The notes beneath the pieces are model-generated. The model was not told the origin of the DNA and did no database searches. It was given only the letters and a program-made list of their open reading frames with translations. From the NCBI RefSeq assembly GCF_901873445.1, contig NZ_CABFLN010000016.1, positions 134,105 through 198,104 of the forward strand: DNA of 64,000 bases. Reading direction: 5' to 3'. Shown piece by piece: positions 1 to 64,000 of the stretch. The translations under genes and the position numbers were made by a program. Each line of letters starts with the position of its first letter. Positions within the stretch are counted from its first letter, which is position 1. This DNA is from Gemella haemolysans (GTDB lineage Bacteria > Bacillota > Bacilli > Staphylococcales > Gemellaceae).

Positions 1-416
1 GCTGCTTCGATAGCTTCTTTTGCTGAAGATGAGAATTTGTGAGCTTGTACAGTTAATTTTTTCTCTAATTTACCGTTAGCTAATACTTTAACACCTGAAA
101 GTTCTTTTTTAATAACTTTAGTTTCTAATAATAGAGCAGGTGATACTACAGTACCATCTTCAAATTTATTTAAGTCGTTAAGATTTACAACTGCAAATTC
201 TTTTCTATTTACATTGTTAAATCCACGTTTTGGAATACGTCTGAATAATGGGTTTTGTCCACCTTCAAATCCTGGGCGAACTCCACCACCACTACGTGCT
301 TTTTGTCCTTTTTGACCACGTCCTGAAGTTTTACCATTTCCTGATCCAATCCCACGACCTACTCTGTTACGCTCTTTACGAGAACCTTCAACTGGTTGTA
401 ATTCATGTAATTTCAT
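1..416 (-). CDS. rplO: 50S ribosomal protein L15 (3' end missing)
   Basis: The protein starts MKLHELQP and carries the Gly/Arg/Lys-rich L15 signature ([19 protein letters not shown]), which binds 23S rRNA in the large subunit. The start ATG at 414-416 is preceded by an AGGAGG-type site. About 138 codons are visible and the family is usually 145-150 aa, so only the last few residues lie outside the window. It is the last visible gene of the spc part of the ribosomal operon and follows rpmD by about 30 bp. Confidence 0.95.
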
Positions 417-447
417 TTAGACTAGCACCTCCTTGTATTAATAATTC

Positions 448-624
448 TTATTTTTCTTCTACTGTTACTAAGTGTGAAACTTTGTTGATCATTCCACGAA
501 TCGCAGCGTTGTCTTTGTGTTCAACTGTTTGGTGCATTTTTTTAAGACCAAGAGCTTCAACTACTTTTCTTTGATTCTTTGGACGACCAATAGTACTACG
601 AGTTAGGGTTACTTTTAATGTCAT
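448..624 (-). CDS. rpmD: 50S ribosomal protein L30
   Basis: This 58-aa ORF reads [20 protein letters not shown] and ends HLVTVEEK. That is a complete bacterial L30, with the TRSxIGRPxxQR motif and the conserved HTVEHKDN segment. It lies between rpsE and rplO as in nearly all Firmicutes. An AGGAGG-like site precedes the ATG at 622-624. It is short enough to be missed by length-filtered gene callers. Confidence 0.95.
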
Positions 625-640
625 GTTCTTTTCCCTCCTC

Positions 641-1138
641 TTATCCTAATAATTCTTCCACAGATTTACCACGTAAAGCTGCTACATGTTCTACTGTTTG
701 TAATCTTGTTAATCCTTCGATTGTAGCACGAACCATGTTTACTGGTGTGTTTGAACCTAATGATTTTGATAAGATATTTGAAATACCTGATAATTCTAAT
801 ACGGCACGAACTGGTCCACCAGCGATAACCCCTGTACCAGGTGCAGCTGGTTTGATTAATACTGAACCTGCTCCAAATTGCCCGATGATTTCGTGAGGTA
901 TTGTTCCGTTAACTACTGGTACAGTAATTAAGTTGTGTTTTGCAGCTTCAACTGCTTTTCTGATTGCATCTGGTACCTCTTGAGCTTTACCAGTGCCAAA
1001 TCCTACGCGACCATTTTTGTCACCTACTACTACTAAAGCAGAGAAACGGAAACGACGTCCACCTTTAACAACTTTAGCTACACGACGAATGGCAACTACG
1101 CGTTCTTCAAATTCTTTTTTGATTTCTTCTTGACGCAT
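641..1138 (-). CDS. rpsE: 30S ribosomal protein S5
   Basis: The 165-aa protein has the N-terminal S5 double-stranded-RNA-binding domain ([29 protein letters not shown]) and the C-terminal ribosomal S5 D2 fold ([22 protein letters not shown]). S5 contributes to decoding fidelity and 30S assembly. Length and position (rplR-rpsE-rpmD) are standard. Confidence 0.97.
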
Positions 1139-1158
1139 CTACTTATTTCCCTCCTTTA

Positions 1159-1515
1159 TTAGAATACAAGTCCGTTTTCACGTGCTGCTTCAGCTAATGC
1201 TTTAACACGTCCGTGATATAGGTATCCTCCACGGTCGAAAACAACTTTTTCAATTCCTTTAGTTTTAGCTACTTCTGCGATTAATTTTCCAACTTCTTTA
1301 GCTGCTTCTACACTTGATTTAGAAACATTTTCAAGTTTTAATGAAGAAGCTTGTGCTAATGTAACACCTTTAGTGTCATCAATAATTTGTGCGTAAATGT
1401 TTGTGTTTGAACGGTATACGTTTAAACGTGGAACCTCAGTAGTTCCTTGAACTTTAACACGTACTCTTGCGTGTCTTTTTTTACGAACTTTATTTTTATC
1501 AAGTTTCGTAATCAT
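1159..1515 (-). CDS. rplR: 50S ribosomal protein L18
   Basis: The 118-aa protein has the basic N-terminus and the [24 protein letters not shown]-terminal signature of L18, the 5S rRNA-binding protein of the central protuberance. Length is normal and it is co-directional with its ribosomal neighbours. Confidence 0.97.
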
Positions 1516-1542
1516 ATTTGAAACACTCCTTTCTGTTATCTA

Positions 1543-2079
1543 TTATTTACCAGTTTTTCCTTCTTTACGGCGAACATATTCACCAACGTAGCGAATACCT
1601 TTACCTTTATAAGGTTCTGGAGGACGTACTGCACGAACTTTAGCTGCGTATTGTCCTACTACTTCTTTGTTAATACCTTCGATACTAACTTTAGTGTTTC
1701 CTTCAACACCTAATTTAATTCCATCGATTTCTTCGAATTCAACTGGGTGAGAGTATCCAACACTTAGTACTAATTTTTTACCTTGCATTTGAGCACGGTA
1801 TCCAACCCCGATTAATTCAAGTTCTTTTTTGAATCCAGTTGATACACCTTCAACCATGTTTGCTAAGATAGCACGAGTTGTTCCGTGTACTGTACGGTGA
1901 CGTTTTGAATCAGATGGACGTACTACTGCGATTTCACTTCCTTCAATGTTGAAAGTCATGTCTTTATCAAATTGTTGTTTTAATTCACCTTTAGGTCCTT
2001 TAACTGTTGCGAAGTTATCAACGATGCTAACTTCAACCCCTGCAGGTACTGTAATAACTTTATTACCTATACGTGACAT
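1543..2079 (-). CDS. rplF: 50S ribosomal protein L6
   Basis: The 178-aa protein has two repeated L6 alpha/beta domains and the diagnostic C-terminal [15 protein letters not shown] motif. L6 sits near the factor-binding site of the large subunit. An AAGGAGGTGCC site precedes the ATG. Confidence 0.97.
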
Positions 2080-2102
2080 TTAATTGGCACCTCCTTATAA
2101 TA

Positions 2103-2498
2103 TTACCAGATGTAAGCTAATACTTCTCCACCTGTGTTATTTTTACGAGCAACTTTATCAGTTACAACTCCAGTTGAAGTTGATACGATTGCTATTCCTA
2201 GTCCGTTTAATACTCTTGGCAGTTCATCTGCTTTAGCGTATACACGTAAACCAGGTTTTGAAATTCTTTTAATTCCTTTGATTACTCTTTCACCTTTTGA
2301 GTATTTAAGAGTAAGTTTAAGTTTTCCTTGTTTGTTATCTTCGATGTATTCTACATCATTGATGAAACCTTCTTGTTTTAAGATTTCTGCAATTTGCTTT
2401 TTAATATTTGACGCAGGTAATTCTAATGTTTCGTGCTTAACCATGTTAGCATTACGAATACGTGTTAGCATATCTGCGATAGGATCTGTCATTGTCAT
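2103..2498 (-). CDS. rpsH: 30S ribosomal protein S8
   Basis: The 131-aa protein begins [18 protein letters not shown] and contains the C-terminal [21 protein letters not shown] segment, both typical of S8. S8 binds central-domain 16S rRNA and, in other bacteria, represses spc-operon translation. I did not identify its operator here. Confidence 0.97.
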
Positions 2499-2530
2499 TA
2501 GGATAAATCCTCCTTTCTTCTACTAATATA

Positions 2531-2800
2531 TTACCAACTTGCTTTTTTAACTCCAGGAATTTGTCCTTTGTAAGCTAATTCACGGAATTTAATACGGCTG
2601 ATTCCAAATTTTCCAATGTATCCGTGAGGACGTCCAGTTATGCTACAACGATTGTGTAAACGAGCTGGAGCTGAGTTTTTTGGAAGTTTGCTAAGTCCGA
2701 TGTAATCACCTTTAGCTTTTAATTCCGCTCTTTTAGCTGCATACTTGTCAACTAATTTTTGGCGTTTTAATTCACGCTCTACCATTGCTTTTTTAGCCAT
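2531..2800 (-). CDS. rpsN: 30S ribosomal protein S14, zinc-free (C-minus) type
   Basis: The 89-aa protein is the long S14 form. Where zinc-binding S14 has two CxxC pairs, this one has a single Cys ([20 protein letters not shown]), so it cannot form the Cys4 zinc site. In several Firmicutes the operon copy is the about 61-aa zinc form and the 89-aa form is a zinc-starvation paralog elsewhere. Here the zinc-free form holds the operon position between rplE and rpsH. Confidence 0.95.
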
Positions 2801-2821
2801 GTGTCTTTTACCTCACCTTTC

Positions 2822-3361
2822 TTATTTTGCGAATGGCATTCCACATTGTGTTAATAACTCACGAGCTTCTTCATCAGTGTTAGCTGTAGTTACTATAACG
2901 ATGTCCATACCACGTACTTTACTTACTTTATCGTAATCAATTTCAGGGAAAATTAATTGTTCTTTAACACCTAGTGTGTAGTTACCACGACCATCGAATG
3001 CTTTTTTAGAAACACCGTGGAAGTCACGTACACGTGGAAGTGCTACAGTTACTAATTTGTCGAAGAATTCATACATTCTTTCTCCACGTAAAGTAACTTT
3101 AGCCCCGATAGGCATACCTTCACGAAGTCTGTAAGTAGCGATTGATTTTTTAGCTCTTGTTACTAATGGTTTTTGACCAGAAATTAAAGCTAATTCTGCT
3201 ACTGCGTTGTCTAGGGCTTTAGAGTTTTGCACAGCATCACCTACACCCATGTTAATTACGATTTTTTCAATTTTTGGTACTTGCATTACACTGCTGTACT
3301 CAAATTTTGTCATTAATTCTTTTGTTATCTCAGATTTAAATTTATCTTCTAAACGAGCCAT
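2822..3361 (-). CDS. rplE: 50S ribosomal protein L5
   Basis: The 179-aa protein shows the L5 signatures [14 protein letters not shown] and [25 protein letters not shown]5 binds 5S rRNA and contacts P-site tRNA. Length and gene order (rplX-rplE-rpsN) are standard. Confidence 0.97.
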
Positions 3362-3392
3362 CTAAAATAGTGCCTCCTTTCTTCAACTATTA

Positions 3393-3698
3393 TTATATTT
3401 CTTTTCCTGATTTTACTGCGATACGTACTTTCTTACCATCTTTTGTTTCGAAACGTACTCTTGTCGCTTTTCCAGTTTCAGGATCTTGTAACATTACGTT
3501 TGATACGTGAATTGCTGCTTCTTTTTCAACGATTCCACCTTGAGGTGCATCTTGAGAATTTTTAACGTGTTTTTTAATGATGTTAACACCTTCTACAACA
3601 ACACGATCTTTTTTAGGTTGTGCTTCGATTACTGTACCAACTTTACCTTTGTCTTTACCAGTAATTACTACAACTTTATCACCTTTTTTAATGAACAT
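3393..3698 (-). CDS. rplX: 50S ribosomal protein L24
   Basis: The 101-aa protein has an N-terminal KOW motif ([20 protein letters not shown]) followed by the L24 core ([12 protein letters not shown]). L24 is an early assembly initiator of the 50S subunit. The ATG follows a GGAGG site. Confidence 0.97.
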
Positions 3699-3736
3699 TT
3701 CTTGTTAACCTCCTTCTTTACTGTACTTTTTTCAAA

Positions 3737-4123
<387 letters not shown>

Positions 4124-4144
4124 TTAGGGTTTATCCTAGTTTTA

Positions 4145-4408
4145 TTAGATTATAACTGCTTCTTCTACTACTTCTACTAAACGGAAGTTTTTAGTTGCAG
4201 ATAATGGACGAGTTTCCATTATTTTAACGATATCATTTAATTTAGCAACATTGTTTTCATCATGTGCTTTGAATTTTTTAGAATATTTTACACGTTTACC
4301 GTATAGAGGATGTTTTTTGTAAGTTTCTACTAAAACTGTGATTGTTTTGTCCATTTTATCAGAAACTACTTTTCCAACGTAAACTTTTCTATCATTTCTC
4401 TCAGTCAT
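4145..4408 (-). CDS. rpsQ: 30S ribosomal protein S17
   Basis: The 87-aa OB-fold protein has the S17 signature [27 protein letters not shown]. It is a primary 16S rRNA-binding protein. Gene order rpmC-rpsQ-rplN is standard. Confidence 0.97.
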
Positions 4409-4423
4409 GTTTGCCTCCTATTA

Positions 4424-4633
4424 TTATTTATTCGCTAATTCTCTTTCGCGAATAACAGTTTTCATACGAGCGATTGATTTTCTAACTTGACTAATACGAG
4501 CTGTATTTTCTAATTGACCAGTTGCCAATTGGAAGCGTAAGTTGAAAAGCTCTTCTTTTAATTCTTTGATTTTTGCTTCTAACTCTTGTGAAGTTAATTC
4601 TCTAATCATTGATTTGAATTCATTTGTTTTCAT
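4424..4633 (-). CDS. rpmC: 50S ribosomal protein L29
   Basis: The 69-aa two-helix protein has the L29 pattern [22 protein letters not shown]. Its ATG overlaps the rplP stop codon by one base, indicating translational coupling. L29 lies at the polypeptide exit tunnel. Confidence 0.97.
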
Positions 4634-5058
4634 TATGCTTCACCACCTGTTTCTTCACGTTTTACAAATTTACATTTAACAGGTAACTTGTGAGATGCAA
4701 GTCTTAGAGCTTCACGTGCAACTTCTTCACTTACTCCAGCAACTTCGAACATCACTCTACCTGGTTTAACGATTGCAACCCATCCTTCTACTGCACCTTT
4801 ACCAGATCCCATACGTACTTCTAATGGTTTTTTAGTGTAAGGCATGTGAGGGAAGATCTTAATCCAAACTTTACCACCACGTTTCATATAACGAGTCATC
4901 GCTATACGAGCAGCTTCTATTTGACGAGAAGTAACTCTTGCTGCAGTAGTAGCTTGTAATCCATATTCACCGAAATCTACTACGTTTCCGCCTTTAGATT
5001 TACCTTTTGTTGATTGTCTGTGTTGACGACGATATTTAACACGTTTAGGCATTAACAT
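4633..5058 (-). CDS. rplP: 50S ribosomal protein L16
   Basis: The 141-aa protein begins [14 protein letters not shown] and has the L16 core ([26 protein letters not shown]). A GGAGG lies about 10 nt before the first ATG, and a second ATG two codons later would also fit. L16 shapes the A-site and tRNA-binding region. Confidence 0.97.
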
Positions 5059-5061
5059 AAA

Positions 5062-5715
5062 TTAGTTACCTCCTTTTTCAGATTTTCTAGTTGGTAATAC
5101 TTCACCACGGTTAATCCAAACTTTAACTCCAAGTTTACCATAAGTTGTATCTGCTTCTTCGTGAGCGTAATCGATGTCTGCTCTTAATGTGTGTAGTGGC
5201 ACTGAACCTTCTGAGTAGTGTTCTGCACGAGCGATATCTGCTCCACCAAGACGTCCTGATACTTGAGTTTTGATTCCTTTAGCTCCTGCTCTCATAGCTC
5301 TTTGGATAGCTTGTTTTTGAGCACGACGGAATGATACACGAGCTTCTAATTGACGAGCAATGTTTTCAGCTACTAATTTAGCGTCGATATCAACTTTTTT
5401 GATTTCAACTACATTAATGTGTACTCTTTTTCCAGTTAATTTGTTTAATTCTAATCTTAATTTATCGATTTCAGAACCACCTTTACCGATAACCATACCT
5501 GGTTTACCAGTGTGTACTGAAATATTTACTTTCTTATCAAATCTTTCAATTTCTACTTTAGAAACTGAAGCGTCTTTTAATTGTTTACTGATGAACTCAC
5601 GGATTTTGAAATCTTCGTGTAAGTTAGCAGCGAAATCTTTTTCCGCATACCATTTTGAATCCCAATCACGAATAACTCCAACACGTAAGCCTATTGGATG
5701 TACTTTTTGACCCAC
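5062..5715 (-). CDS. rpsC: 30S ribosomal protein S3
   Basis: The 217-aa protein has an N-terminal type-II KH domain with [18 protein letters not shown] and the C-terminal S3 domain ([30 protein letters not shown]). S3 lines the mRNA entry channel. Length is standard. Confidence 0.98.
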
Positions 5716-5766
5716 AGTTTGTAGCCTCCTTTAACTAGTTTAGCTTTTATAATTTCTTAATTTTTA

Positions 5767-6102
5767 TTATTTGTTGTCACTTAAAACGATAGTGATGTGA
5801 CTTGTTCTTTTGTTGATTGAACTTGCAGCACCTTTTGCTCTTGGACGGAATCTTTTAAGAGTTGGTCCTTCATTTGCAAATGCTTGTGATACTACTAAGT
5901 CTTCTACATTCATTCCATAGTTGTGTTCAGCGTTAGCAGCAGCTGATTTAATAACTTTAGCTACTGGTAAAGAAGCTGATTTAGTTGTGAATTCTAAAAT
6001 TCCTAATGCTTCGCCCACTTTTTTTCCACGTACTAAGTCTAATACTAGTCTTACTTTACGAGGAGCGATGCGGACTGTCTTAGCGATTGCTTTTGACTCC
6101 AT
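5767..6102 (-). CDS. rplV: 50S ribosomal protein L22
   Basis: The 111-aa protein has the [20 protein letters not shown]-terminus and the C-terminal beta hairpin ([22 protein letters not shown]) that reaches into the exit tunnel, where macrolide-resistance changes are known in other species. It is full length. Confidence 0.97.
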
Positions 6103-6135
6103 GAATGTGCCTCCTTGATTTTACTAATTTCTAAA

Positions 6136-6414
6136 TTATCTTCTTGTTTTTCTGTCGTCTGCAGCGTGACCTTTGTAAGTTCTTGTTGGTGCAAACTCAC
6201 CTAATTTATGTCCTACCATATCTTCAGTCACATATACAGGTACATGTTTTCTTCCGTCATATACTGCAAAAGTAAGTCCTATGAATGTTGGGAAGATTGT
6301 TGAACGACGAGACCAAGTTTTAATTACTTGTTTCTTTTCTTGTTCGTTCATTTTTTCAACTTTTGCTAATAAGTGGTGATCAGCGAATGGTCCTTTTTTT
6401 AAACTACGAGCCAT
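6136..6414 (-). CDS. rpsS: 30S ribosomal protein S19
   Basis: The 92-aa protein begins [16 protein letters not shown] and has the S19 signature [26 protein letters not shown]. It forms a complex with S13 at the head of the 30S subunit. It follows rplB by about 90 bp. Confidence 0.98.
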
Positions 6415-6501
6415 TGTGTTATCTCCTTTCCGATACTTTGCATACTTAAGGGTGTGGTAAAGAGCACTTGCTCCTCACCAACTAACCTTTGATTAATTTT
6501 A

Positions 6502-7332
6502 TTATTTAGTTCTAGCACGTACGATAAATTTGTTTGAACGAGCTTTTTTAGAACGAGTTTTCTTACCAAGAGTAGGTTTACCCCATGGTGACATAGGTGA
6601 TTTACGTCCGATTGAAGTACGTCCTTCACCACCACCGTGTGGGTGATCGTTCGGGTTCATAACAGATCCACGTACAGTTGGTCTTTTACCTAACCAACGA
6701 GTTCTACCGGCTTTACCGATATTTACTAGTCCGTGTTGTTCGTTACCAACTTCACCGATTGTAGCACGGCAAGTTGCTAAGATCATTCTAACTTCTCCTG
6801 ATTTAAGACGTACTAATACGTATTTACCTTCTTTACCAAGTACTTGAGCACTTGCTCCAGCTGAACGTACTAATTGTCCACCTTTACCAGGTTTAAGTTC
6901 GATGTTGTGAATTAATGTCCCTACTGGGATGTTTGCTAGTGGTAATGCATTACCAACTTTAATATCAGCAGTTTCACCAGATACTAAGATTTGTCCTACT
7001 TGTAATTCTTTAGGAGCGATGATGTATCTTTTTTCTCCATCTACATAGTGTAATAGAGCGATATTTGCTGAACGGTTTGGATCGTACTCAATTGTAGCAA
7101 CTTTTGCTGGTACGTTGTCTTTATTTCTCTTGAAGTCAATAATACGGTATTGTTTTTTGTGTCCTCCACCGTGGTGACGAACAGTAATTTTACCTTGGTT
7201 ATTTCTTCCCGCTTTTTTCGGTAGCGGCGCTAATAATGACTTTTCTGGTTTGTTAGTTGTAATTTCTGCAAAATCTAATGATGTCATGTTACGACGACCG
7301 TTAGTTATAGCTTTATATACTTTAATTGCCAT
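6502..7332 (-). CDS. rplB: 50S ribosomal protein L2
   Basis: The 276-aa protein has the SH3-like RNA-binding domain and the C-terminal [17 protein letters not shown] motif, whose His is near the peptidyl-transferase centre. Length and order (rplW-rplB-rpsS) are standard. Confidence 0.98.
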
Positions 7333-7367
7333 TTGTCATTTTTCCTCCTTAGTGGTATTTGTTATTC

Positions 7368-7649
7368 TTAAGCGAATAATCCTTCGATTGTTTGTCCTTC
7401 TGCTAACTTAACGATAGCTTTTCTACGTTTGTTAGTGTAACCACCGTATCTTCCAACACGACGGAATTTTGGTTTGTAGTTCATTACGTTTACTTTCTCA
7501 ACTTTAACTCCGAAGATTTCTTCGATAGCTTGTTTAATTTGAGTTTTATGAGCGCGTGTGTCTACTAGGAAAGTGTATTTATTTTCTTGCATTAATAAAT
7601 AACTTTTTTCAGTTAGTACTGGGCGTTTGATAATATCGCGTGCTTCCAT
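7368..7649 (-). CDS. rplW: 50S ribosomal protein L23
   Basis: The 93-aa protein begins [17 protein letters not shown] and contains the L23 core ([24 protein letters not shown]). L23 is the docking site for trigger factor and SRP at the exit tunnel. Its ATG overlaps the rplD stop by one base. Confidence 0.97.
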
Positions 7650-8272
7650 TATGCTAATACCTCCCCAACTTTTTCTACTGCATCTTTAGTGAATACAACT
7701 TTGTTGCTTCCTAAGATGTCTAATACGTTAAGACCAGTTGTTTCAACGAATTCAACTCCTGGAATATTTCTTCCTGATAAAACAGTATTTTCTTCTAGTT
7801 CAGTAACTACGAATAATACTTTTTTCTCTAGGCTAAGGTTTGATAACATTTCTTTAAAGTTTTTAGTTTTAATTGTATCAAATGATAAACTTTCTAATGC
7901 AAATACTTCGTTAGCTGCTACTTTAGAAGATAAAGCAGAACGTAATGCTAAACGACGCATTTTACGTGGCATTTTGAAGCTGTAGCTACGTGGTGTAGGT
8001 CCGAATACAATTCCACCTCCACGCCATTGTGGTGAACGGATAGATCCTTGACGAGCACGACCTGTTCCTTTTTGACGCCATGGTTTGCGACCACCACCTG
8101 AAACTTCAGAACGTCCTTTTGTTTTGTGTGTACCTTGACGAAGTGATGCTCTTTGTAAAGTTACAGCTTGGAATAAAACGTGTTGATTTGGTTCGATTCC
8201 GAATACTGCTTCATTAGCTTCAACTGCACCAACTTTAGTACCGTCTTGTTTAAATAAATCTAATTGTGGCAT
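7649..8272 (-). CDS. rplD: 50S ribosomal protein L4
   Basis: The 207-aa protein has the L4 basic extended loop ([18 protein letters not shown]), which enters the exit tunnel, plus the globular domain. In E. coli L4 also represses the S10 operon through its leader. A different structured leader exists here upstream of rpsJ, but no regulatory link to L4 can be shown from sequence. Confidence 0.97.
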
Positions 8273-8304
8273 TATCTAATTTCCTCCTTCCGTATATTTT
8301 CCGA

Positions 8305-8967
8305 TTATTTACCAGATTTAACTGCTGATTGGATTTTTACGAAGCTTTTCTTAGATCCTGGAATACATCCTTTAACTAGGATTAATCCATTTTCTACATC
8401 TACGCTTACGATTTCTAAGTTTTGAGTAGTAACTGTAACTCCACCCATTTGGCCTGGTAATGCTTTACCTTTGAATACACGGTTAGGTGCTACAGGTCCC
8501 ATTGACCCAGGACGACGGTGGTAACGAGAACCGTGAGCCATTGGTCCGCGGCTTTGTCCATGACGCTTGATTGCCCCTTGGAATCCTTTACCTTTACTTA
8601 CTCCTGTTACGTCAACTAAGTCCCCTGCTGCAAAAATATCAACTTGGACTTCTTGACCTACTTCATAATTAGCAACTTCTGCATCTCTGATTTCGCGTAC
8701 GAAACGTTTTGGAGCAGTGTTAGCTTTATCTGCGTGACCTTGTTCAGGTTTGTTCGCAACTTTTACTAAACGGTCTTTACGTTCTTTATCGTAAGGACGT
8801 TTGTCGTCGAATCCTAATTGGATTGCGTTGTATCCTTCAACTTCTTCTGTTTTCTTTTGTAATACGACGTTACCTTTCGCTTCAACTACTGTTACTGGAA
8901 TTAATTCTCCATTTTCAGCGAAGATTTGAGTCATACCTACTTTTCTTCCTAAGATACCTTTGGTCAT
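8305..8967 (-). CDS. rplC: 50S ribosomal protein L3
   Basis: The 220-aa protein begins [16 protein letters not shown] and has the central [21 protein letters not shown] segment that reaches the peptidyl-transferase centre. It is full length, with standard order after rpsJ. Confidence 0.98.
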
Positions 8968-8986
8968 CGAAAGTCACCTCCTATAA

Positions 8987-9295
8987 TTATAATTTTAATT
9001 CGATGTCAACACCTGATGGTAAGTTTAAGCTGATTAAAGCGTCAACTGTTTTTTGTGTTGGTTCAATAATATCGATTAGGCGTTTGTGTGTACGTTGTTC
9101 GAATTGTTCACGGCTATCTTTGTAAATGTGAACTGAACGTAAGATTGTGTAAACTGCTTTTTCTGTTGGTAATGGAATTGGTCCAGAAACTTTTGCTCCA
9201 GAACGTTTTGCAGTTTCAACAATTTTCTCTGCACTTTGATCTACTAATCTGTGATCATATCCTTTAAGACGAATACGAATTTTTTGTTTTGCCAT
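8987..9295 (-). CDS. rpsJ: 30S ribosomal protein S10
   Basis: The 102-aa protein reads [20 protein letters not shown] and includes the S10 core ([24 protein letters not shown]). Two tandem ATGs are present (9296-9298 and 9293-9295). I chose the second because it gives a 7-nt gap from the AGGAGG and matches the family N-terminus. It is the first gene of the operon. S10 also acts with NusB in transcription antitermination. Confidence 0.97.
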
Positions 9296-9319
9296 CATTT
9301 CTCCTCCTATACATTTATT

Positions 9320-9430
9320 CGCTGCTATCTAGTAGCAACTTCTCCACGAAAGTTCTCCAGCACGCCATGCCATGGCAAAGCGGCCGGGCGTGTCAGTAAC
9401 CTTTCGCTTCAACGCAAGTCTTTTGCAAGA
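9320..9430 (-). promoter_or_regulatory. Structured mRNA leader of the S10 operon
   Basis: The transcribed leader folds into a nested hairpin. An outer arm (9401-9407, GCGAAAG on the RNA) pairs with 9346-9352 (CUUUCGU). An inner perfect 6-bp helix CACGCC/GGCGUG (9387-9392 with 9361-9366) encloses a C/G-rich apical part containing GCCAUGGC. It is far more GC-rich than the surrounding intergenic DNA, which argues for a selected RNA structure. A similar block before rpsJ in lactic acid bacteria is a recollection, not a checked match. Confidence 0.6.
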
Positions 9431-9442
9431 CCAACATTTATT

Positions 9443-9471
9443 ATTATACATGGTAAAAGCATATATTGCAA
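9443..9471 (-). promoter_or_regulatory. Promoter of the S10 operon
   Basis: On the minus strand TTGCAA (9466-9471) is separated by exactly 17 bp from a perfect TATAAT (9443-9448), as expected for a strong vegetative sigma factor promoter. Transcription would start near 9436, giving a leader of about 140 nt before rpsJ. Confidence 0.75.
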
Positions 9472-9600
9472 GTATTTTAACGAAAAATTTTTAAAAAAAT
9501 TTATGAATATGTTTTCTATTTTTTACTTACTTTTTAATCTTTAATTTACTTTCTAATTTTACCTATATTATATGGAAGAAAAAATTTATTTTTCTTCAAA

Positions 9601-9640
9601 AAAATTAAAAATACTTAGAGTTTTTATACCCTAAGTATTT
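9601..9640 (-). terminator. Intrinsic terminator after the OsmC-like gene
   Basis: AAATACTTAG (9631-9640 in RNA sense) pairs with CTAAGTATTT (9609-9618), followed on the minus strand by a T-rich run. It ends the 9653-10039 gene and insulates the ribosomal promoter. Confidence 0.75.
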
Positions 9641-9652
9641 CTAATTTCTAAT

Positions 9653-10039
9653 TTATTTTAAAGGTAAAATATTATATTGAATTTCTAAGTCTGAAGACAA
9701 TAAATGCGAAACTTTACAACGAAGTTTAATATTATCTAATACCCCTTGTCTATCTCCAGCAGCAAGTTGTTCCTCAGTTCGATCTACATGAACATTAACT
9801 ACAATTTTTTTATTATCATAATCTACAACTAGTTCAGTTTCAATCGCTAGATCTACTAATTCATATGCTCTGAAGAAATATCCTTTTGCACACATACTTA
9901 CACATCCATTGTATGCAGTAGCAAATAAATCCATAGGACCATCTTTACTTTCTTCTATAAACATTTTATACTCACCACCCAGCGGTGTAGTTGCATGTGA
10001 AGTAAAACCTTCTTTAATTTTTAAATTAGACGTATACAT
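9653..10039 (-). CDS. OsmC/Ohr-family protein
   Basis: This 128-aa protein resembles the OsmC-like fold, with GxGPMDLFATAYNGCVSMCAKGYF giving one conserved Cys region after the PxDLxxxAxxxC pattern. Family members reduce organic or lipid peroxides with two cysteines. A second Cys occurs at KLRCKVSHLL, consistent with the two-Cys chemistry. The start ATG follows AAGGGAG. It lies alone between the ribosomal operon and a HAD phosphatase gene with its own terminator, so it is probably monocistronic. The exact subfamily is uncertain. Confidence 0.7.
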   Translation of the reverse strand: MYTSNLKIKEGFTSHATTPLGGEYKMFIEESKDGPMDLFATAYNGCVSMCAKGYFFRAYELVDLAIETELVVDYDNKKIVVNVHVDRTEEQLAAGDRQGVLDNIKLRCKVSHLLSSDLEIQYNILPLK

Positions 10040-10120
10040 AACAGTCTCCCTTTGTATATATAATTTTAAGATTACTCTTAATAAGTTTATTATACTCTCA
10101 TATACTATTTTTGTATACTA

Positions 10121-10786
10121 TTATTTCTCGACTATACTTCTAACTGTTTCTACTAAATCTACATCTTTATACTTATAGTTTACACCAGTGAAATCCATAT
10201 ATTTAGTAATATCATTTGTCTGAAGTATTAACGTTGCACCTGAAGCCGCAGCTCCTAATGCTCCCGGACGTGAATCTTCAACTGCAATTGTATTATTAAT
10301 ATCTGCACCTAGTTTTTTTGCCGCTAGTAAATAGATATCTGGGGCAGGTTTAGGATTCTTTACCTCTTCTTTTGTTGCAATTGCTGAGATATATTTCTCA
10401 AAACCTTTTCTTCGAAGTCCTGTCTCAATATGTTCTCTCTTTCCATTTGAAGCAACAGCCATCTTTATTCCGTGATTGTAAAGATACTCCATTACCTCAG
10501 CAATTCCTGGTAATACTGATGCATTATGATAATTATCTAATATACGCTTTGTAATCTCCGCTTCGAATTTATCATAATCTTCACTAGACATACCATATCT
10601 ATCATTATAATATTTTCTACTCGTTTCTTCATTCGTTCCAGAAACGTTTTTTATATAGTCCATCTTATCCAGTTTTTCATTTAACACTTCTTTTGTTAAA
10701 TCACGCATATTTTCATAGTAAACTTTCTCAGTATCTACTATTGTTCCGTCAAAATCAAAAATAACCGCCTCTAATTTTTCCACCAT
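10121..10786 (-). CDS. HAD-superfamily phosphatase, subfamily IA
   Basis: The 221-aa protein has the HAD motif I nucleophile DFDGTIVDTE near residue 12, motif II VASNGKREHIETG, and motif III/IV (KNPKPAPDIYLLAAKKLG, AVEDSRPGALGA). It resembles beta-phosphoglucomutase-like and phosphatase members (PGM/YvdM-like), and the substrate cannot be told from sequence. I chose the ATG at 10784-10786 because AAGGAG sits just upstream. An upstream in-frame start lacks a ribosome binding site. Confidence 0.85.
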   Translation of the reverse strand: MVEKLEAVIFDFDGTIVDTEKVYYENMRDLTKEVLNEKLDKMDYIKNVSGTNEETSRKYYNDRYGMSSEDYDKFEAEITKRILDNYHNASVLPGIAEVMEYLYNHGIKMAVASNGKREHIETGLRRKGFEKYISAIATKEEVKNPKPAPDIYLLAAKKLGADINNTIAVEDSRPGALGAAASGATLILQTNDITKYMDFTGVNYKYKDVDLVETVRSIVEK

Positions 10787-10861
10787 TAATCTCCTTTTTC
10801 TTATATACATATAACTACTATTTTATAATGTAATACTCAAAATTCAAAATAATTTGGACAA

Positions 10862-10906
10862 AAAAGAGCACCATAACCACAAATAATTATGATTAAGCAC
10901 TCTTTC
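10862..10906 (-). terminator. Probable terminator after the nitroreductase gene
   Basis: A long imperfect hairpin (AGAGTGCTTAATCATAA with its G-U-rich partner ending GTGCTCT) is followed on the minus strand by TTTTTTG. It lies between the nitroreductase stop and the HAD gene. Confidence 0.55.
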
Positions 10907-10972
10907 TGTATATTTTTATTTATCTAAGTTTAACTCTAGCATACCAAAATTAGTTGCATCACTTGAAAACTA

Positions 10973-11623
10973 TTATTCAAATCTCACAAGATTCTCTGCC
11001 TTCATTCTTACAGTTGGTCTCGCATCTTTTTCCTTTTTACCTAGGGCTATAAGCATCACAGGAATTAAGTTCTCTTCTAATTCAAATAATTCAGCTACCT
11101 TTTCTCTAACAAATCCGCCAATAATATTAGTGTCATATCCTTTAGCATATGCAATATTTGCAAATTGCATAGTCCACAATCCACAATCAAAATATACACC
11201 TTCTCTATTTTTATCAATCGGCAAGTTTTCTAATTGAGGTCCCATTCCTTTTTCGAAACCATCTTTTACCTCTTCAGTCATATAACCTTTTTCGACAGCT
11301 TCTCCGTAAATTTCATCAAATTTCCCGTAGTGATTCAAGTCTCCTAAGACTATAATCATAGCGGCTGAGGTATCATTTTGAATTTTATTATAATTAGCAC
11401 TTCCTAATTTTTCTTTACCTTCTGGTGTATCTACAACAATATATCTCCAAGGTTGTAAATTACACGATGAGGGAGCGATATTAGCTTCATTTAACATTTC
11501 TATTATTTCTTCACGTTTAATTTTAACATTCGGATCAAAATACTTAACCGATTTTCTTCCTTTAATTACATCAAAAAACTCTGGCCTTTTCTTACCTAAT
11601 AGAGTACCAAAAAATTTCCTCAC
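10973..11623 (-). CDS. Nitroreductase-family flavoprotein
   Basis: The 216-aa protein shows the FMN-binding nitroreductase pattern: RKSVKYFDP at the N-terminus, EANIAPSSCNLQPWRYIVVD, and a late GGFVREKVAELFEL / VPVMLIALGK segment. Such enzymes use NAD(P)H to reduce quinones or nitro compounds. It starts with GTG, preceded by AAGGAGG. It stands alone with terminators around it. Physiological substrate unknown. Confidence 0.88.
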   Translation of the reverse strand: MRKFFGTLLGKKRPEFFDVIKGRKSVKYFDPNVKIKREEIIEMLNEANIAPSSCNLQPWRYIVVDTPEGKEKLGSANYNKIQNDTSAAMIIVLGDLNHYGKFDEIYGEAVEKGYMTEEVKDGFEKGMGPQLENLPIDKNREGVYFDCGLWTMQFANIAYAKGYDTNIIGGFVREKVAELFELEENLIPVMLIALGKKEKDARPTVRMKAENLVRFE

Positions 11624-11750
11624 TAGATTTCCTCCTTCTTCAAGTAATCAACTCAATAATTTTACTATACTTGAGAATTATTATCAAACAAAAGGCTCAA
11701 ACAGAAATAATTTATAAAAATGTCAACTATCTCTTAGTCCATATAGTCTT

Positions 11751-12932
11751 TTACTCCCACTTCAAGTTTACATGTTCCATTATTTCTTTGTATGAAACAT
11801 CTACTTTTTCCTTCATTTTATCATCAAGCTGATCTCTAAGTTTTCCACCATTAATAAAATCTTCTAACACCATAATTTTATAGTCGTATAATGGAATTCC
11901 ATTTATATTTCTACCGTTAAGTTTTGAATAAACTAGTGTTGGATGAGCTTTTACAGTTTTAACAGTTGTTTTATCGTTTGCTTTTTCGAATGTAACATCC
12001 ATCAATAAACCTCTCTCAGGCCACTTGTTTTCCATTCTTTCCATACGTTGGTTTGAAACGAAGTTCCCCATAGAGTATATTATAAATTTCTTATCTCCAT
12101 CTTTTTCTACAGTCTCAGCAGGCTCTATAACATGAGGATGCCCTCCGAATACTACATCAGCACCCCATTCTATCATCTTGTGATAAAGAGCTTTTTGTTC
12201 TTCTGTAGGCTCTAACTTATACTCGACACCCATCTGAGGCATCACTACTGTAACATCTGCTTCTTTCTCAGCTCTTTGTATTTCTTCTTTCATCTTTTCC
12301 TCATCAAGATCCGATAAATGATTAGTTCTATCCTCTGCAGTTAAATTAGCATCCATTCCATTATAACCATAAGCATAGGCTAGAATTGCTATTTTAATTC
12401 CATTAACCTCTTTAATAAGAATCTTATCTTCCGAACGTTTTTTATCAGCATGGACTCCAACTGTATCCAAACCTCTATCTTTGAAGACTTTATCCGTATA
12501 CTTCAATCCATACAAACCTGTATCCAATATATGATTATGAGCTAAATCAACAACATCATACCCTACTTCTTTCATTGTATCTGCAATTTGAACAGGAGCA
12601 TTAAACAATGGATATCCTCCTAGTGGAGAACGATCACTAATAGTCCCTTCAAAATCTCCTATCGCTAAATCAGCACCTTCAATCCATGGCTTAACATATT
12701 CAAAAAATGGATTGAAATCATAACTTCCATCTTCTTTTTTAGCAGTATAATAAAGTGCATCATGAATAAGAATATCTCCATTAGCTACAACTCGCGCAGT
12801 TCTCACACTCGAATCGCTATCCTTTTTTAAAGTTCCCCCTTCTTTATCAGATGCTGTTAAAAAATAAATACACGAAAAAATAATACCACTAATACTCAGT
12901 ACACCTAATAAATATACTAATACTTTCCTCAA
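11751..12932 (-). CDS. CapA/PgsA-family metallophosphatase-like protein, membrane anchored
   Basis: The 393-aa protein has an N-terminal membrane segment (about residues 4-26), then a CapA-type (PF09587-like) domain: VANGDILIHDALY, GDFEGTISD, DLAHNHILD, GGHPHVIEP and YSMGNFVSNQ are the metallophosphatase-like metal motifs in order. CapA is linked to poly-gamma-glutamate capsule synthesis or attachment in Bacillus. No capB/capC lie here, so the role may be surface-polymer related rather than a true PGA capsule. It starts with TTG, 9 nt after AGGAGG. Confidence 0.85.
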   Translation of the reverse strand: MRKVLVYLLGVLSISGIIFSCIYFLTASDKEGGTLKKDSDSSVRTARVVANGDILIHDALYYTAKKEDGSYDFNPFFEYVKPWIEGADLAIGDFEGTISDRSPLGGYPLFNAPVQIADTMKEVGYDVVDLAHNHILDTGLYGLKYTDKVFKDRGLDTVGVHADKKRSEDKILIKEVNGIKIAILAYAYGYNGMDANLTAEDRTNHLSDLDEEKMKEEIQRAEKEADVTVVMPQMGVEYKLEPTEEQKALYHKMIEWGADVVFGGHPHVIEPAETVEKDGDKKFIIYSMGNFVSNQRMERMENKWPERGLLMDVTFEKANDKTTVKTVKAHPTLVYSKLNGRNINGIPLYDYKIMVLEDFINGGKLRDQLDDKMKEKVDVSYKEIMEHVNLKWE

Positions 12933-12977
12933 TATAATATCCCTCCTAATTAAATACTTTATCTATCTATAATAACA

Positions 12978-13006
12978 AGTAGTTAATAATATTTCAATTA
13001 ACTACT
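12978..13006 (-). terminator. Possible terminator after the alpha/beta hydrolase
   Basis: A perfect 10-bp inverted repeat AGTAGTTAAT/ATTAACTACT with a 9-nt loop lies between the 13095 stop and the capA-like start. The T-run after it is short in both directions, so the call is moderate. Confidence 0.45.
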
Positions 13007-13094
13007 CGTTTTATATAATTATTTTATATCGCAACAATAATGTGATCCTCTTACACATCATCAAGTTTTCCATTATAAAATATTTCATTATTCT

Positions 13095-13769
13095 CTATTT
13101 CCCTAATAATATATCCAAGATCATCTGTGGTTTAGTAACCATAAGAAGATGATCTGACTCCTCTATTTGTGTATAATTCATTCCTACTAATTTGAAATAA
13201 GAAAAAACAGAAAGTTTATTAAAAATATTCCTACTTCTTTTTAATAGTTCTAAATTATCTACCCCCGCGTATAAAGATAAATAATTATACTCTATTCGCG
13301 AGTTCGGCCTTACCATATATTCACTACCTTCTTTTTTAAGTTTTCTTAGAATTAACTCCACTAAAAACTCATCTTGCATCTCTTCTACACTAAGTGTCTT
13401 TGATAGATATTCTTCTTTACTAGTGAACTTTATCTCTGGTTCAAAATATGTTTTTAACACCGATTCAGGAGGTATAGGTTCTAAGCCCTCAATAATGATT
13501 AAATTAACACCATCAAGGTACTCACTAAAAATCTCTAAACCGTTAAGTAAAACGACCGTACCGTAAGAAGCAGCAACTATAAAACCACCTCTTCTTACTT
13601 TTGTCATTTTATTTAATAGTACCTTCTCAATTTCTTTTTTTGATATAGATTTAAAACTCTCTTCGGTAAATTCAATAAAATCAAAGGTTTGGTCTGGCAT
13701 ATTTTCTAAGACTCTCGCCCAAATACATCTATCCCAACCTAGTGGATTAATAAATAAGATATCTGTCAT
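13095..13769 (-). CDS. Predicted alpha/beta-hydrolase-fold protein next to dprA
   Basis: The 224-aa protein begins MTDILFINPLGWDRCIWARV, resembling the oxyanion-loop region of alpha/beta hydrolases. AASYGTVVLL (about residue 70) fits a degenerate nucleophile elbow, and ESDHLLMVTKP near the C-terminus fits the catalytic His segment. I chose the second ATG (13767-13769) because GAGAGG sits 9 nt upstream, whereas it directly abuts the first. It lies 27 bp after dprA in the same direction, so it is probably co-transcribed with the competence genes. Function unknown. Confidence 0.6.
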   Translation of the reverse strand: MTDILFINPLGWDRCIWARVLENMPDQTFDFIEFTEESFKSISKKEIEKVLLNKMTKVRRGGFIVAASYGTVVLLNGLEIFSEYLDGVNLIIIEGLEPIPPESVLKTYFEPEIKFTSKEEYLSKTLSVEEMQDEFLVELILRKLKKEGSEYMVRPNSRIEYNYLSLYAGVDNLELLKRSRNIFNKLSVFSYFKLVGMNYTQIEESDHLLMVTKPQMILDILLGK

Positions 13770-13795
13770 ACTAATCATCCTCTCAAATATCTACA

Positions 13796-14686
13796 CTAAA
13801 ATCCTAATTCGTCACCAAAATCCTCTAATTTATTTACAAGTATCGCCCCCTCTTTAATGTATTCATTCATTGCATAACTCATCTTATCGCCAAATTTCCC
13901 TGGTAGGCAGAATACATCAGAACCTACATCCAAGGCAAAATCCACCGTCCTTTGCGTTCCACTTCTTTTTGCCGCTTCAGTTACTAAAAGAGCACTGGAA
14001 AGACCAGCGACAATCCTATTCCTTTCTAAGAATTTATATTTCCTTATAGGTGAAGTTGGAAAATACTCAGATATAATAAGATGGTTTCGTTCTAATTCCT
14101 TATAAAGTTTATAACTTTTTTCCGGATAAATTATATTGTGCCCATGAGCTATTACACCGATGGTGTACCCCTTACTTTTTATAGCGCCCTCATGAGCAAG
14201 ACTATCGACACCAATCGCAAGACCACTAACTATAACAAAATTATTCATAGTTAAATATGGTACTATACTCTGCAAGGCATCTTTTGAATATGATGTATTG
14301 TTTCTGCTTCCTACTATAGATATCTTTCTTCTAAATAGAAGCAAATCTTTATTTCCCCTGTAAAATATAATATATGGATAATCATAAATCCTAAATAATT
14401 CTTTCGGATAATAGATATCATCGCAAAAAATATACTTTACATTATAAAACTCAAAATAACTCTCGAAATCAAACTCCATATTATTATGAAGCTTAGTATA
14501 AATTTCTTCAGCATTATCTCCAAAATATACAGCTAACTCAGGTATAGATAATTCGAGAATCTTCTCTATACTATTTAAATCCATAAAAACTTTATGTAGC
14601 TTGAGTGTTGTAATCCTCTCAATCGCTATTAACGAAAGTAATACCTTTTTTTCTTTTTCTGTAAAACTACCACTATACTCCCCCAT
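13796..14686 (-). CDS. dprA: DNA processing protein DprA (Smf)
   Basis: The 296-aa protein has the DprA Rossmann domain from about residue 110 to 280: ISIVGSRNNTSYS, VSGLAIGVDSLAHEGAI, GVIAHGHNIIYP, ISEYFPTSPIRKYKFLERNRIVAGLS, and EAAKRSGTQRTVDFAL. DprA binds incoming single-stranded DNA and loads RecA during natural transformation. It lies directly downstream of coiA (12-bp gap), making a competence unit. The C-terminal winged-helix domain of some homologues is absent. Confidence 0.95.
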   Translation of the reverse strand: MGEYSGSFTEKEKKVLLSLIAIERITTLKLHKVFMDLNSIEKILELSIPELAVYFGDNAEEIYTKLHNNMEFDFESYFEFYNVKYIFCDDIYYPKELFRIYDYPYIIFYRGNKDLLLFRRKISIVGSRNNTSYSKDALQSIVPYLTMNNFVIVSGLAIGVDSLAHEGAIKSKGYTIGVIAHGHNIIYPEKSYKLYKELERNHLIISEYFPTSPIRKYKFLERNRIVAGLSSALLVTEAAKRSGTQRTVDFALDVGSDVFCLPGKFGDKMSYAMNEYIKEGAILVNKLEDFGDELGF

Positions 14687-14698
14687 AGTTTCATCCTC

Positions 14699-15745
14699 TT
14701 ACTTTTCATTCTCAACCAATAAAGCATAGTATGCTTTAAATACTTTTAAGAAAATCTCCCCTTGTTGAACATTGTTAATATAAATACTATCTTTAAACTC
14801 TATAATATTACTCATTATTCTTATAAGTTCTGAGTAACTTTTACCCTCTTTATAAAATCTATACATCAACCCTTGCCAATAAACAAGTGGAGTTCTAATA
14901 AGAACTTGCTCCAACATATTCACACCAATGATTTCAGGTATATTATTTAACTCTATATGTTGGTTATAAAACATACTCAATACTTTATTTTTCACAGTTT
15001 TATCATATTTAATTTGCTCGTAGACATAGTTTTCAACATCTTCCGGATATAACTTAGACGTTAAATCTTTATCCAGTAGTTTCAAATCAAGTGGTACATC
15101 AAACTCATCAATACTCAAACTAGTTTTTATACAAACAGCATTTCGTTTTTTCAAATTATGAGCCCAAATTTGATAAAATTCAAATTTTTTATTTATATTA
15201 TCCCAACCATAAAAGAATACTTTCCCTTGATAATAATTTAAAAAATTATCCACAAATGGCGCATACCTAATATAACTTATACCATCATAACTCTTCAATT
15301 CTTTTACAAATTTGTTTGTATCGATTAGCCAGATTAATTTCAATCCAGCTTTCATATATCCTCTTGTTCTCGCTTTAATAAGATCAAATGGAATAACCGA
15401 TCTTTGATACTCAAAAGCGATACTATTATCTTTAATAAATACATCAGCTATCTGAATATCATTCTCCCCAGTTTTAAAAATATGTTCGACTTCCACATTA
15501 CGATATTTTTTTCTAAAATGCTCATAAAGATCCTTCTTCGCTTCAAGGTGCTCACTACTCTCTTTCTTATAAGTTTCAAACTCACATGAACAATTCTTAG
15601 CATGAGCAAAATGCGATTGAATTTTCACTCCTTTTTTGAAAATTACTCTCCCCCCACATATCGGACAGTGATATTCCTTATTTTTTTCCACCTCACTATC
15701 CAAAGCATTAAAAACTTCATCCTTACTATCGTATGCCACGTACAT
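14699..15745 (-). CDS. coiA: Competence protein CoiA-like
   Basis: The 348-aa protein has the CoiA layout: an N-terminal zinc-ribbon-like segment (YHCPICGGRVIFKKG, SHFAHAKNC) followed by a nuclease-like core (IADVFIKDNSIAFEYQRS, with a plausible PD-(D/E)xK-type D and ExQ). CoiA is needed for recombination of imported DNA in streptococci. It is followed by dprA. I found no obvious ComX cin-box (TACGAATA) just upstream. Confidence 0.88.
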   Translation of the reverse strand: MYVAYDSKDEVFNALDSEVEKNKEYHCPICGGRVIFKKGVKIQSHFAHAKNCSCEFETYKKESSEHLEAKKDLYEHFRKKYRNVEVEHIFKTGENDIQIADVFIKDNSIAFEYQRSVIPFDLIKARTRGYMKAGLKLIWLIDTNKFVKELKSYDGISYIRYAPFVDNFLNYYQGKVFFYGWDNINKKFEFYQIWAHNLKKRNAVCIKTSLSIDEFDVPLDLKLLDKDLTSKLYPEDVENYVYEQIKYDKTVKNKVLSMFYNQHIELNNIPEIIGVNMLEQVLIRTPLVYWQGLMYRFYKEGKSYSELIRIMSNIIEFKDSIYINNVQQGEIFLKVFKAYYALLVENEK

Positions 15746-15815
15746 AATGTTTCTCCTCTTTTTTCTGTACTACACTTACAAACTACATCTAACGGCGTCT
15801 TATTCAATTGTCATT

Positions 15816-16097
15816 TTACTTTAATACCCTATACCTTCTATAGGTTGCATCACCTTCTTCTATTTCAACAAACTTATCTAGATTAACCCAGCTTATTTCA
15901 TCTTTATGGTTATCACTATCTACTAGATATACCCTATCATCTTTTTTACACAAATAGTAATTTGTCTGACGAATACTAGCCTCTCTCATAAAATATGTAT
16001 TTTTATCCTGTATAGAAAAATCTAGACAACTTGTTGTCCATGGTTTTTTAACATATTTTTTTACTTCGACAACTTGGTCATATTTTTCAATGTTCAT
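15816..16097 (-). CDS. Small hypothetical protein (93 aa)
   Basis: The predicted 93-aa protein (MNIEKYDQVVEVKKYVKKPW...) is rich in Lys, Asp and Tyr, with no membrane segment or motif I recognise. GAAGGAGGATAGAGT before the ATG is a strong ribosome binding site, which supports a real gene. It lies between rlmA and coiA in the same direction with small gaps, so it may belong to their transcript. Confidence 0.6.
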   Translation of the reverse strand: MNIEKYDQVVEVKKYVKKPWTTSCLDFSIQDKNTYFMREASIRQTNYYLCKKDDRVYLVDSDNHKDEISWVNLDKFVEIEEGDATYRRYRVLK

Positions 16098-16151
16098 ACT
16101 CTATCCTCCTTCATAATTTCCTTTTAATGTACTCCGTGCTTTCTATGTATA

Positions 16152-16967
16152 CTACTTCTTACAAACTAAAAGTTCTAAATCTATCGTAATTTCTTTTAAT
16201 TGATTAATATCAGAATCTGTAATTTCTTCAGAAAATGTTAAAGGTGTCATCTTAAGAAAACTCTCAGCTTGCTCCTTAGTCAATCGGAATGTATCATTTA
16301 CAGTTAACTTTTCTACGATGGTGCAATTTCCCTCAATCAATTTCACAGTATCTCTATTCGTGTATTCCTTCCCACCAATTAACTCTCTAATCTCCCTTAA
16401 GTAATTTGTATTAGGAATAACTTTTATCAAATATCCATCATCACCTAACACTCTGAAAAACTCTTCATAATTAGCAGGGGTTAGTATGTTAAGAATACAC
16501 GAAACACTTCCGTCTTTAAACGGAAGACTAGCTAAGTTAGCCACCATATAAGGATTCAATTTATCTTCTTTAACAGCTAATTCAATCGCATCTTTACTAT
16601 TATCCAAACCATAGAAATATTTCCCAGGAAATACTGTTTTTAACTTCTTAATATAATATCCTTCCCCACAACCAATATCCAATACAACATCTTTAGCATA
16701 CTTTTCAATTAAATTTTGAATATTCTTTAATACATTTTCATAAAAACTATTACTAAAAACTTCACTACGAGCTTTAAATAAATCTTCACTGTATTTCGTG
16801 GGTTTATAATTGTTTATCAGATGAATATAGCCTTTTTTTGAAAAATCATAACGATGATTTCCATTGCAAACAAGACTGATACCCTCTATGTGAGATTCTG
16901 ATAAACACTTTGGACAAAGGTATATTTCCTCTTGATTAAACTTTTTTATTACATTTTCTATTTTCAT
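16152..16967 (-). CDS. rlmA: 23S rRNA (guanine-N1)-methyltransferase, RlmA family
   Basis: The 271-aa protein has the N-terminal zinc site (CPKC at about 18-21, then VCNGNHRYDFSKKGYIHL), the SAM-binding motif DVVLDIGCGEGYYIKKL, and the RlmA pattern MVANLASLPFKDGS with LTPANYEEFFRVL. RlmA enzymes methylate G745 or G748 in 23S rRNA. Gram-positives usually carry the G748 (RlmA-II) type, whose product is linked to macrolide/telithromycin response. Full length. Confidence 0.9.
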   Translation of the reverse strand: MKIENVIKKFNQEEIYLCPKCLSESHIEGISLVCNGNHRYDFSKKGYIHLINNYKPTKYSEDLFKARSEVFSNSFYENVLKNIQNLIEKYAKDVVLDIGCGEGYYIKKLKTVFPGKYFYGLDNSKDAIELAVKEDKLNPYMVANLASLPFKDGSVSCILNILTPANYEEFFRVLGDDGYLIKVIPNTNYLREIRELIGGKEYTNRDTVKLIEGNCTIVEKLTVNDTFRLTKEQAESFLKMTPLTFSEEITDSDINQLKEITIDLELLVCKK

Positions 16968-17128
16968 TGAAACTCCTCTATACTTTCTAAGTTAATTGTA
17001 TCAAATTTTATTTAAGAATGGTAGCAAAAAACAGTTGAAAAATCAGAAATTTTCGCCTTTTTTAGATTTCTTCTTAAGTTTATTTTTAATAAGTAACTAT
17101 TTATTTTATTACTATATATTAAAACAAA

Positions 17129-17167
17129 AATGACGACACAATTCTTTGAAATGTTTTTATCGTCATT
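17129..17167 (-). terminator. Terminator after tadA
   Basis: AATGACGA pairs with TCGTCATT, and the minus strand continues TTTGTTTT. The loop is long (23 nt). It lies about 80 bp after the tadA stop. Confidence 0.55.
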
Positions 17168-17244
17168 ATGTTTATATATTATTATCTTTAATTATTTTAT
17201 ATTTATAATTTGAAAAATTTTAAATTTATAAATATATTAAATAT

Positions 17245-17709
17245 TTATTTCTTTTTTCGCTCTCTTAACTCTTTGAAAAAGTTCTTCATTAGCATAGAAC
17301 ATTCTTCTTCAAGAACCCCAGAGATAACCTTAGCCTGATGATTAAATTTATTCTCTCCTACTAAATCAATGCAACTACCACAGCAACCATATTTAGGATC
17401 ACTCGCTCCATAAATAACATTTTCAACTCTAGCTTGAACAATTGCTCCACTACACATAACACAAGGCTCTACAGTAGTATATAAATAACTATTGTCAAGT
17501 CTCCAAAAACCCTGTTTTTCACAACCTTTTTTAATAACTAACATTTCTGCATGATTCAATGCCTGTTGATTTTCTTCACGAGTATTATGAGCCTTCGCAA
17601 CAACCTTACCATCAATAACCAGCACAGCTCCAATAGGTACTTCACCTTTAGCGTAAGCTCTCCGCGCTTCTTCTAGCGCCATCTCCATATAATAAGAATG
17701 ATTTTTCAC
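17245..17709 (-). CDS. tadA: tRNA-specific adenosine deaminase
   Basis: The 154-aa protein has the cytidine-deaminase zinc motifs HAEMLVI and EPCVMCSGAIVQARV and the TadA tail RFNHQAxVxxGVLEEEC. It converts A34 to inosine in tRNA-Arg(ACG). I chose the GTG at 17707-17709 because AAGGA lies 9 nt upstream. A TTG 11 codons further up would sit at the likely transcription start and lacks a site. It is transcribed alone from its own promoter. Confidence 0.93.
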   Translation of the reverse strand: MKNHSYYMEMALEEARRAYAKGEVPIGAVLVIDGKVVAKAHNTREENQQALNHAEMLVIKKGCEKQGFWRLDNSYLYTTVEPCVMCSGAIVQARVENVIYGASDPKYGCCGSCIDLVGENKFNHQAKVISGVLEEECSMLMKNFFKELRERKKK

Positions 17710-17745
17710 ACCACTACATCCTTCCGCAAATATTTTTTTCAATTA

Positions 17746-17754
17746 ATTATATCA
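17746..17754 (-). promoter_or_regulatory. Extended -10 promoter of tadA
   Basis: TGATATAAT on the minus strand is an extended -10 (TGN TATAAT). The spot 17 bp upstream has no good -35, as is common with extended -10 promoters. Start of transcription would fall near 17739. The adjacent repeat element ends about 30 bp further upstream. Confidence 0.55.
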
Positions 17755-17785
17755 CACTTCAAAATCATTAGGGGAGAAAGTTGTA

Positions 17786-17959
17786 GGGAGTGACTCAAAA
17801 ATCGTGATTTCAAAGAAATCGATTTTGTTGAGTTACCCCCGCACAGGTTATTAGATATCTAAAAAGCTTTTATAAAACGAATTTAGATATCAATAAACCA
17901 CTGCGTCTATGAGTTTCCATACAAACCTTGTTAAAATTTAGGGCTTTTGGGACAGCCCC
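17786..17959. repeat. MITE-like dispersed repeat, copy 1 (174 bp)
   Basis: This intergenic copy begins GGGAGTGACTCAAAAATC and ends, read on the other strand, GGGGCTGTCCCAAAAG. The two ends are imperfect terminal inverted repeats. Inside are two stem-loops: GTGACTCAAAAATC..GATTTTGTTGAGTTAC at one end and TTATTAGATATCTAAA..TTTAGATATCAATAA in the middle. It lies between the ydcF-like gene and tadA. Nearly identical sequence occurs at 35070-35244 and 54018-54147. Confidence 0.9.
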
Positions 17960-17963
17960 GATA

Positions 17964-18008
17964 GAAAAAAACTTAACAAAATTAATTTCAAAAATAATTT
18001 TGTTAAGT
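17964..18008 (-). terminator. Terminator after the YdcF-family gene
   Basis: A perfect 14-bp stem ACTTAACAAAATTA/TAATTTTGTTAAGT with a 10-nt loop is followed on the minus strand by TTTTTTTC. It is a strong intrinsic terminator 16 bp past the 18024 stop. Confidence 0.85.
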
Positions 18009-18023
18009 CGATTCTCTTAAACT

Positions 18024-19058
18024 CTAGCTATTATTAGCCCAATAAAATACTTCCACTAGGACAGCTGCTATAAACAAGGATGTCAGCACACCTAGAACTA
18101 TAGCGTGTATTCTTCTTTTGAAATATAGATATCCAATAAATTCTCTAATGAAAGCATTAAGACTGAAATAGAACTTAGTCGGTGCTCCATATCCAATACA
18201 CCTAAAACCTAAAGTTCTTGCTTGAACCAATGCACGATAAACGTGATAATAATTCGTCACCACTGCGAAACTTTTATCAGCTGGAATAAATTTCTTCGAA
18301 AAAATAATATTTTCTTCGGTAGAAGTTGATTTATCTTCTAGAATTATATCATTCTCATTAATCCCCTGCTCAAGAGCATAATTTTTCATCGCAAATGCTT
18401 CAGATACTACTTCATCAGGACCTTGACCACCTGACATGATTAGCTTACTCCCAGGATTAGCTTTATAAACTTTTATCCCTTTTCTAATTCTGCTAGCTAA
18501 AAGAGGTGTTACCCTTTCACCAATCAATCCTGCACCTAAGACCACTACATAGTCAATCTTTCTCGGTAAGATATTAATAAAATTTAAAACACTAGATACT
18601 AAATAAGACATCGCTATACATAAAAAATATAAAACTACTAAACTGGTATAAACATAAAGTGTATTTAACAGAATATTGTCACGTGTGTAGGTAGCAACAC
18701 GTGGCCAATATGTAAAATAACCTACCAGAAAGAAAAATACAGCTAGACTCAGTAGGTTGCCTACTCTTAATCCTTCTCTTCTAATAAGCATAAACGAATT
18801 GTATAAAAACATAATGACTACCACCATTGGAAGCAAAGTGAATATTACCACCGCTATAACAAGTAATACTACACCTAAATTATAAACAAACTTATTATCT
18901 GTTGCATTATTAGTAATAAGAGTCATTATATAAAAAATAAAACTTAAACCTGTCGCTATAAAAAATATTCCTAAAAATAGATTTCTTCTATCCAAGTATA
19001 AAACTAATAAGAACAGCAACAGAAATACCACAAAAACTATAAAAGAACCTATTACCAT
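18024..19058 (-). CDS. YdcF/DUF218-family membrane protein
   Basis: The 344-aa protein has about five N-terminal membrane helices (residues 1-165), then a DUF218 domain (DYVVVLGAGLIGERVTPLLASR, SKLIMSGGQGPDEVVSEA, LEDKSTSTEENI, VTNYYHVYRA), and a final membrane helix. DUF218 proteins such as SanA/ElyC are linked to envelope integrity. The biochemical activity is not established. AAGGAGG precedes the ATG. Confidence 0.85.
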   Translation of the reverse strand: MVIGSFIVFVVFLLLFLLVLYLDRRNLFLGIFFIATGLSFIFYIMTLITNNATDNKFVYNLGVVLLVIAVVIFTLLPMVVVIMFLYNSFMLIRREGLRVGNLLSLAVFFFLVGYFTYWPRVATYTRDNILLNTLYVYTSLVVLYFLCIAMSYLVSSVLNFINILPRKIDYVVVLGAGLIGERVTPLLASRIRKGIKVYKANPGSKLIMSGGQGPDEVVSEAFAMKNYALEQGINENDIILEDKSTSTEENIIFSKKFIPADKSFAVVTNYYHVYRALVQARTLGFRCIGYGAPTKFYFSLNAFIREFIGYLYFKRRIHAIVLGVLTSLFIAAVLVEVFYWANNS

Positions 19059-19614
19059 AAAAACCTCCTTCTTACATATGTATATTATAGATTATATTGC
19101 AAAATTAGTATAAGTGTCAATCGTGTCTAAGCATCAACAGTAATCTCCTGTAGACTTATTTCTAATCAACTCACAATAAACATAAAAATAAGGAATATTA
19201 AATTAAAAAGCTACACTTTCTCGCAACCTTACCATTATAACACAATAGAAAATTGTATAATCGAATTAGACATTAAAAAACATAGTAAAAATCTGTTATA
19301 CTAAATTTATCACAAAATACTAAGAAGATTTTTACTATGCCTAAACCTAATTCCATAAAGAAATAGAAACACCTAGTGCTCATAATCCGAAAAATCCCAA
19401 TCAATATGATTAGAAAAGCTAAGAGATACAAGAAGCAAAAAACATATACTACAGCTAAAACGCTATGAACAGACCTAAAACAATACTCAACAAGAGTAGA
19501 AGAAGTACGCCTAATGTAAATATCAGTATAGAAATGTGCAATAATTCGAAATTAACATGTTTTTTTAAATCAACAAGAAATTATCAAGAATTCAAATGAA
19601 ACTCTGTAAAACCT
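19059..19614. other. 556-bp region without an intact gene
   Basis: No intact ORF with a ribosome binding site is visible. A perfect 14-bp inverted repeat CATAGTAAAAATCT/AGATTTTTACTATG (19281-19294 and 19326-19339) flanks a TATACTAAAT-like -10. A plus-strand ATG at 19337 opens a frame (MPKPNSIKK) that meets a stop within about 30 bp. Several later short frames are also broken, as in a decayed gene or insertion-sequence remnant. I could not assign it. Confidence 0.5.
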
Positions 19615-21926
19615 TTATTTCTTCCCAAATAATCTTTGGAAAAAATTAACTTTCTCCCCTACATCTTGAATTTTTTCTTCAATAGTATTTTCTTGCTTAC
19701 CACCTGATTTTAGTGGAACATTTATCCATTCATGGAAAGAATCTTGGAAAATTTCAACAAATAAATCTGCATTTGTTTTGCTCGAACTTAAAACCTTATT
19801 CTCTAATGCTTCCGAATAAACTTTTGATGGTTTGGTATTATCCACTCCATACCTAGAACTTTGGAAATTATGATCAAGTTCACTCATCTTAATCATATAA
19901 ATATTTCTCTCTTCTTGCTCACCTTTAACTTCTTTAAACAATTCTGGAGAACCTATATACAGTTTGCACCACATCAACATATTATTTTTCGTTGCATCAT
20001 CTACACGTGAAAGTGGGAAAAAGTCAGGTAATTCAATTCCTGCGATTTCAAAATATTCTTTAAATATTTCACGAGTATAGTATAAGAAATCTAATTTATT
20101 TCCACTATAATGTTTCCAATTCAAATCATCTTGCATAAGTTTTCTAGAAAATCTCAAAACAAAATCTCTAAACAAGCTTGAATTAATCTTCTCGTAGACC
20201 TCTATATATCTATCTGTAGTTTCTGCTTATCTTTGCGAATCAAATTTACAATCATTTAGTAAATAATATATTTTTCTACTAAGAGCCTCTGATTTAGAAC
20301 TGATTGTTTCTGCATTAGTCGTACAAATAAATGCAGGAGTTAAGTGGATTTGATTTTCCGCTTGGTTAGAAATATCTTTAATCAAATCTTCACCTTTTCC
20401 ATTAAAGAAATCACTTGGAGGCTCGTCAACAAGTAAAGGCGCAACATTATCCTCATTAAGCATCCAATAACGAATCTGTTGACGCGTTGCAGAATCTTTT
20501 CTCGTATCATTGTCTATCAACTCATTATACGTTAGTATTTTGTTATCCGTAGTCAATCCTAACATCTTGTTTAAAATATTAAGTAAATTAGACTTTCCAG
20601 AACCCCCTGTTCCACCTACAATAGCAAATAAAGGTATACCCAAAGCTTCATTTCCTAATGTGAATTTTTCTCTAATCTCACCTATAAATGGTGATGTGAA
20701 TGTATATAATATTGTTTCCATAACACGTTTCCCATATTCAGGAGTATAATTAGGAACAAAATCTTCGTAATTTTTTAATAATTTACAAATTACATCAATA
20801 TTTTCCTTAATTTCTGCATCAGTTAGCTTCTCTCCTATTGGATAATAAGAAAAACGTTCTTCTAAAGCTTTCGTCTCTGGATTTATCGTACTTTCTATTT
20901 TTATTCCCTGTGATAAACCACTATTGCTCTCCGTTCTCAGTGCAGGTTTATTTATAATAAGCTCCCTCGGAGCAGTTTCCGATTTTACTTTTTTATCCTG
21001 AATTTGAAGTTGTAAGTATTTTTTAATATTCGTACGCATCTTAGCTTTGTCTAAAAGTTTCGTATCACTATTAGCGGTATTACCTGTCCTTCTATTAACC
21101 ACACTATTTGTGATTCTCAAAGCAAACTCCAGTTCATTAGCTTTTTGTTGAAATTCTTCTGCGCGGATTTGTTCGAATTCTTTTTCCTCTTTCAAATCTT
21201 CTATTAATTCTTGCTTTATCTCACCAACCGTAACTTTTTTCTGAACTTCATCATAAAAATCACTAATAGTATTCACTTTCAACTCAGAAGTTTCCTCTGG
21301 TGTGAAATTAATATTTAAATCAGGATCCTTGTCTTTTTTCTTAGTTATTTTATCTAAAACAGACTTCGCGAATAAGTTTTGAGTAGCAGAAATTATTGTA
21401 TTCTCATAATATTCATTATATATTTCAAAAATAGCATCGTTATCTCTAATTTCTACTATTTCTAATTGATTAGTACTGTTTGAAAATGCTTGTGTAGATA
21501 AATTTGCAGATCCTATAATAACCCGTGTTTCTTCTGTCTGCGTATTTTCTAATAGATATACCTTACTATGAATGGTTTTATCTATTGGTATTCTTATATT
21601 AAACTTATTTTTAGTAACTTTTTTTGAAGTCTCGAATTTAATTCTTCTATAAGCCTCATAGGTGTTCCATCATTTAGTATCTTTGTACTATTTATCAGTT
21701 GATGAATAGCTTGTTTTCTTGAACCTAGGGCTCTTTCTTGAACTTCACTGTCTTAAATAGCTACTGTTATTGTTGTTTCTTCAAAGTTTTCCAAGTACTT
21801 ATTGTAAAAATTCAAATCAATTGAAAAAGTTACAGCTTTTAATACATTATATTTATTAGGGTCAAATATCTCTCCTATTTCTAAATTTTTCTTTTCATTA
21901 TTTAATATCGTTAATAACGTCGTCAT
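19615..21926 (-). pseudogene. Decayed PLD-nuclease / P-loop ATPase fusion gene
   Basis: Read from an ATG at 21924-21926 with a good AAGGAA site, the gene spans about 770 codons. An N-terminal region is broken by TAA at 21753-21755. A frameshift near 21630-21650 follows. Then comes a phospholipase-D-like motif (IHSKVYLLEN, then RVIIGSANLSTQAF), a P-loop ATPase domain (AIVGGTGGSGKSNLLNIL, LLVDEPPSDFF, TTNAETISSKSEALSRK), an in-frame TAA at 20227-20229 and 203 further in-frame codons to 19615. Domain make-up resembles stand-alone defence effectors, but I recognise no named system. At least three lesions suggest it is inactive. Confidence 0.8.
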
Positions 21927-22269
21927 TCTTTATATTCCTTTTAATAATCTATAATTTTTTATATAGCGTTTTCCTCAATCATACAGCATTTAAACTAGCT
22001 ATAACTTAATTTTAATACATCAATCTTTATTCACTACTTCTGGCGCTCAATTTTTTTATCCAACTCCTGTGGATAATCGCCATCTGTACAGATAAAAACA
22101 CAAGTATATTACTATTTTCATAGCAATACACCTTATTATCTTTACGAAACACTATAAAATTTAAGGGGCTTCTTTCCCTCAACTTTTATCTATAGTAATA
22201 TTAATAACTTTTTATTCATATATTAATCTCTTTCCTTTACCCTGTTATATTATATCATAATTTTCTCAA
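21927..22269. other. AT-rich intergenic region
   Basis: Between the decayed gene and the nup operon terminator there is no ORF with a ribosome binding site and no strong repeat that I can see. Confidence 0.5.
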
Positions 22270-22315
22270 TAAAAAAGTAGCCCTTGAACTAAGAAGTTTC
22301 AAAGGCTACTAGTTT
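22270..22315 (-). terminator. Terminator of the nup operon
   Basis: TAGTAGCCTTTGAAAC pairs with TTCAAGGGCTACT, followed on the minus strand by TTTTTTATTG. It directly follows the nupQ stop. Confidence 0.85.
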
Positions 22316-22317
22316 TA

Positions 22318-23238
22318 TTATCTTAAACCTTTATCGTACGGAATACCAAGTGCTTCTGGAGTAGCAGTTTTCTTAGAAAATACGATAAGTGCAATTATTG
22401 TAGCTACGAATGGGAACATGTTCCAGAATGATACCGGAATTGGTAGGTCTGGTGCTAAGATAGAAACTTTCTCAGCGAATACTTTAGTTCCTCCGAAGAA
22501 TAACGAAGCTAATGTAATTGTAATTGGATTATATTTACCAAAGATTAATGCTGCTAATGCTAAGTATCCGAATCCGTATACTGTAATCGCTGCGTTGAAA
22601 CCTTGAGAGAATGTAGTTGCAATGATAGCTCCAGCTAATCCTGCTAAACATCCTGAAATAAATACCCCAATGTAACGATATTTAAATACGTTTAATCCAA
22701 GTGAATCACTTGCTTGTGGGTTTTCCCCAACAGAACGTAAACGTAATCCAAATGGACGTTTATAAATTACATAGTATGTTACAATTACTAAGATTACAGC
22801 TATAAATACTGTTGGATAAATAGTGAATTTACCAAATACTGTGTATCTTGGGAAACCACTTGCTAATAATAATTCATATGTACCATTATAGTGGTTAACT
22901 AAGAATAACGCTATAGCTGGTGTAATTAAGTTAATCGCCGTACCTGAAATAACTTGGTCAGCTTTTAAGTTAATACTGATATATGCGTGAATTAATGACA
23001 TTAACCCACCAGCAAAAGTTGCAACAACTAAACAAATTACTAGTTGGAATAGTGTTGGAGATCCATCAAACACTGATAATGCTAATAGTGATGCGATGAA
23101 TGATCCAAAGATTACGAAACCATCAAGGGCAATGTTAACAACCCCACTTTTTTCTGAATAGAAACCACCGATGGCAGCTATAAGAATTGGTGCAGTATAT
23201 TGTAACATTGAATCTAATAGTGATAATACTGTATCCAT
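22318..23238 (-). CDS. nupQ: Nucleoside ABC transporter permease, NupQ type
   Basis: The 306-aa protein is a branched-chain/nucleoside-type permease (BPD_transp_2 like) with about eight membrane helices. It has GGFYSEKSGVVNIALDGFVIFG near residue 20 and RSVGENPQASDSLGLNVFKYRY. Its ATG directly follows the nupP TAG, so the two are translationally coupled. With NupP it forms the membrane channel of a BMP-dependent nucleoside importer, as in Bacillus NupNOPQ. Confidence 0.9.
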   Translation of the reverse strand: MDTVLSLLDSMLQYTAPILIAAIGGFYSEKSGVVNIALDGFVIFGSFIASLLALSVFDGSPTLFQLVICLVVATFAGGLMSLIHAYISINLKADQVISGTAINLITPAIALFLVNHYNGTYELLLASGFPRYTVFGKFTIYPTVFIAVILVIVTYYVIYKRPFGLRLRSVGENPQASDSLGLNVFKYRYIGVFISGCLAGLAGAIIATTFSQGFNAAITVYGFGYLALAALIFGKYNPITITLASLFFGGTKVFAEKVSILAPDLPIPVSFWNMFPFVATIIALIVFSKKTATPEALGIPYDKGLR

Positions 23239-24303
23239 CTATTTATCTCCTTTCTGTTTCTTACTACTAAATAATTTATCAAGCAACTTATTATCAAAGA
23301 TAGCTTTAGCTGCAACGAATAATACGATTAAACCAATTAGGATGTTCGCGATATCTTTTGGAATACCGATGAATGATAATTGTGGAGTTAATACTCCTAG
23401 GAATCCGAATAATAATGCTCCTAATAATGATCCAACAGCTGTGTTAGCTCCGATTAATGCAACCGCAATTCCCATATATCCAAATCCTTGGAATGTTGAA
23501 CCTGCAACTACTTGTCCCACAGGTCCCATATTGTAAAGAGCACCACCTAAACCAGCGAAAGCTCCTGAAATAGCCATAGATAACACAGTATTTCTGTTAA
23601 CTTTCATACCTACGAATTTTGATGCATTCGGGTTAAATCCTACAGAACGTAATTCATAACCGAATACTGTTTTTTCCATAACGATATAGAAAATAATAAC
23701 ACTAAAAATGGCTAAGAATAAATCAGTCCCTAAACGATAGTTGTTGAAAATACCTTCAACTAAACTATTTTGTAAGTATCCTGCTCCATCGGCTGAAACG
23801 ATAGGTTTAGAAATAATATCGTTAGTCCCTTTAATATACTTAGGTACAGCAAACTGTACGAAATATAAAGCTGTATAGTTTAACATGATTGTTACAACTA
23901 CTTCACTAATATTAAATCTAGCTTTTAAGTAACCTGCAATAGCTGCCCAAAGGCCACCTACTACTACACCAACTAAAATACTAGTAATTAACACTAAATA
24001 GAAGTTCATACCTTCCATTTTAATCGCAACAAGTCCAGCGAAAAGACCACCCATAATGAATTGACCTTCTGCTCCAATGTTGAATAAACCTGTTCTAAAT
24101 GCAAATGCAACAGACAATCCAGTACAAATAAGTGGAATTGTTGATACAAAAATTTCAGCTATACTGTTTGAATCTGAGAAAATATCTCCGATTACTCCAA
24201 ACACATCTCCTGGTGCTGCCCCTATCGCTGAAATAAGAATAGCTCCTATAATAAATGAAGCTAATATCGGTAGCACCGCATTAGTTAAAACTTTCTTTAA
24301 CAT
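23239..24303 (-). CDS. nupP: Nucleoside ABC transporter permease, NupP type
   Basis: The 354-aa membrane protein has about ten hydrophobic segments and the paired permease motifs FRTGLFNIGAEGQFIMGGL and ELRSVGFNPNASKFVGMKV, matching the NupP/YufP family. It follows nupO by 12 bp with a GGAGA site and abuts nupQ. It is a channel subunit of the nucleoside importer. Confidence 0.9.
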   Translation of the reverse strand: MLKKVLTNAVLPILASFIIGAILISAIGAAPGDVFGVIGDIFSDSNSIAEIFVSTIPLICTGLSVAFAFRTGLFNIGAEGQFIMGGLFAGLVAIKMEGMNFYLVLITSILVGVVVGGLWAAIAGYLKARFNISEVVVTIMLNYTALYFVQFAVPKYIKGTNDIISKPIVSADGAGYLQNSLVEGIFNNYRLGTDLFLAIFSVIIFYIVMEKTVFGYELRSVGFNPNASKFVGMKVNRNTVLSMAISGAFAGLGGALYNMGPVGQVVAGSTFQGFGYMGIAVALIGANTAVGSLLGALLFGFLGVLTPQLSFIGIPKDIANILIGLIVLFVAAKAIFDNKLLDKLFSSKKQKGDK

Positions 24304-24315
24304 ACGTTCTCCTCT

Positions 24316-25827
24316 CTACTTCTTAACCCCTGCCATAAGCAGACCAAGTTGTTCTTTTGTTACATTTTCATCATTATCCACTATATCGATAATGTTACCA
24401 TTGTGAATTACCGCGATTCTATCAGATAATGTTAAGATTTCATCTAAGTCAAATGAAATTAATAATACACCATTACCTTTATCACGATAGTTAATTAACA
24501 TTTTATGAATACCGTTAATAGCCCCAACATCAAGACCACGTGTAGGTTGCGTTGTTACTAATAATTTTGGATCTAATTCCAAAGCACGTCCAATAATAAG
24601 TTTTTGTTGGTTACCACCACTCATACTACGTGCAGAAATTTTTTCATCTCCAGCTTTACGAACATCATATTTTTCACAAATTTCTTTAGCAAATTTTGAA
24701 ATAATATTCTTTTTCAAGAATCCACGTTTAGCAAATTTTTCTGTATAATAATTTTCTAAAACTGAGTTTTCTTCAACACTGAAATCTAACACAAGACCAT
24801 CTTTATGTCTATCTTCCGCAATAATTTCAAGTCCAAGCTCTTTACGTTTTGCTGTTGATAATGAATTAATCTCTTTTCCGTCAAAAATAATTTTCCCTTT
24901 TGTTTCTTTAAGTAAAGCATTTAGTACTTCTACAAATTGTTGTTGACCATTCCCGTCAACTCCTGCAATACCAAGGATTTCACGTTCACGTACATTTAAG
25001 TTGAAGTCATGTAGAATATCTTTCTTCTCAGCAGTGTCAGCATAAACACCTGAAACTTCAAGAATATTTTTCTTACCGTCTCTTGAACGCTCATATTTAA
25101 TTATTTCTAAGTCTTTACCAATCATAAGACTAGCTAGTTTTTCTTTTGTTGTTTCCGCTATTTCAACTGTTCCGTAGTATTCACCACGACGAATAATACT
25201 ACAACGATTTGCAACAGCCATAATTTCATTAAGTTTGTGAGTAATTAATAAAATAGTTTTTCCTTCAGCTTGTAGATTTTTAAGAATAGCTAAAAATTCT
25301 TTAATCTCAGCAGGAGTTAAAACTGCAGTAGGTTCATCAAAAATTAAAATGTTAGCATCTCTATATAACATTTTAAGGATTTCAACCCTTTGTTGCATTC
25401 CTACACTGATGTCCCCTACTAAAGCTTTAGGATCAACTTCTAAACCATATTTTTTAGATAAATCTTTAATTTTTACAGCAGCACTTTCTAAATCGATTTT
25501 TCCACCTTTTACTTCTTCCATCCCTAAAATAATATTTTCAGCAACAGTGAAGTTTTTAATAAGTTTAAAGTGCTGGTGCACCATCCCTATCCCTAGTTGG
25601 TTAGCATGCTTAGGATCTTTAATATCAACTTCCGTACCATTCAATTTAATAACACCGGCTTCTTGATGGTACATACCAAAAAGAACCGACATCAACGTAG
25701 ATTTTCCAGCACCATTTTCACCAAGTAAAGCATGAATTTCATTGTTTTTTACTTGAATAGTGATATCTTTATTTGCGTAGAAGTCGCCAAACTTTTTAGT
25801 TATGTTTAGCATTTCTATAGCGTACAT
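24316..25827 (-). CDS. nupO: Nucleoside ABC transporter ATP-binding protein, NupO type
   Basis: The 503-aa protein contains two fused ABC ATPase domains. Domain 1 has GENGAGKST (Walker A), VGMQQRVEILK (variant signature) and ILIFDEPTAVLTP (Walker B). Domain 2 has the degenerate GVDGNGQQQ P-loop and SMSGGNQQKLIIGRALE. This tandem layout is typical of ribose/nucleoside-type importers and of BMP-family systems. It is the first gene of the nupOPQ block. Confidence 0.92.
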   Translation of the reverse strand: MYAIEMLNITKKFGDFYANKDITIQVKNNEIHALLGENGAGKSTLMSVLFGMYHQEAGVIKLNGTEVDIKDPKHANQLGIGMVHQHFKLIKNFTVAENIILGMEEVKGGKIDLESAAVKIKDLSKKYGLEVDPKALVGDISVGMQQRVEILKMLYRDANILIFDEPTAVLTPAEIKEFLAILKNLQAEGKTILLITHKLNEIMAVANRCSIIRRGEYYGTVEIAETTKEKLASLMIGKDLEIIKYERSRDGKKNILEVSGVYADTAEKKDILHDFNLNVREREILGIAGVDGNGQQQFVEVLNALLKETKGKIIFDGKEINSLSTAKRKELGLEIIAEDRHKDGLVLDFSVEENSVLENYYTEKFAKRGFLKKNIISKFAKEICEKYDVRKAGDEKISARSMSGGNQQKLIIGRALELDPKLLVTTQPTRGLDVGAINGIHKMLINYRDKGNGVLLISFDLDEILTLSDRIAVIHNGNIIDIVDNDENVTKEQLGLLMAGVKK

Positions 25828-25955
25828 ATCATTACCTCTCTTTTATAAATTCTTACATATATATATTATAATATATTTTGACAAACTAGTATAGCTTTTT
25901 CCGGTATTTTTTTAATATATTTAACATTATTTTTAGAAACTAAAAATTTATTAAC

Positions 25956-25967
25956 TACAGTACTGTA
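25956..25967. promoter_or_regulatory. 12-bp palindrome upstream of nupO
   Basis: TACAGTACTGTA is a perfect palindrome in the 296-bp gap between nupN and nupO. Its half-site ACTGTA also appears in a palindrome upstream of prdD. It could be an operator, but this is weak evidence. Confidence 0.3.
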
Positions 25968-26077
25968 TTCGTTTTATAGTTTTATAATATAATACGAATT
26001 TTTCAACTTAAAAAATTTAAGTTATAATATAAATTTTTTAATACTATTTAAGAAATATAAAAATAATTTCATACAAA

Positions 26078-26108
26078 AAAAGACCTAGAATTTGCTAGGC
26101 CTTTTTAT
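26078..26108 (-). terminator. Terminator between the BMP gene and nupO
   Basis: AAAGGCCTAGC pairs with CTAGGTCTTT around a short loop (CCTAG/CTAGG core), followed by TTTTTTT on the minus strand. It ends the lipoprotein gene and probably lets only part of transcription through to nupOPQ, which would give more binding protein than transporter. Confidence 0.8.
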
Positions 26109-26123
26109 ATAAACTTCTTAAAA

Positions 26124-27230
26124 TTAAAGTTCTCCGTCGATATTAGCTTTATCAGCTACACCAGCAGCATCAGCTGCAACTGTTGCTTTACCAGCTTTTA
26201 GATTTTCAACAACTGTTTTAATTTTAGCTTTGATATCATCGCTTAAGTTAGGGTTTTCTGCTGGAAGTCCAACACCATCTTCTTTAATAGTGAAGACTCT
26301 AGCTTTTCCACCTTCAAATTTTCCAGCTTTGATAGCGTCTAAGATGTTAGATACTGCAACGTCGATACGTTTAACAGCTGAAGTTAAGATAACTGATTTT
26401 TCAACATCTTTTCCGTCTTTATCTTTAGCTTTGAATACACCTTCAGAATATTGGTCTTTATCTACACCAACGATCCAGTGTTTAACTTCTCCGCTTTCTT
26501 TAAGATCTTTAGTTGCTCTTTCTTGAGCTTCTTTGATAGATCCACTTCCAGTACCACCAGCTGCTACGAAGATTACGTCAGCTCCAGCATCGTACATAGT
26601 TGCTGCTAAAGTTTTACCTTTGTTAGTGTCGTTGAATGAACCACTGTAGTTGTAAACAACTTTGATATCTTTTTTAGCTGCTTTAGCACCTTGAACGAAT
26701 CCAACACCAAATTTAACTACTGCTGGGATTTTAGCTCCACCAATGTATCCAACTTTACCAGTTTTTGATTGTAAAGCTGCTGCATATCCAGCTAAGTATC
26801 CTGCTTCGTGTTCTGAGAATGTAACTGATTCTACGTTTTTGTTTTGAACTACACCATCGATGAAGATGAATTTTTTATCTGCAAATGAATCTGCAACTTT
26901 TGGTAATTCTTTTTCAAAGTAGAAACCAGCTAATGAAATTACGTCAGAAGCTTTTGCTGCGTTTTGTAAGTTTGCAGCGATATCACTTTGGTTTTTAGTT
27001 TCGATTGGGTTAAGTGCTTTTCCACCATTTTTTTCAGCCCAAGCTTTTACTGTTTCAACGTTACTTTGGTTGAAACTTTTATCTTTTGCTCCACCTTCGT
27101 CAGTTACAACACCGATTTTTAATCCAGAGTTGCTAGAAGATGAATTTCCGTTAGATGATTTAGAAGAACATCCAACAATAATTAATGCTGCCGATAAAAC
27201 AACTGCTATTAACGAAAATACCTTTTTCAT
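26124..27230 (-). CDS. nupN: BMP-family nucleoside-binding lipoprotein 1
   Basis: The 368-aa protein has a lipoprotein signal (MKKVFSLIAVVLSAALIIVGC, Cys at 21) and a PnrA/BmpA-like domain (GVVTDEGGAKDKSFNQSNVE, GYIGGAKIPAVVKFGVGFVQGA, VDKDQYSEGVFK). The family binds purine nucleosides for ABC import. I chose the ATG at 27228-27230 because GGAGA lies upstream and the signal peptide then begins correctly. A longer in-frame extension lacks both. Confidence 0.92.
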   Translation of the reverse strand: MKKVFSLIAVVLSAALIIVGCSSKSSNGNSSSSNSGLKIGVVTDEGGAKDKSFNQSNVETVKAWAEKNGGKALNPIETKNQSDIAANLQNAAKASDVISLAGFYFEKELPKVADSFADKKFIFIDGVVQNKNVESVTFSEHEAGYLAGYAAALQSKTGKVGYIGGAKIPAVVKFGVGFVQGAKAAKKDIKVVYNYSGSFNDTNKGKTLAATMYDAGADVIFVAAGGTGSGSIKEAQERATKDLKESGEVKHWIVGVDKDQYSEGVFKAKDKDGKDVEKSVILTSAVKRIDVAVSNILDAIKAGKFEGGKARVFTIKEDGVGLPAENPNLSDDIKAKIKTVVENLKAGKATVAADAAGVADKANIDGEL

Positions 27231-27789
27231 AAATAAAAAGTCTCCTTTATTTGTATATTGTTTATACCTAAATAATACCACATTATCTTTCAAACTTCAA
27301 TGATTTATTAAAAAATTGTTAACATTTTTTTATAATGTTCGTTTTCTAACTATAAAAACCTATAAAAGTAGTATTTATAGGAGTTATCATATCTATTCTT
27401 CTATATTCATATAAGATTATTTTAGAATAATAAAGCATTTTCAAAACATTAAGAACGTTTACATTTTTATACGAATTTTATATCCCAGACTATTATTACA
27501 CATTAATTATATTCTTTAGATAAAGACTTTATTTTATTGATATAATCGTATTTAATATTTTACGAACTTTAAAATATCACACTCTAATTATTGGATATTA
27601 ATGTATATTAATACTTATTCTTAAGATAAAACAATTTATGTAAAACTATAGATTTTAATAAATATTTAAAATCAACATTATCCAAAATAGATTATATTCA
27701 ACTATTGTTCTATTACCTCTAGATACGATAATTCTACATACTTTACTTTAATAAAATATCACATCTTAGATATCTACTATATGTTATTT
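27231..27789. other. AT-rich intergenic region between the two BMP genes
   Basis: This stretch upstream of nupN holds no ORF with a ribosome binding site. I looked for a purine (guanine/adenine) riboswitch core and saw none. It ends at the terminator of the second BMP gene. Confidence 0.5.
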
Positions 27790-27850
27790 ACAAAAAATAG
27801 GAGTGTCCGAAATCAAAATCTCTTAGAAATCTTGCTTCAAACAGCTCCTA
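27790..27850 (-). terminator. Terminator after the second BMP gene
   Basis: TAGGAGCTGT pairs with ACACTCCTA (27841-27850 and 27798-27806) over a long loop, followed by TTTTTTG on the minus strand. It separates this gene from nupN. Confidence 0.6.
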
Positions 27851-27860
27851 TATTCTTTAA

Positions 27861-28976
27861 TTATAGTTCACCTTCTAAATTAGTAACTGAACCTTTTGCT
27901 TTTAATTCATCTCCAGTAGCTACTACTTCGACTTTACCTGATTTTAGTTCTTCGATAGCACTAGCAACTTTTGTTTTAACTTCATCGCTTAAGTTAGGAT
28001 TTTCTTTTGGAATTCCTACACCATTTTCTTTAATACCAAAGACATGTTCACCTTTTGTAAATCTACCTTCTTTGATTTCATTTAATATTTTAGTAACTGC
28101 TACTTCAATATTTTTTACAGCTGATGTTAGGACTGCAGATTTTTGATATTCTTTTCCGTCTTTATCTTTCCCTTTAAAAATACCTTCTTCGTATTGATCT
28201 TTATCTACTCCTACAACCCAGTGTTTAATCTCTCCACTCTTAGACATATCGATAATACCACGTTCTTTAGCTTCTGAGATTACACCATTACCAGTATTAC
28301 CTGCAGCAACGAAAATTACATCTGCACCTGAGTCATACATAGTAGCTGCTAATGTTTTACCTTTATTTGTATCTGAAAAAGTTCCGCTATAATTATACAT
28401 TACTTTAATATCACTTTTAGCTGCTTTAGCACCTTGTACAAATCCAATACCAAATCGCTCTACTGGTGGAATTTTAGTTCCTCCAATATATCCAACTTTT
28501 CCTGTTTTAGATTGTAAAGCTGCAATATATCCAGCTAAATAACCAGCTTCTTGTTCCTTAAAGATTAATGAAGCAATATTAGGCGCATCAACAAAAGTAT
28601 CAACATACATGAATTTTTTATCTTTATATTGTTCCGCTACTTTTGGAATTTCTTTTTCAAATTCATAACCAGCTAAAGAAATAATATCAGATACTTTTGC
28701 TGCATTTTGTAAATTAGAAGTTAAATCCGATTGAGTTTTCGTTTCTAAAACAACTGGCTCTTTTGCACCATTAGCTTTCGTCCAAGCTTGAATAGCTTCT
28801 ACGTTAGCTTGGTTAAAACTCTTATCTTTTGCTCCACCTTCACCAGTTACGACACCAATTTTATATCCGCTCTTACCGTCAGATTTAGTGTCATTCTTAG
28901 CATTCTTTGAAGAACAACCAACAACAATTAATGATAATGCAACTAGAATTGCAAAAATAGTACGTAATTTTTTCAT
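27861..28976 (-). CDS. BMP-family nucleoside-binding lipoprotein 2
   Basis: The 371-aa protein has a lipobox (LSLIVVGC) and the same fold and motifs as its neighbour: GVVTGEGGAKDKSFNQANVE, GYIGGTKIPPVERFGIGFVQ, VDKDQYEEGIFK. The two are clear tandem paralogues over their full length. It has its own AAGGAGGG site and terminator, so it is probably expressed separately. It may widen the ligand range of the one NupOPQ transporter. Confidence 0.92.
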   Translation of the reverse strand: MKKLRTIFAILVALSLIVVGCSSKNAKNDTKSDGKSGYKIGVVTGEGGAKDKSFNQANVEAIQAWTKANGAKEPVVLETKTQSDLTSNLQNAAKVSDIISLAGYEFEKEIPKVAEQYKDKKFMYVDTFVDAPNIASLIFKEQEAGYLAGYIAALQSKTGKVGYIGGTKIPPVERFGIGFVQGAKAAKSDIKVMYNYSGTFSDTNKGKTLAATMYDSGADVIFVAAGNTGNGVISEAKERGIIDMSKSGEIKHWVVGVDKDQYEEGIFKGKDKDGKEYQKSAVLTSAVKNIEVAVTKILNEIKEGRFTKGEHVFGIKENGVGIPKENPNLSDEVKTKVASAIEELKSGKVEVVATGDELKAKGSVTNLEGEL

Positions 28977-29321
28977 AATACCCTCCTTAAAAATTTATGT
29001 ACTAAGAACATAATACTACTTTTTAAAATCGTTTGCAAGATATTTTTTACAAATAAATATAAAATATAAATAACATGAAATATACTTCTAAAAAAATACT
29101 ACGATTCCTAATAATTCAGCTATAACCCTTCTTTAAATCTAATAAGGATATTGCTTTTGTTATATAAAATCTATACAATCCAACCTATCGACCATTACTT
29201 TATTTTAAAATATACATCTAAAATTGTAAACGTTAATAATAAGTAGGTTAGAAATTATATATTTTCTGAATGTTTTATGCTATAATATTTTTGATAAAGC
29301 ATTTTCAGGAGGATTTATATT
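28977..29321. promoter_or_regulatory. Divergent intergenic region with punA promoter
   Basis: On the plus strand TGCTATAAT (29278-29286) is an extended -10 for punA. TATTTTCTGAATGTT (29260-29274) resembles a CodY box with three mismatches and overlaps the -35 zone, so amino-acid or GTP-dependent repression is possible. No promoter for the left-hand BMP gene stood out. Confidence 0.45.
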
Positions 29322-30146
29322 ATGACATATTATGAAAATATTGTAGAAACTGCAAACTACATAAAGAAATATTTTGGGGAGCCTATCGACTATGCAGTAG
29401 TTTTAGGAAGTGGTATTACACTTGAACTTGAAGATCAACAAGAACTTGGTTATGAGGCTATTCCACTTTTCCCAGGAAATAAACACGCTAATCGAGTTAA
29501 AGGACATGCTAACAAACTAACTTTTGGCAAAATCTCTGGTAAAAACGTATTAGTATTAAACGGTCGCCTTCACTTCTATGAAGGATACAGCATGAAAGAT
29601 GTTGCTTTTATGACATATGTTGTTAAATTTTTAGGAGTAAAAGGATTATTCATAACTAATGCATGTGGAGCTATTAACACAAACTTCACTGAAGGTGATA
29701 TCGTGTGTCTTGACGACTTTATTTCACTAGTGAGTAAAAACCCTCTAATGGGAGAAAATGATCCACGTCTAGGTGAAAGATTCGTTGATATGACTACACC
29801 ATTCGATCCATATCTAGTAGAAAACTTACACAATTCTGCTAAAAAACTAGATATTACTTTACATACCGGTGTTTATGGATTCTTCCAAGGTCCATACTTT
29901 GAAACACGTGCTGAAATTCGTGCATTCAAAACAATGGGATGTGATCTTGTAGGAATGTCTACAGTTCCAGAAGTAATCGCTGCAAACCACGCATCACTTC
30001 CTGTAGCAGTTTTAGCTTGCGCTACTAATATGGCAACAGGGATACAAGAGAAAAAACACGACCATGAACACGTACTAAAAACTGCTCAAAAAATTAGTAT
30101 AAACCTGAAAAATCTTTTAATTGAAACATTAGAAAACTTAAAATAG
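29322..30146 (+). CDS. punA: Purine nucleoside phosphorylase, type I (PunA family)
   Basis: The 274-aa protein has the trimeric PNP motifs: VVLGSGIT, GRLHFYEGYSMKDVAF, TNACGAINTNFTEGD, GPYFETRAEIRA and GMSTVPEVIAANHA. It cleaves purine nucleosides with phosphate to the base and ribose-1-phosphate. Divergent placement from the nucleoside importer fits a salvage unit. The Asn-containing base pocket (ATNMATG) suggests 6-oxopurine preference, which is inference. Confidence 0.93.
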   Translation: MTYYENIVETANYIKKYFGEPIDYAVVLGSGITLELEDQQELGYEAIPLFPGNKHANRVKGHANKLTFGKISGKNVLVLNGRLHFYEGYSMKDVAFMTYVVKFLGVKGLFITNACGAINTNFTEGDIVCLDDFISLVSKNPLMGENDPRLGERFVDMTTPFDPYLVENLHNSAKKLDITLHTGVYGFFQGPYFETRAEIRAFKTMGCDLVGMSTVPEVIAANHASLPVAVLACATNMATGIQEKKHDHEHVLKTAQKISINLKNLLIETLENLK

Positions 30147-30159
30147 AAGGAGTAAAATT

Positions 30160-30588
30160 ATGGAAAAAACTATTTTCGAAAAAATCATTGATGGAGAAAT
30201 CCCAAGTTACAAAGTCTACGAAGATGAATATGTATACAGCTTTTTAGATGTATTTCCTATAACAAAAGGACATACATTAGTAATACCTAAAAAACATAGT
30301 AGAAATATTTTTGACTGTGATCCTGAGACTGCAGCAAATATTGGACGAGTTCTTCCGAAAATCGCTAATGCAGTAAAAGAAGCATATGGTTGTGATGGAG
30401 TTAACATCTTCCAAAACAACGAAGAATACGCTGGGCAAAGTGTCTTCCACCTTCACTTCCACATTGTACCAAGATACAAAGATAAAGATACAAACTTCGA
30501 TAACTTAGAAGTTAAATGGCCACCACAAAAAGTTGAGCCTGCAGAATTTGAAGAAATTCAAAAAGCGATCGCTGATAGATTAGCATAA
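30160..30588 (+). CDS. HIT-family nucleotide hydrolase/transferase
   Basis: The 142-aa protein has the histidine-triad motif HLHFHIVPRY preceded by KGHTLVIPKKHSRNIFD and NNEEYAGQSVFHLH. HIT/HINT proteins hydrolyse nucleoside phosphoramidates or dinucleotides. It follows punA by 13 bp with AAGGAG, so the two form an operon of nucleotide metabolism. Confidence 0.92.
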   Translation: MEKTIFEKIIDGEIPSYKVYEDEYVYSFLDVFPITKGHTLVIPKKHSRNIFDCDPETAANIGRVLPKIANAVKEAYGCDGVNIFQNNEEYAGQSVFHLHFHIVPRYKDKDTNFDNLEVKWPPQKVEPAEFEEIQKAIADRLA

Positions 30589-30595
30589 AACAAAA

Positions 30596-30632
30596 AGATA
30601 GCTAGATAAAATTTTATTTACCTAGCTATCTT
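30596..30632. terminator. Bidirectional terminator
   Basis: AAAGATAGCTAG pairs with CTAGCTATCTTT and T-rich tails follow on both strands. It serves the punA-HIT operon on plus and the coiled-coil gene on minus. Confidence 0.85.
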
Positions 30633-30634
30633 TC

Positions 30635-31315
30635 TTATTTTCCTTCTTTTGATGCAAATAAAGATACGATAGAATCTAGAGTTGTTTTTGGTTTTTCCTC
30701 AACTTCCTCTTCTAATTCTTCATGTACTTCTTCTGCTTTTTCAATAACTGGAGCTACAACCTCATGAATTTCTTCTACAGTCGGCTCAACTTTTTCTTCG
30801 TAGTGAGTTTCAGCAACTTCTTTTGCTTCCTCTACAAAATCACTAGTACTTTCAAAAGTTGACTCAACAACCGGTGAAACTGTTTCTTCCACTTTTCCTA
30901 CTACTGGTTCAGTCACTTCTTCTACCTTTTCAACTACAGGTTCTACTACTTCTTGCACTTTTTCTACTACAGGTTCTGCAACCTCTTTTACTTCTTCGAC
31001 TTTTTCAGTTGTTTCAGCTACTACTTCTTCTTCTGCTTTAGCACCTAATTCAACAAAGTTTTCCTCTAATTTTTCAACTTCTTCAGTTGCTGTTAATTCC
31101 TCTAATTTTTCTTTAGCAACATCTTTTTCTTCTTGTACTTTTGCTTCTAATTCTTGAGTTTTCTCATTAATGTAGGCCGTTAATTTCTCAATACCATTTT
31201 TAGTATTTTCCTTTAATAAATCTTTGTGTTTTTCTAACTCTTTAGGATTTTTATAATAATAAGCTCCTAATGCACTCACTGCTCCTAATAAAGCACCTTT
31301 AAAAATTTTACCCAT
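30635..31315 (-). CDS. Membrane-anchored coiled-coil protein with 11-residue repeats
   Basis: The 226-aa protein starts with a short hydrophobic segment (FKGALLGAVSALGAYYY), like YtxH-type proteins. The rest is very rich in Glu, Val and Lys. The centre has tandem 11-mers EPVVEKVQEVV, EPVVEKVEEVT, EPVVGKVEETV, an 11-residue period known from amphipathic LEA-type and apolipoprotein-like helices. No enzyme motif is visible. A role in envelope or desiccation/stress protection is speculative. Confidence 0.75.
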   Translation of the reverse strand: MGKIFKGALLGAVSALGAYYYKNPKELEKHKDLLKENTKNGIEKLTAYINEKTQELEAKVQEEKDVAKEKLEELTATEEVEKLEENFVELGAKAEEEVVAETTEKVEEVKEVAEPVVEKVQEVVEPVVEKVEEVTEPVVGKVEETVSPVVESTFESTSDFVEEAKEVAETHYEEKVEPTVEEIHEVVAPVIEKAEEVHEELEEEVEEKPKTTLDSIVSLFASKEGK

Positions 31316-31436
31316 ATTTGAATTCCTCCTAATTTCTTATCAGTATTGATTTTAACAAAAAAATCAAATAATGTAAAGGATTTAAAGGCTTTTATTTTTA
31401 TAGATTAACCTTTTATTCTCTTAAAATTCAAAAAAT

Positions 31437-31481
31437 TATAGAAGCAATAATCAAATATTTTACTTGAATACCGCTTCTATA
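31437..31481 (-). terminator. Terminator after nrdD
   Basis: TATAGAAGC pairs with GCTTCTATA (31473-31481 and 31437-31445), with additional pairing inside and ATTTTTTG on the minus strand. Confidence 0.7.
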
Positions 31482-31492
31482 AATAATTATTT

Positions 31493-33676
31493 TTATTTTA
31501 AGTGTTTAACCCTTGCTACAATTTCCTTATGACGACCTTTAATCATCGGACGAGCTTGTGGATTCCCTAGGTATCCACATGTTCTTTTTACTACATCGCA
31601 ACTTTTCGGATCTCTATTTCCACACTCAGGACATTTGAAACCTTTTTTAGTCGGTTCAAATTCTCCCTCATAACCACATTTATAACAATGGTCAATCGGT
31701 GTATTTGTTCCAAGGTATCCCACTTTGTCATATGCAAAATCCCAAACCGCTTCTAGTGCCTTAGGATTTTGTTTTAGCACCGGATATTCACAATAATGGA
31801 TAAATCCACCGCTAGCGTAATAAGGATAATCTTTTTCAAAATCTAGTTTTTCAAATGGAGTTGGATTTTTTCTAACATCGTAGTGATATGAATTAGTATA
31901 ATATTCCTTATCAGTTATGTTTTCAACTATACCAAATTTCTCAGTATCCATACGACAGAATCTATCAGTTAGAGATTCACTAGGTGTTGAATAAATACTA
32001 TACCAATAATCCCCTTCTTCAGTCCACTTATCAACGCATTCTTTCATATAACGCATAATATCTAATGTAAATTCCTTCGCTTCAGGATTTTTCTCCCAGT
32101 CACCACCATAAAATACACTCGCAACCTCATATAATCCAATATAACCTAGTGATAATGTAGAACGTTTATTATCAAAAAGTTGTTTCACCCTATCGTCAGG
32201 TTTAAGTCGTTTTCCAAATGCCCCGTGCATATAAAGAATTGGTGCATTTTGAGGTTTTGCTTCACCACAACGTTTCGCTCTATAATCTAAAGCATCTTTA
32301 CAAATTGCTAATCTTTCTTTAAAGATTTCCCAAAATTCATCTTTACTACCCTTAGATTCTAGCGCTATTCTAGGAAGATTTAAAGTTACTACACCAAGGT
32401 TCATACGACCACTTTCCACAAGCTCGCCTTGTTCATTTCTCCACGCAGGTAAAAATGATCTACATCCCATAGGAGTTTTACAGCTTCCTGTTATCTTCGT
32501 AATTGTATCATACATCAAAACATCTGGATACATTCTTTGAGTTGCACATGATAAGGCAAGTTCTTTTACATCATAATTTGAATCTGTTGGTTTTAAGTTC
32601 AAGCCATCTTTAATAACAAAAATCAACTTAGGAAAAATAGCTGTTCTTTTTTCTTTTCCTAAACCATCTATTCTAACTTGCAGAATTGCTTTTTGTATTT
32701 CTTTTTCAAAATATCCCTCACCTAAACCAAAACCTAATGATGTAAATGGTGTTTGTCCTTGTGATGAATATAAAGTATTTATTTCATATTCTAAGGACTG
32801 CATAGCATCGAAAATATCTTTTTTTGTTTTTTTATCTGCAAAAGCTTTTTGTTTTTCTTCGTCATCAATCCACTCTTGAGCTATTTTTAAATTTTTCTCA
32901 TAATTTAATTTAGCAAAAGGAGCAAGTACCTCATCTATTCTATCAGCACTACATCCGCCGTATTGACTTGATGCCACATTTGCTATTATTTGTGCCATTT
33001 GAGCTGTTGCTGTTTGAATACTTTTCGGACTATCTACATCTGCATTTCCTATTTTAAATCCTTTTGTCAGCATCTCTTTAAAATCGATTAAACAACAGTT
33101 TGTTAAAGGTTGATACGGAGAATAATCTAAATCATGGTAGTGAATATCTCCTTTTTGATGAGCATTTGCCACATGATTCGGTAACATTTTAAGCCCTATT
33201 GCTTTGGCTACTATACCACTCGTTAAATCCCTATGAGTATTAAACACCAAGCTATCTTTATTGGCATTTTCATTAACTACATTTTCATCGCGATTAACTA
33301 GTTTTTCAATAGCTACATTAATATCTAAGCTGCGTTCACGCTCGATATCACGCATACTTCTATATCCAACATACTCTTCATAAATCGCCTCTTCACCAAG
33401 TGTAAGTAGCGTATGTTCTACTATATTTTGTAACTCATAGATTTTAATATTATCTTTGAATCTATTTCCTATTTCTATAATGACATTATCTACAATCCCA
33501 TCAATATTAACGCTATGATTTTTTCCAAATACAGAATGAACAGCCTTTTCTATCGCTTTATAAATTTTCTCAGCATCAAACTTAACTATTCTTCCATCCC
33601 TCTTGATTACTAATAAATTTTTTGTTAAATTATCCATCTTTGCTTTTGTATATGAATATAAATTACTACTACGCAT
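31493..33676 (-). CDS. nrdD: Anaerobic ribonucleoside-triphosphate reductase (class III)
   Basis: The 727-aa protein has an N-terminal ATP-cone (VIKRDGRIVKFDAEKIYKAI), the reductase core, a C-terminal zinc site (CYKCGY and CPECGN) and the glycyl-radical motif RTCGYLGN. It makes deoxynucleotides without oxygen. The start ATG at 33674-33676 has GAGGG 6 nt upstream. No nrdG activase is beside it, unlike many operons, so it must lie elsewhere. Its presence fits the anaerobic glycine and proline reduction encoded nearby. Confidence 0.93.
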   Translation of the reverse strand: MRSSNLYSYTKAKMDNLTKNLLVIKRDGRIVKFDAEKIYKAIEKAVHSVFGKNHSVNIDGIVDNVIIEIGNRFKDNIKIYELQNIVEHTLLTLGEEAIYEEYVGYRSMRDIERERSLDINVAIEKLVNRDENVVNENANKDSLVFNTHRDLTSGIVAKAIGLKMLPNHVANAHQKGDIHYHDLDYSPYQPLTNCCLIDFKEMLTKGFKIGNADVDSPKSIQTATAQMAQIIANVASSQYGGCSADRIDEVLAPFAKLNYEKNLKIAQEWIDDEEKQKAFADKKTKKDIFDAMQSLEYEINTLYSSQGQTPFTSLGFGLGEGYFEKEIQKAILQVRIDGLGKEKRTAIFPKLIFVIKDGLNLKPTDSNYDVKELALSCATQRMYPDVLMYDTITKITGSCKTPMGCRSFLPAWRNEQGELVESGRMNLGVVTLNLPRIALESKGSKDEFWEIFKERLAICKDALDYRAKRCGEAKPQNAPILYMHGAFGKRLKPDDRVKQLFDNKRSTLSLGYIGLYEVASVFYGGDWEKNPEAKEFTLDIMRYMKECVDKWTEEGDYWYSIYSTPSESLTDRFCRMDTEKFGIVENITDKEYYTNSYHYDVRKNPTPFEKLDFEKDYPYYASGGFIHYCEYPVLKQNPKALEAVWDFAYDKVGYLGTNTPIDHCYKCGYEGEFEPTKKGFKCPECGNRDPKSCDVVKRTCGYLGNPQARPMIKGRHKEIVARVKHLK

Positions 33677-34082
33677 GTTATCCCTCATTCCTCTTTTAAA
33701 TTTCAATTTATAAAAACATTATAATACTATCTTATCTCAAAAAATAACTACTGTCTATAACAAATATTTCCCGGAAATCCAGAAACCTTATTACATAGCC
33801 TTTGAATGAATTTGTGAATTTTTTTAGCCTTACTGTTTTCTTCTCGCAAACTTGAAAACATTGCTATATAAACGATTATACAAATTTACATATACTTCTG
33901 TATTAAAATTTCTCTTGTTTAATTTGTGATACAGTTTCTTCAATCTTTACTTAATAACAATTAAAAATGATATTTAAAAAGTTCACTTATAACCAAAAAA
34001 ATTATTTATTTATTACTTAAACTATATTTTAATAAGGAAATTTATGATAAAATTGTATTAAAGAACAAAGTGAGATAAATAT
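33677..34082. other. AT-rich intergenic region
   Basis: The divergent gap between nrdD and the alarmone synthetase gene is very AT-rich. TGATAAAAT at about 34044-34052 could be an extended -10 for the plus-strand gene. I see no further structure. Confidence 0.4.
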
Positions 34083-34775
34083 ATGAAAAAAACACAAATT
34101 GAAAAATTAACAGACCAGTTATTTTCTATGGAAAATAACAACTCATTATTAATAAACGAATTAGAACCATATGTAGAATTATTCATGCACTATGAGTGTG
34201 CAATGCTTGAAATAGAAACAAAACTTAACGTATTCGATAAAGAGTTTTCTCTTCACGGAGAAAGCAATCCTATTGAATCAGTCACTACTAGATTAAAAAC
34301 TCCCGTTAGTTTAATGAACAAACTAAAACGACTGAACCTACCTTTTGATATTGATACTATAAAAAATAATATTTACGATGTCGCAGGAGTACGTGTAATA
34401 TGCTCATTTAAAAATGATGTTTACAAGTTAGTAGATGCTCTTAAACAACAAGACGATTTAACGGTAATCGCTGAGAAAGACTATATTAAAAATTATAAAG
34501 ATAATGGTTATAGAAGCTATCACCTTATTGTAAAAGTTCCTATTTTCTTGTCTGATAAAGTTGAACATGTTGCTGTTGAAGTTCAATTTAGAACTATAGC
34601 AATGGATTTCTGGGCAAGTTTAGAACATAAACTTAGATACAAGAAAAATCTAAGCGAAGAAAAAGAAAAAGAAATCGAACGACGCCTATTACTTTGTGCT
34701 GAAATAAGTGCCAAGTTAGACAATCAAATGCAAAAAGTTAAAGAAATTATTGAAGACGATTCACAATTTTTATAA
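34083..34775 (+). CDS. relQ: Small alarmone synthetase (GTP pyrophosphokinase, RelQ/YjbM type)
   Basis: The 230-aa protein consists of a single RelA/SpoT synthetase domain: YDVAGVRVICSFKNDVYKL, DNGYRSYHLIVKVP and EVQFRTIAMDFWASLEHKLRYKK. There is no hydrolase, TGS or ACT domain. Length matches RelQ/SAS1, which makes (p)ppGpp. It is monocistronic, with a weak ribosome binding site (GTGAGATAAATAT). Confidence 0.9.
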   Translation: MKKTQIEKLTDQLFSMENNNSLLINELEPYVELFMHYECAMLEIETKLNVFDKEFSLHGESNPIESVTTRLKTPVSLMNKLKRLNLPFDIDTIKNNIYDVAGVRVICSFKNDVYKLVDALKQQDDLTVIAEKDYIKNYKDNGYRSYHLIVKVPIFLSDKVEHVAVEVQFRTIAMDFWASLEHKLRYKKNLSEEKEKEIERRLLLCAEISAKLDNQMQKVKEIIEDDSQFL

Positions 34776-34779
34776 AATA

Positions 34780-34828
34780 AAAGAACCTCTAATATTAGGT
34801 AAAACAACCCTATATTAGAGGTTTATTA
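34780..34828. terminator. Bidirectional terminator
   Basis: AACCTCTAATATTAGG pairs with CCTATATTAGAGGTT over a short loop, with T-rich sequence on both strands. It ends relQ and the permease pseudogene. Confidence 0.8.
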
Positions 34829-34840
34829 AATTGATGCAAA

Positions 34841-36362
34841 CTACTTTTCTACGCTGTGCTTCATCGAATAACTAAAGTAAATTACTAATCCAACTAAAAT
34901 CCAACATCCGAATATTATCCATGTAGATAATTGAATCCCATATAATAATACAATAAATAATAATATAGAAATTATAGGTAAGTATGGCATTCCTGGCATA
35001 GTAAAACCACGCTTAGAATTAGGATACTGTTTTCTTATTATAATTATCGAATAACTAACCAACGTAAATGGAAGTGACTCAAAAATCGTGATTTCGTAGA
35101 AATCGATTTTGTCGAGTCACTCCCGCACAGTTTATTAGATATCTAAAAAGTTTTTACAAAACGAATTTAGATATCAATAAACCACTGCGTCTATGAGTTT
35201 TCATGTAAACTATTTTTAAAATCTAGTACTTTTGGATCAGCCCCTAAATCTGCTAACTGTCCTAATGGTAAAAAACCTGTTAGTAATGCCATTAATATTC
35301 CTACACCTATTGTCGTTGAACCTGGTACTCCATTTTTATTTAATTCCGTTAATTTTTTAGGTAATAATCCGTCTCTACTCATTGTAAATAAAATCCTAAT
35401 TGAAGCGGACATAGTAGCTAATGGTCCTGCTAATAAATCAATTACAGCTCCCAGTGATATTATCCCTGCAATCTTATCTTGTCCTACTGCTTCTAGAACA
35501 TAAGCCAGAGCATCACCTTTTCCTAATTGTGAGTAGGGTACCATTCCTATTAAAACAAGACATACAATAATATAGAACGCCGTACAAATTAGCAATGTAA
35601 TTATAATAGCTCTTGGTAGAGACTTCTGAGGATTTATAGTTTCTTCAGCTGAAGTTGATATTGTATCAAATCCAAGATATGCAAAGAAAACTGTCGTAGC
35701 TCCTACCATAATCCCTGATAAACCTTGAGGAGCGAAGTCATTTGTCCAATTATGAGGTTTCACATAAAATACTCCAACTAACACAAATAAAATTATTACA
35801 GCAATCTTAGTAACTACCATAAAATTATTAACAAACTTACTACTACTCGTTCCTTTAAACAATACAATCATTATTAATAAAACTACAGAAATCGCCAAAA
35901 GATTTCCATAACCCCCCTCACTAGGTAGACTTGTAAATTTCTTTGGAACAATGACGCCAAAACCTTCTAGTAAATTTTTAAAATAACTAGACCAACCGTT
36001 TGCAATCGCAGCACCAGCAATTATATAACTTCCTCCAAGAAGCCAGCCCATTGAATGGGCAACAATCTCACCTAATGTCATGTAACTATAAGTATAAACA
36101 CTTCCACTAGATGGTATCGCAGACGATAACTCGGAATAATATAAAGCTGTTAATCCACAAGCTAAACCAGCAATTAAAAATGAAAAAATTACCGATGAAC
36201 CCACTTTAGATGATGCTTCGCCCGTTAGAACAAGAATACCGGAACCAATTACAGAACCTACTCCTAAGAGAATTAAATCCATAGTTTTCATAGTTGGTTT
36301 TAAAGTTTTTTTACCACTTTCTCCGAGGATCCTTTCCAATGTTTTTTTCTAAAAATCCTCAT
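34841..36362 (-). pseudogene. Amino-acid permease (APC family) broken by a repeat element
   Basis: The N-terminal part (to about 35245) has APC helices and motifs (LLGVGSVIGSGILVLTG, GFDTISTSAEETINPQKSLPRAI), like cationic amino-acid permeases. The last helices lie separately at 34841-35068 (LVSYSIIIIRKQYPNSKRGFTMP). Between them is repeat copy 2, and about 9 expected codons around the IGTLFA helix are missing. A second lesion sits at the 5' end: ATG at 36360-36362 has a good ribosome binding site, but the following run of seven A is one base short for the frame. A functional permease is unlikely. Confidence 0.88.
35070..35244. repeat. MITE-like dispersed repeat, copy 2 (175 bp)
   Basis: This full-length copy has ends GGAAGTGACTCAAAAATC and, on the other strand, GGGGCTGATCCAAAAGTA. 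It interrupts the permease gene. TAAAT occurs directly outside both ends, but the host codons do not rejoin cleanly there. It aligns with copy 1 along the full length with few changes. Confidence 0.92.
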
Positions 36363-36716
36363 CAATCTCCCCTCCCATTATTCATTCAAATTACTTTTTC
36401 ATCTCTTCCTTAAACTCATACTTCAATAAACTAAAGAGTGGGAATAACTCTCCCAATATTAAAGAAACTAGAACATCGTGAACTTATAATTATTCCATTG
36501 CTAAATTACTTCACATAGTTCTCTAGAGAGTTAGTAATACTCTATTTTAGTATCAATAAACTATCCAAAACTATATTTACTAATATTATAATTATATAAC
36601 AACTCTAATCTCTCTAATTAACATCATTTAAAAGTTATTCCCACTTAAATTAATATTTAACTTATATTATCTTCTTACTTCTAATGTTTAATTAATAACA
36701 ATTTTAATCTTTTTTC
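36363..36716. other. AT-rich intergenic region
   Basis: This stretch lies between grdD and the permease pseudogene. No ORF, no strong hairpin with a T-run and no obvious promoter is visible. An unambiguous terminator for the grd operon was not found here. Confidence 0.4.
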
Positions 36717-37859
36717 TTATTTTGAAATATATCCTGCATCTTTTAGAATTTCTTTTGCATTTGGTTTCTTAGAAGAATTTACTAGAACTATTGGTCCTGT
36801 GCATCCCATTCCACTTTCTGCATAGATACCTTGTTTCCATAATAATTTCGTAGCATCTTCAAGATCCAAAATGTCTACTCCTGATATTTGTGAAGTTACT
36901 ACTTCTTTCTCAGGTACTTTTACTTCCTCAGTATTTGATCCTTCTTTTTTAACTTTTAATTTTGAAATTAGTTCCCCTAATTTGGCATTATTTGCTTTTT
37001 TGTATTCTAGTTTAGCTATTTCATTAACTTTACCTTTAGCTATTTCATAAGCATATTTAAGCGCATTAGCTACAACTGGTGAGCCTGATGCTCTCGATAA
37101 GATTAATATTCTTCTATCATAATCTTCACCAACACCTGGACCATAACCATAGCCACTAGCCTCATAATCTCCACCTGTATTAAATGCTGAAAATACCTTC
37201 ATAAACAAGTTCCCAGTCAATGAATCAACAACCATAACGTCTGGTGTAGCCATTAATAAATCGTTACCTCTCATTACTGATCCACCATCTGCTCTTTGTG
37301 ATGTTGCAAATTCAAAATTGTACCCATTACCTTTAAGGTCTAATAATATTTTTTCAACTTGTCTTGCACCTTCTACATTTGCAATTCCTACTGTAGGATT
37401 TTCTATTCCTAGTGATTTCGCAGTTGCAATACCGTATAATGTATTTCTCACCATAGCTTCTACTCTATTAGTAGCAGAAGTACCTGTAGTTGTCGCAAGA
37501 AGTATTTCGCGCCCTCTAGCAGGTGTAATAACCCTTCCTACTGTAGATACTCCAATTGGGAAGTTATAGTGCATTGTAACACAAGATGCTATTTCCCCTT
37601 TATCTAATAGGTCTTCCATAATTTTGTGAGCTTCTTCTTCATCTTTTGCTTCATATGATTCAAAGTCCTTATGTCCTTCACCTATTAAAACTATATCGAA
37701 TATAGGATTTTTAGCTAATATCGCACCTTGAACTAAATTTTCAAAGCCGTGTTCACTACCTAAAGTTGTTAAACCAACTTTTAATTTTTTGCCAAAGTTT
37801 CCTGTTTCTATGGCATTAGCTACTTCTAGCAATACTTCTGATATAATTTTTTTACTCAT
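36717..37859 (-). CDS. grdD: Glycine reductase complex protein C, alpha subunit
   Basis: The 380-aa protein is PlsX-like, with VGLTTLGSEHGFENLVQGA at the N-terminus and GMGCTGPIVLVN near the C-terminus. The Cys there (residue 353) fits the thiol reported to carry the acetyl group. With GrdC it takes the carboxymethyl-selenoether from GrdA and releases acetyl phosphate. Its ATG lies 10 bp after the grdC stop with GGGGTGAT. It is the last gene of the operon. Confidence 0.92.
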   Translation of the reverse strand: MSKKIISEVLLEVANAIETGNFGKKLKVGLTTLGSEHGFENLVQGAILAKNPIFDIVLIGEGHKDFESYEAKDEEEAHKIMEDLLDKGEIASCVTMHYNFPIGVSTVGRVITPARGREILLATTTGTSATNRVEAMVRNTLYGIATAKSLGIENPTVGIANVEGARQVEKILLDLKGNGYNFEFATSQRADGGSVMRGNDLLMATPDVMVVDSLTGNLFMKVFSAFNTGGDYEASGYGYGPGVGEDYDRRILILSRASGSPVVANALKYAYEIAKGKVNEIAKLEYKKANNAKLGELISKLKVKKEGSNTEEVKVPEKEVVTSQISGVDILDLEDATKLLWKQGIYAESGMGCTGPIVLVNSSKKPNAKEILKDAGYISK

Positions 37860-37869
37860 AGTATCACCC

Positions 37870-39393
37870 CTATTCTTCTAACATTTCTTGGGAAATTTTT
37901 CTCATTGATTCTGCTATAATTTTTCTTATTTCATCTTTAGAAATTCCTGCAGCTTCACCTTCTACTGCTCCATTATTTCTTTCAATTACAATAGATACTC
38001 CATCGAATAAGTTAGTCATTCTTCCTAAGAATAAACTTCCTTTACCTACTATCATAGCACGGTTTTTATCTCCTTTTGTAAGATCATCAATTAAGAATCC
38101 TACATATGGCACACCTGAAGGAATATGTCCTTGAGTTGGAGCCCATCCAGGTAATCCTTTAGCTTCGATAAATGATTTTAATTCTTTTTTCTCAATATCT
38201 CCACGCATTGCTGCTAAAGCTGCAATCATTTTGTAGTTAGCTTCTGGAACATTTCCTGCTCCTGCAGACTTAGTAATATCTGGGTTTTGCATTTCTACAG
38301 AAAACACATCAACATCTGTAATTTTTAAGTTAGCTTTATCTAATGGATTAGCAACTAAAGCTCCCATTACAGCCTGTGGTGAAGATCCTGTTCCTACATT
38401 ATGTTTTCCTACTAAGTCAGTTCTAATAATTGGATTTACTCCATCATTTTCACCGATAAGAACAGCAAATCCACCTAGTACATCTTCAAGAACTGGTAAA
38501 CCTTTTTTAACATGATCTTTACCATTCATTCCAAGTTTTGCACTAGCTCCACCTGCTACCACTAAAACATTTTTGTAAACACCAGATTTTACTAACGCTG
38601 AAGCACTTATTAGAGCATGAGTCGGCGCTGCACAGAAACCTCTAAGGTCAGAACCAGTAGCATTAACCAATCCTACAACCTCGGCTATAGATTTTGCGAA
38701 GTTACCACCACCACGTTGGTTAATATCTCCACATGCTTCTTCAGAACATTCAACTACATAATCAATATCTTCTGGGTTTATTTTGTAACTACGAAGTAAT
38801 TCTAAAGCTGAAATAACTCCAGAAGCCTTAACTACTAGATTTTCAAATATAACATGAGCATTCAAGTTCACATCGACATCGTGAGCTTTTTTAACATAAC
38901 CTACTACTTTTCCTTCGTGAACCAATGCTTCAAAATCATCTTCTTTATCGTTTATATCAGTTCCTTCTAATTTATCGAATAAAGGAGCTAGCTCTTTGAA
39001 GTTTTCCTCTATTTTTGGACGAACACTGGCTACAAACTCTTCTGATAGTTTTACTAAATCAAAAGCATCACAGATTTTCATCAAAGCTAAAAATTCATCT
39101 TGAGGAACAATTTGTCCAAATTTCCCGTGACGTTGACCTTGCTCATCTTTAATATCATACCAAGGCATTGGATAAGCTTTTAGCTCATCAGGAGTTTTAT
39201 TTCCTATATACACTTGGTTAGGTAAGTAGTTAACTACTTCTTCATATGAACGAATATGATTCGACACTTCTTTTAAAAACTCAGAATCTGGATTCGTTAC
39301 TCTTTCTATAGAGCAAGTAGATCCATTTCTTACTATCATATCTGGTGTGTGAACAAGAATGTATCCTGCTCCCTTAAATACTGGATAATTCAT
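37870..39393 (-). CDS. grdC: Glycine reductase complex protein C, beta subunit
   Basis: The 507-aa protein matches GrdC, with a ketoacyl-synthase-like core (FCAAPTHALISASALVKSGVYKNVLVVAGG, EMQNPDITKSAGAGNVPEANY). It acts with GrdD to form acetyl phosphate. The ATG at 39391-39393 has no ribosome binding site right before it. AAAGGGGAG sits upstream of a perfect 12-bp hairpin that lies between the site and the start codon (see that feature). Confidence 0.92.
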   Translation of the reverse strand: MNYPVFKGAGYILVHTPDMIVRNGSTCSIERVTNPDSEFLKEVSNHIRSYEEVVNYLPNQVYIGNKTPDELKAYPMPWYDIKDEQGQRHGKFGQIVPQDEFLALMKICDAFDLVKLSEEFVASVRPKIEENFKELAPLFDKLEGTDINDKEDDFEALVHEGKVVGYVKKAHDVDVNLNAHVIFENLVVKASGVISALELLRSYKINPEDIDYVVECSEEACGDINQRGGGNFAKSIAEVVGLVNATGSDLRGFCAAPTHALISASALVKSGVYKNVLVVAGGASAKLGMNGKDHVKKGLPVLEDVLGGFAVLIGENDGVNPIIRTDLVGKHNVGTGSSPQAVMGALVANPLDKANLKITDVDVFSVEMQNPDITKSAGAGNVPEANYKMIAALAAMRGDIEKKELKSFIEAKGLPGWAPTQGHIPSGVPYVGFLIDDLTKGDKNRAMIVGKGSLFLGRMTNLFDGVSIVIERNNGAVEGEAAGISKDEIRKIIAESMRKISQEMLEE

Positions 39394-39404
39394 AGCTATT
39401 GTGT

Positions 39405-39431
39405 GCTGAGGGTAAGATTCTTACCCTCAGC
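39405..39431 (-). promoter_or_regulatory. Perfect hairpin between the grdC Shine-Dalgarno and its AUG
   Basis: On the RNA, GCUGAGGGUAAG (39431-39420) pairs perfectly with CUUACCCUCAGC (39416-39405) around a 3-nt loop. AAAGGGGAG lies immediately 5', and ACACAAUAGCU then AUG lies 3'. Folding would bring the Shine-Dalgarno to about 11 nt from the AUG. There is no U-run after it, so it is not an intrinsic terminator. It could also protect mRNA ends or tune GrdC:GrdB ratio. Confidence 0.75.
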
Positions 39432-39448
39432 TCCCCTTTCTTTATTTT

Positions 39449-40756
39449 TTATTCGAATACTGTTTGACTATCTACTTCAACAGTTAAAGCATGTAATGCT
39501 TTTTCTACAAGACCTCTTCTTAGTTTTTTCTCTTCATCCGCATCTAATTTAGGATTTCCTAGTGGGTGAGGAATTGCTATAGTAGGTACGATTCTGTTCG
39601 CTCCCACTGTTAGAGAAATTGGTACTACTGTACACATGTGAACCACAGGTATACCCGCTCTCTCTATTTCTTTTACCATCGTTGCACCGCAACGAGTACA
39701 AGTACCTCAAGTAGAAGTTAAGATTACAGCATCTACTCCATCAGCTACTAATTTTTGTGCATATTCTTTTGCAAATCCTACTGCGCTAGCAACGGCTGTA
39801 CCATTACCTACAGTTGTATAGAATTTTTCATGTAAACTTCCAATTTTACCTTCCTTAACGAAATCTCTCATTACATCAACTGGTAATACTCTATCTGAGT
39901 CTTCATTTGCATACACAGGGTCATATCCACCGTGAGCTGTTTCATGAGTTTCGGCAGTTAAATCGTTAAATCCTTCTAATGAGTATTCTCCATATTTAGA
40001 AGCTGAAGATGATTCGATATGATCTGGATTACCTTTTGGCACGATTCCTCCAGAAGTTACTAGGGCAATTTTTGCTTTAGTTAAATCTTTAACAGCTGGA
40101 TTCGGTTCTACTCTATCGAAGTTAGGCATAGGATATTCTGTTTCGAACTCTTCACCTTTAATTTTCTTAACAAGCATTTCAACAGCACGTTCAGAACCAC
40201 GTTTTTCACTAAAGAAGTTTACACGAACTCCTCTTTCATGGTATCCTTCTTCTTTTGGAGATAAGATTTCTTCGCCTTTAGCTAATTTCGCTGCGAATTT
40301 AGCTAATTTTGGTAAAGCTTTTCTCATACCTGCAGCACTGTCAGATGTTTCAAGAATATAAACTTCTTTTCTAAACATATCTGTACCAGGGTTTTCTACA
40401 TACATAGCTGTTACTGCTGGAATATGAAGTTCGTCTTGAACAGCTTTAGTAATTGTTCCTGCTGCAACCCCGTAACGCCCTGCATTAAAAGCTGGTCCTG
40501 CGATAAATAATTGAGGATCGCATCCTTTAATCATATCAATAAGTTCTACTTGAACTTTTTCTAAATTTTCATTGAAGTAGCTATCTCCACAAACTACTGT
40601 AGCTACTACTTCGAATTCTTCTCCCAACTTGCCTTGTAACTGAACACTAATTGGTGGTAATTCAGTTCTTAATTCTGGTGCAATGTGGGCTTTTTCTTCT
40701 CCACCTACTCCGGCAAAGAATTGGTTTATATAATGTACTACTCTTATTTTAGACAT
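39449..40756 (-). CDS. grdB: Glycine reductase protein B, selenocysteine subunit
   Basis: This 435-aa protein is read through UGA at 39707-39709, giving ILTSTUGTCTRCGATMVKE with selenocysteine at residue 350. The upstream part starts MSKIRVVHYINQFFAGVGGEEKAH, and the downstream part continues as HPLGNPKLDADEEKKLRRGLVEKALHALT. GrdB binds the glycine amino group with GrdE and passes the carboxymethyl group to GrdA. Standard gene finders will stop it at residue 349 and call a separate 3' piece. Confidence 0.95.
39680..39694 (-). promoter_or_regulatory. Candidate SECIS hairpin of grdB
   Basis: CGUUGC-GGU-GCAACG is a perfect 6-bp stem with a GGU apex, starting 12 nt after the UGA; the loop G is nt 19 after it. 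Bacterial SECIS elements sit directly downstream with a G near the loop start. The same GGU apex occurs in the prdC hairpin. Confidence 0.65.
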
Positions 40757-40792
40757 TTTTATTTCCCCCTATATTGTTATTCAGACAATAAA

Positions 40793-41254
40793 CTACTCTC
40801 CACGAACATCTTTCATTTCACTTGCGATTTCATCTACGTCTAATACCATTTCCATCATTCCTACTTGATCTTCATAGATTGCTTCATCTATTTGTGATTT
40901 AATTTCTTCTTCTACAATGTGATATACAGCTAGATTAAGTTCTACTCCAGCAAGTGGTCCTGCGAATGTTGGATCTCCCACTGTTACAGTTTCAGCTGCT
41001 AGACCAGCAGCTTCGGCTTCTGCAGCACCTAGTAAAACCACAACGTTTTCGTTACCAAATTTTTCGGCAGCTTCTTTAATACGTTTTTGGTTTTCTAAGT
41101 CCATAGCCCCTGCAGCCGTTCAGACAAAACACTCAGTAGATGAAAATACTACTTCTAACCCCTCAATTGGTTTTACACATTCTTCGATAGCTAATCCTGG
41201 GATCCCATCACGGTCACCAATGATAACTACTTTTTTATTAATAAGATTTACCAT
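40793..41254 (-). CDS. grdA: Glycine/sarcosine/betaine reductase selenoprotein A
   Basis: The 153-aa protein starts at 41252-41254 after AAGGAGGAAT and reads [23 protein letters not shown] at 41120-41122 (codon 45) gives [17 protein letters not shown], the known GrdA selenocysteine context with a nearby Cys. GrdA carries the carboxymethyl-selenoether from protein B to protein C and is re-reduced by thioredoxin. I could not find a convincing hairpin as SECIS by eye. Confidence 0.95.
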
Positions 41255-41302
41255 TATCTTATTCCTCCTTGTTCAAATCTATAACGTTTATTAATTTTTT
41301 AA

Positions 41303-42589
41303 TTAGAAAGTTTTAGCACTTAAATATCCAAATCCTGTTTCGTTAGTAGCTCCTGTAATAGCTTGGATTTCTACTTCGATAGTTCCATCTTCTCTTAATG
41401 AATCTTGGTTACCACCAGCAATTACATTTACTACATCGATGTGTCCTATAATTTTATCTAGTTTTGGTAATACTACTACTTGGTTAGCATTTCCTCCTGT
41501 AACTACAGCATTAGCAGCTACGTCAGCGTCAGCTAAACTTTGGCTAGCTCCATCACGTCCTGCATATTCATCTGTTACGATAACAGTTTTAACTTGTTCC
41601 GCTTCAATTTTTTTACAGTTCATGATTAAGTCAGTATCTGGATTACCAAATCCTTCTTGAGATACGATTACCGCATCTAAGTTTAAGTAACGACAAAGTT
41701 TTGCAGTCCAGTTAGATGAACGTTCTTTATCCATTAAATAAACATTTTCATTAGTAATTATTACACCTAAGAAGTTAATTTCTTTACCGTGTTTTTTGTA
41801 TAAATCTTCAATAACTCCATTGTTTAAGTGTACATAAGTTGGGTTTTTATCACATGCTGATACACAGTTACCACTTACGATAGCACCATCCATGATTTCT
41901 GTTGGATATAGAATAGTTGGTACTATTTGTTTTGCATCAACACCGTATACATAAGTATCATGTAATAATCCTTGAGTTTGAAGCATGTATACATATCCTA
42001 CTTTTGGAAGATCAGGGTATTCAGCAATTTGTTCTAATAAAGGTTTTGTTTCATACACTTCTACTTCTTCAGGCTCTAATGTACGAGCTAATTCTGCAAT
42101 GTAGCGTGCAGCTTTAAATCCGATATAACGAACTGCTTTTTCATGTTCGTGTTGCTTAATTCCTTCTTTTGGTTCAGCGATAACGATTAGGTTATTTGTT
42201 TTTGAAAATGGAGTGTATTCAGCTCCAACACCAGTCATATCGATAATACCTTCTTGGAATCCTACTATTTTACCAGTAGTTACAACAGCCATACCTTTAA
42301 GGGCGATAGTGCGTCCTTCCCCTACAGTGTCTACTTTTGAAAGTATACCAGGGAATATTCCACCACGTCCTTCAACTTTTACACGAGGTTCAATTACATC
42401 CTTAACCGGAGTAATACGAACACTTTCACCAGGACGAGCAATTTCTAAATCAACAGATTCAATTGCATCATCCTCAAAAACAGCTTTTACAAGCTCTTCT
42501 TTATTTACATATAATACATTCGCCTCAATTTTTGACTCTGCAGCAAACTGTATATCTTTAATATGAATCTTTCCTAATTCAAGACGCAT
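41303..42589 (-). CDS. grdE: Glycine reductase protein B, proprotein GrdE
   Basis: The 428-aa proprotein contains SGNCVSACDKNP, where Asn241-Cys242 matches the site at which GrdE is cleaved to give a pyruvoyl-type subunit that binds glycine. The N- and C-parts are both present. It lies first of the reductase genes after trxA. GrdE and the selenoprotein GrdB form protein B. Confidence 0.94.
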   Translation of the reverse strand: MRLELGKIHIKDIQFAAESKIEANVLYVNKEELVKAVFEDDAIESVDLEIARPGESVRITPVKDVIEPRVKVEGRGGIFPGILSKVDTVGEGRTIALKGMAVVTTGKIVGFQEGIIDMTGVGAEYTPFSKTNNLIVIAEPKEGIKQHEHEKAVRYIGFKAARYIAELARTLEPEEVEVYETKPLLEQIAEYPDLPKVGYVYMLQTQGLLHDTYVYGVDAKQIVPTILYPTEIMDGAIVSGNCVSACDKNPTYVHLNNGVIEDLYKKHGKEINFLGVIITNENVYLMDKERSSNWTAKLCRYLNLDAVIVSQEGFGNPDTDLIMNCKKIEAEQVKTVIVTDEYAGRDGASQSLADADVAANAVVTGGNANQVVVLPKLDKIIGHIDVVNVIAGGNQDSLREDGTIEVEIQAITGATNETGFGYLSAKTF

Positions 42590-42615
42590 ACCTAATACCT
42601 CCCTTTGAGTTAATT

Positions 42616-42933
42616 TTAATAATATTTTTTAATCATAGCTTCAATATTAGGAATAGTTGCATCGTCTTTAGTTACTTCTTCGACTTTGCTACCATCTTTA
42701 TATATCGCTAATGTTGGTAACCCTAAAACTTTTTGTTTAATCGCAAGTCTTCTTGCTTTTGTTGTATCTAGAGATGTAAATTTGATTTTATCTCCATATG
42801 TTTCTGCCAATTTGTGTACATCAGGCATAAGAGCTTTACATGGTTCACAACCTTGGCTCCAGAAGTCTACAAACACATATCCTTCTGCTTCCAATACTTC
42901 TTGTTCAAAGTTTTCTTTATTAAGTTCTAACAT
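42616..42933 (-). CDS. trxA: Thioredoxin of the grd operon
   Basis: The 105-aa thioredoxin fold has the active site [14 protein letters not shown], thus GCEPC rather than the usual WCGPC. Variant active sites are typical of thioredoxins in glycine reductase operons. It would deliver electrons to GrdA, reduced by the TrxB encoded upstream. About 26 bp separate it from grdE. Confidence 0.93.
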
Positions 42934-42969
42934 TTTCTTTTTCTCCTTTTATTATTTTATTTTTAAATT

Positions 42970-43914
42970 TTATTCAAATTTCTCAGCAATATATTTTTCA
43001 GCGCGAATCGCTGCTACAGCTCCATCTGATACCGCAGTAACTACTTGACGGATATCTTTAACACGGCAATCACCAGCTACAAATACACCATCTACATTTG
43101 TTTTAGTGTCTTCTCCTGCTTTAATGTAGCCATCTTCTGTCATTTCAACTTTTCCTTCAAATAGTTTTGTTTGAGGAATATATCCGATGAAGAAGAATAA
43201 TCCCATTGTTCCATCCTCTTCGTCAGCTTCAATTACATATTCTTCACCAGTTATTAAATTTTTCAATCTAATGGCTTCTAAGATTCCATCTCCAATTGCT
43301 TCTGTAACTACAGTATTTCCTAAAATTTCAATTTTTGGATTGTTTTTAGCTTTTTCTGCAGTAACTTTTTCACAACGAACATTTTCTCTACGGTATACAA
43401 TTGTTACTTTACGAGCAAATTTAGTTAAGAACAAAGCTTCTTCTACAGCACTATTAGCTCCACCAACTACATAAACATCAAGGCCTTCGAAAAAGTCACC
43501 ATCACAAGTTGCACAGTAAGAAATACCTTTACTTTCTAACTCTTTAATTCCTGGTGCGTCTAATTTTCTTGGAGACGCTCCTGTTGCAATAATTACTGTT
43601 TTAGCAGTATAATCACCACTTACGCAAGTAACGACTTTTTCATCTCCCTCAAGTTCAACATTAAGAACTTCATCTTGTTTTATTTCAGCTCCGAAACTCT
43701 TAGCTTGCTCTACCATTCTTGCTGTTACACGAGGTCCTGTTGGATCTTCTACCGCTCCAGGATAATTTTCAATTAAGTGCGTAATCGCAGCTTGTCCACC
43801 ATTTTTTGATTTTTCAAGAACCAAGGTACTTAATTTCGCACGTGAAGCATACAAAGCAGCAGATAAACCAGCTGGTCCTGAACCTATAATAATTACATCA
43901 TAATGTCTACTCAT
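42970..43914 (-). CDS. trxB: Thioredoxin reductase
   Basis: The 314-aa flavoprotein has the FAD motif IIGSGPAGLSAALYASRA, the redox centre CATCDG and the NAD(P)-binding GGANSAVEEALFL, ending with GVFVAGDCRVKDIRQVVTAVSDGA. It supplies electrons to the operon thioredoxin. Position between grdX and trxA is usual for the glycine reductase system. Confidence 0.95.
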   Translation of the reverse strand: MSRHYDVIIIGSGPAGLSAALYASRAKLSTLVLEKSKNGGQAAITHLIENYPGAVEDPTGPRVTARMVEQAKSFGAEIKQDEVLNVELEGDEKVVTCVSGDYTAKTVIIATGASPRKLDAPGIKELESKGISYCATCDGDFFEGLDVYVVGGANSAVEEALFLTKFARKVTIVYRRENVRCEKVTAEKAKNNPKIEILGNTVVTEAIGDGILEAIRLKNLITGEEYVIEADEEDGTMGLFFFIGYIPQTKLFEGKVEMTEDGYIKAGEDTKTNVDGVFVAGDCRVKDIRQVVTAVSDGAVAAIRAEKYIAEKFE

Positions 43915-43937
43915 AATTATTCTCCTTTAGTTATTTT

Positions 43938-44306
43938 TTATAAAATTCTTTTTATCGCATTTAATATTAAATCATAATCGATGACACTAAAATCATCTTT
44001 AACCTTATCAGTCCACAAAGGTACTTTTCTATTATTTCTAAATTTCTTGAATGTTAATATCGCCTCTGAGATTAAATTAACCGATGAAACATCTAATACT
44101 TCATTTTTTTTAATGAGTACCGATCTGTAGATTGTTTCATTCGGCTTAACACTTCCATATAAAGGATGTGTTACAATTTCCCAGTTATCATGCACATAAT
44201 CTCTTACTTTTTTCAAGATATCCAGATAATTCACGTCTAAATATTCAACTTCTATATTTTTAAAATTTTCTTTTACAAATTTTGGATTATTAGTAATTAA
44301 TTTCAT
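43938..44306 (-). CDS. grdX: GrdX-family protein
   Basis: The 122-aa protein resembles GrdX: KLITNNPKFVKENF, YLDVNYLDILKKVRDYVHDNWEIVTHPLYGSVKPNETIYRS. It is the first gene of the operon, and the role of GrdX is not settled. The ATG follows AGGAGAG directly after the riboswitch terminator. Confidence 0.9.
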   Translation of the reverse strand: MKLITNNPKFVKENFKNIEVEYLDVNYLDILKKVRDYVHDNWEIVTHPLYGSVKPNETIYRSVLIKKNEVLDVSSVNLISEAILTFKKFRNNRKVPLWTDKVKDDFSVIDYDLILNAIKRIL

Positions 44307-44317
44307 AGTCTCTCTCC

Positions 44318-44359
44318 TAAAAAAATAAAAAACAGAAAGAAAGTTAGCTTTCTCCCTGT
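44318..44359 (-). terminator. Attenuator of the glycine riboswitch
   Basis: ACAGGGAGAAAG pairs imperfectly with CUUUCUUUCUGU (44348-44359 with 44332-44343), then a long U/A-rich tail (UUUUUUAUUUUUUU) follows on the minus strand. It lies between the aptamer and the grdX start, as expected of a transcriptional attenuator. Confidence 0.75.
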
Positions 44360-44365
44360 TGTCCT

Positions 44366-44466
44366 ACTTCAGAGTTCTGTCCTAGCGCAGTCTTTTTACC
44401 TGAGAATTTCATCAATATTTGCCAAATATTAATTTGTACCTTCGGTGACTAATGTCCTCTCCTACA
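44366..44466 (-). ncRNA. Glycine riboswitch (single aptamer visible)
   Basis: The RNA has the conserved glycine aptamer parts in order: GGAGAGGA, then CACCGAAGG, then CUCAGGUAAAAAGAC, then GGACAGAACUCUG. One aptamer is clear; an adjoining partial helix may be a ghost aptamer. It sits 60 nt before grdX, so glycine would turn on the glycine reductase operon. Compare family RF00504. Confidence 0.9.
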
Positions 44467-44486
44467 CTATTCTTACAGTATATTTC

Positions 44487-44516
44487 CTTATATTTATATT
44501 TTATACTATTTCTCAA
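44487..44516 (-). promoter_or_regulatory. Probable promoter of the grd operon
   Basis: TTGAGA (44511-44516) and TATAAG (44487-44492) on the minus strand are spaced 18 bp, placed upstream of the riboswitch. The rest up to 44795 is AT-rich with nothing else recognisable. Confidence 0.45.
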
Positions 44517-44795
44517 ATAAATTAAAACGTTTTCTAAAGTTCTATAAAAGAGTTTTTCAAATATATTAATATATACTTTAATAATAATTTATAATTTTTT
44601 GAAATATCACTTAGTATTAAAGTATTATTTTCATTTAATTTAAAAAATATATTTGTTTTTTTGAACTGTTAATTTTATAAATTATTATTCTAACACATCT
44701 TACATAAAAATATACTAAGATTATTTAAATTATTAAAGATTCATAATAAATATAAAAATAATTCAAATGTTTTTATACGGCTTTGAAAATTCCCA

Positions 44796-44824
44796 TTGAA
44801 AAATATTGACATTTTCGTTATACT
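44796..44824 (+). promoter_or_regulatory. Promoter of rarD
   Basis: TTGAAA (44796-44801) and TATACT (44819-44824) are 17 bp apart; AAAGGAGG precedes the start codon at 44871. Confidence 0.55.
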
Positions 44825-44870
44825 TAATTTACTACAAAATAGCAGAGAAGGTTTATAAAGGAGGAATAAC

Positions 44871-45788
44871 ATGAATAATACTCAAAAAAGTTTAGCAGCA
44901 ATACTCATATGTTACTTTTCATGGGGACTTTTTCCAATTTATTTTAAACTACTAAAAAGTATAGGAGCTTATGAGGTTCTAGCGATGCGTATTCTATGTT
45001 CATTTATTTTTATGATTTTAATAATAGGTGTCGCTAAAAATAAGAAAACAATTTTTGAAGAAATAAAGAAAATATGGGGAAACAAAAAAAGTTTTCTCCT
45101 GCTTGTTCTAGCTTCATTTTTAATAACAGGAAACTGGCTAACATATATAATCGCGGTAAATACTAATCATGTATTAGAAGCGAGCTTTGGATACTACTTA
45201 AATCCTATAGTTACGATTATTTTAGCTGTGGTCTTTTTAAAAGAAAAATTGACTCGTACACAAACTATAGCTTGTCTCTTTGTTGGAGGGTCCCTATTAT
45301 ATTTATTTATCTCTTTAGGGTCCCTACCATGGATATCTATCATGCTTGCATTTACATTTGGACTTTATAGTCTATGTAAAAAGAAAATTGTACTTAGTCC
45401 TAAAGCTGGTCTATTAATTGAAACTGCAATAGTCTCTCCAATAGCATTAGTATATATGGGATATTTATCATCAATCAATTCAATCACATTCCATACCTTT
45501 GGAACCGATACATTGATTTATTCACTACTATCTGGGGTAATTACAGCCGTGCCTCTAATGTTATTTGCTAAAGGAGCAACAGCTATACCTCTATATATCC
45601 TTGGTATCTTACAATATTTACCGCCTACAATGCAATTTTTTATAGGAATTTTTGTTTACGGAGAAGAATTAAGTATTCAAAAATTAATATCATTCTCTAT
45701 AATTTGGGTGGCAGTCGCAGTTTTTTGTTACTCAGCAATAATATCAATGAAAAAACAAAATTTAGTTAGTGAAAGTCATAAAAAATAA
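44871..45788 (+). CDS. rarD: RarD/EamA-family permease
   Basis: The 305-aa membrane protein has ten predicted helices in two EamA repeats and the RarD-like start YFSWGLFPIYFKLLKSIGAYEVLAMRI. Substrate unknown; family members export small metabolites or drugs. It is monocistronic and convergent with the TSUP gene, inside the reductase region but on the opposite strand. Confidence 0.88.
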   Translation: MNNTQKSLAAILICYFSWGLFPIYFKLLKSIGAYEVLAMRILCSFIFMILIIGVAKNKKTIFEEIKKIWGNKKSFLLLVLASFLITGNWLTYIIAVNTNHVLEASFGYYLNPIVTIILAVVFLKEKLTRTQTIACLFVGGSLLYLFISLGSLPWISIMLAFTFGLYSLCKKKIVLSPKAGLLIETAIVSPIALVYMGYLSSINSITFHTFGTDTLIYSLLSGVITAVPLMLFAKGATAIPLYILGILQYLPPTMQFFIGIFVYGEELSIQKLISFSIIWVAVAVFCYSAIISMKKQNLVSESHKK

Positions 45789-45803
45789 AAATTTCTAAAA
45801 CAC

Positions 45804-45840
45804 AAAAAGCGAAGTTTGATTTCTCAAACCTCGCTTTTTA
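45804..45840. terminator. Bidirectional terminator
   Basis: AAAAAGCGAAGTTTGA pairs with TCAAACCTCGCTTTTT, giving poly-T after the stem in both directions. It ends rarD and the prdDEF-TSUP operon. Confidence 0.85.
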
Positions 45841-45851
45841 CTTTTTTTATA

Positions 45852-46730
45852 TTACACTGCTTTTGAAGCACCTTGTTTAATCATAGAGATACCTGTTACG
45901 ATAACTACACCAATGATTACCCATGTTAATACTGCAAGTGGCATACTCTTAACTAATGTATAAGCAATAGTTACCCCAATAACACCACCGATTGTGATAG
46001 CTACAGAACCAATTCTTGAATAGTTACCAGCTTTAATGAATTCTGGTGAACCGATAGCCATAAGTCCTGCACAAGATCCCATCATAATTGGGAATGCTAC
46101 TAATGGGCTTAGTCCTAGCATATAAACCATAGCCATACATGGCGCATATAAACCTACACCAGCCATCATAAGAGCTCCAAGAATAAAGTTACCTACAATC
46201 CCGATAATAAGTTTAATACCTGTTAATCCAACAGCTTCATTACCAGCTCCAAGAGCTTTTAACCAACCAAGTTGACCTGAAGCCATTAAGAATGCTGTTA
46301 CGATTAAACACACACCCATAACAAGTTGAATTTTTTTCTCAGGAAGTTTGTTTACTATTCTCGCACCTACTAATGCACCTGCAATAGCTGCAGCAATCAT
46401 TGAGAATAAAGTAATACCTTCAACTTTCACCCCTGTTAAGAATAATACTGCTTCCATAATAACTGGAATTGTGTGAGCAACGTTTAACGTACCTGGAATT
46501 TTTTTGTCAGTGTCTAAGAATTTAGTAACTTTGAACAATAGTGTTGTTGGTGCGAAACTTCCGATACCTAAAGTATCAAAGAAGTCAGTTACTAACCCGA
46601 TAAGGAATCCGACAACTGGACTTTCTTTACCTAAATCATTTTTGTGTTTTACAAGGTCTACCACTAGAGATGCAAGGAAGAATATCCCTCCAGCTCCTAT
46701 AATAATTAATAATACTGTTAATAAATCCAT
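45852..46730 (-). CDS. TSUP (TauE/SafE)-family permease in the prd operon
   Basis: The 292-aa protein has about eight membrane helices and the TSUP motif GFLIGLVTDFFDTLGIGSFAPTT, repeated as NFILGALMMAGVGLYAPCM. TSUP members move sulfur compounds or organic acids across the membrane. It begins 14 bp after prdF, so it is likely co-transcribed. It could export the product 5-aminovalerate or import a substrate, which is inference. No close functional assignment. Confidence 0.85.
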   Translation of the reverse strand: MDLLTVLLIIIGAGGIFFLASLVVDLVKHKNDLGKESPVVGFLIGLVTDFFDTLGIGSFAPTTLLFKVTKFLDTDKKIPGTLNVAHTIPVIMEAVLFLTGVKVEGITLFSMIAAAIAGALVGARIVNKLPEKKIQLVMGVCLIVTAFLMASGQLGWLKALGAGNEAVGLTGIKLIIGIVGNFILGALMMAGVGLYAPCMAMVYMLGLSPLVAFPIMMGSCAGLMAIGSPEFIKAGNYSRIGSVAITIGGVIGVTIAYTLVKSMPLAVLTWVIIGVVIVTGISMIKQGASKAV

Positions 46731-46743
46731 ATTATTTTCTCTC

Positions 46744-47763
46744 CTATCCTAATAAGAATCCGTATGTAAGTGAATCATCTGGATCATAAACATAGTTACT
46801 GAATCCTAAGATGTAACCAGAACCTGTAATTTCTGGAATAATAGCATCAAAGTCTGCTAATTTACGTTCTTCAACGATTCTACCTTTGAATAATGTACCT
46901 AAAATACTTTCGTAAACAAAAGGTTCACCTGGTTTTAATTCACCTTTTGCATATAATGTAGCTAATTTAGCTGAAGTACCAGTTCCACAAGGTGAACGGT
47001 CAATGTTTCCATCACCAAATACTACAACATTTTTGAATGTAGCTTCTGGGTGAGATGGTTTATCATAGATTTCAACTAAGTCTACAGTTTTAATGTGAGC
47101 TAATGTTGGGTGTTGAATTTCAATATTCGCATTAATAGCGTCACGAATTTTTAATCCAGCTTCTTTTAATTTAGAAGCATTTTCTGGTTTAACTTCTAAA
47201 CCTAGTTGGTCTGCAGAAATGATACAGAAGAAACTTCCACCAAATGAAATATCAAATTTAACGTGTCCTACTCCTTCTACATCAAGTTCTACATCACGTT
47301 TGTATAAGAATGATTCAACGTTTCTGAATGAAACTTCTTTTACTTTAGCTCCATTATCTTTTAATTTAGCAGTTGCATAAATTAATCCAGCAGGTGTTTC
47401 TACTACAACTTCTTTTTCAGTAGCACCTTCTTCAACGTCTACCATTCCAGTTTCTACAGCTGCAGTAACTGCTGCGATAGTGTTGTGTCCACACATGTTT
47501 AAGTAACCACCAGTATCCATGAATACTAGTCCGAAATCAGCTTCTTCTTTTGTTGGTGGTAATAAGAATGCTCCAAACATATCTTGGTGTCCGCGTGGTT
47601 CAAACATTACTGATTTTCTTACATCATCAAGGTGTTCGATAAAGTATTGTTTTTTCTCTACCATATCTTTACCAGGAATTTTTGGAATTCCTGCTGTAAC
47701 TAAACGAGCAGCTTCCCCTGCTGTATGTGTATCTATAACTGAAATCATTTTATTTAGTTTCAT
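46744..47763 (-). CDS. prdF: Proline racemase
   Basis: The 339-aa protein has both catalytic cysteines: MCGHNTI (Cys91) and DRSPCGTGTSA (Cys259). It interconverts L- and D-proline, supplying D-proline to the PrdAB reductase. The operon position after prdE is that of clostridial prdF. Confidence 0.94.
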   Translation of the reverse strand: MKLNKMISVIDTHTAGEAARLVTAGIPKIPGKDMVEKKQYFIEHLDDVRKSVMFEPRGHQDMFGAFLLPPTKEEADFGLVFMDTGGYLNMCGHNTIAAVTAAVETGMVDVEEGATEKEVVVETPAGLIYATAKLKDNGAKVKEVSFRNVESFLYKRDVELDVEGVGHVKFDISFGGSFFCIISADQLGLEVKPENASKLKEAGLKIRDAINANIEIQHPTLAHIKTVDLVEIYDKPSHPEATFKNVVVFGDGNIDRSPCGTGTSAKLATLYAKGELKPGEPFVYESILGTLFKGRIVEERKLADFDAIIPEITGSGYILGFSNYVYDPDDSLTYGFLLG

Positions 47764-47795
47764 AATAATTCACTCCTTAATTATTGCTTTTGTTG

Positions 47796-48269
47796 TTATT
47801 TGTTATTTGCATCTTGTCTCATTTTTAGTTTTAATAATGCTAATGCCTTTCTAGCATCAGTATAATCAACATTATTTTGACAAACTATCTCTGTTTCTAC
47901 ACCTTCTTCAGATTTATTAAAATCTAAAACGAACTTCGTGTATTGATTTTCAACCACAAATTTATGTTTACCCATAAATTTAAGTCCTACGATAGAAATT
48001 CCACGCTCTCCTATTTCAAACATAGTATTAGCATAATCAACATCACTATTTCCCCAACCATCCGCTGAGATAATAGCTCCATCAGTTCTCATTGCTTCTA
48101 ACCATGTTGCAGCTCGCCATCCTACTAAATGTTTTAAGCGATTATCCTGTGGAGTTCCCACTACAACTACCCCTTGAAAATCAATATCTGGATCACTTGC
48201 TAGTACATCTAATAATGGATCTCTAAAGTGGTGTAAGCTTGTTTCTTTTGTAGATGGTCCGATACCCAT
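47796..48269 (-). CDS. prdE: D-proline reductase-associated protein PrdE (PrdA C-half homologue)
   Basis: The 157-aa protein starts MGIGPSTKETSLHHFRDP and aligns along its whole length with PrdA from just after its cleavage site (CIGPASKETSRHYYREP). In place of the PrdA cysteine it has Gly, so it should not form the pyruvoyl group. The following core (VVVVGTPQDNRLKHLVGWR) is also shared. Its gene follows prdD by 14 bp. A structural partner of PrdD is the likely role. Confidence 0.88.
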   Translation of the reverse strand: MGIGPSTKETSLHHFRDPLLDVLASDPDIDFQGVVVVGTPQDNRLKHLVGWRAATWLEAMRTDGAIISADGWGNSDVDYANTMFEIGERGISIVGLKFMGKHKFVVENQYTKFVLDFNKSEEGVETEIVCQNNVDYTDARKALALLKLKMRQDANNK

Positions 48270-48283
48270 AATAACACCTCTTT

Positions 48284-49021
48284 CTATACCATTGCTCTTA
48301 TCGCACCATCGCGATATTCATTAGCTGTTAGTAGCACTGGCATATTGTTCATATCTATAATAGAAATACCTTTATCTATTCCACTAGGTTCTATTGGGAA
48401 TAACTGATTATCATACATCATCCCTTGTCCTGCAACTTCTTTAACTAAAGCTACTTTAGGTTTTCCAGAATTTTTTGGATTATAAAATTCGTGAACTTCA
48501 TCAGCATCGCGTCCGCTAAGAACTTTCATCACTTCTCTTATATTTTGTAAATATACATCTGATAATTCAAAAATAGAAAATGCTAAAGCCCTATCGAAAT
48601 CCACATCTGATTTAATAATAACATCTATATGTATTAAATAATCATTATCAGTTGGAGAACCTGCTTTATTCAGCACAAGTTGCTCCTTTAAAATACCTTC
48701 TGAAGAACCAAATTCATGCATTTGTTCTCCTTTAGTATTCGCACCTGTTAGTAACATGTAAACCCCTGTTAAAGTATGCGTAATCCCTTCACCAAGTCTT
48801 CCTAAAACCTTTGTAGATATAGGAACTATATCCATTATAGTATTTACATAGAAGTCATGTTCTCGAGGTTTTATTACTTTCACCTCTACGCTTTCAAATA
48901 TATTTTTATCATATTCAATCTCTGTTGGAATAATAAGTTCATTGTTTTCAATTTTAACTTTTTTCCCTAAAACAACATTTTTTATGTGAAATGCTTTTAT
49001 TTGCAATCTCTCTTTTGACAT
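48284..49021 (-). CDS. prdD: D-proline reductase-associated protein PrdD (PrdA N-half homologue)
   Basis: The 245-aa protein matches the part of PrdA before its cleavage site, including LTGANTKGEQMHEFGSSEG (PrdA: LTGTDANGVQIGEFGSSEG) and ending VLLTANEYRDGAIRAMV. I chose the ATG at 49019-49021 because AAGGGA is 9 nt upstream; a TTG three codons earlier abuts the site. PrdD plus PrdE thus looks like a split PrdA. It begins a second transcription unit after the prdB terminator. Confidence 0.88.
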   Translation of the reverse strand: MSKERLQIKAFHIKNVVLGKKVKIENNELIIPTEIEYDKNIFESVEVKVIKPREHDFYVNTIMDIVPISTKVLGRLGEGITHTLTGVYMLLTGANTKGEQMHEFGSSEGILKEQLVLNKAGSPTDNDYLIHIDVIIKSDVDFDRALAFSIFELSDVYLQNIREVMKVLSGRDADEVHEFYNPKNSGKPKVALVKEVAGQGMMYDNQLFPIEPSGIDKGISIIDMNNMPVLLTANEYRDGAIRAMV

Positions 49022-49048
49022 AACTATCAATCCCTTACTATTTTATTT

Positions 49049-49064
49049 ACTGTATTAATACAGT
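49049..49064. promoter_or_regulatory. 16-bp perfect palindrome upstream of prdD
   Basis: ACTGTATTAATACAGT is a perfect palindrome 28 bp before the prdD start and downstream of the prdB terminator. It is a good operator candidate. The regulator is unknown. Confidence 0.45.
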
Positions 49065-49096
49065 TTGTAAGTTGTTTACTAGTACAGATATTTCGT

Positions 49097-49128
49097 TAAA
49101 AAAGAAGAGGGACACCCGTCCCTCTTCT
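49097..49128 (-). terminator. Terminator after prdB
   Basis: AGAAGAGGGAC pairs perfectly with GTCCCTCTTCT around a 4-nt loop, then TTTTTT on the minus strand. It splits prdC-prdA-orf-prdB from prdD-prdE-prdF. Confidence 0.88.
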
Positions 49129-49138
49129 GATATTTCTC

Positions 49139-49864
49139 CTACACGTGAGCAATATACTCAAATGGAAGAGGAACTATTTTACCTGAACTTGGTATTTTAA
49201 TTAGTTGCTCTAATGTTGCTTTTAGAATTTGTGTTTGTTGCTCAACGTTTCCTGGTTCCCCAGCGTTAGCACCCATTGGTACAAGTGGTGCAACGGCTCT
49301 AGGAGTACCGTTTTGACGCACTACTGGAGGTAGTGCTGCTATTAAGATTGTTGGAATACCTGCTTCCTCAATTGCTCTCTGCACGATCACGGCAGTTCTG
49401 TGACAAGTACCTCAACCAGCAGTTAAAATAACTGCATCAACATTTTCTTCTTTTAATTTTTTAGCAATCGCTGGCCCTGTAGAGTTTGTGAAAGCCTCTT
49501 GGTCTCCACCACCACCCATGAAACCATAGTGGAATTCTGCTACACTACCGATGAAACCTTCTTTTGCAAGTTCGTGTAATCTATCGATTGGGAACATACA
49601 GTTGATGTCTCTGTTAGCATCAGCGTTATCATATCCACCGTGTGATACCATAAGATCTGTACTGTGTGCAGTATCTGGGATTTCACGGAATGTAGTATCC
49701 CCTGCTAAGTTAAATCTTTTATCTGTTTTTAAGTGAACTCCTGCTGCTGTAGCTAATGCTACTTTCATATCTTTTAACTCTTTAGTTACTGGAGCCCAAA
49801 CTGGTTTTGGTGTAATAGGTACAAAAATTTCTGATTGTAAACCTTCAAATATCGTTAATGACAT
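49139..49864 (-). CDS. prdB: D-proline reductase selenoprotein PrdB
   Basis: This 241-aa protein is read through UGA at 49412-49414 (codon 151), giving VILTAGUGTCHRTAVIVQRA. The selenocysteine motif parallels GrdB (UGTCxRC). It starts MSLTIFEGLQSEIFVP and ends PLPFEYIAHV. PrdB with the cleaved PrdA forms the D-proline reductase that makes 5-aminovalerate. The length equals clostridial PrdB only if UGA is decoded. Confidence 0.95.
49379..49395 (-). promoter_or_regulatory. Candidate SECIS hairpin of prdB
   Basis: CUGC and GCAG form a short stem starting 16 nt after the UGA, with loop CGUGAUCGU. It is weaker than the grdB and prdC hairpins. Another pairing (UCAC/GUGA) is possible, so the call is tentative. 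Confidence 0.35.
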
Positions 49865-49882
49865 TCTAATTTCTCCTTCCTA

Positions 49883-50170
49883 CTATTCTTCATTTAGTCT
49901 GTTTTTTACTTCTTCTTGTAATTTTTTTGTATTTAATATTGCATTTACATAATGTTCGTCAGGTTCTTCGCTTATAACTTCTGGATAACTTAGTAAAAAT
50001 GCTACCTCTTGGCCAATTTTTACTGGATAATCAGAAATTAACATTCTCATAGGAATTTTAAATTGCCCTAAGCGTCCTTTAATGTCTATCGTAACGCTAG
50101 CATCGTTATGATCAACAATCACCCCTTCGAACACTCTTTCTGTAGATGCATATTTTAGTTTTTCAATCAT
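49883..50170 (-). CDS. Small conserved protein between prdA and prdB
   Basis: The 95-aa protein (MIEKLKYASTERVFEGVIVDHNDASVTIDIKGRLG...) has a beta-rich, OB- or KOW-like pattern and no membrane segment. A small gene at this place is also found in clostridial prd clusters. Function unknown. Tight spacing (18 bp to prdB, 26 bp from prdA) indicates co-expression. Confidence 0.75.
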   Translation of the reverse strand: MIEKLKYASTERVFEGVIVDHNDASVTIDIKGRLGQFKIPMRMLISDYPVKIGQEVAFLLSYPEVISEEPDEHYVNAILNTKKLQEEVKNRLNEE

Positions 50171-50196
50171 AACTTACTTCCTATCCTCTTTAAAAA

Positions 50197-52128
50197 TTAA
50201 TCTTCTTTTTCGTAGATTTCTTGACGTTTTTTAGATTTTGGTAATACTTGTTCGTTATCAAGTAATTCTACTTTTTGTCCTGTAGTTTTTTCAATAACTT
50301 CTACGTTATTTAATTTAACGTTAGGATTCCATTTTCTTTCAGCTTTTTTAATTGTTCCGCCACCCATTTGTGTTTTAAGCATTGCTAAAGCACGGATAGC
50401 ATCTTCTTTACATAATGTATTGTTTGAAAGAATTTCGTTTTCAATACCTTGTTTAGATTTGTTGTTATCAACCATAGCTGTCATGTATTCGTTACCTACT
50501 ACAAGAGCACCTTGTACTGCTGAGTAAGTCATACCAACTACTGATACTCCACGTTTACCGATTTCTTCAATGTGTGAAGCGAAGTCGATGTGGTTGTTAC
50601 CAAATCCTTCAGTTGTTACGATAGCACCATCGATGTCCATTGCTTCGATAGTCATACCTACACGTTTAGATACATAGAATTTTTCTGAGTTAGCTTGAGG
50701 TGATCCAACTAATAATACCCCTACTAAGTCGATTTCTTCATCAGCCATTGCTTCAAGTACTAACGGTTCACGGTAGTAGTGACGAGAAGTTTCTTTAGAA
50801 GCTGGTCCAATACAAGTTAATGCGTGGATACCACCGTCTAAAATTTCTGTTGGCGCAAGCATTACTGGTAAGTTACCAAGGTCAACGTTTGGTTTAGCAC
50901 CAAGTGTTCCAACTGGTTCTACTGGTAAAATTAAGTTATCGTGCATAGCACCTTGTCCCATGATTTCTTTAACGATTAATACTTTTTTGTTTCCTGGGTG
51001 ACGATATTGTTCAATATTGATGTTTCCAACTACTAGGCTTTCATCATCTAATTCTTTAAGAGCTTTACGAATTTCTTCTGTAATGTGGTCGAATGCTTTG
51101 TGAGCTGCTAATGGTCCTGGACGTTCCATGTTAGCTCCTGCTTTAATTGTAACTTGACCTTTAATGAAGATTTCACCTTTATCTGGAGCTCCTGGACGTC
51201 CCCACATAATGTTACGTTCTAATTCACCTTCAGAAGAACCGAATTCCCCGATTTGAACTCCGTTAGCATCAGTTCCTGTAAGAACCATTACTACACCTTT
51301 AAGTTCACGAGTAATACCATGACCAAGGTCTCCTTCTTCTTTAACAGCGATTGGTTGAACGTCCATGATTGTTTCACTGTAAGTGTCATATTTATCAGGA
51401 GTGATAATTTCTAATTTAACACTTTCTACTAAGGCTTCTGATTCAGCTGCTTCTTTACATAAATCTTCTGCTGTTCTTAAAACTAAAGTAGTTCCTTTAA
51501 TTTCTGTTTTTTCACCAAATTCTACTTTGTCGATTTTGTAGTGTTTAGTGTGTAGAGAACGAATAAATTTAGGTTCTCCTTCGTGTTTTTCTTCCACTTT
51601 AGCTGCTACTGCTTCTGCTTTTGCTGCTTCAACAGCTTTGGCTTCCACTGCTTGAACTGGAGCTTGTGCTACTGGAGCTGCTTGTCCACCGATAGCTGCT
51701 AATGGAATTTCAAGGTTGATGTTTTCACCTTTTCCGATTTGAAGTTTTAATACTCCCGCTGGAGCTTGCGTTTGAGCTACCGGTGTAACCGGAGCTACAG
51801 GCGCAACTGGTGCGCCAACTTCAGCTACTGGAGCTTCTACTACTTCTTCTTTTTCTTCTACTTTTTCTTCTCCACCTTGTACGGCATCAATGATACCTGG
51901 TGTAATAGGTATTAGAGCGTCTGTTGTTTTTAATAATTTGGCTCCTAATACTTGTCCAATTGTTAATGCATCGTCTGGGAATGATAGTAAACCTGAATCC
52001 ACTAAATCATCGAATAATCCTGGATCTTCTAAGTTTTCTGGACTAATTACGATACCTTCCTCAGCTCTGCAACAAAATACCGCTTTATCATTTAAGTGCT
52101 CTTTTGCAGTTTCTACTGTAATTGACAT
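50197..52128 (-). CDS. prdA: D-proline reductase proprotein PrdA
   Basis: The 643-aa proprotein has an Ala/Pro/Val-rich linker (about 97-180) and the cleavage motif GGIHALTCIGPASKE at Thr438-Cys439, where PrdA is autocatalytically cut to yield a pyruvoyl-containing subunit that binds D-proline. The part after the site matches PrdE, and the part before matches PrdD. GGAGG lies 9 nt before the ATG. Its start is 20 bp after the true prdC stop. Confidence 0.94.
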   Translation of the reverse strand: MSITVETAKEHLNDKAVFCCRAEEGIVISPENLEDPGLFDDLVDSGLLSFPDDALTIGQVLGAKLLKTTDALIPITPGIIDAVQGGEEKVEEKEEVVEAPVAEVGAPVAPVAPVTPVAQTQAPAGVLKLQIGKGENINLEIPLAAIGGQAAPVAQAPVQAVEAKAVEAAKAEAVAAKVEEKHEGEPKFIRSLHTKHYKIDKVEFGEKTEIKGTTLVLRTAEDLCKEAAESEALVESVKLEIITPDKYDTYSETIMDVQPIAVKEEGDLGHGITRELKGVVMVLTGTDANGVQIGEFGSSEGELERNIMWGRPGAPDKGEIFIKGQVTIKAGANMERPGPLAAHKAFDHITEEIRKALKELDDESLVVGNINIEQYRHPGNKKVLIVKEIMGQGAMHDNLILPVEPVGTLGAKPNVDLGNLPVMLAPTEILDGGIHALTCIGPASKETSRHYYREPLVLEAMADEEIDLVGVLLVGSPQANSEKFYVSKRVGMTIEAMDIDGAIVTTEGFGNNHIDFASHIEEIGKRGVSVVGMTYSAVQGALVVGNEYMTAMVDNNKSKQGIENEILSNNTLCKEDAIRALAMLKTQMGGGTIKKAERKWNPNVKLNNVEVIEKTTGQKVELLDNEQVLPKSKKRQEIYEKED

Positions 52129-52148
52129 TACTTCTAACCTCCAACTAA

Positions 52149-53468
52149 TTATTTATTATTATGTAATTCTAAGCTTTTATAGCTTCTGTATAAATGATGG
52201 TCAGTGGCACGAAGTACATGATCGGTACTATGATAAACTTTTACTCCTAACCTAGGAGCTACACCTGTCACGGTGTTAGTTCAATCCTGACAAGTACCAG
52301 TAATGACTGCTTTCGCACCATCTTTTTTCATCTTCAATACTTTTTCCGCTTGCCCTGGACAAATACCAGGTAATTCACAACGTAATCTTCCATTTTTATC
52401 AGGAGTCATACGTTTACACATCTGAACAGATACAACTTCTGCACCCATTCCATCAGCTATTTGTCTCAAGCGTTCTTCTTGTGCTCCACATTCACAAATA
52501 AGTATTCCTACTTTTTCTTTTTCTTGTGGATATGGCATTGCTACAAGTAAACCACCTGTTGTCTTGTTGATTGGCTCTGTTTCTAATGCGGGGCGTCCTG
52601 TAAACGGTCCTCCACGCACTATTTCTCCGTGTGGATAAATATAACCACCGGCTTTTTCTATAAATACGCTTATTGGTAATCCAATTGGGACGTCTAAGAA
52701 AACGCCTGGATTTTGGACACGACCACCAACAGTAATATCTTTATCAATCAGTGGTTTATCTTCTTCAATTGCTTCTACTACACGTTTAATAGTTTCCACA
52801 TTCGAAATAATTGCATTTGCTTCTAGTGGCAATTGCCCTGGTTTTAAGATTACACCAAGTGTTTCTCTTACGATAACTCGTTCGTCACCGGCAGGATACA
52901 TATTAGGCAAAATTTTAATACTAATATTAGGCTCATTTTTACAAGCTTTACCTAATGCTAGCATTGCTTTACGATATTTTGTTTTAATAGCAATGTATCC
53001 TTCTTTCGCACCAGTTAATTCAACTATGTATTTTAAACCTCTTACTAAAGCTTCTGGATTTTCTTCCATGAATTTTACGTTATGACCTAAGATAGGTTCA
53101 CATTCTGCTGCATTCGCAATAACGTATCCACCAGGAATTTGTGCAGACAATTTAATCCCAGTTGGGAAACCTGCCCCACCAACTCCAACGATACCAGCAT
53201 CTTTAATTTTTTGAAGTTTATCATCAGTTTTCTCTAATCTAACATAGTCATCAGTTTGTTCTTTATCCAATTTAACGATTATTTCCATATCGTTAATTTC
53301 TTCTACAACACCTGATAAACTAGTGTGAATATTTGCTCCTAACCCATTGGGGGTTGCTACTAGTTGACCACGTTTAACATGATCGCCTACATTTACAATT
53401 GGTTGACAAGGACCACCGACGTGTTGTTTAAGTGGAATATTGATTTTTTCAACATCAAACTCTAACAT
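52149..53468 (-). CDS. prdC: Selenoprotein PrdC (RnfC-like electron carrier)
   Basis: This 439-aa protein is read through UGA at 52281-52283 (codon 396): VITGTCQDUTNTVTGVAPRLGVKVYHSTDHVLRA follows the family tail. The N-terminal KQHVGGPCQPIVNVGDHVKRGQ and GVGGAGFPTGIKL are RnfC-like. PrdC passes electrons to the PrdAB reductase. A late stop at 52149-52151 closes the gap to prdA to 20 bp. It is the first gene, after the promoter at 53534. Confidence 0.93.
52244..52258 (-). promoter_or_regulatory. Candidate SECIS hairpin of prdC
   Basis: CUCCUA-GGU-UAGGAG is a perfect 6-bp stem with a GGU apex, loop starting at nt 29 after UGA. A closer hairpin, ACACC-GUGACA-GGUGU (52261-52276), also starts its loop with G. 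The GGU apex matches grdB. Confidence 0.6.
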
Positions 53469-53533
53469 TACTTTTTCCTCCTTTCTTTAAAATTTGTTTA
53501 CAAGCAGTAGTTCCAAACTTCTACTACATTTAT

Positions 53534-53561
53534 TGTATAACAGTATATAACTTTTTGTAAA
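53534..53561 (-). promoter_or_regulatory. Probable promoter of the prdC-prdA-prdB operon
   Basis: TTTACA (53556-53561), a 16-bp spacer and TATACA (53534-53539) with an upstream TG form an extended -10 promoter. No prdR-like regulator gene and no -12/-24 element were seen in the window, in contrast to C. difficile. Confidence 0.5.
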
Positions 53562-53967
53562 GGTTTATTTTATTAAAAAAACAATATATATTTAAATTTT
53601 TTTATATAAATATTACGTTTTTCATACAGAATGTTAGTAAGAAAGGATTTTCATTCTAATTTTTTTAAAATTTTTATTTAGTCAATTTATATCTAATTGA
53701 AATGCGTTATCAATTTATATAATCTCAAATCTGATTCATATGTATACATTTGCATCCGTAAATATTTTAATTTTATCATACTTGCTGTATATATATACTT
53801 AGTTTAATTTTACTCTTTTTATGTAGCGAATCTTTTTTTAAAAAAACTTCATAAAACCTACATTTTACATACTTTAAAATAATATAAGTTCTTTTACTTA
53901 GTATAAATTAGGTGTTCCAACTGTATTACAAAAGATGTCCGTACAAATTCATATAAAAACTATAACA
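53562..53967. other. AT-rich intergenic region upstream of the prd operon
   Basis: No ORF with a ribosome binding site and no riboswitch-like motif was seen in this part. It ends near the terminator associated with repeat copy 3. Confidence 0.4.
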
Positions 53968-54011
53968 CATAAAAAATACCCCTTTCTCTGGTTTGTCCAG
54001 TAAAAGGGGTA
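53968..54011 (-). terminator. Terminator beside repeat copy 3
   Basis: TACCCCTTT pairs with AAAGGGGTA, with a further GG/CC pair in the loop, followed by TTTTTTATG on the minus strand. It lies just past the truncated end of the repeat and would stop transcription from the NUDIX remnant. Confidence 0.75.
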
Positions 54012-54017
54012 CATATC

Positions 54018-54147
54018 AGTCACCCCCGCAAAGTTTATTAGATATCTAAAAAGCTTTCACAAAGCGAATTTAGATATCAATAAACCACTGCGTCTAATGA
54101 GTTCTCATATGAACTTTGTTAAGTTTTAGGTCTTTTGGGTCAGCCCC
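54018..54147. repeat. MITE-like dispersed repeat, copy 3 (truncated, about 130 bp)
   Basis: The copy keeps the GGGGCTGACCCAAAAGAC end and the central TTATTAGATATCTAAA..TTTAGATATCAATAA hairpin, but lacks the outer about 45 bp with the GGGAGTGACTC hairpin. It interrupts a NUDIX gene. Confidence 0.88.
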
Positions 54148-54378
54148 TCCCTCTTCTACAAATACATCATAAACTCTGCAATTATCATAAGAGTTTACTT
54201 TATACCCTGTTTCTTCTAGAAATTCCCTAACTAAAATTTCGGTAAATCCTTCACTAGTTTTTTGACTACCTCCTAGTAAATCATATCTATTCTTATAAGG
54301 TCCCCTTGCCTTTTTTATACACAATACTTTATTATCTATTAAACATACACCATACACGCCTAAATAATCAATAATCAT
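54094..54378 (-). pseudogene. NUDIX hydrolase cut short by repeat copy 3
   Basis: The N-terminal about 77 residues are NUDIX: GVYGVCLIDNKVLCIKK and GGSQKTSEGFTEILVREFLEETGY, matching Gx5Ex7REUxEExGU. After FVEEG the frame enters the repeat and ends GADPKDLKLNKVHMRTH, the same element-encoded tail as in the permease. The expected last 50-60 residues are absent on the far side. GAGGTAAT before the ATG is intact. Probably non-functional. Confidence 0.85.
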
Positions 54379-54392
54379 ATTACCTCTTGAAA

Positions 54393-54436
54393 TATAATAA
54401 AATGATGCAAACCTTGTTTAAATCTGCATCATTTCT
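54393..54436 (-). terminator. Terminator after galU
   Basis: AAATGATGCA pairs with TGCATCATTT around a 15-nt loop, followed by TTATT on the minus strand. It ends galU just before the NUDIX remnant. Confidence 0.65.
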
Positions 54437-54442
54437 TGTTTA

Positions 54443-55318
54443 TTATTCTAATTCTGCTAATTTTTGTTTTAGATAAGGTACTAACTCATCTTTAAGATCG
54501 CTCTTAAGGGCAAAATCAATAGTTGTCTTAACAAATCCGATTGTTTCACCTACATCATAACGTTTACCTTGGAAATCGTAAGCATAAACATTTTCTTCTT
54601 CATTTAACATTTGGATAGCATCAGTTAATTGAACTTCTCCACCAACACCTACTTGCTTCTTAGCTAAGTGTTTGAAAATCCCTGGGTTAAGAACGTATCT
54701 TCCCATGATAGCTTGGTTAGACGGTGCTGTTCCTGGTGCTGGTTTTTCTACAAATGTTTCAACTTCATATAAATGACCATCTTGTCCTTTAGGTGCAATT
54801 ACACCATATCTATGAGTTTGATCTTTTGGAACAGTTTGAACCCCGATTACAGAACATCCAGTTTCTTCAGCTTTATCAATAAGTTGTTTAATTGCTGGAT
54901 ACTCATCGTTAATTACTACGTCATCTCCTAGTAATACCGCAAATGGTTCGTCTCCAATGAAACTACGCGCTGTTAAGATCGCATCACCTAAACCTGCCAT
55001 TTCTTTCTGACGTACATAGTGAATATTCGCTAGCTGAGTTGGATATTTCACCTTTTCCAACATCGCTAACTTTCCTTTATTCTCTAATTCTACCTCTAGT
55101 TCAACATTTCTATCGAAATGGTCTTCGATGGCTCTTTTTTGTTTTCCTGTAACAATAATTATATCTTCAATTCCAGCTTTTACCGCTTCTTCCACTATGT
55201 ATTGAATAGTAGGAGTATCGATAATAGGTAGCATTTCTTTTGGTAGTGCTTTAGTTGCAGGTAGGAATCGTGTACCATATCCTGCAGCAGGAATAATCGC
55301 TTTTCTAACTTTTTTCAT
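54443..55318 (-). CDS. galU: UTP-glucose-1-phosphate uridylyltransferase
   Basis: The 291-aa protein has the nucleotidyltransferase signature [22 protein letters not shown], plus [19 protein letters not shown] and [13 protein letters not shown], matching GalU/GtaB. It makes UDP-glucose for glycolipids, teichoic acids and capsule. Length is standard and the gene is probably monocistronic. Confidence 0.95.
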
Positions 55319-55538
55319 ATATTCACCTATATTCTTTTCTTATAATTTTACAAACTAATGATAACATATTTTCGTGATTTTGGCAAATTTTTCTTCACTT
55401 TTCAAACTATATACATAACATTTTTTATTTCAGCATCCCTACACATCTCTAACTCAAAACACTGATATTATGTTAATTTAAAACTTCCATAATAAAAATA
55501 ACGTTATCTTTCGAACATTTTACAAACAAGAATTTAAT

Positions 55539-55572
55539 AGAACTTGAAACAGAGAATTCTATTCCAAGTTCT
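55539..55572 (-). terminator. Possible terminator after htrA
   Basis: AGAACTTGGAA pairs with TTTCAAGTTCT on the minus strand over a short loop; the T-run after it is weak (ATTAAATTCT). Confidence 0.5.
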
Positions 55573-55579
55573 AATTATT

Positions 55580-56947
55580 TTATCTTGTATTTAACGCTTG
55601 AACTACAACACTTGTTGTAGTTTCTTTACCATTTCTATAGTAAGTTACTTTAACAGTATCACCTATTTTTGTTTTTTCAAATAGATATTTTCTAACTGCA
55701 GCAACATCCTTAACATCTTCTCCATTTAATTTTGTGATAATATCATATTTTTCTATCCCTGCTTGTGCAGCTGGTGTACCATTTTCAACAAATCTAACTA
55801 CGACACCTTGCTTACCTTCATAATTTAATTGCGATTTCAATGTATCGCTATCAACCGTATTTACAGATACTAATTGAACACCTAGAGCTGGACGAATTAC
55901 TTTACCTGCTTGTTCTAATTGTTCTGTTATAATTTTAACCTCATTAGAAGGTATTCCAAATCCTATACCTTCGGCACTTACGTTCGCTGTCGCTTTTGCT
56001 ATTTTTGATTCATTAATTCCGATAAGTTTACCTTCATTATTAATCAGCGCTCCACCAGAGTTACCTGGGTTTATAGCCGCATCAGTCTGAATTACTGTTT
56101 GGTTCCAGTCATTTTTACCATCACCATCAACATCCATAGGAATTTGTCTATTTACAGCAGATACTATGCCTTTTGTTACAGTATTTGATAAGTTAACATC
56201 AAGAGGAGATCCGATAGCAAATGCTGTTTCTCCTACTGCAATTTTATCACTATCAGCAAAGTCCATTGTAGTTGTCACATTATCACCACTAATTTTTAGT
56301 ACAGCTAAGTCTGTCCATACATCAGTTCCAACAACTTCTGCATTAACATTAGTTCCGTCACTCAAAATTACCGATAATTTCTTAGCTCCATTCACTACGT
56401 GGTTATTAGTCACTACATAAGCGGTATTACCAGATTTTTTATAAATAACACCACTTCCGCTAGATGCTGGTTTTAATTCACTAGAATTACTAGAATCACT
56501 TCCTGATTTTCTTGAATTTCCTCCTAAAATTGACTCAAGATTATTGTTAGAGTTACTTTGATAGTTTACGATTGAAACTACAGCGTCCTTCGCTTTTGAA
56601 ATTGCATTTACTGTAATTTGTTGATTATCTTTATCTTCTTTCGTAGCAGTTACCGAAGAATTCAATGCTTTTCCAGTTCCCATTACAGCTTGCGCTCCAA
56701 ATACACTAGTAGCTCCAAGTGCAAATGCTGCAAAGACAGTTAAGAATAATTTTCCATAATTATTCTTTTGCGGTGCAGCTACCTGCTCATTATTCATTCC
56801 CTGTAAATTTTCAAAATTATTATATTGAGAATTATCAATATTATCATAATTTTGATAACCTTGATAATTATTCTGTTCGTTATAATTTTCCTGATTATTT
56901 AAATCTTGTAAATTTTTATTATTTTGGTTGTTATTTCTATTTTCCAT
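55580..56947 (-). CDS. htrA: HtrA/DegP-like membrane serine protease
   Basis: The 455-aa protein has an Asn/Gln/Tyr-rich N-terminal stretch (residues 1-60), a membrane anchor (about 65-90), a trypsin-like domain with His183 (VTNNHVV), Asp213 (TDLAVL) and Ser297 (GNSGGAL), and one C-terminal PDZ domain (about 350-450). It degrades misfolded secreted proteins at the membrane. An internal DVDGDGKND could bind calcium. A 7-bp inverted repeat TTTAAAG/CTTTAAA lies upstream at 57038-57055. Confidence 0.94.
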   Translation of the reverse strand: MENRNNNQNNKNLQDLNNQENYNEQNNYQGYQNYDNIDNSQYNNFENLQGMNNEQVAAPQKNNYGKLFLTVFAAFALGATSVFGAQAVMGTGKALNSSVTATKEDKDNQQITVNAISKAKDAVVSIVNYQSNSNNNLESILGGNSRKSGSDSSNSSELKPASSGSGVIYKKSGNTAYVVTNNHVVNGAKKLSVILSDGTNVNAEVVGTDVWTDLAVLKISGDNVTTTMDFADSDKIAVGETAFAIGSPLDVNLSNTVTKGIVSAVNRQIPMDVDGDGKNDWNQTVIQTDAAINPGNSGGALINNEGKLIGINESKIAKATANVSAEGIGFGIPSNEVKIITEQLEQAGKVIRPALGVQLVSVNTVDSDTLKSQLNYEGKQGVVVRFVENGTPAAQAGIEKYDIITKLNGEDVKDVAAVRKYLFEKTKIGDTVKVTYYRNGKETTTSVVVQALNTR

Positions 56948-57308
56948 AAAAATCCTCCTTTTGATTTTTATTCTATCATTAAAAATTTTAAAATTAATTT
57001 TTACATTTTTATCATATCAAAATCAACTTAAACAAAGTTTAAAGAAAACTTTAAATGTAATTAATATTTTTTTACACCTACTATTCTCTCTACTTCTTAT
57101 AGAAAAATGCTTAATATTATAAAACTCCTAAATTAATCAGCCTTTAGACATTATTAGAAACAGACAATATACAATAAATCTCAACTGGAAATTAAAACTT
57201 CTCACATAGTTCCTTGTTTATAATCTATCTTAATGTTATAATTCTATATATAAATTATATGAAAAAAATAAGAAGGATGCAACATTTGTTGCTTGATAAG
57301 AGAACTAT
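56948..57308. other. Divergent AT-rich region between htrA and a membrane-protein gene
   Basis: It holds TTTAAAG-AAAA-CTTTAAA (57038-57055), a possible operator for htrA, and close to the right edge a short GCAAC-ATTT-GTTGC hairpin just before the plus-strand gene. No further genes. Confidence 0.4.
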
Positions 57309-57830
57309 ATGAAAACACAAAGATACATTACATTAGCTAGCATACTTGCTCTAATTTTCACATTCCTATACACATTTAATATAAACTTTGATCTTAGTAA
57401 ACAACTGAATCTTGCCAACTTAGCAATTACTTTGATAGTTTTAATTTTATGGGTATTATCTGGTTATATATTATTAATTAAAGATATTTTTACAATTACA
57501 GAAAAAGAACGAAATGGAATCACATTGATATTGGTATTATTAGCGATTATATTCTTCTACTATAATCCATTTCCAAATCCAGAAAGTTTTTACATTACTA
57601 TACCTAGAGTTGTATATTTTATTCTAACAATAATAATATTTTTCTTACTTATTATTGCTTTTTGGAAAGAAAATCTTACACCACTAATATCAGCAATCTT
57701 TATTCCATTCAGTATTCAAAGCTACTTAGTAAATATTAAAGAAATTACACAATACACAAGCTACACTCTTTACATAATAATTTTCTTTATAGCTATAGCT
57801 TACACATTAAATTACTTTAGAGGAAAATAA
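57309..57830 (+). CDS. Hypothetical multi-pass membrane protein
   Basis: The 173-aa protein is almost entirely hydrophobic, with about six predicted membrane helices (for example LANLAITLIVLILWVLSGYILL, VVYFILTIIIFFLLIIAFW). No family motif is recognised. The ribosome binding site near the ATG is weak (AGAGAACTAT), with AAGAAGG further up. It stands alone, followed by a terminator. Confidence 0.6.
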   Translation: MKTQRYITLASILALIFTFLYTFNINFDLSKQLNLANLAITLIVLILWVLSGYILLIKDIFTITEKERNGITLILVLLAIIFFYYNPFPNPESFYITIPRVVYFILTIIIFFLLIIAFWKENLTPLISAIFIPFSIQSYLVNIKEITQYTSYTLYIIIFFIAIAYTLNYFRGK

Positions 57831-57879
57831 AATTAGAGTAATAAATTATGCTATAAAATAAATTCATTAAATACAAAAC

Positions 57880-57923
57880 AATAATCTTCAAACATACAAG
57901 TCAAAATATGTTTGAAGATTATT
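57880..57923. terminator. Bidirectional terminator
   Basis: A perfect 17-bp stem AATAATCTTCAAACATA/TATGTTTGAAGATTATT with a 10-nt loop, followed by TTTTTAT on plus. It ends the membrane-protein gene and the 57926 gene. Confidence 0.85.
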
Positions 57924-57925
57924 TT

Positions 57926-58459
57926 TTATACTAATACTATATATTTTTTACAAATATCCGCAAAGAAACTTTGAACATCGCCTGCTTTTAACATAGCTTC
58001 TTGTTCTTCATCTACAATATAGTTCTCACTAACTTCCATAACCGCAAGAAGTCGTTTGAATGTATCAGCGAACAATGCTTCATCCTCATTTAATAGATAA
58101 TTAAAGTTTTGTTCAGCAAAAAATGGAACGAACACCTCTCTAAAGGCACCTTGACGTATTCTACCAATAAGTTTTTCTCCACTAGCAGTAACGAATAAAT
58201 CACCTTGTTTCTCTACAAATTCCTTCGCCTTTATATGACTAGAAAAAATTTGGAATCCTTCCGCCTCTTTATACTCTCTAAAAACTGGAATTTTTAATCC
58301 TTGTTCTTCATAAAGAGCTTTATCTATTATTACGAAAACCTCTTCTAAATCCCAAAATTCTTTTGCTATATAATAAAATGCTACACGCCATCTACTATCA
58401 CTTTTTGGCAATCTCTTAAATGTAGCTGTTTGTTCAACTAATTTAATATCTTTTTCCAA
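57926..58459 (-). CDS. Hypothetical protein, cytosolic (177 aa)
   Basis: The 177-aa protein begins MEKDIKLVEQTATFKRLPKSD and has a mixed alpha/beta composition. The segment IFSSHIKAKEFVEKQG loosely recalls SseB-like proteins, but I do not assign it. A TTG start is 8 nt after GAGG. It follows the laccase-domain gene by about 26 bp and may be co-transcribed with it. Confidence 0.6.
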   Translation of the reverse strand: MEKDIKLVEQTATFKRLPKSDSRWRVAFYYIAKEFWDLEEVFVIIDKALYEEQGLKIPVFREYKEAEGFQIFSSHIKAKEFVEKQGDLFVTASGEKLIGRIRQGAFREVFVPFFAEQNFNYLLNEDEALFADTFKRLLAVMEVSENYIVDEEQEAMLKAGDVQSFFADICKKYIVLV

Positions 58460-58485
58460 TATTGTTTCCTCTATTCTATATGAAT

Positions 58486-59187
58486 TTAATCTATTTGAAT
58501 TATTGTTCCGATACGTTTTGGAGTAGCATTGTCTAATCTATATGAGAAGAATCTATCATTATCTCTAACCGTACAGAAATCAATAATTTTGATGTTATCT
58601 TCTAGTATACCACATTTTTTCAACAATTCTTTATTCAATTTCCATAAATCTAAATAATATTTACCATCATTTTCTTTATAATAATTCGGCACTTCTAAAG
58701 CAGCGAATTTCTCTATAAGATCATAAGAAACTTCATAGTTATCAACACTAACCGACGGCCCTATAATAGTCTTAATATTTTCTACTTTACAATTATATTT
58801 ATCCGTCATGATATTTACCATTTCCCCGGCAATATTTCCATATGTTCCTCGCCATCCTGCATGAGCTAAGGCGACAACACCTTGCTTTTTATCATAGAAT
58901 ACTACAGGTACACAATCAGCAGTAAAAATCAATAGCGATGTCGCAGCCAAATTAGTAATTAACCCATCAGCTTCCTTCCCGTTCTCATTAATATCAGAAT
59001 CTGATTCAACAATACGCACATCCGCTCCGTGAACTTGTGTGTTAAAGACTATATTATTATGATTAAATCCATATTCATCAGAGAATCTTTTCATATCCTC
59101 ACTATTTTTCGCATCAACCTTTCTATTAGTGAATGCTATTCTTATATTCTCATCATTAACTAAATATCCATCAACTATCTCTATCAT
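58486..59187 (-). CDS. pgeF: Laccase-domain purine nucleoside phosphorylase/multicopper-type protein (YlmD/PgeF family)
   Basis: The 233-aa protein has FTADCVPVVFYDKKQGVVALAHAGWRGTYGNIAGEMV and IGPSVSVDNYEVS with CTVRDNDRFFSYRLD, the metal-binding Cys/His motifs of the YfiH/YlmD family. These act on purine nucleosides and, in E. coli, correct peptidoglycan precursors. The ATG follows AAAGGAGG. Confidence 0.88.
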   Translation of the reverse strand: MIEIVDGYLVNDENIRIAFTNRKVDAKNSEDMKRFSDEYGFNHNNIVFNTQVHGADVRIVESDSDINENGKEADGLITNLAATSLLIFTADCVPVVFYDKKQGVVALAHAGWRGTYGNIAGEMVNIMTDKYNCKVENIKTIIGPSVSVDNYEVSYDLIEKFAALEVPNYYKENDGKYYLDLWKLNKELLKKCGILEDNIKIIDFCTVRDNDRFFSYRLDNATPKRIGTIIQID

Positions 59188-59243
59188 GTGACCTCCTTTT
59201 TAAATACTCTTTATACATACATCATTTCAAAATTAGAATAGAT

Positions 59244-60071
59244 TTATTTTAATTTTTTCAGTTCCTGTAATGCTTTTTGATTATTTTTTATTAATATATT
59301 TTGTTGCTCTATTGCAATTTCATTTAATTTTTGTAATCTAATTTCAGACGATATTCCTGATTTTAACATATCGGCATTTAATATTTGTAAATTATTCATT
59401 ATCATTAACTGCTCAATAGTAGAGTTATCTCTTAAATTCCCTTCTTTTTCAGGATATTTGTTTTTAAATTCTTTTGCAGTCATTCCGTATAACGCCATAT
59501 TTAAAATATCAGCTTCGCTTGCATACTTATGTCTTATTTGTGTAGTAGTAAGTGTAGGTGTAATTAAGTTATTTTTTATTGCATCTGTATGAATAGTATA
59601 GTTTAATTTTGAAATATATCTATTAGTTTGCCATTCTAATTTATTTTTATATGATTCTTCCTGTTTTAATCTTTGATAATCTTGAATAATATATAATTTA
59701 AACTCTGGAGAAATCCAAGAAGCAAATTCAAACGCAATGTCCGAGTGTGCGTAAGTTCCCCCATATCTACCCGCTGTTGATTTTATCCCTATTGCATTTG
59801 TTGTTTCTATCCATTTTTTAGGAGACATTAAGAAACTGTTAAGACCTGCTTCACTTTTAAACTGGTCGAATTCGACCAGTTTAAAATTTAGATTATTCAT
59901 TTTTTCCCAAGCACCTAAAAACTCTAGAGTATTTCTATTTCTTAGCCAATTTTTTATAATATCAGCAGGATTTTCTGAGCTTTTATATTTTGCAATGTCA
60001 GTTAAGCTGATATAATCAGTATCTGAAGTTAGTAATGCTATTTCATTACCGTTAGCTTTAATTTTTACCAT
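59244..60071 (-). CDS. KilA-N domain protein
   Basis: The 275-aa protein has a KilA-N DNA-binding domain (about 1-150: YISLTDIAKYKSSENPADIIKNWLRNRNTLEFLGAWE, GRYGGTYAHSDIAFEFASWISPEFKLYIIQDYQRLK) and a C-terminal helical part with EADILNMALYGMTAKEFKN. Such genes usually occur in phages or mobile elements. Here it is isolated, so it may be a prophage remnant or a resident regulator. A 32-bp palindrome lies in its own coding sequence. AAGGAAGGA precedes the ATG. Confidence 0.85.
   Translation of the reverse strand: MVKIKANGNEIALLTSDTDYISLTDIAKYKSSENPADIIKNWLRNRNTLEFLGAWEKMNNLNFKLVEFDQFKSEAGLNSFLMSPKKWIETTNAIGIKSTAGRYGGTYAHSDIAFEFASWISPEFKLYIIQDYQRLKQEESYKNKLEWQTNRYISKLNYTIHTDAIKNNLITPTLTTTQIRHKYASEADILNMALYGMTAKEFKNKYPEKEGNLRDNSTIEQLMIMNNLQILNADMLKSGISSEIRLQKLNEIAIEQQNILIKNNQKALQELKKLK
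59855..59886. repeat. 32-bp perfect palindrome inside the KilA-N gene
   Basis: TTTTAAACTGGTCGAA is followed directly by its exact reverse complement, with no spacer. In frame it encodes FKLVEFDQFK. It would form a cruciform or bind a dimeric regulator. Confidence 0.9.
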
Positions 60072-60278
60072 TTTATAGTCCTTCCTTTATATTTAATTAT
60101 ACCTTTCTAATATTTAATATTTTCTTTATCGGATGAAGCTTACAATATAATTATACTCTCCTATCATCCGTTTTTAAAATCAATTCTTCTCTCAACTAAT
60201 TATACTATATCCATTTTAAAATTTAAATAAATAGTAGTCCATATCCCACTAGCTAAACTTCGATTCTACCAAACAAAA

Positions 60279-60314
60279 TAGGAATCTGAAAAATATCTAT
60301 CTTTCAGACTCCTA
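60279..60314 (-). terminator. Terminator after khpA
   Basis: TAGGAGTCTGAAA pairs with TTTCAGATTCCTA, followed by TTTTG on the minus strand. It ends the leuS-khpA unit. Confidence 0.75.
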
Positions 60315-60327
60315 CTTAACATTTATC

Positions 60328-60555
60328 TTATTCTTCTACTAAATCTAAGTAAACTTTTTTACTAAATGTTGTTGAATTTAGCACAGTACGGATTGCGCTA
60401 ATTACTGTACCTTTTTTCCCTATTATACGCCCACAATCTTCTGGGTGTACTGTTAAAATGTAGTGTTCGCGTGCATTTTTAACAAATTTTTCGATTTTAA
60501 TTTCATCTTTATGCTCAACAATCTCACTAACAATACTATAAATTAATTCTTCCAT
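60328..60555 (-). CDS. khpA: KH-domain RNA-binding protein (KhpA/YlqC)
   Basis: The 75-aa protein is a single KH domain with the GxxG loop IIGKKGTVISAIRTVL and VHPEDCGR. KhpA works with KhpB in small-RNA and cell-length control in streptococci. In many Firmicutes it lies between rpsP and rimM. Here it follows leuS by 10 bp, an unusual neighbour. Confidence 0.9.
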   Translation of the reverse strand: MEELIYSIVSEIVEHKDEIKIEKFVKNAREHYILTVHPEDCGRIIGKKGTVISAIRTVLNSTTFSKKVYLDLVEE

Positions 60556-60565
60556 GTGTCTCTCC

Positions 60566-62995
60566 TTATTTAGCTACGATATTAACTAATCTTCCAGGAA
60601 CTACAATTACTTTTATAACTTGTTTTCCTTTGATTAATTCTTTTACTTCTTCATTAGCTAGAACGATTTGCTCTAATTCAGCTGGTGTTAAGCCTTTCTT
60701 AACATCTAATTTAGCTTTAACTTTACCCATAAGTTGAACTACGATTTCTACAGTATCACTTACAAGTTTGCTCTCATCAAATGTTGGCCATGGTACATAT
60801 GAAATTGACTCAGTATTACCATAAACTTCCCACATTTCTTCAGCAAGGTGAGGTGCAAATGGTGCAAGAAGTTGGATAAATCCTAACGCATATTTACGAG
60901 GGATGTATTCAGCTTTGTAACAGTCATTTACAAATACCATAAGTTGAGAAATAGCTGTATTAAATCCTAGAATTTCAATATCTTCTGAGACTTTCTTAAT
61001 AGTGTAGTTATAGCTTACTTCTAATTCTGAATTATCTTTGTCTTGAACCTTATCATTTACTTTTCCAGTTTCTTCATCAACGAATAGACGGTATACTCTA
61101 TCTAAGAAACGACGAGATCCATCAAGTCCATTTTCACTCCATGCGATTGAAGCATCTAATGGCCCCATGAACATTTCATAAACACGTAATGTATCAGCAC
61201 CGTGAGATACGATAATATCATCAGGGTTAACAACATTACCTTTAGATTTAGACATTTTTTCCGGACGACCATCTTTACCTTCAGCAAGAATCATACCTTG
61301 GTTAAATAGTTTTTGGAATGGCTCACGACTTGGTACTAAACCTAAATCATAAAGTACTTTGTGCCAGAAACGAGCATATAATAAGTGAAGTACAGCATGC
61401 TCTGCTCCACCGATATAAACATCTACAGGTAACCAGTATTTTAATTTCTCTGGATCAGCAAACATTTCATCATTATGTGGATCAATGTAACGTAAGTAGT
61501 ACCAACAAGAACCGGCCCATTGAGGCATTGTGTTAGTTTCACGTTTACCTTTTTTACCAGTCTCAGGATCTACTACATTTAACCACTCTTCAATATTAGC
61601 AAGTGGAGATTCTCCAGTTCCTGATGGTTTAATGTTGTCAGTTTCTGGAAGTAATAGTGGAAGTTCACTATCAGGTACAGTAGTCATAGTACCATCTTCC
61701 CAATGAATAATTGGAATTGGTTCTCCCCAGTAACGTTGTCTTGAGAATAACCAGTCACGTAGTTTGTATGTAACTTTACTACGTCCAACTTTATTTTCTT
61801 CTAAAAATTCAATTACTTTTGAGATAGCTTCTTCGTTGTTTAATCCATTGATAAAGTCAGAATTAATGTGTTTACCATCACCGTAGAATGGTACAACAAC
61901 TTCTCCATTATCTTCGATAACAGCTTTGATTGGTAGGTTAAACTTAGTCGCAAATTCATAGTCACGCTCATCGTGCGCAGGAACAGCCATAACAGCTCCA
62001 GTTCCATAGCTTGCTAGAACGTAGTCTGCAATCCAAAGTTCTACTTTTTCACCATTTATAGGGTTAATCGCATAAGCTCCTGTGAATACTCCTGTTTTAT
62101 CTTTGTTAAGATCTGTTCTTTCAAGGTCAGACTTACGTTTAACGATATCAAGATACTCCTCAACAGCCGCTCTTTGATCTTCTGTAACGATTTCTTCAAC
62201 AAGTTTGTGTTCAGGTGCAAGTACACAGTAAGATACACCAAATACAGTATCAGCACGCGTAGTAAATACTGTGAACTCTTTATCAGTTCCTTCAATTTTG
62301 AAGTCAATCTCAGCACCAACAGATTTTCCAATCCAGTTACGTTGCATAGCTTTAAGACTTTCTGGCCAATCAAGAATATCTAAATCATCTATAAGTTGCT
62401 CTGCATACTCAGTAATTTTAAGTACCCATTGGCGCATTGGACGACGCTCTACAGGGTGTCCTCCACGCTCAGATTTACCATCGATAACCTCTTCGTTAGA
62501 AAGAACTGTTCCTAATGCCGGACACCAGTTTACAGGCACTTCATCAACATAAGCAAGTCCTTTTTCATAAAGTTTTTTGAAAATCCATTGAGTCCATTTG
62601 TAATACTTAGGATCTGTTGTATTTACTTCACGATCCCAATCATAAGAAAATCCTAATTCTTTAATTTGACGACGGAACGTATCAATGTTAGTTTTTGTAA
62701 AATCTCTTGGGTCATGCCCTGTATCTAAAGCATATTGCTCTGCTGGCAAACCAAACGCATCCCATCCCATTGGGTGAAGTACATTATATCCATTTGCTCT
62801 TTTATATCTACTTAAGATATCAGTAGCTGTATACCCTTCTGGATGACCTACGTGAAGACCAGCCCCTGATGGATAAGGAAACATATCTAACGCATAAAAT
62901 TTCTCTTTACTGTGATCATCTGACGTCTTAAATGTCTTATTTTCTTCCCAATATTTTTGCCATTTTTTTTCAATAACTCTGTGGTTATATACCAT
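60566..62995 (-). CDS. leuS: Leucyl-tRNA synthetase
   Basis: The 809-aa class I synthetase has the HIGH-type motif [19 protein letters not shown], an editing domain (about 220-420), the KMSKS loop [15 protein letters not shown] and a C-terminal anticodon-binding domain ([11 protein letters not shown]). It charges tRNA-Leu. I saw no T-box leader in its upstream region. Length is normal. Confidence 0.97.
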
Positions 62996-63036
62996 AATTT
63001 AAGCCCACTCCTTCGCTTTCAAGTTCTTTAACTTAT

Positions 63037-63065
63037 AGTATACCAATTTTAAAGACTTTTAGCAA
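63037..63065 (-). promoter_or_regulatory. Promoter of leuS
   Basis: TTGCTA (63060-63065), a 17-bp spacer and TATACT (63037-63042) preceded by TGG as an extended -10. It lies about 40 bp before the ATG. Confidence 0.6.
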
Positions 63066-63114
63066 CAACTGTTATAATTTAATATGAATTTATTGATATA
63101 ATTTAACACATAAA

Positions 63115-63174
63115 AATGAGGATACCTCATAAAAAACGATTTTTACAAATCAAAATTTTTGAGATACCCTCATT
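63115..63174 (-). terminator. Terminator after the amidase
   Basis: AATGAGGGTATCTC pairs with GAGGTATCCTCATT (63161-63174 and 63115-63128), followed by TTTATG on the minus strand. It separates the amidase from the leuS promoter. Confidence 0.7.
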
Positions 63175-63211
63175 ATAATATTTTATACTTTATTAAATAA
63201 TAGCATTAAAC

Positions 63212-64000
63212 TTATTTATAGTATTCTACGATTCCATTAACAATACCATCGGCAAGTTTTTCTTGATACTCATTAGTCTTAATTTTATTTGCTTCCTCTT
63301 GATTGTCTATGAATCCTAATTCAACTAAGATTGATGGAATAGATGTTTCTCGAAGTACTGCAAATGTTTCTCTTTTTACGCCTCTGTCGTATGCTCCTGT
63401 TTTACTTACTAGACTTTGTTGTATTTTCTGTGCTAATTTTCTACTCTTTTCTAGTCTTTCTGGGTCATTATGTTTATCCTTATTTATAGCAGGAGTATAC
63501 TCTGGGCGAGCCTTATAATAATAAGTTTCTATACCATAAGAAGCTCCTCTACCTCCAGCATTAAAATGAATACTTAAAAACATATCCGCATTAGATTTAT
63601 TTGCTTGATCAGCACGACTTACTAAACCTACATCTTTATCAGTATTTCTACTTGTTAGTACTGAATAACCTAAAGAAGCAAGACGACTACTCACTTTATT
63701 ATATACACTAAGGGTTAAATCTTTTTCTCTTAAACCATTACTAACCGCACCTGAATCACTTCCACCGTGTCCAGGATCTAAGAAAATAGCACGTTTTGTG
63801 TTTTTGTTCTCTTCTTTAGCGATAGCATATTTACCATTTACAAAGTGATGGGCTCCCGCGTTGTCTTTTCCATATCCTGTAAATTTCTTACCGTTTTGGA
63901 AGAAGAACCAATCTGTTCCATCGTCATACCACCAGTTTGCATATTTCCCATTTACAAAGTAATGTGTTCCCGCGTTATCTTTTCCATATCCTGTTAATTT
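63212..64000 (-). CDS. N-acetylmuramoyl-L-alanine amidase, wall-associated (5' end missing)
   Basis: The gene runs off the window at its 5' side. The visible 262 residues comprise repeat-type modules (YGKDNAGTHYFVNGKYANW, FTGYGKDNAGAHHFVNGKYA, period about 45) and an Amidase_3 catalytic domain (IFLDPGHGGSDSGA, LREKDLTLSVYNKVS, SIHFNAGGRG, ILVELGFIDNQEEAN) with the zinc His/Glu residues. It would cleave peptidoglycan stem peptides; the repeats probably bind the cell wall. An internal ATG at 63694 is not the true start. Confidence 0.92.
   Translation of the reverse strand, partial: KLTGYGKDNAGTHYFVNGKYANWWYDDGTDWFFFQNGKKFTGYGKDNAGAHHFVNGKYAIAKEENKNTKRAIFLDPGHGGSDSGAVSNGLREKDLTLSVYNKVSSRLASLGYSVLTSRNTDKDVGLVSRADQANKSNADMFLSIHFNAGGRGASYGIETYYYKARPEYTPAINKDKHNDPERLEKSRKLAQKIQQSLVSKTGAYDRGVKRETFAVLRETSIPSILVELGFIDNQEEANKIKTNEYQEKLADGIVNGIVEYYK

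Follow-up and report, generated by a model that had tools for sequence, protein, structure and literature searches.

In the sections of the reports cited here (PMC5678879, PMC4923244), stem-loop-replacing transposition is described for IS1272 and its carrier transposon; for IS1272 and TnSha1, both of the IS1182 family, the target stem-loop is deleted with no duplication, and the targets are stem-loops of no fixed sequence, sometimes terminators. The model of Wan et al., as given in the same sections, has the 3′ ends of the element joined at the 3′ feet of cruciform stem-loops, which are then removed. Dispersed intergenic repeats are also known from staphylococci. In the part of PMC3532100 drawn on here, the function, origin and propagation of the STAR repeats are stated as unknown, and srn_0335/S35 is entered as 'Repeated region' among the S. 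aureus sRNAs in the part of PMC5826253 cited.

We analyzed a repeat in a stretch of 64,000 nucleotides from Gemella haemolysans (GCF_901873445.1, contig NZ_CABFLN010000016.1, positions 134,105 to 198,104, hereafter the window). It is most probably a non-autonomous, MITE-like element of ~174 bp that has spread in Gemella by stem-loop-replacing transposition, with an IS1182 (IS1272-like) transposase acting in trans.

Architecture of the repeat and its copies in the window

A reading of the window from its sequence alone had placed three copies at 17786-17959, 35070-35244 and 54018-54147. These coordinates were right, and an ungapped whole-window search recovered the three as one family, at 89% for copy 2 and 64% for the copy 3 stretch, which takes in unrelated sequence on the left; by BLAST, copies 2 and 3 were 88.6% and 87.7% identical to copy 1, respectively. 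Copies 1 and 2 are full elements (174-175 bp). Copy 3 calls for a correction: its first ~45 bases are missing because the end of an IS3-family element occupies that place. A complete IS3-family element adjoins the corresponding repeat copy in the relative G004. As a possible source of the repeat, this IS3-family element was rejected, since it sits inside the repeat and has no ends in common with it by eye.

A direct count found the terminal inverted repeats alike at 14 of 18 positions, the figure given before. The two internal palindromic hairpins are likewise real: on its two strands, the family consensus folds with −53.4 kcal/mol (z −5.9) and −62.2 kcal/mol (z −9.1). Two copies break genes, as had been proposed, and the truncated frames are listed with their full-length counterparts in Table 1. 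The label MITE-like also stands for an element that is short and gene-less, carries terminal inverted repeats and occurs in many dispersed copies.

Table 1. Repeat copies, their parts, interrupted genes and empty target sites in the window.
Feature	Position	Strand	Remarks
Copy 1, full element, 174 bp	17786..17959	+	Intergenic, between a cytidine/deoxycytidylate deaminase-type gene (17245-17742, −) and a DUF218 gene (18024-19058, −)
Left terminal inverted repeat of copy 1, GGGAGTGACTCAAAAA	17786..17801	+	
Hairpin 1, left end plus its own reverse complement	17786..17840	+	Consensus positions 1-55; folds
Hairpin 2, around TTAGATATCTAA	17841..17904	+	Consensus positions 56-119; folds
Right terminal inverted repeat, family consensus read inward GGGGCTGACCCAAAAG	17944..17959	+	Resembles ends of a decayed Gemella IS1182 element
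Copy 2, full element	35070..35244	+	Within an amino-acid permease gene; 23 bp of coding sequence kept by relatives replaced
Permease fragment, 382 aa from the listed start	35191..36339	−	Ends inside copy 2; frame of 461-462 aa from stop to stop in four relatives
Copy 3, consensus positions 46-174 only	54018..54147	+	Also at this place in G001 and G004
IS3-family remnant, 58 bp	53956..54013	−	From insertion into hairpin 1 of copy 3
NUDIX-domain gene cut by copy 3, 94 aa	54094..54378	−	Frame of 160 aa from stop to stop in two relatives
Empty target site, 37-bp hairpin	31441..31477		Dyad exactly central; a copy stands here in G001 (L081)
Empty target site, 28-bp A+T-rich palindrome	17203..17230		A copy stands here in G004, G009 and G005
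Terminator-like hairpin region downstream of a nucleotidyl-transferase gene	54383..54442		Copy in this gap in G009; outside the 19 empty sites, right flank unaligned up to the junction

Host range and copy number

Scanning named genomes for exact occurrences of the left end gave 64 stretches, all from Gemella (haemolysans, cuniculi and bergeri). The repeat was matched in 11 of 40 relatives, comprising all nine of the genus, two of six from the sister genus and none of 25 from the rest of the order; one genus member (G007) gave a single weak match only. The genome nearest to the window, G001, has 41% of sampled 31-letter words in common with it.

The three copies in the window had suggested a high-copy family, and the counts agree. 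In G004, a first look gave 114 candidates; the 40 that were scored all matched and yielded at least 43 matches, of which three were weak second alignments to regions counted before. With copy 2 plus its flanks as query and 40 candidates scored per genome, at least 44 (G001), 44 (G004), 51 (G005) and 50 (G009) matches were obtained, a few of which fell in the permease flank or were second alignments; this amounts to roughly 40 copies or more in each of these four relatives. Stretches of 800 kb held 44 copies (24 full) in G004 and 45 copies (25 full) in G009, densities that are biased upward as many stretches were picked for known copies or for orthologues of the window.

Copy 3 is common to the window, G001 and G004. 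Copies 1 and 2 are missing in every relative in which both flanks could be aligned up to the site, and the site of copy 1 is empty in G001, G004 and G009. We conclude that the repeat is real, mobile and present in high copy number. It had been called undescribed, and no description of a Gemella repeat of this kind was found in the literature searched, mostly outside subscription journals; it does have kin, namely repeats of the same layout in the order and Rfam RF02894 (S35). Copy 1 had no match among phage and plasmid records. Separately, the 16-bp right end was present in 25 stretches of viral contigs, as a raw count.

Empty sites show loss of sequence without target duplication

Empty alleles were identified with the 500-bp flanks of 110 unique full copies, requiring both flanks to align within 5 bp of the element. 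The set covered the window, 800 kb from each of the genomes G004 and G009, and another 101 loci, which came mainly from G001 and G005 and seldom from more distant species. Among 97 flank-matched pairs, 63 were occupied and 34 empty, and the latter were grouped by eye into 19 sites; sites known only from looser comparisons, some of them without a clear hairpin, lie outside these 19.

The comparison of empty sites had been proposed as a check. At 18 of the 19 sites the empty allele holds 19-43 bp that are absent from the filled allele; at the remaining site (39) nothing is lost and the flanks overlap by 2 bp. None of the 19 sites has a target-site duplication of more than 2 bp. Most sites compare two or three genomes, and the empty allele was assumed to be the older state, so that at most sites the differing segment would have been lost upon insertion. 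At copy 2 the direction is that of an insertion because relatives keep an intact permease gene. The sequence-only reading had missed this main point, the replacement of a segment, often a stem-loop, with no target-site duplication.

A conventional target duplication was sought in the flanks of the copies and in the empty alleles and was rejected. The empty alleles bear on a conventional MITE history, in which a DDE transposase of another family would have left a short target-site duplication that later decayed: the inverted repeats at the ends, the small size and the many copies all suit such an element, and TAAAT stands on both sides of copy 2, but at 18 of 19 sites the empty alleles show loss, not gain. 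Moreover, the right-hand TAAAT of copy 2 is present in empty alleles (L051 and L053; altered in others) and is thus ancestral sequence. We therefore regard a conventional MITE as very improbable.

Lost segments and stem-loops

At 11 of 18 sites, the best local dyad was no more than 2 bp away from the midpoint of the lost segment (1.3 expected; binomial P 7e-9), compared with 27 of 400 arbitrary intergenic points, so that most segments are symmetric about a dyad. Dyads scoring 20 or more were found at 12 of 18 sites versus 96 of 400 controls. The dyad was off centre at the other seven sites, namely 31 (−7), 41 (−11), 51 (−4), 62 (+17), 69 (−7.5), 90 (+7) and 97 (−5). Site 31 carries an element without a right end, its junction lying within a common TTTT run; the missing end shifts the nominal centre, an explanation given post hoc.

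Fold strength was evaluated for all 19 segments, each compared with 1000 windows of equal length from intergenic DNA free of the repeat. Nine segments reached p<0.05 and six p<0.01 (Fisher combined 1.9e-8); among the ten that fell short, one had p 0.09, six had values of 0.20-0.53 and three of 1.0. A stem closing near both junctions was present at 15 of 19 sites versus 8.4 expected (P 0.0017). Many lost segments are clean hairpins, e.g. GACCTATCGGTTCACACCGGTAGGTC and ACCTAAGGTGAGGATGACCTCATCTTAGGT. Several have T-rich sequence directly after them, like intrinsic terminators. No convincing hairpin was seen at sites 41 and 69.

For the two insertions in the window itself, a segment is lost and nothing is duplicated, but the hairpin is weak or absent. 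Copy 1 (site 41) replaced 19 bp that do not fold in the nearest relative (p 1.0), the dyad being 11 bp off centre. At copy 2 (site 62), the 23 bp replaced fold weakly (p 0.21), with the dyad 17 bp off centre; the G009 allele of these 23 bp folds exactly end to end (GCTATTATGTAAGAGACATTAGC, −4.6 kcal/mol), which is suggestive only.

That many targets are hairpins would also follow if terminator-like stem-loops were exchanged without any transposase, by recombination, gene conversion or template switching between hairpins. Site 31, with its junction in the TTTT run, fits such an exchange, as does a pair in which G005 has a full element where G001 carries a 57-bp hairpin-only form. At most sites, however, the junctions lie at or near the termini of the element, and by eye the flanks have no homology to it; the ends discussed in the following sections bear on this alternative as well.

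Similarity of the right end to IS1182 ends

A transposase with matching ends had been named as the partner to look for, and this was found only in part. In the Gemella genome G003, a decayed IS1182 element has a left end that the right end of the repeat matched at 14 of 16 positions, a value reached by none of 100,000 shuffles, and matched the other end of the same remnant equally well (14/16). The decayed transposase in G003 is located between GTGGCTGATCCAAAAG and CTTTTGGGGTCAGCCCC, both of which resemble the right end of the repeat. It shares 55% identity over 98 residues with an intact Mammaliicoccus IS1182 transposase, and one open piece of the remnant scored 85 bits with the NCBIfam IS1182 model. 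The right end agreed at 15-16 of 16 positions with ends in G008 and G015, and at 9-12 of 16 with ends of staphylococcal and Mammaliicoccus insertion sequences. The left end is farther from the IS ends than the right end (10-12/16).

A search of 15 family genomes, including two that are 66% and 72% complete, detected no intact IS1272-like transposase. Across these genomes, the IS1182 profile exceeded its cut-off only in G004, with pieces at contig ends in G001 and G002 and the broken copy in G003. The intact G004 elements were rejected as the partner, as their ends CAGGCTGTTGACAAA match at only 8 of 16 positions. One of them has the same 31-bp palindrome on both sides, the opposite outcome within the same genus; together with the 8/16 ends, these duplicated palindrome flanks assign the G004 elements to a different subgroup. 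G008 contains a left and a right end of the same kind that are not parts of a single complete element; it gave no transposase match. In G015, a sister-genus genome that is 66% complete, the right end occurred 14 times at no more than one mismatch, eight of these no more than ~60 bp from where a contig ends, a pattern expected of collapsed multicopy elements. The partner may have died out, may lie in unassembled sequence or may be present in strains outside those examined. That an intact partner was not found is in keeping with an exchange of hairpins without a transposase.

From one end and a decayed partner, the repeat is likely a non-autonomous member of the IS1272-type family. Movement of a REP-like element by a RAYT or another HUH (Y1) transposase would account for a palindromic, mostly intergenic, high-copy repeat with no target duplication, but neither for the loss of a target stem-loop nor for IS1182-type ends, and we consider it highly improbable.

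Genomic context and a possible structured RNA

For 52 placed copies, the surrounding gaps were co-directional in 41 cases, tail-to-tail in eight and head-to-head in three; the background gaps numbered 545, 123 and 147, respectively, all counts being rough as the genes were mechanical open reading frames. The 41 copies in co-directional gaps lay on the strand opposite to the genes in 32 cases and nearer to the 3′ end of the upstream gene in 27. In 72 copies with both canonical ends, the left flanks were A-rich (0.51 in the last 8 bases versus 0.37 farther out) and the right flanks T-rich (0.51 versus 0.36). Around copy 1, a simple scan for terminators gave no hit.

The strand and position biases, together with the Rfam S35 matches reported below, could indicate a structured RNA, i.e. 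an S35-like sRNA or a dispersed terminator, that is kept by selection and whose spread is incidental. Yet changes on both sides of a pair occurred in 27 of 64 pairs at the true register versus 27 and 28 with the partners slid by one base; the true register being no better than the slid controls, no covariation signal beyond the palindromes is present. In addition, copies break genes. A structured RNA is accordingly an improbable explanation. The gap and strand pattern fits insertion into terminators, perhaps with selection for the orientation that still terminates.

Related repeats in the order

The left end GGGAGTGGGACAGAAAT, that of a staphylococcal repeat, was scanned for in 25 genomes of the order. 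It was found at no more than one mismatch in eight of them, with 52 occurrences in G020, and the reversed pattern had no match in the 25. The carriers (genus g5, of the same order) are probably Staphylococcus. Among six loci viewed, the four reading forward comprised hairpin 1, then CCCCGGCA (three loci) or CCCCCGCA (one), then hairpin 2. At L300, a 161-bp element terminates in the right end TTTATGTCCCAGGCTC, which agrees at 15 of 16 positions with the end of ISSau3 (IS1182) on an S. aureus plasmid; an ISSau3-like right end was present at up to three mismatches in four of eight related loci. The ends of the repeats thus track the IS1182 ends of two host groups, which also argues against a transposase-free exchange of hairpins; we judge that alternative unlikely.

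The S35 model (Rfam RF02894) matched nine of 18 genomes, with eight places above the cut-off, all in G020. The best matches in Gemella (G001, G004 and G009) scored 50-52 bits (top 52.4 bits, E 1.8e-12 per genome), and no Gemella copy scored reached the gathering cut-off of 69 bits; copy 1 gave 33.6 bits (E 7.9e-5). S35 had no match in G007, the Gemella genome with almost no repeat, nor in any of 14 control genomes. The S35 consensus holds the STAR-like GUUGGGGCCCC, and a program scan found the STAR consensus in two of the eight related repeat loci. By eye, the 14-bp STAR repeat T(G/A/T)TGTTG(G/T)GGCCC(C/A) is absent from the Gemella consensus. A common origin of the Gemella repeat and STAR is a lead.

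Discussion

The reading that we prefer, stem-loop-replacing transposition in trans, likely follows the route of Wan et al., adopted here by analogy with IS1272. An IS1182-family transposase of the IS1272-like subgroup would recognize the ends of the element in trans, the ends would be joined at the feet of a target stem-loop, and the stem-loop would then be lost, leaving the element in its place without a duplication; this order of cuts is the one that the model predicts. Since intrinsic terminators are common intergenic stem-loops, many copies would have replaced a terminator-like hairpin. The copies may themselves terminate transcription because they place strong hairpins between A-rich and T-rich flanks.

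Tentatively, these elements may form a superfamily of two-hairpin elements across Gemellaceae and Staphylococcaceae that swap for host stem-loops, above all terminators. Its ends would co-evolve with the local IS1182/IS1272 transposase while the hairpin architecture stays constant, dozens of transcript 3′ ends would be replaced per genome, and S35 and possibly STAR-bearing repeats would be included; this broader proposal is possible, but we hold it with less than even confidence. If true, it would give S35 and possibly STAR-bearing repeats the propagation mechanism that they lack. The same layout and the S35 matches suggest a testable answer for at least some of the STAR repeats. A high-copy, gene-less element that apparently does likewise to IS1272 offers many natural insertion events to study, and on this reading a selfish element would be able to remodel transcript ends genome-wide.

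The GGGAGTGGGACAGAAAT repeats of genus g5 have the same layout as the Gemella element, and the S35 covariance model matches both groups, whereas the cores of their ends differ (GGGACA versus GACYCA). Unlike the Gemella repeat, S35 is annotated as a staphylococcal sRNA. With STAR elements, as described in the part of PMC3532100 used here, the Gemella repeat has in common that both are dispersed intergenic repeats. It resembles REP/BIME sequences with IS1397, in the account taken from PMC1525189, in that an IS3-family element preferentially targets a palindromic repeat; it differs from REP sequences, given as 20-40 bp in the section of PMC3733652 cited, in its 174 bp and its IS1182-type ends. 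The likeness to IS1272 and TnSha1, within the portions of the reports referred to above, lies in a target stem-loop, without a sequence rule and sometimes a terminator, that is replaced with no target duplication, and the IS1272 ends are 16 bp long; in contrast to these systems, which have their own or an adjacent transposase, the Gemella element is 174 bp long and gene-less, with two internal hairpins and lineage-specific ends.

An IS3-family element inserts site-specifically into hairpin 1 of the repeat

The IS3-family element, whose orfB product matched profile NF033516 with 301 bits, is a site-directed insertion sequence that resides in hairpin 1 of the approximately 174-bp repeat. Within 800 kb of the Gemella relative G004, half of whose stretches had been selected partly for containing repeat copies, the insertion point was identical in all complete IS copies (6/6), three of which lay in each orientation within the repeat. 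Apparent 3-bp AAA/TTT duplications were seen by eye at the flanks. Outside any repeat, one IS3-family fragment was detected (63 bp, 87% identity). Within the repeat's hairpin in another locus (L083:7566-7602), the IS3 end also occurred as a very short palindrome of roughly 37–50 bp, which is possibly a nested mini-element.

IS1182 elements and other features

Four G004 loci (L226, L224, L228, and L221) harbored IS1182 elements of a second subgroup, characterized by CAGGCTGTTGACAAA ends and, as judged by eye, terminator-like palindromes on the flanks. By the same inspection, the palindromes on the two sides of the element in L226 were identical, flanking palindromes were apparently swapped between the two nearby copies in L224 and L228, and those left and right of the element in L221 differed from each other. 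The stem-loop targeted in L226, at least, was duplicated and not lost, again judging by eye. In the sister-genus genome G015, the GGGGCTGACCCAAAAG end (L268-L276 and L278, mostly contig ends) adjoined at least three kinds of sequence; these sequences perhaps belong to IS1182-type elements that are still multicopy in the sister genus and went unassembled.

In the window, the SECIS_4 element and the glycine riboswitch are in line with a putative selenoprotein glycine-reductase locus, and two adjoining open reading frames look, from their sequences, like diverged duplicates.

Coordinates of the features
Feature	Location	Size	Remark
IS3-family element	L058:1-1490; also a 58-bp remnant at window 53956-54013 (-), and G004 stretches	~1.49 kb	orfB vs NF033516
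SECIS_4 element	window 39669-39706
Glycine riboswitch	window 44352-44478
Open reading frame pair	window 26124-27293 and 27861-28976		DNA identity 72–79% across several stretches

Comparison with IS1397

The Gemella IS3-family element, directed to the repeat, resembles IS1397, which is directed to REPs.
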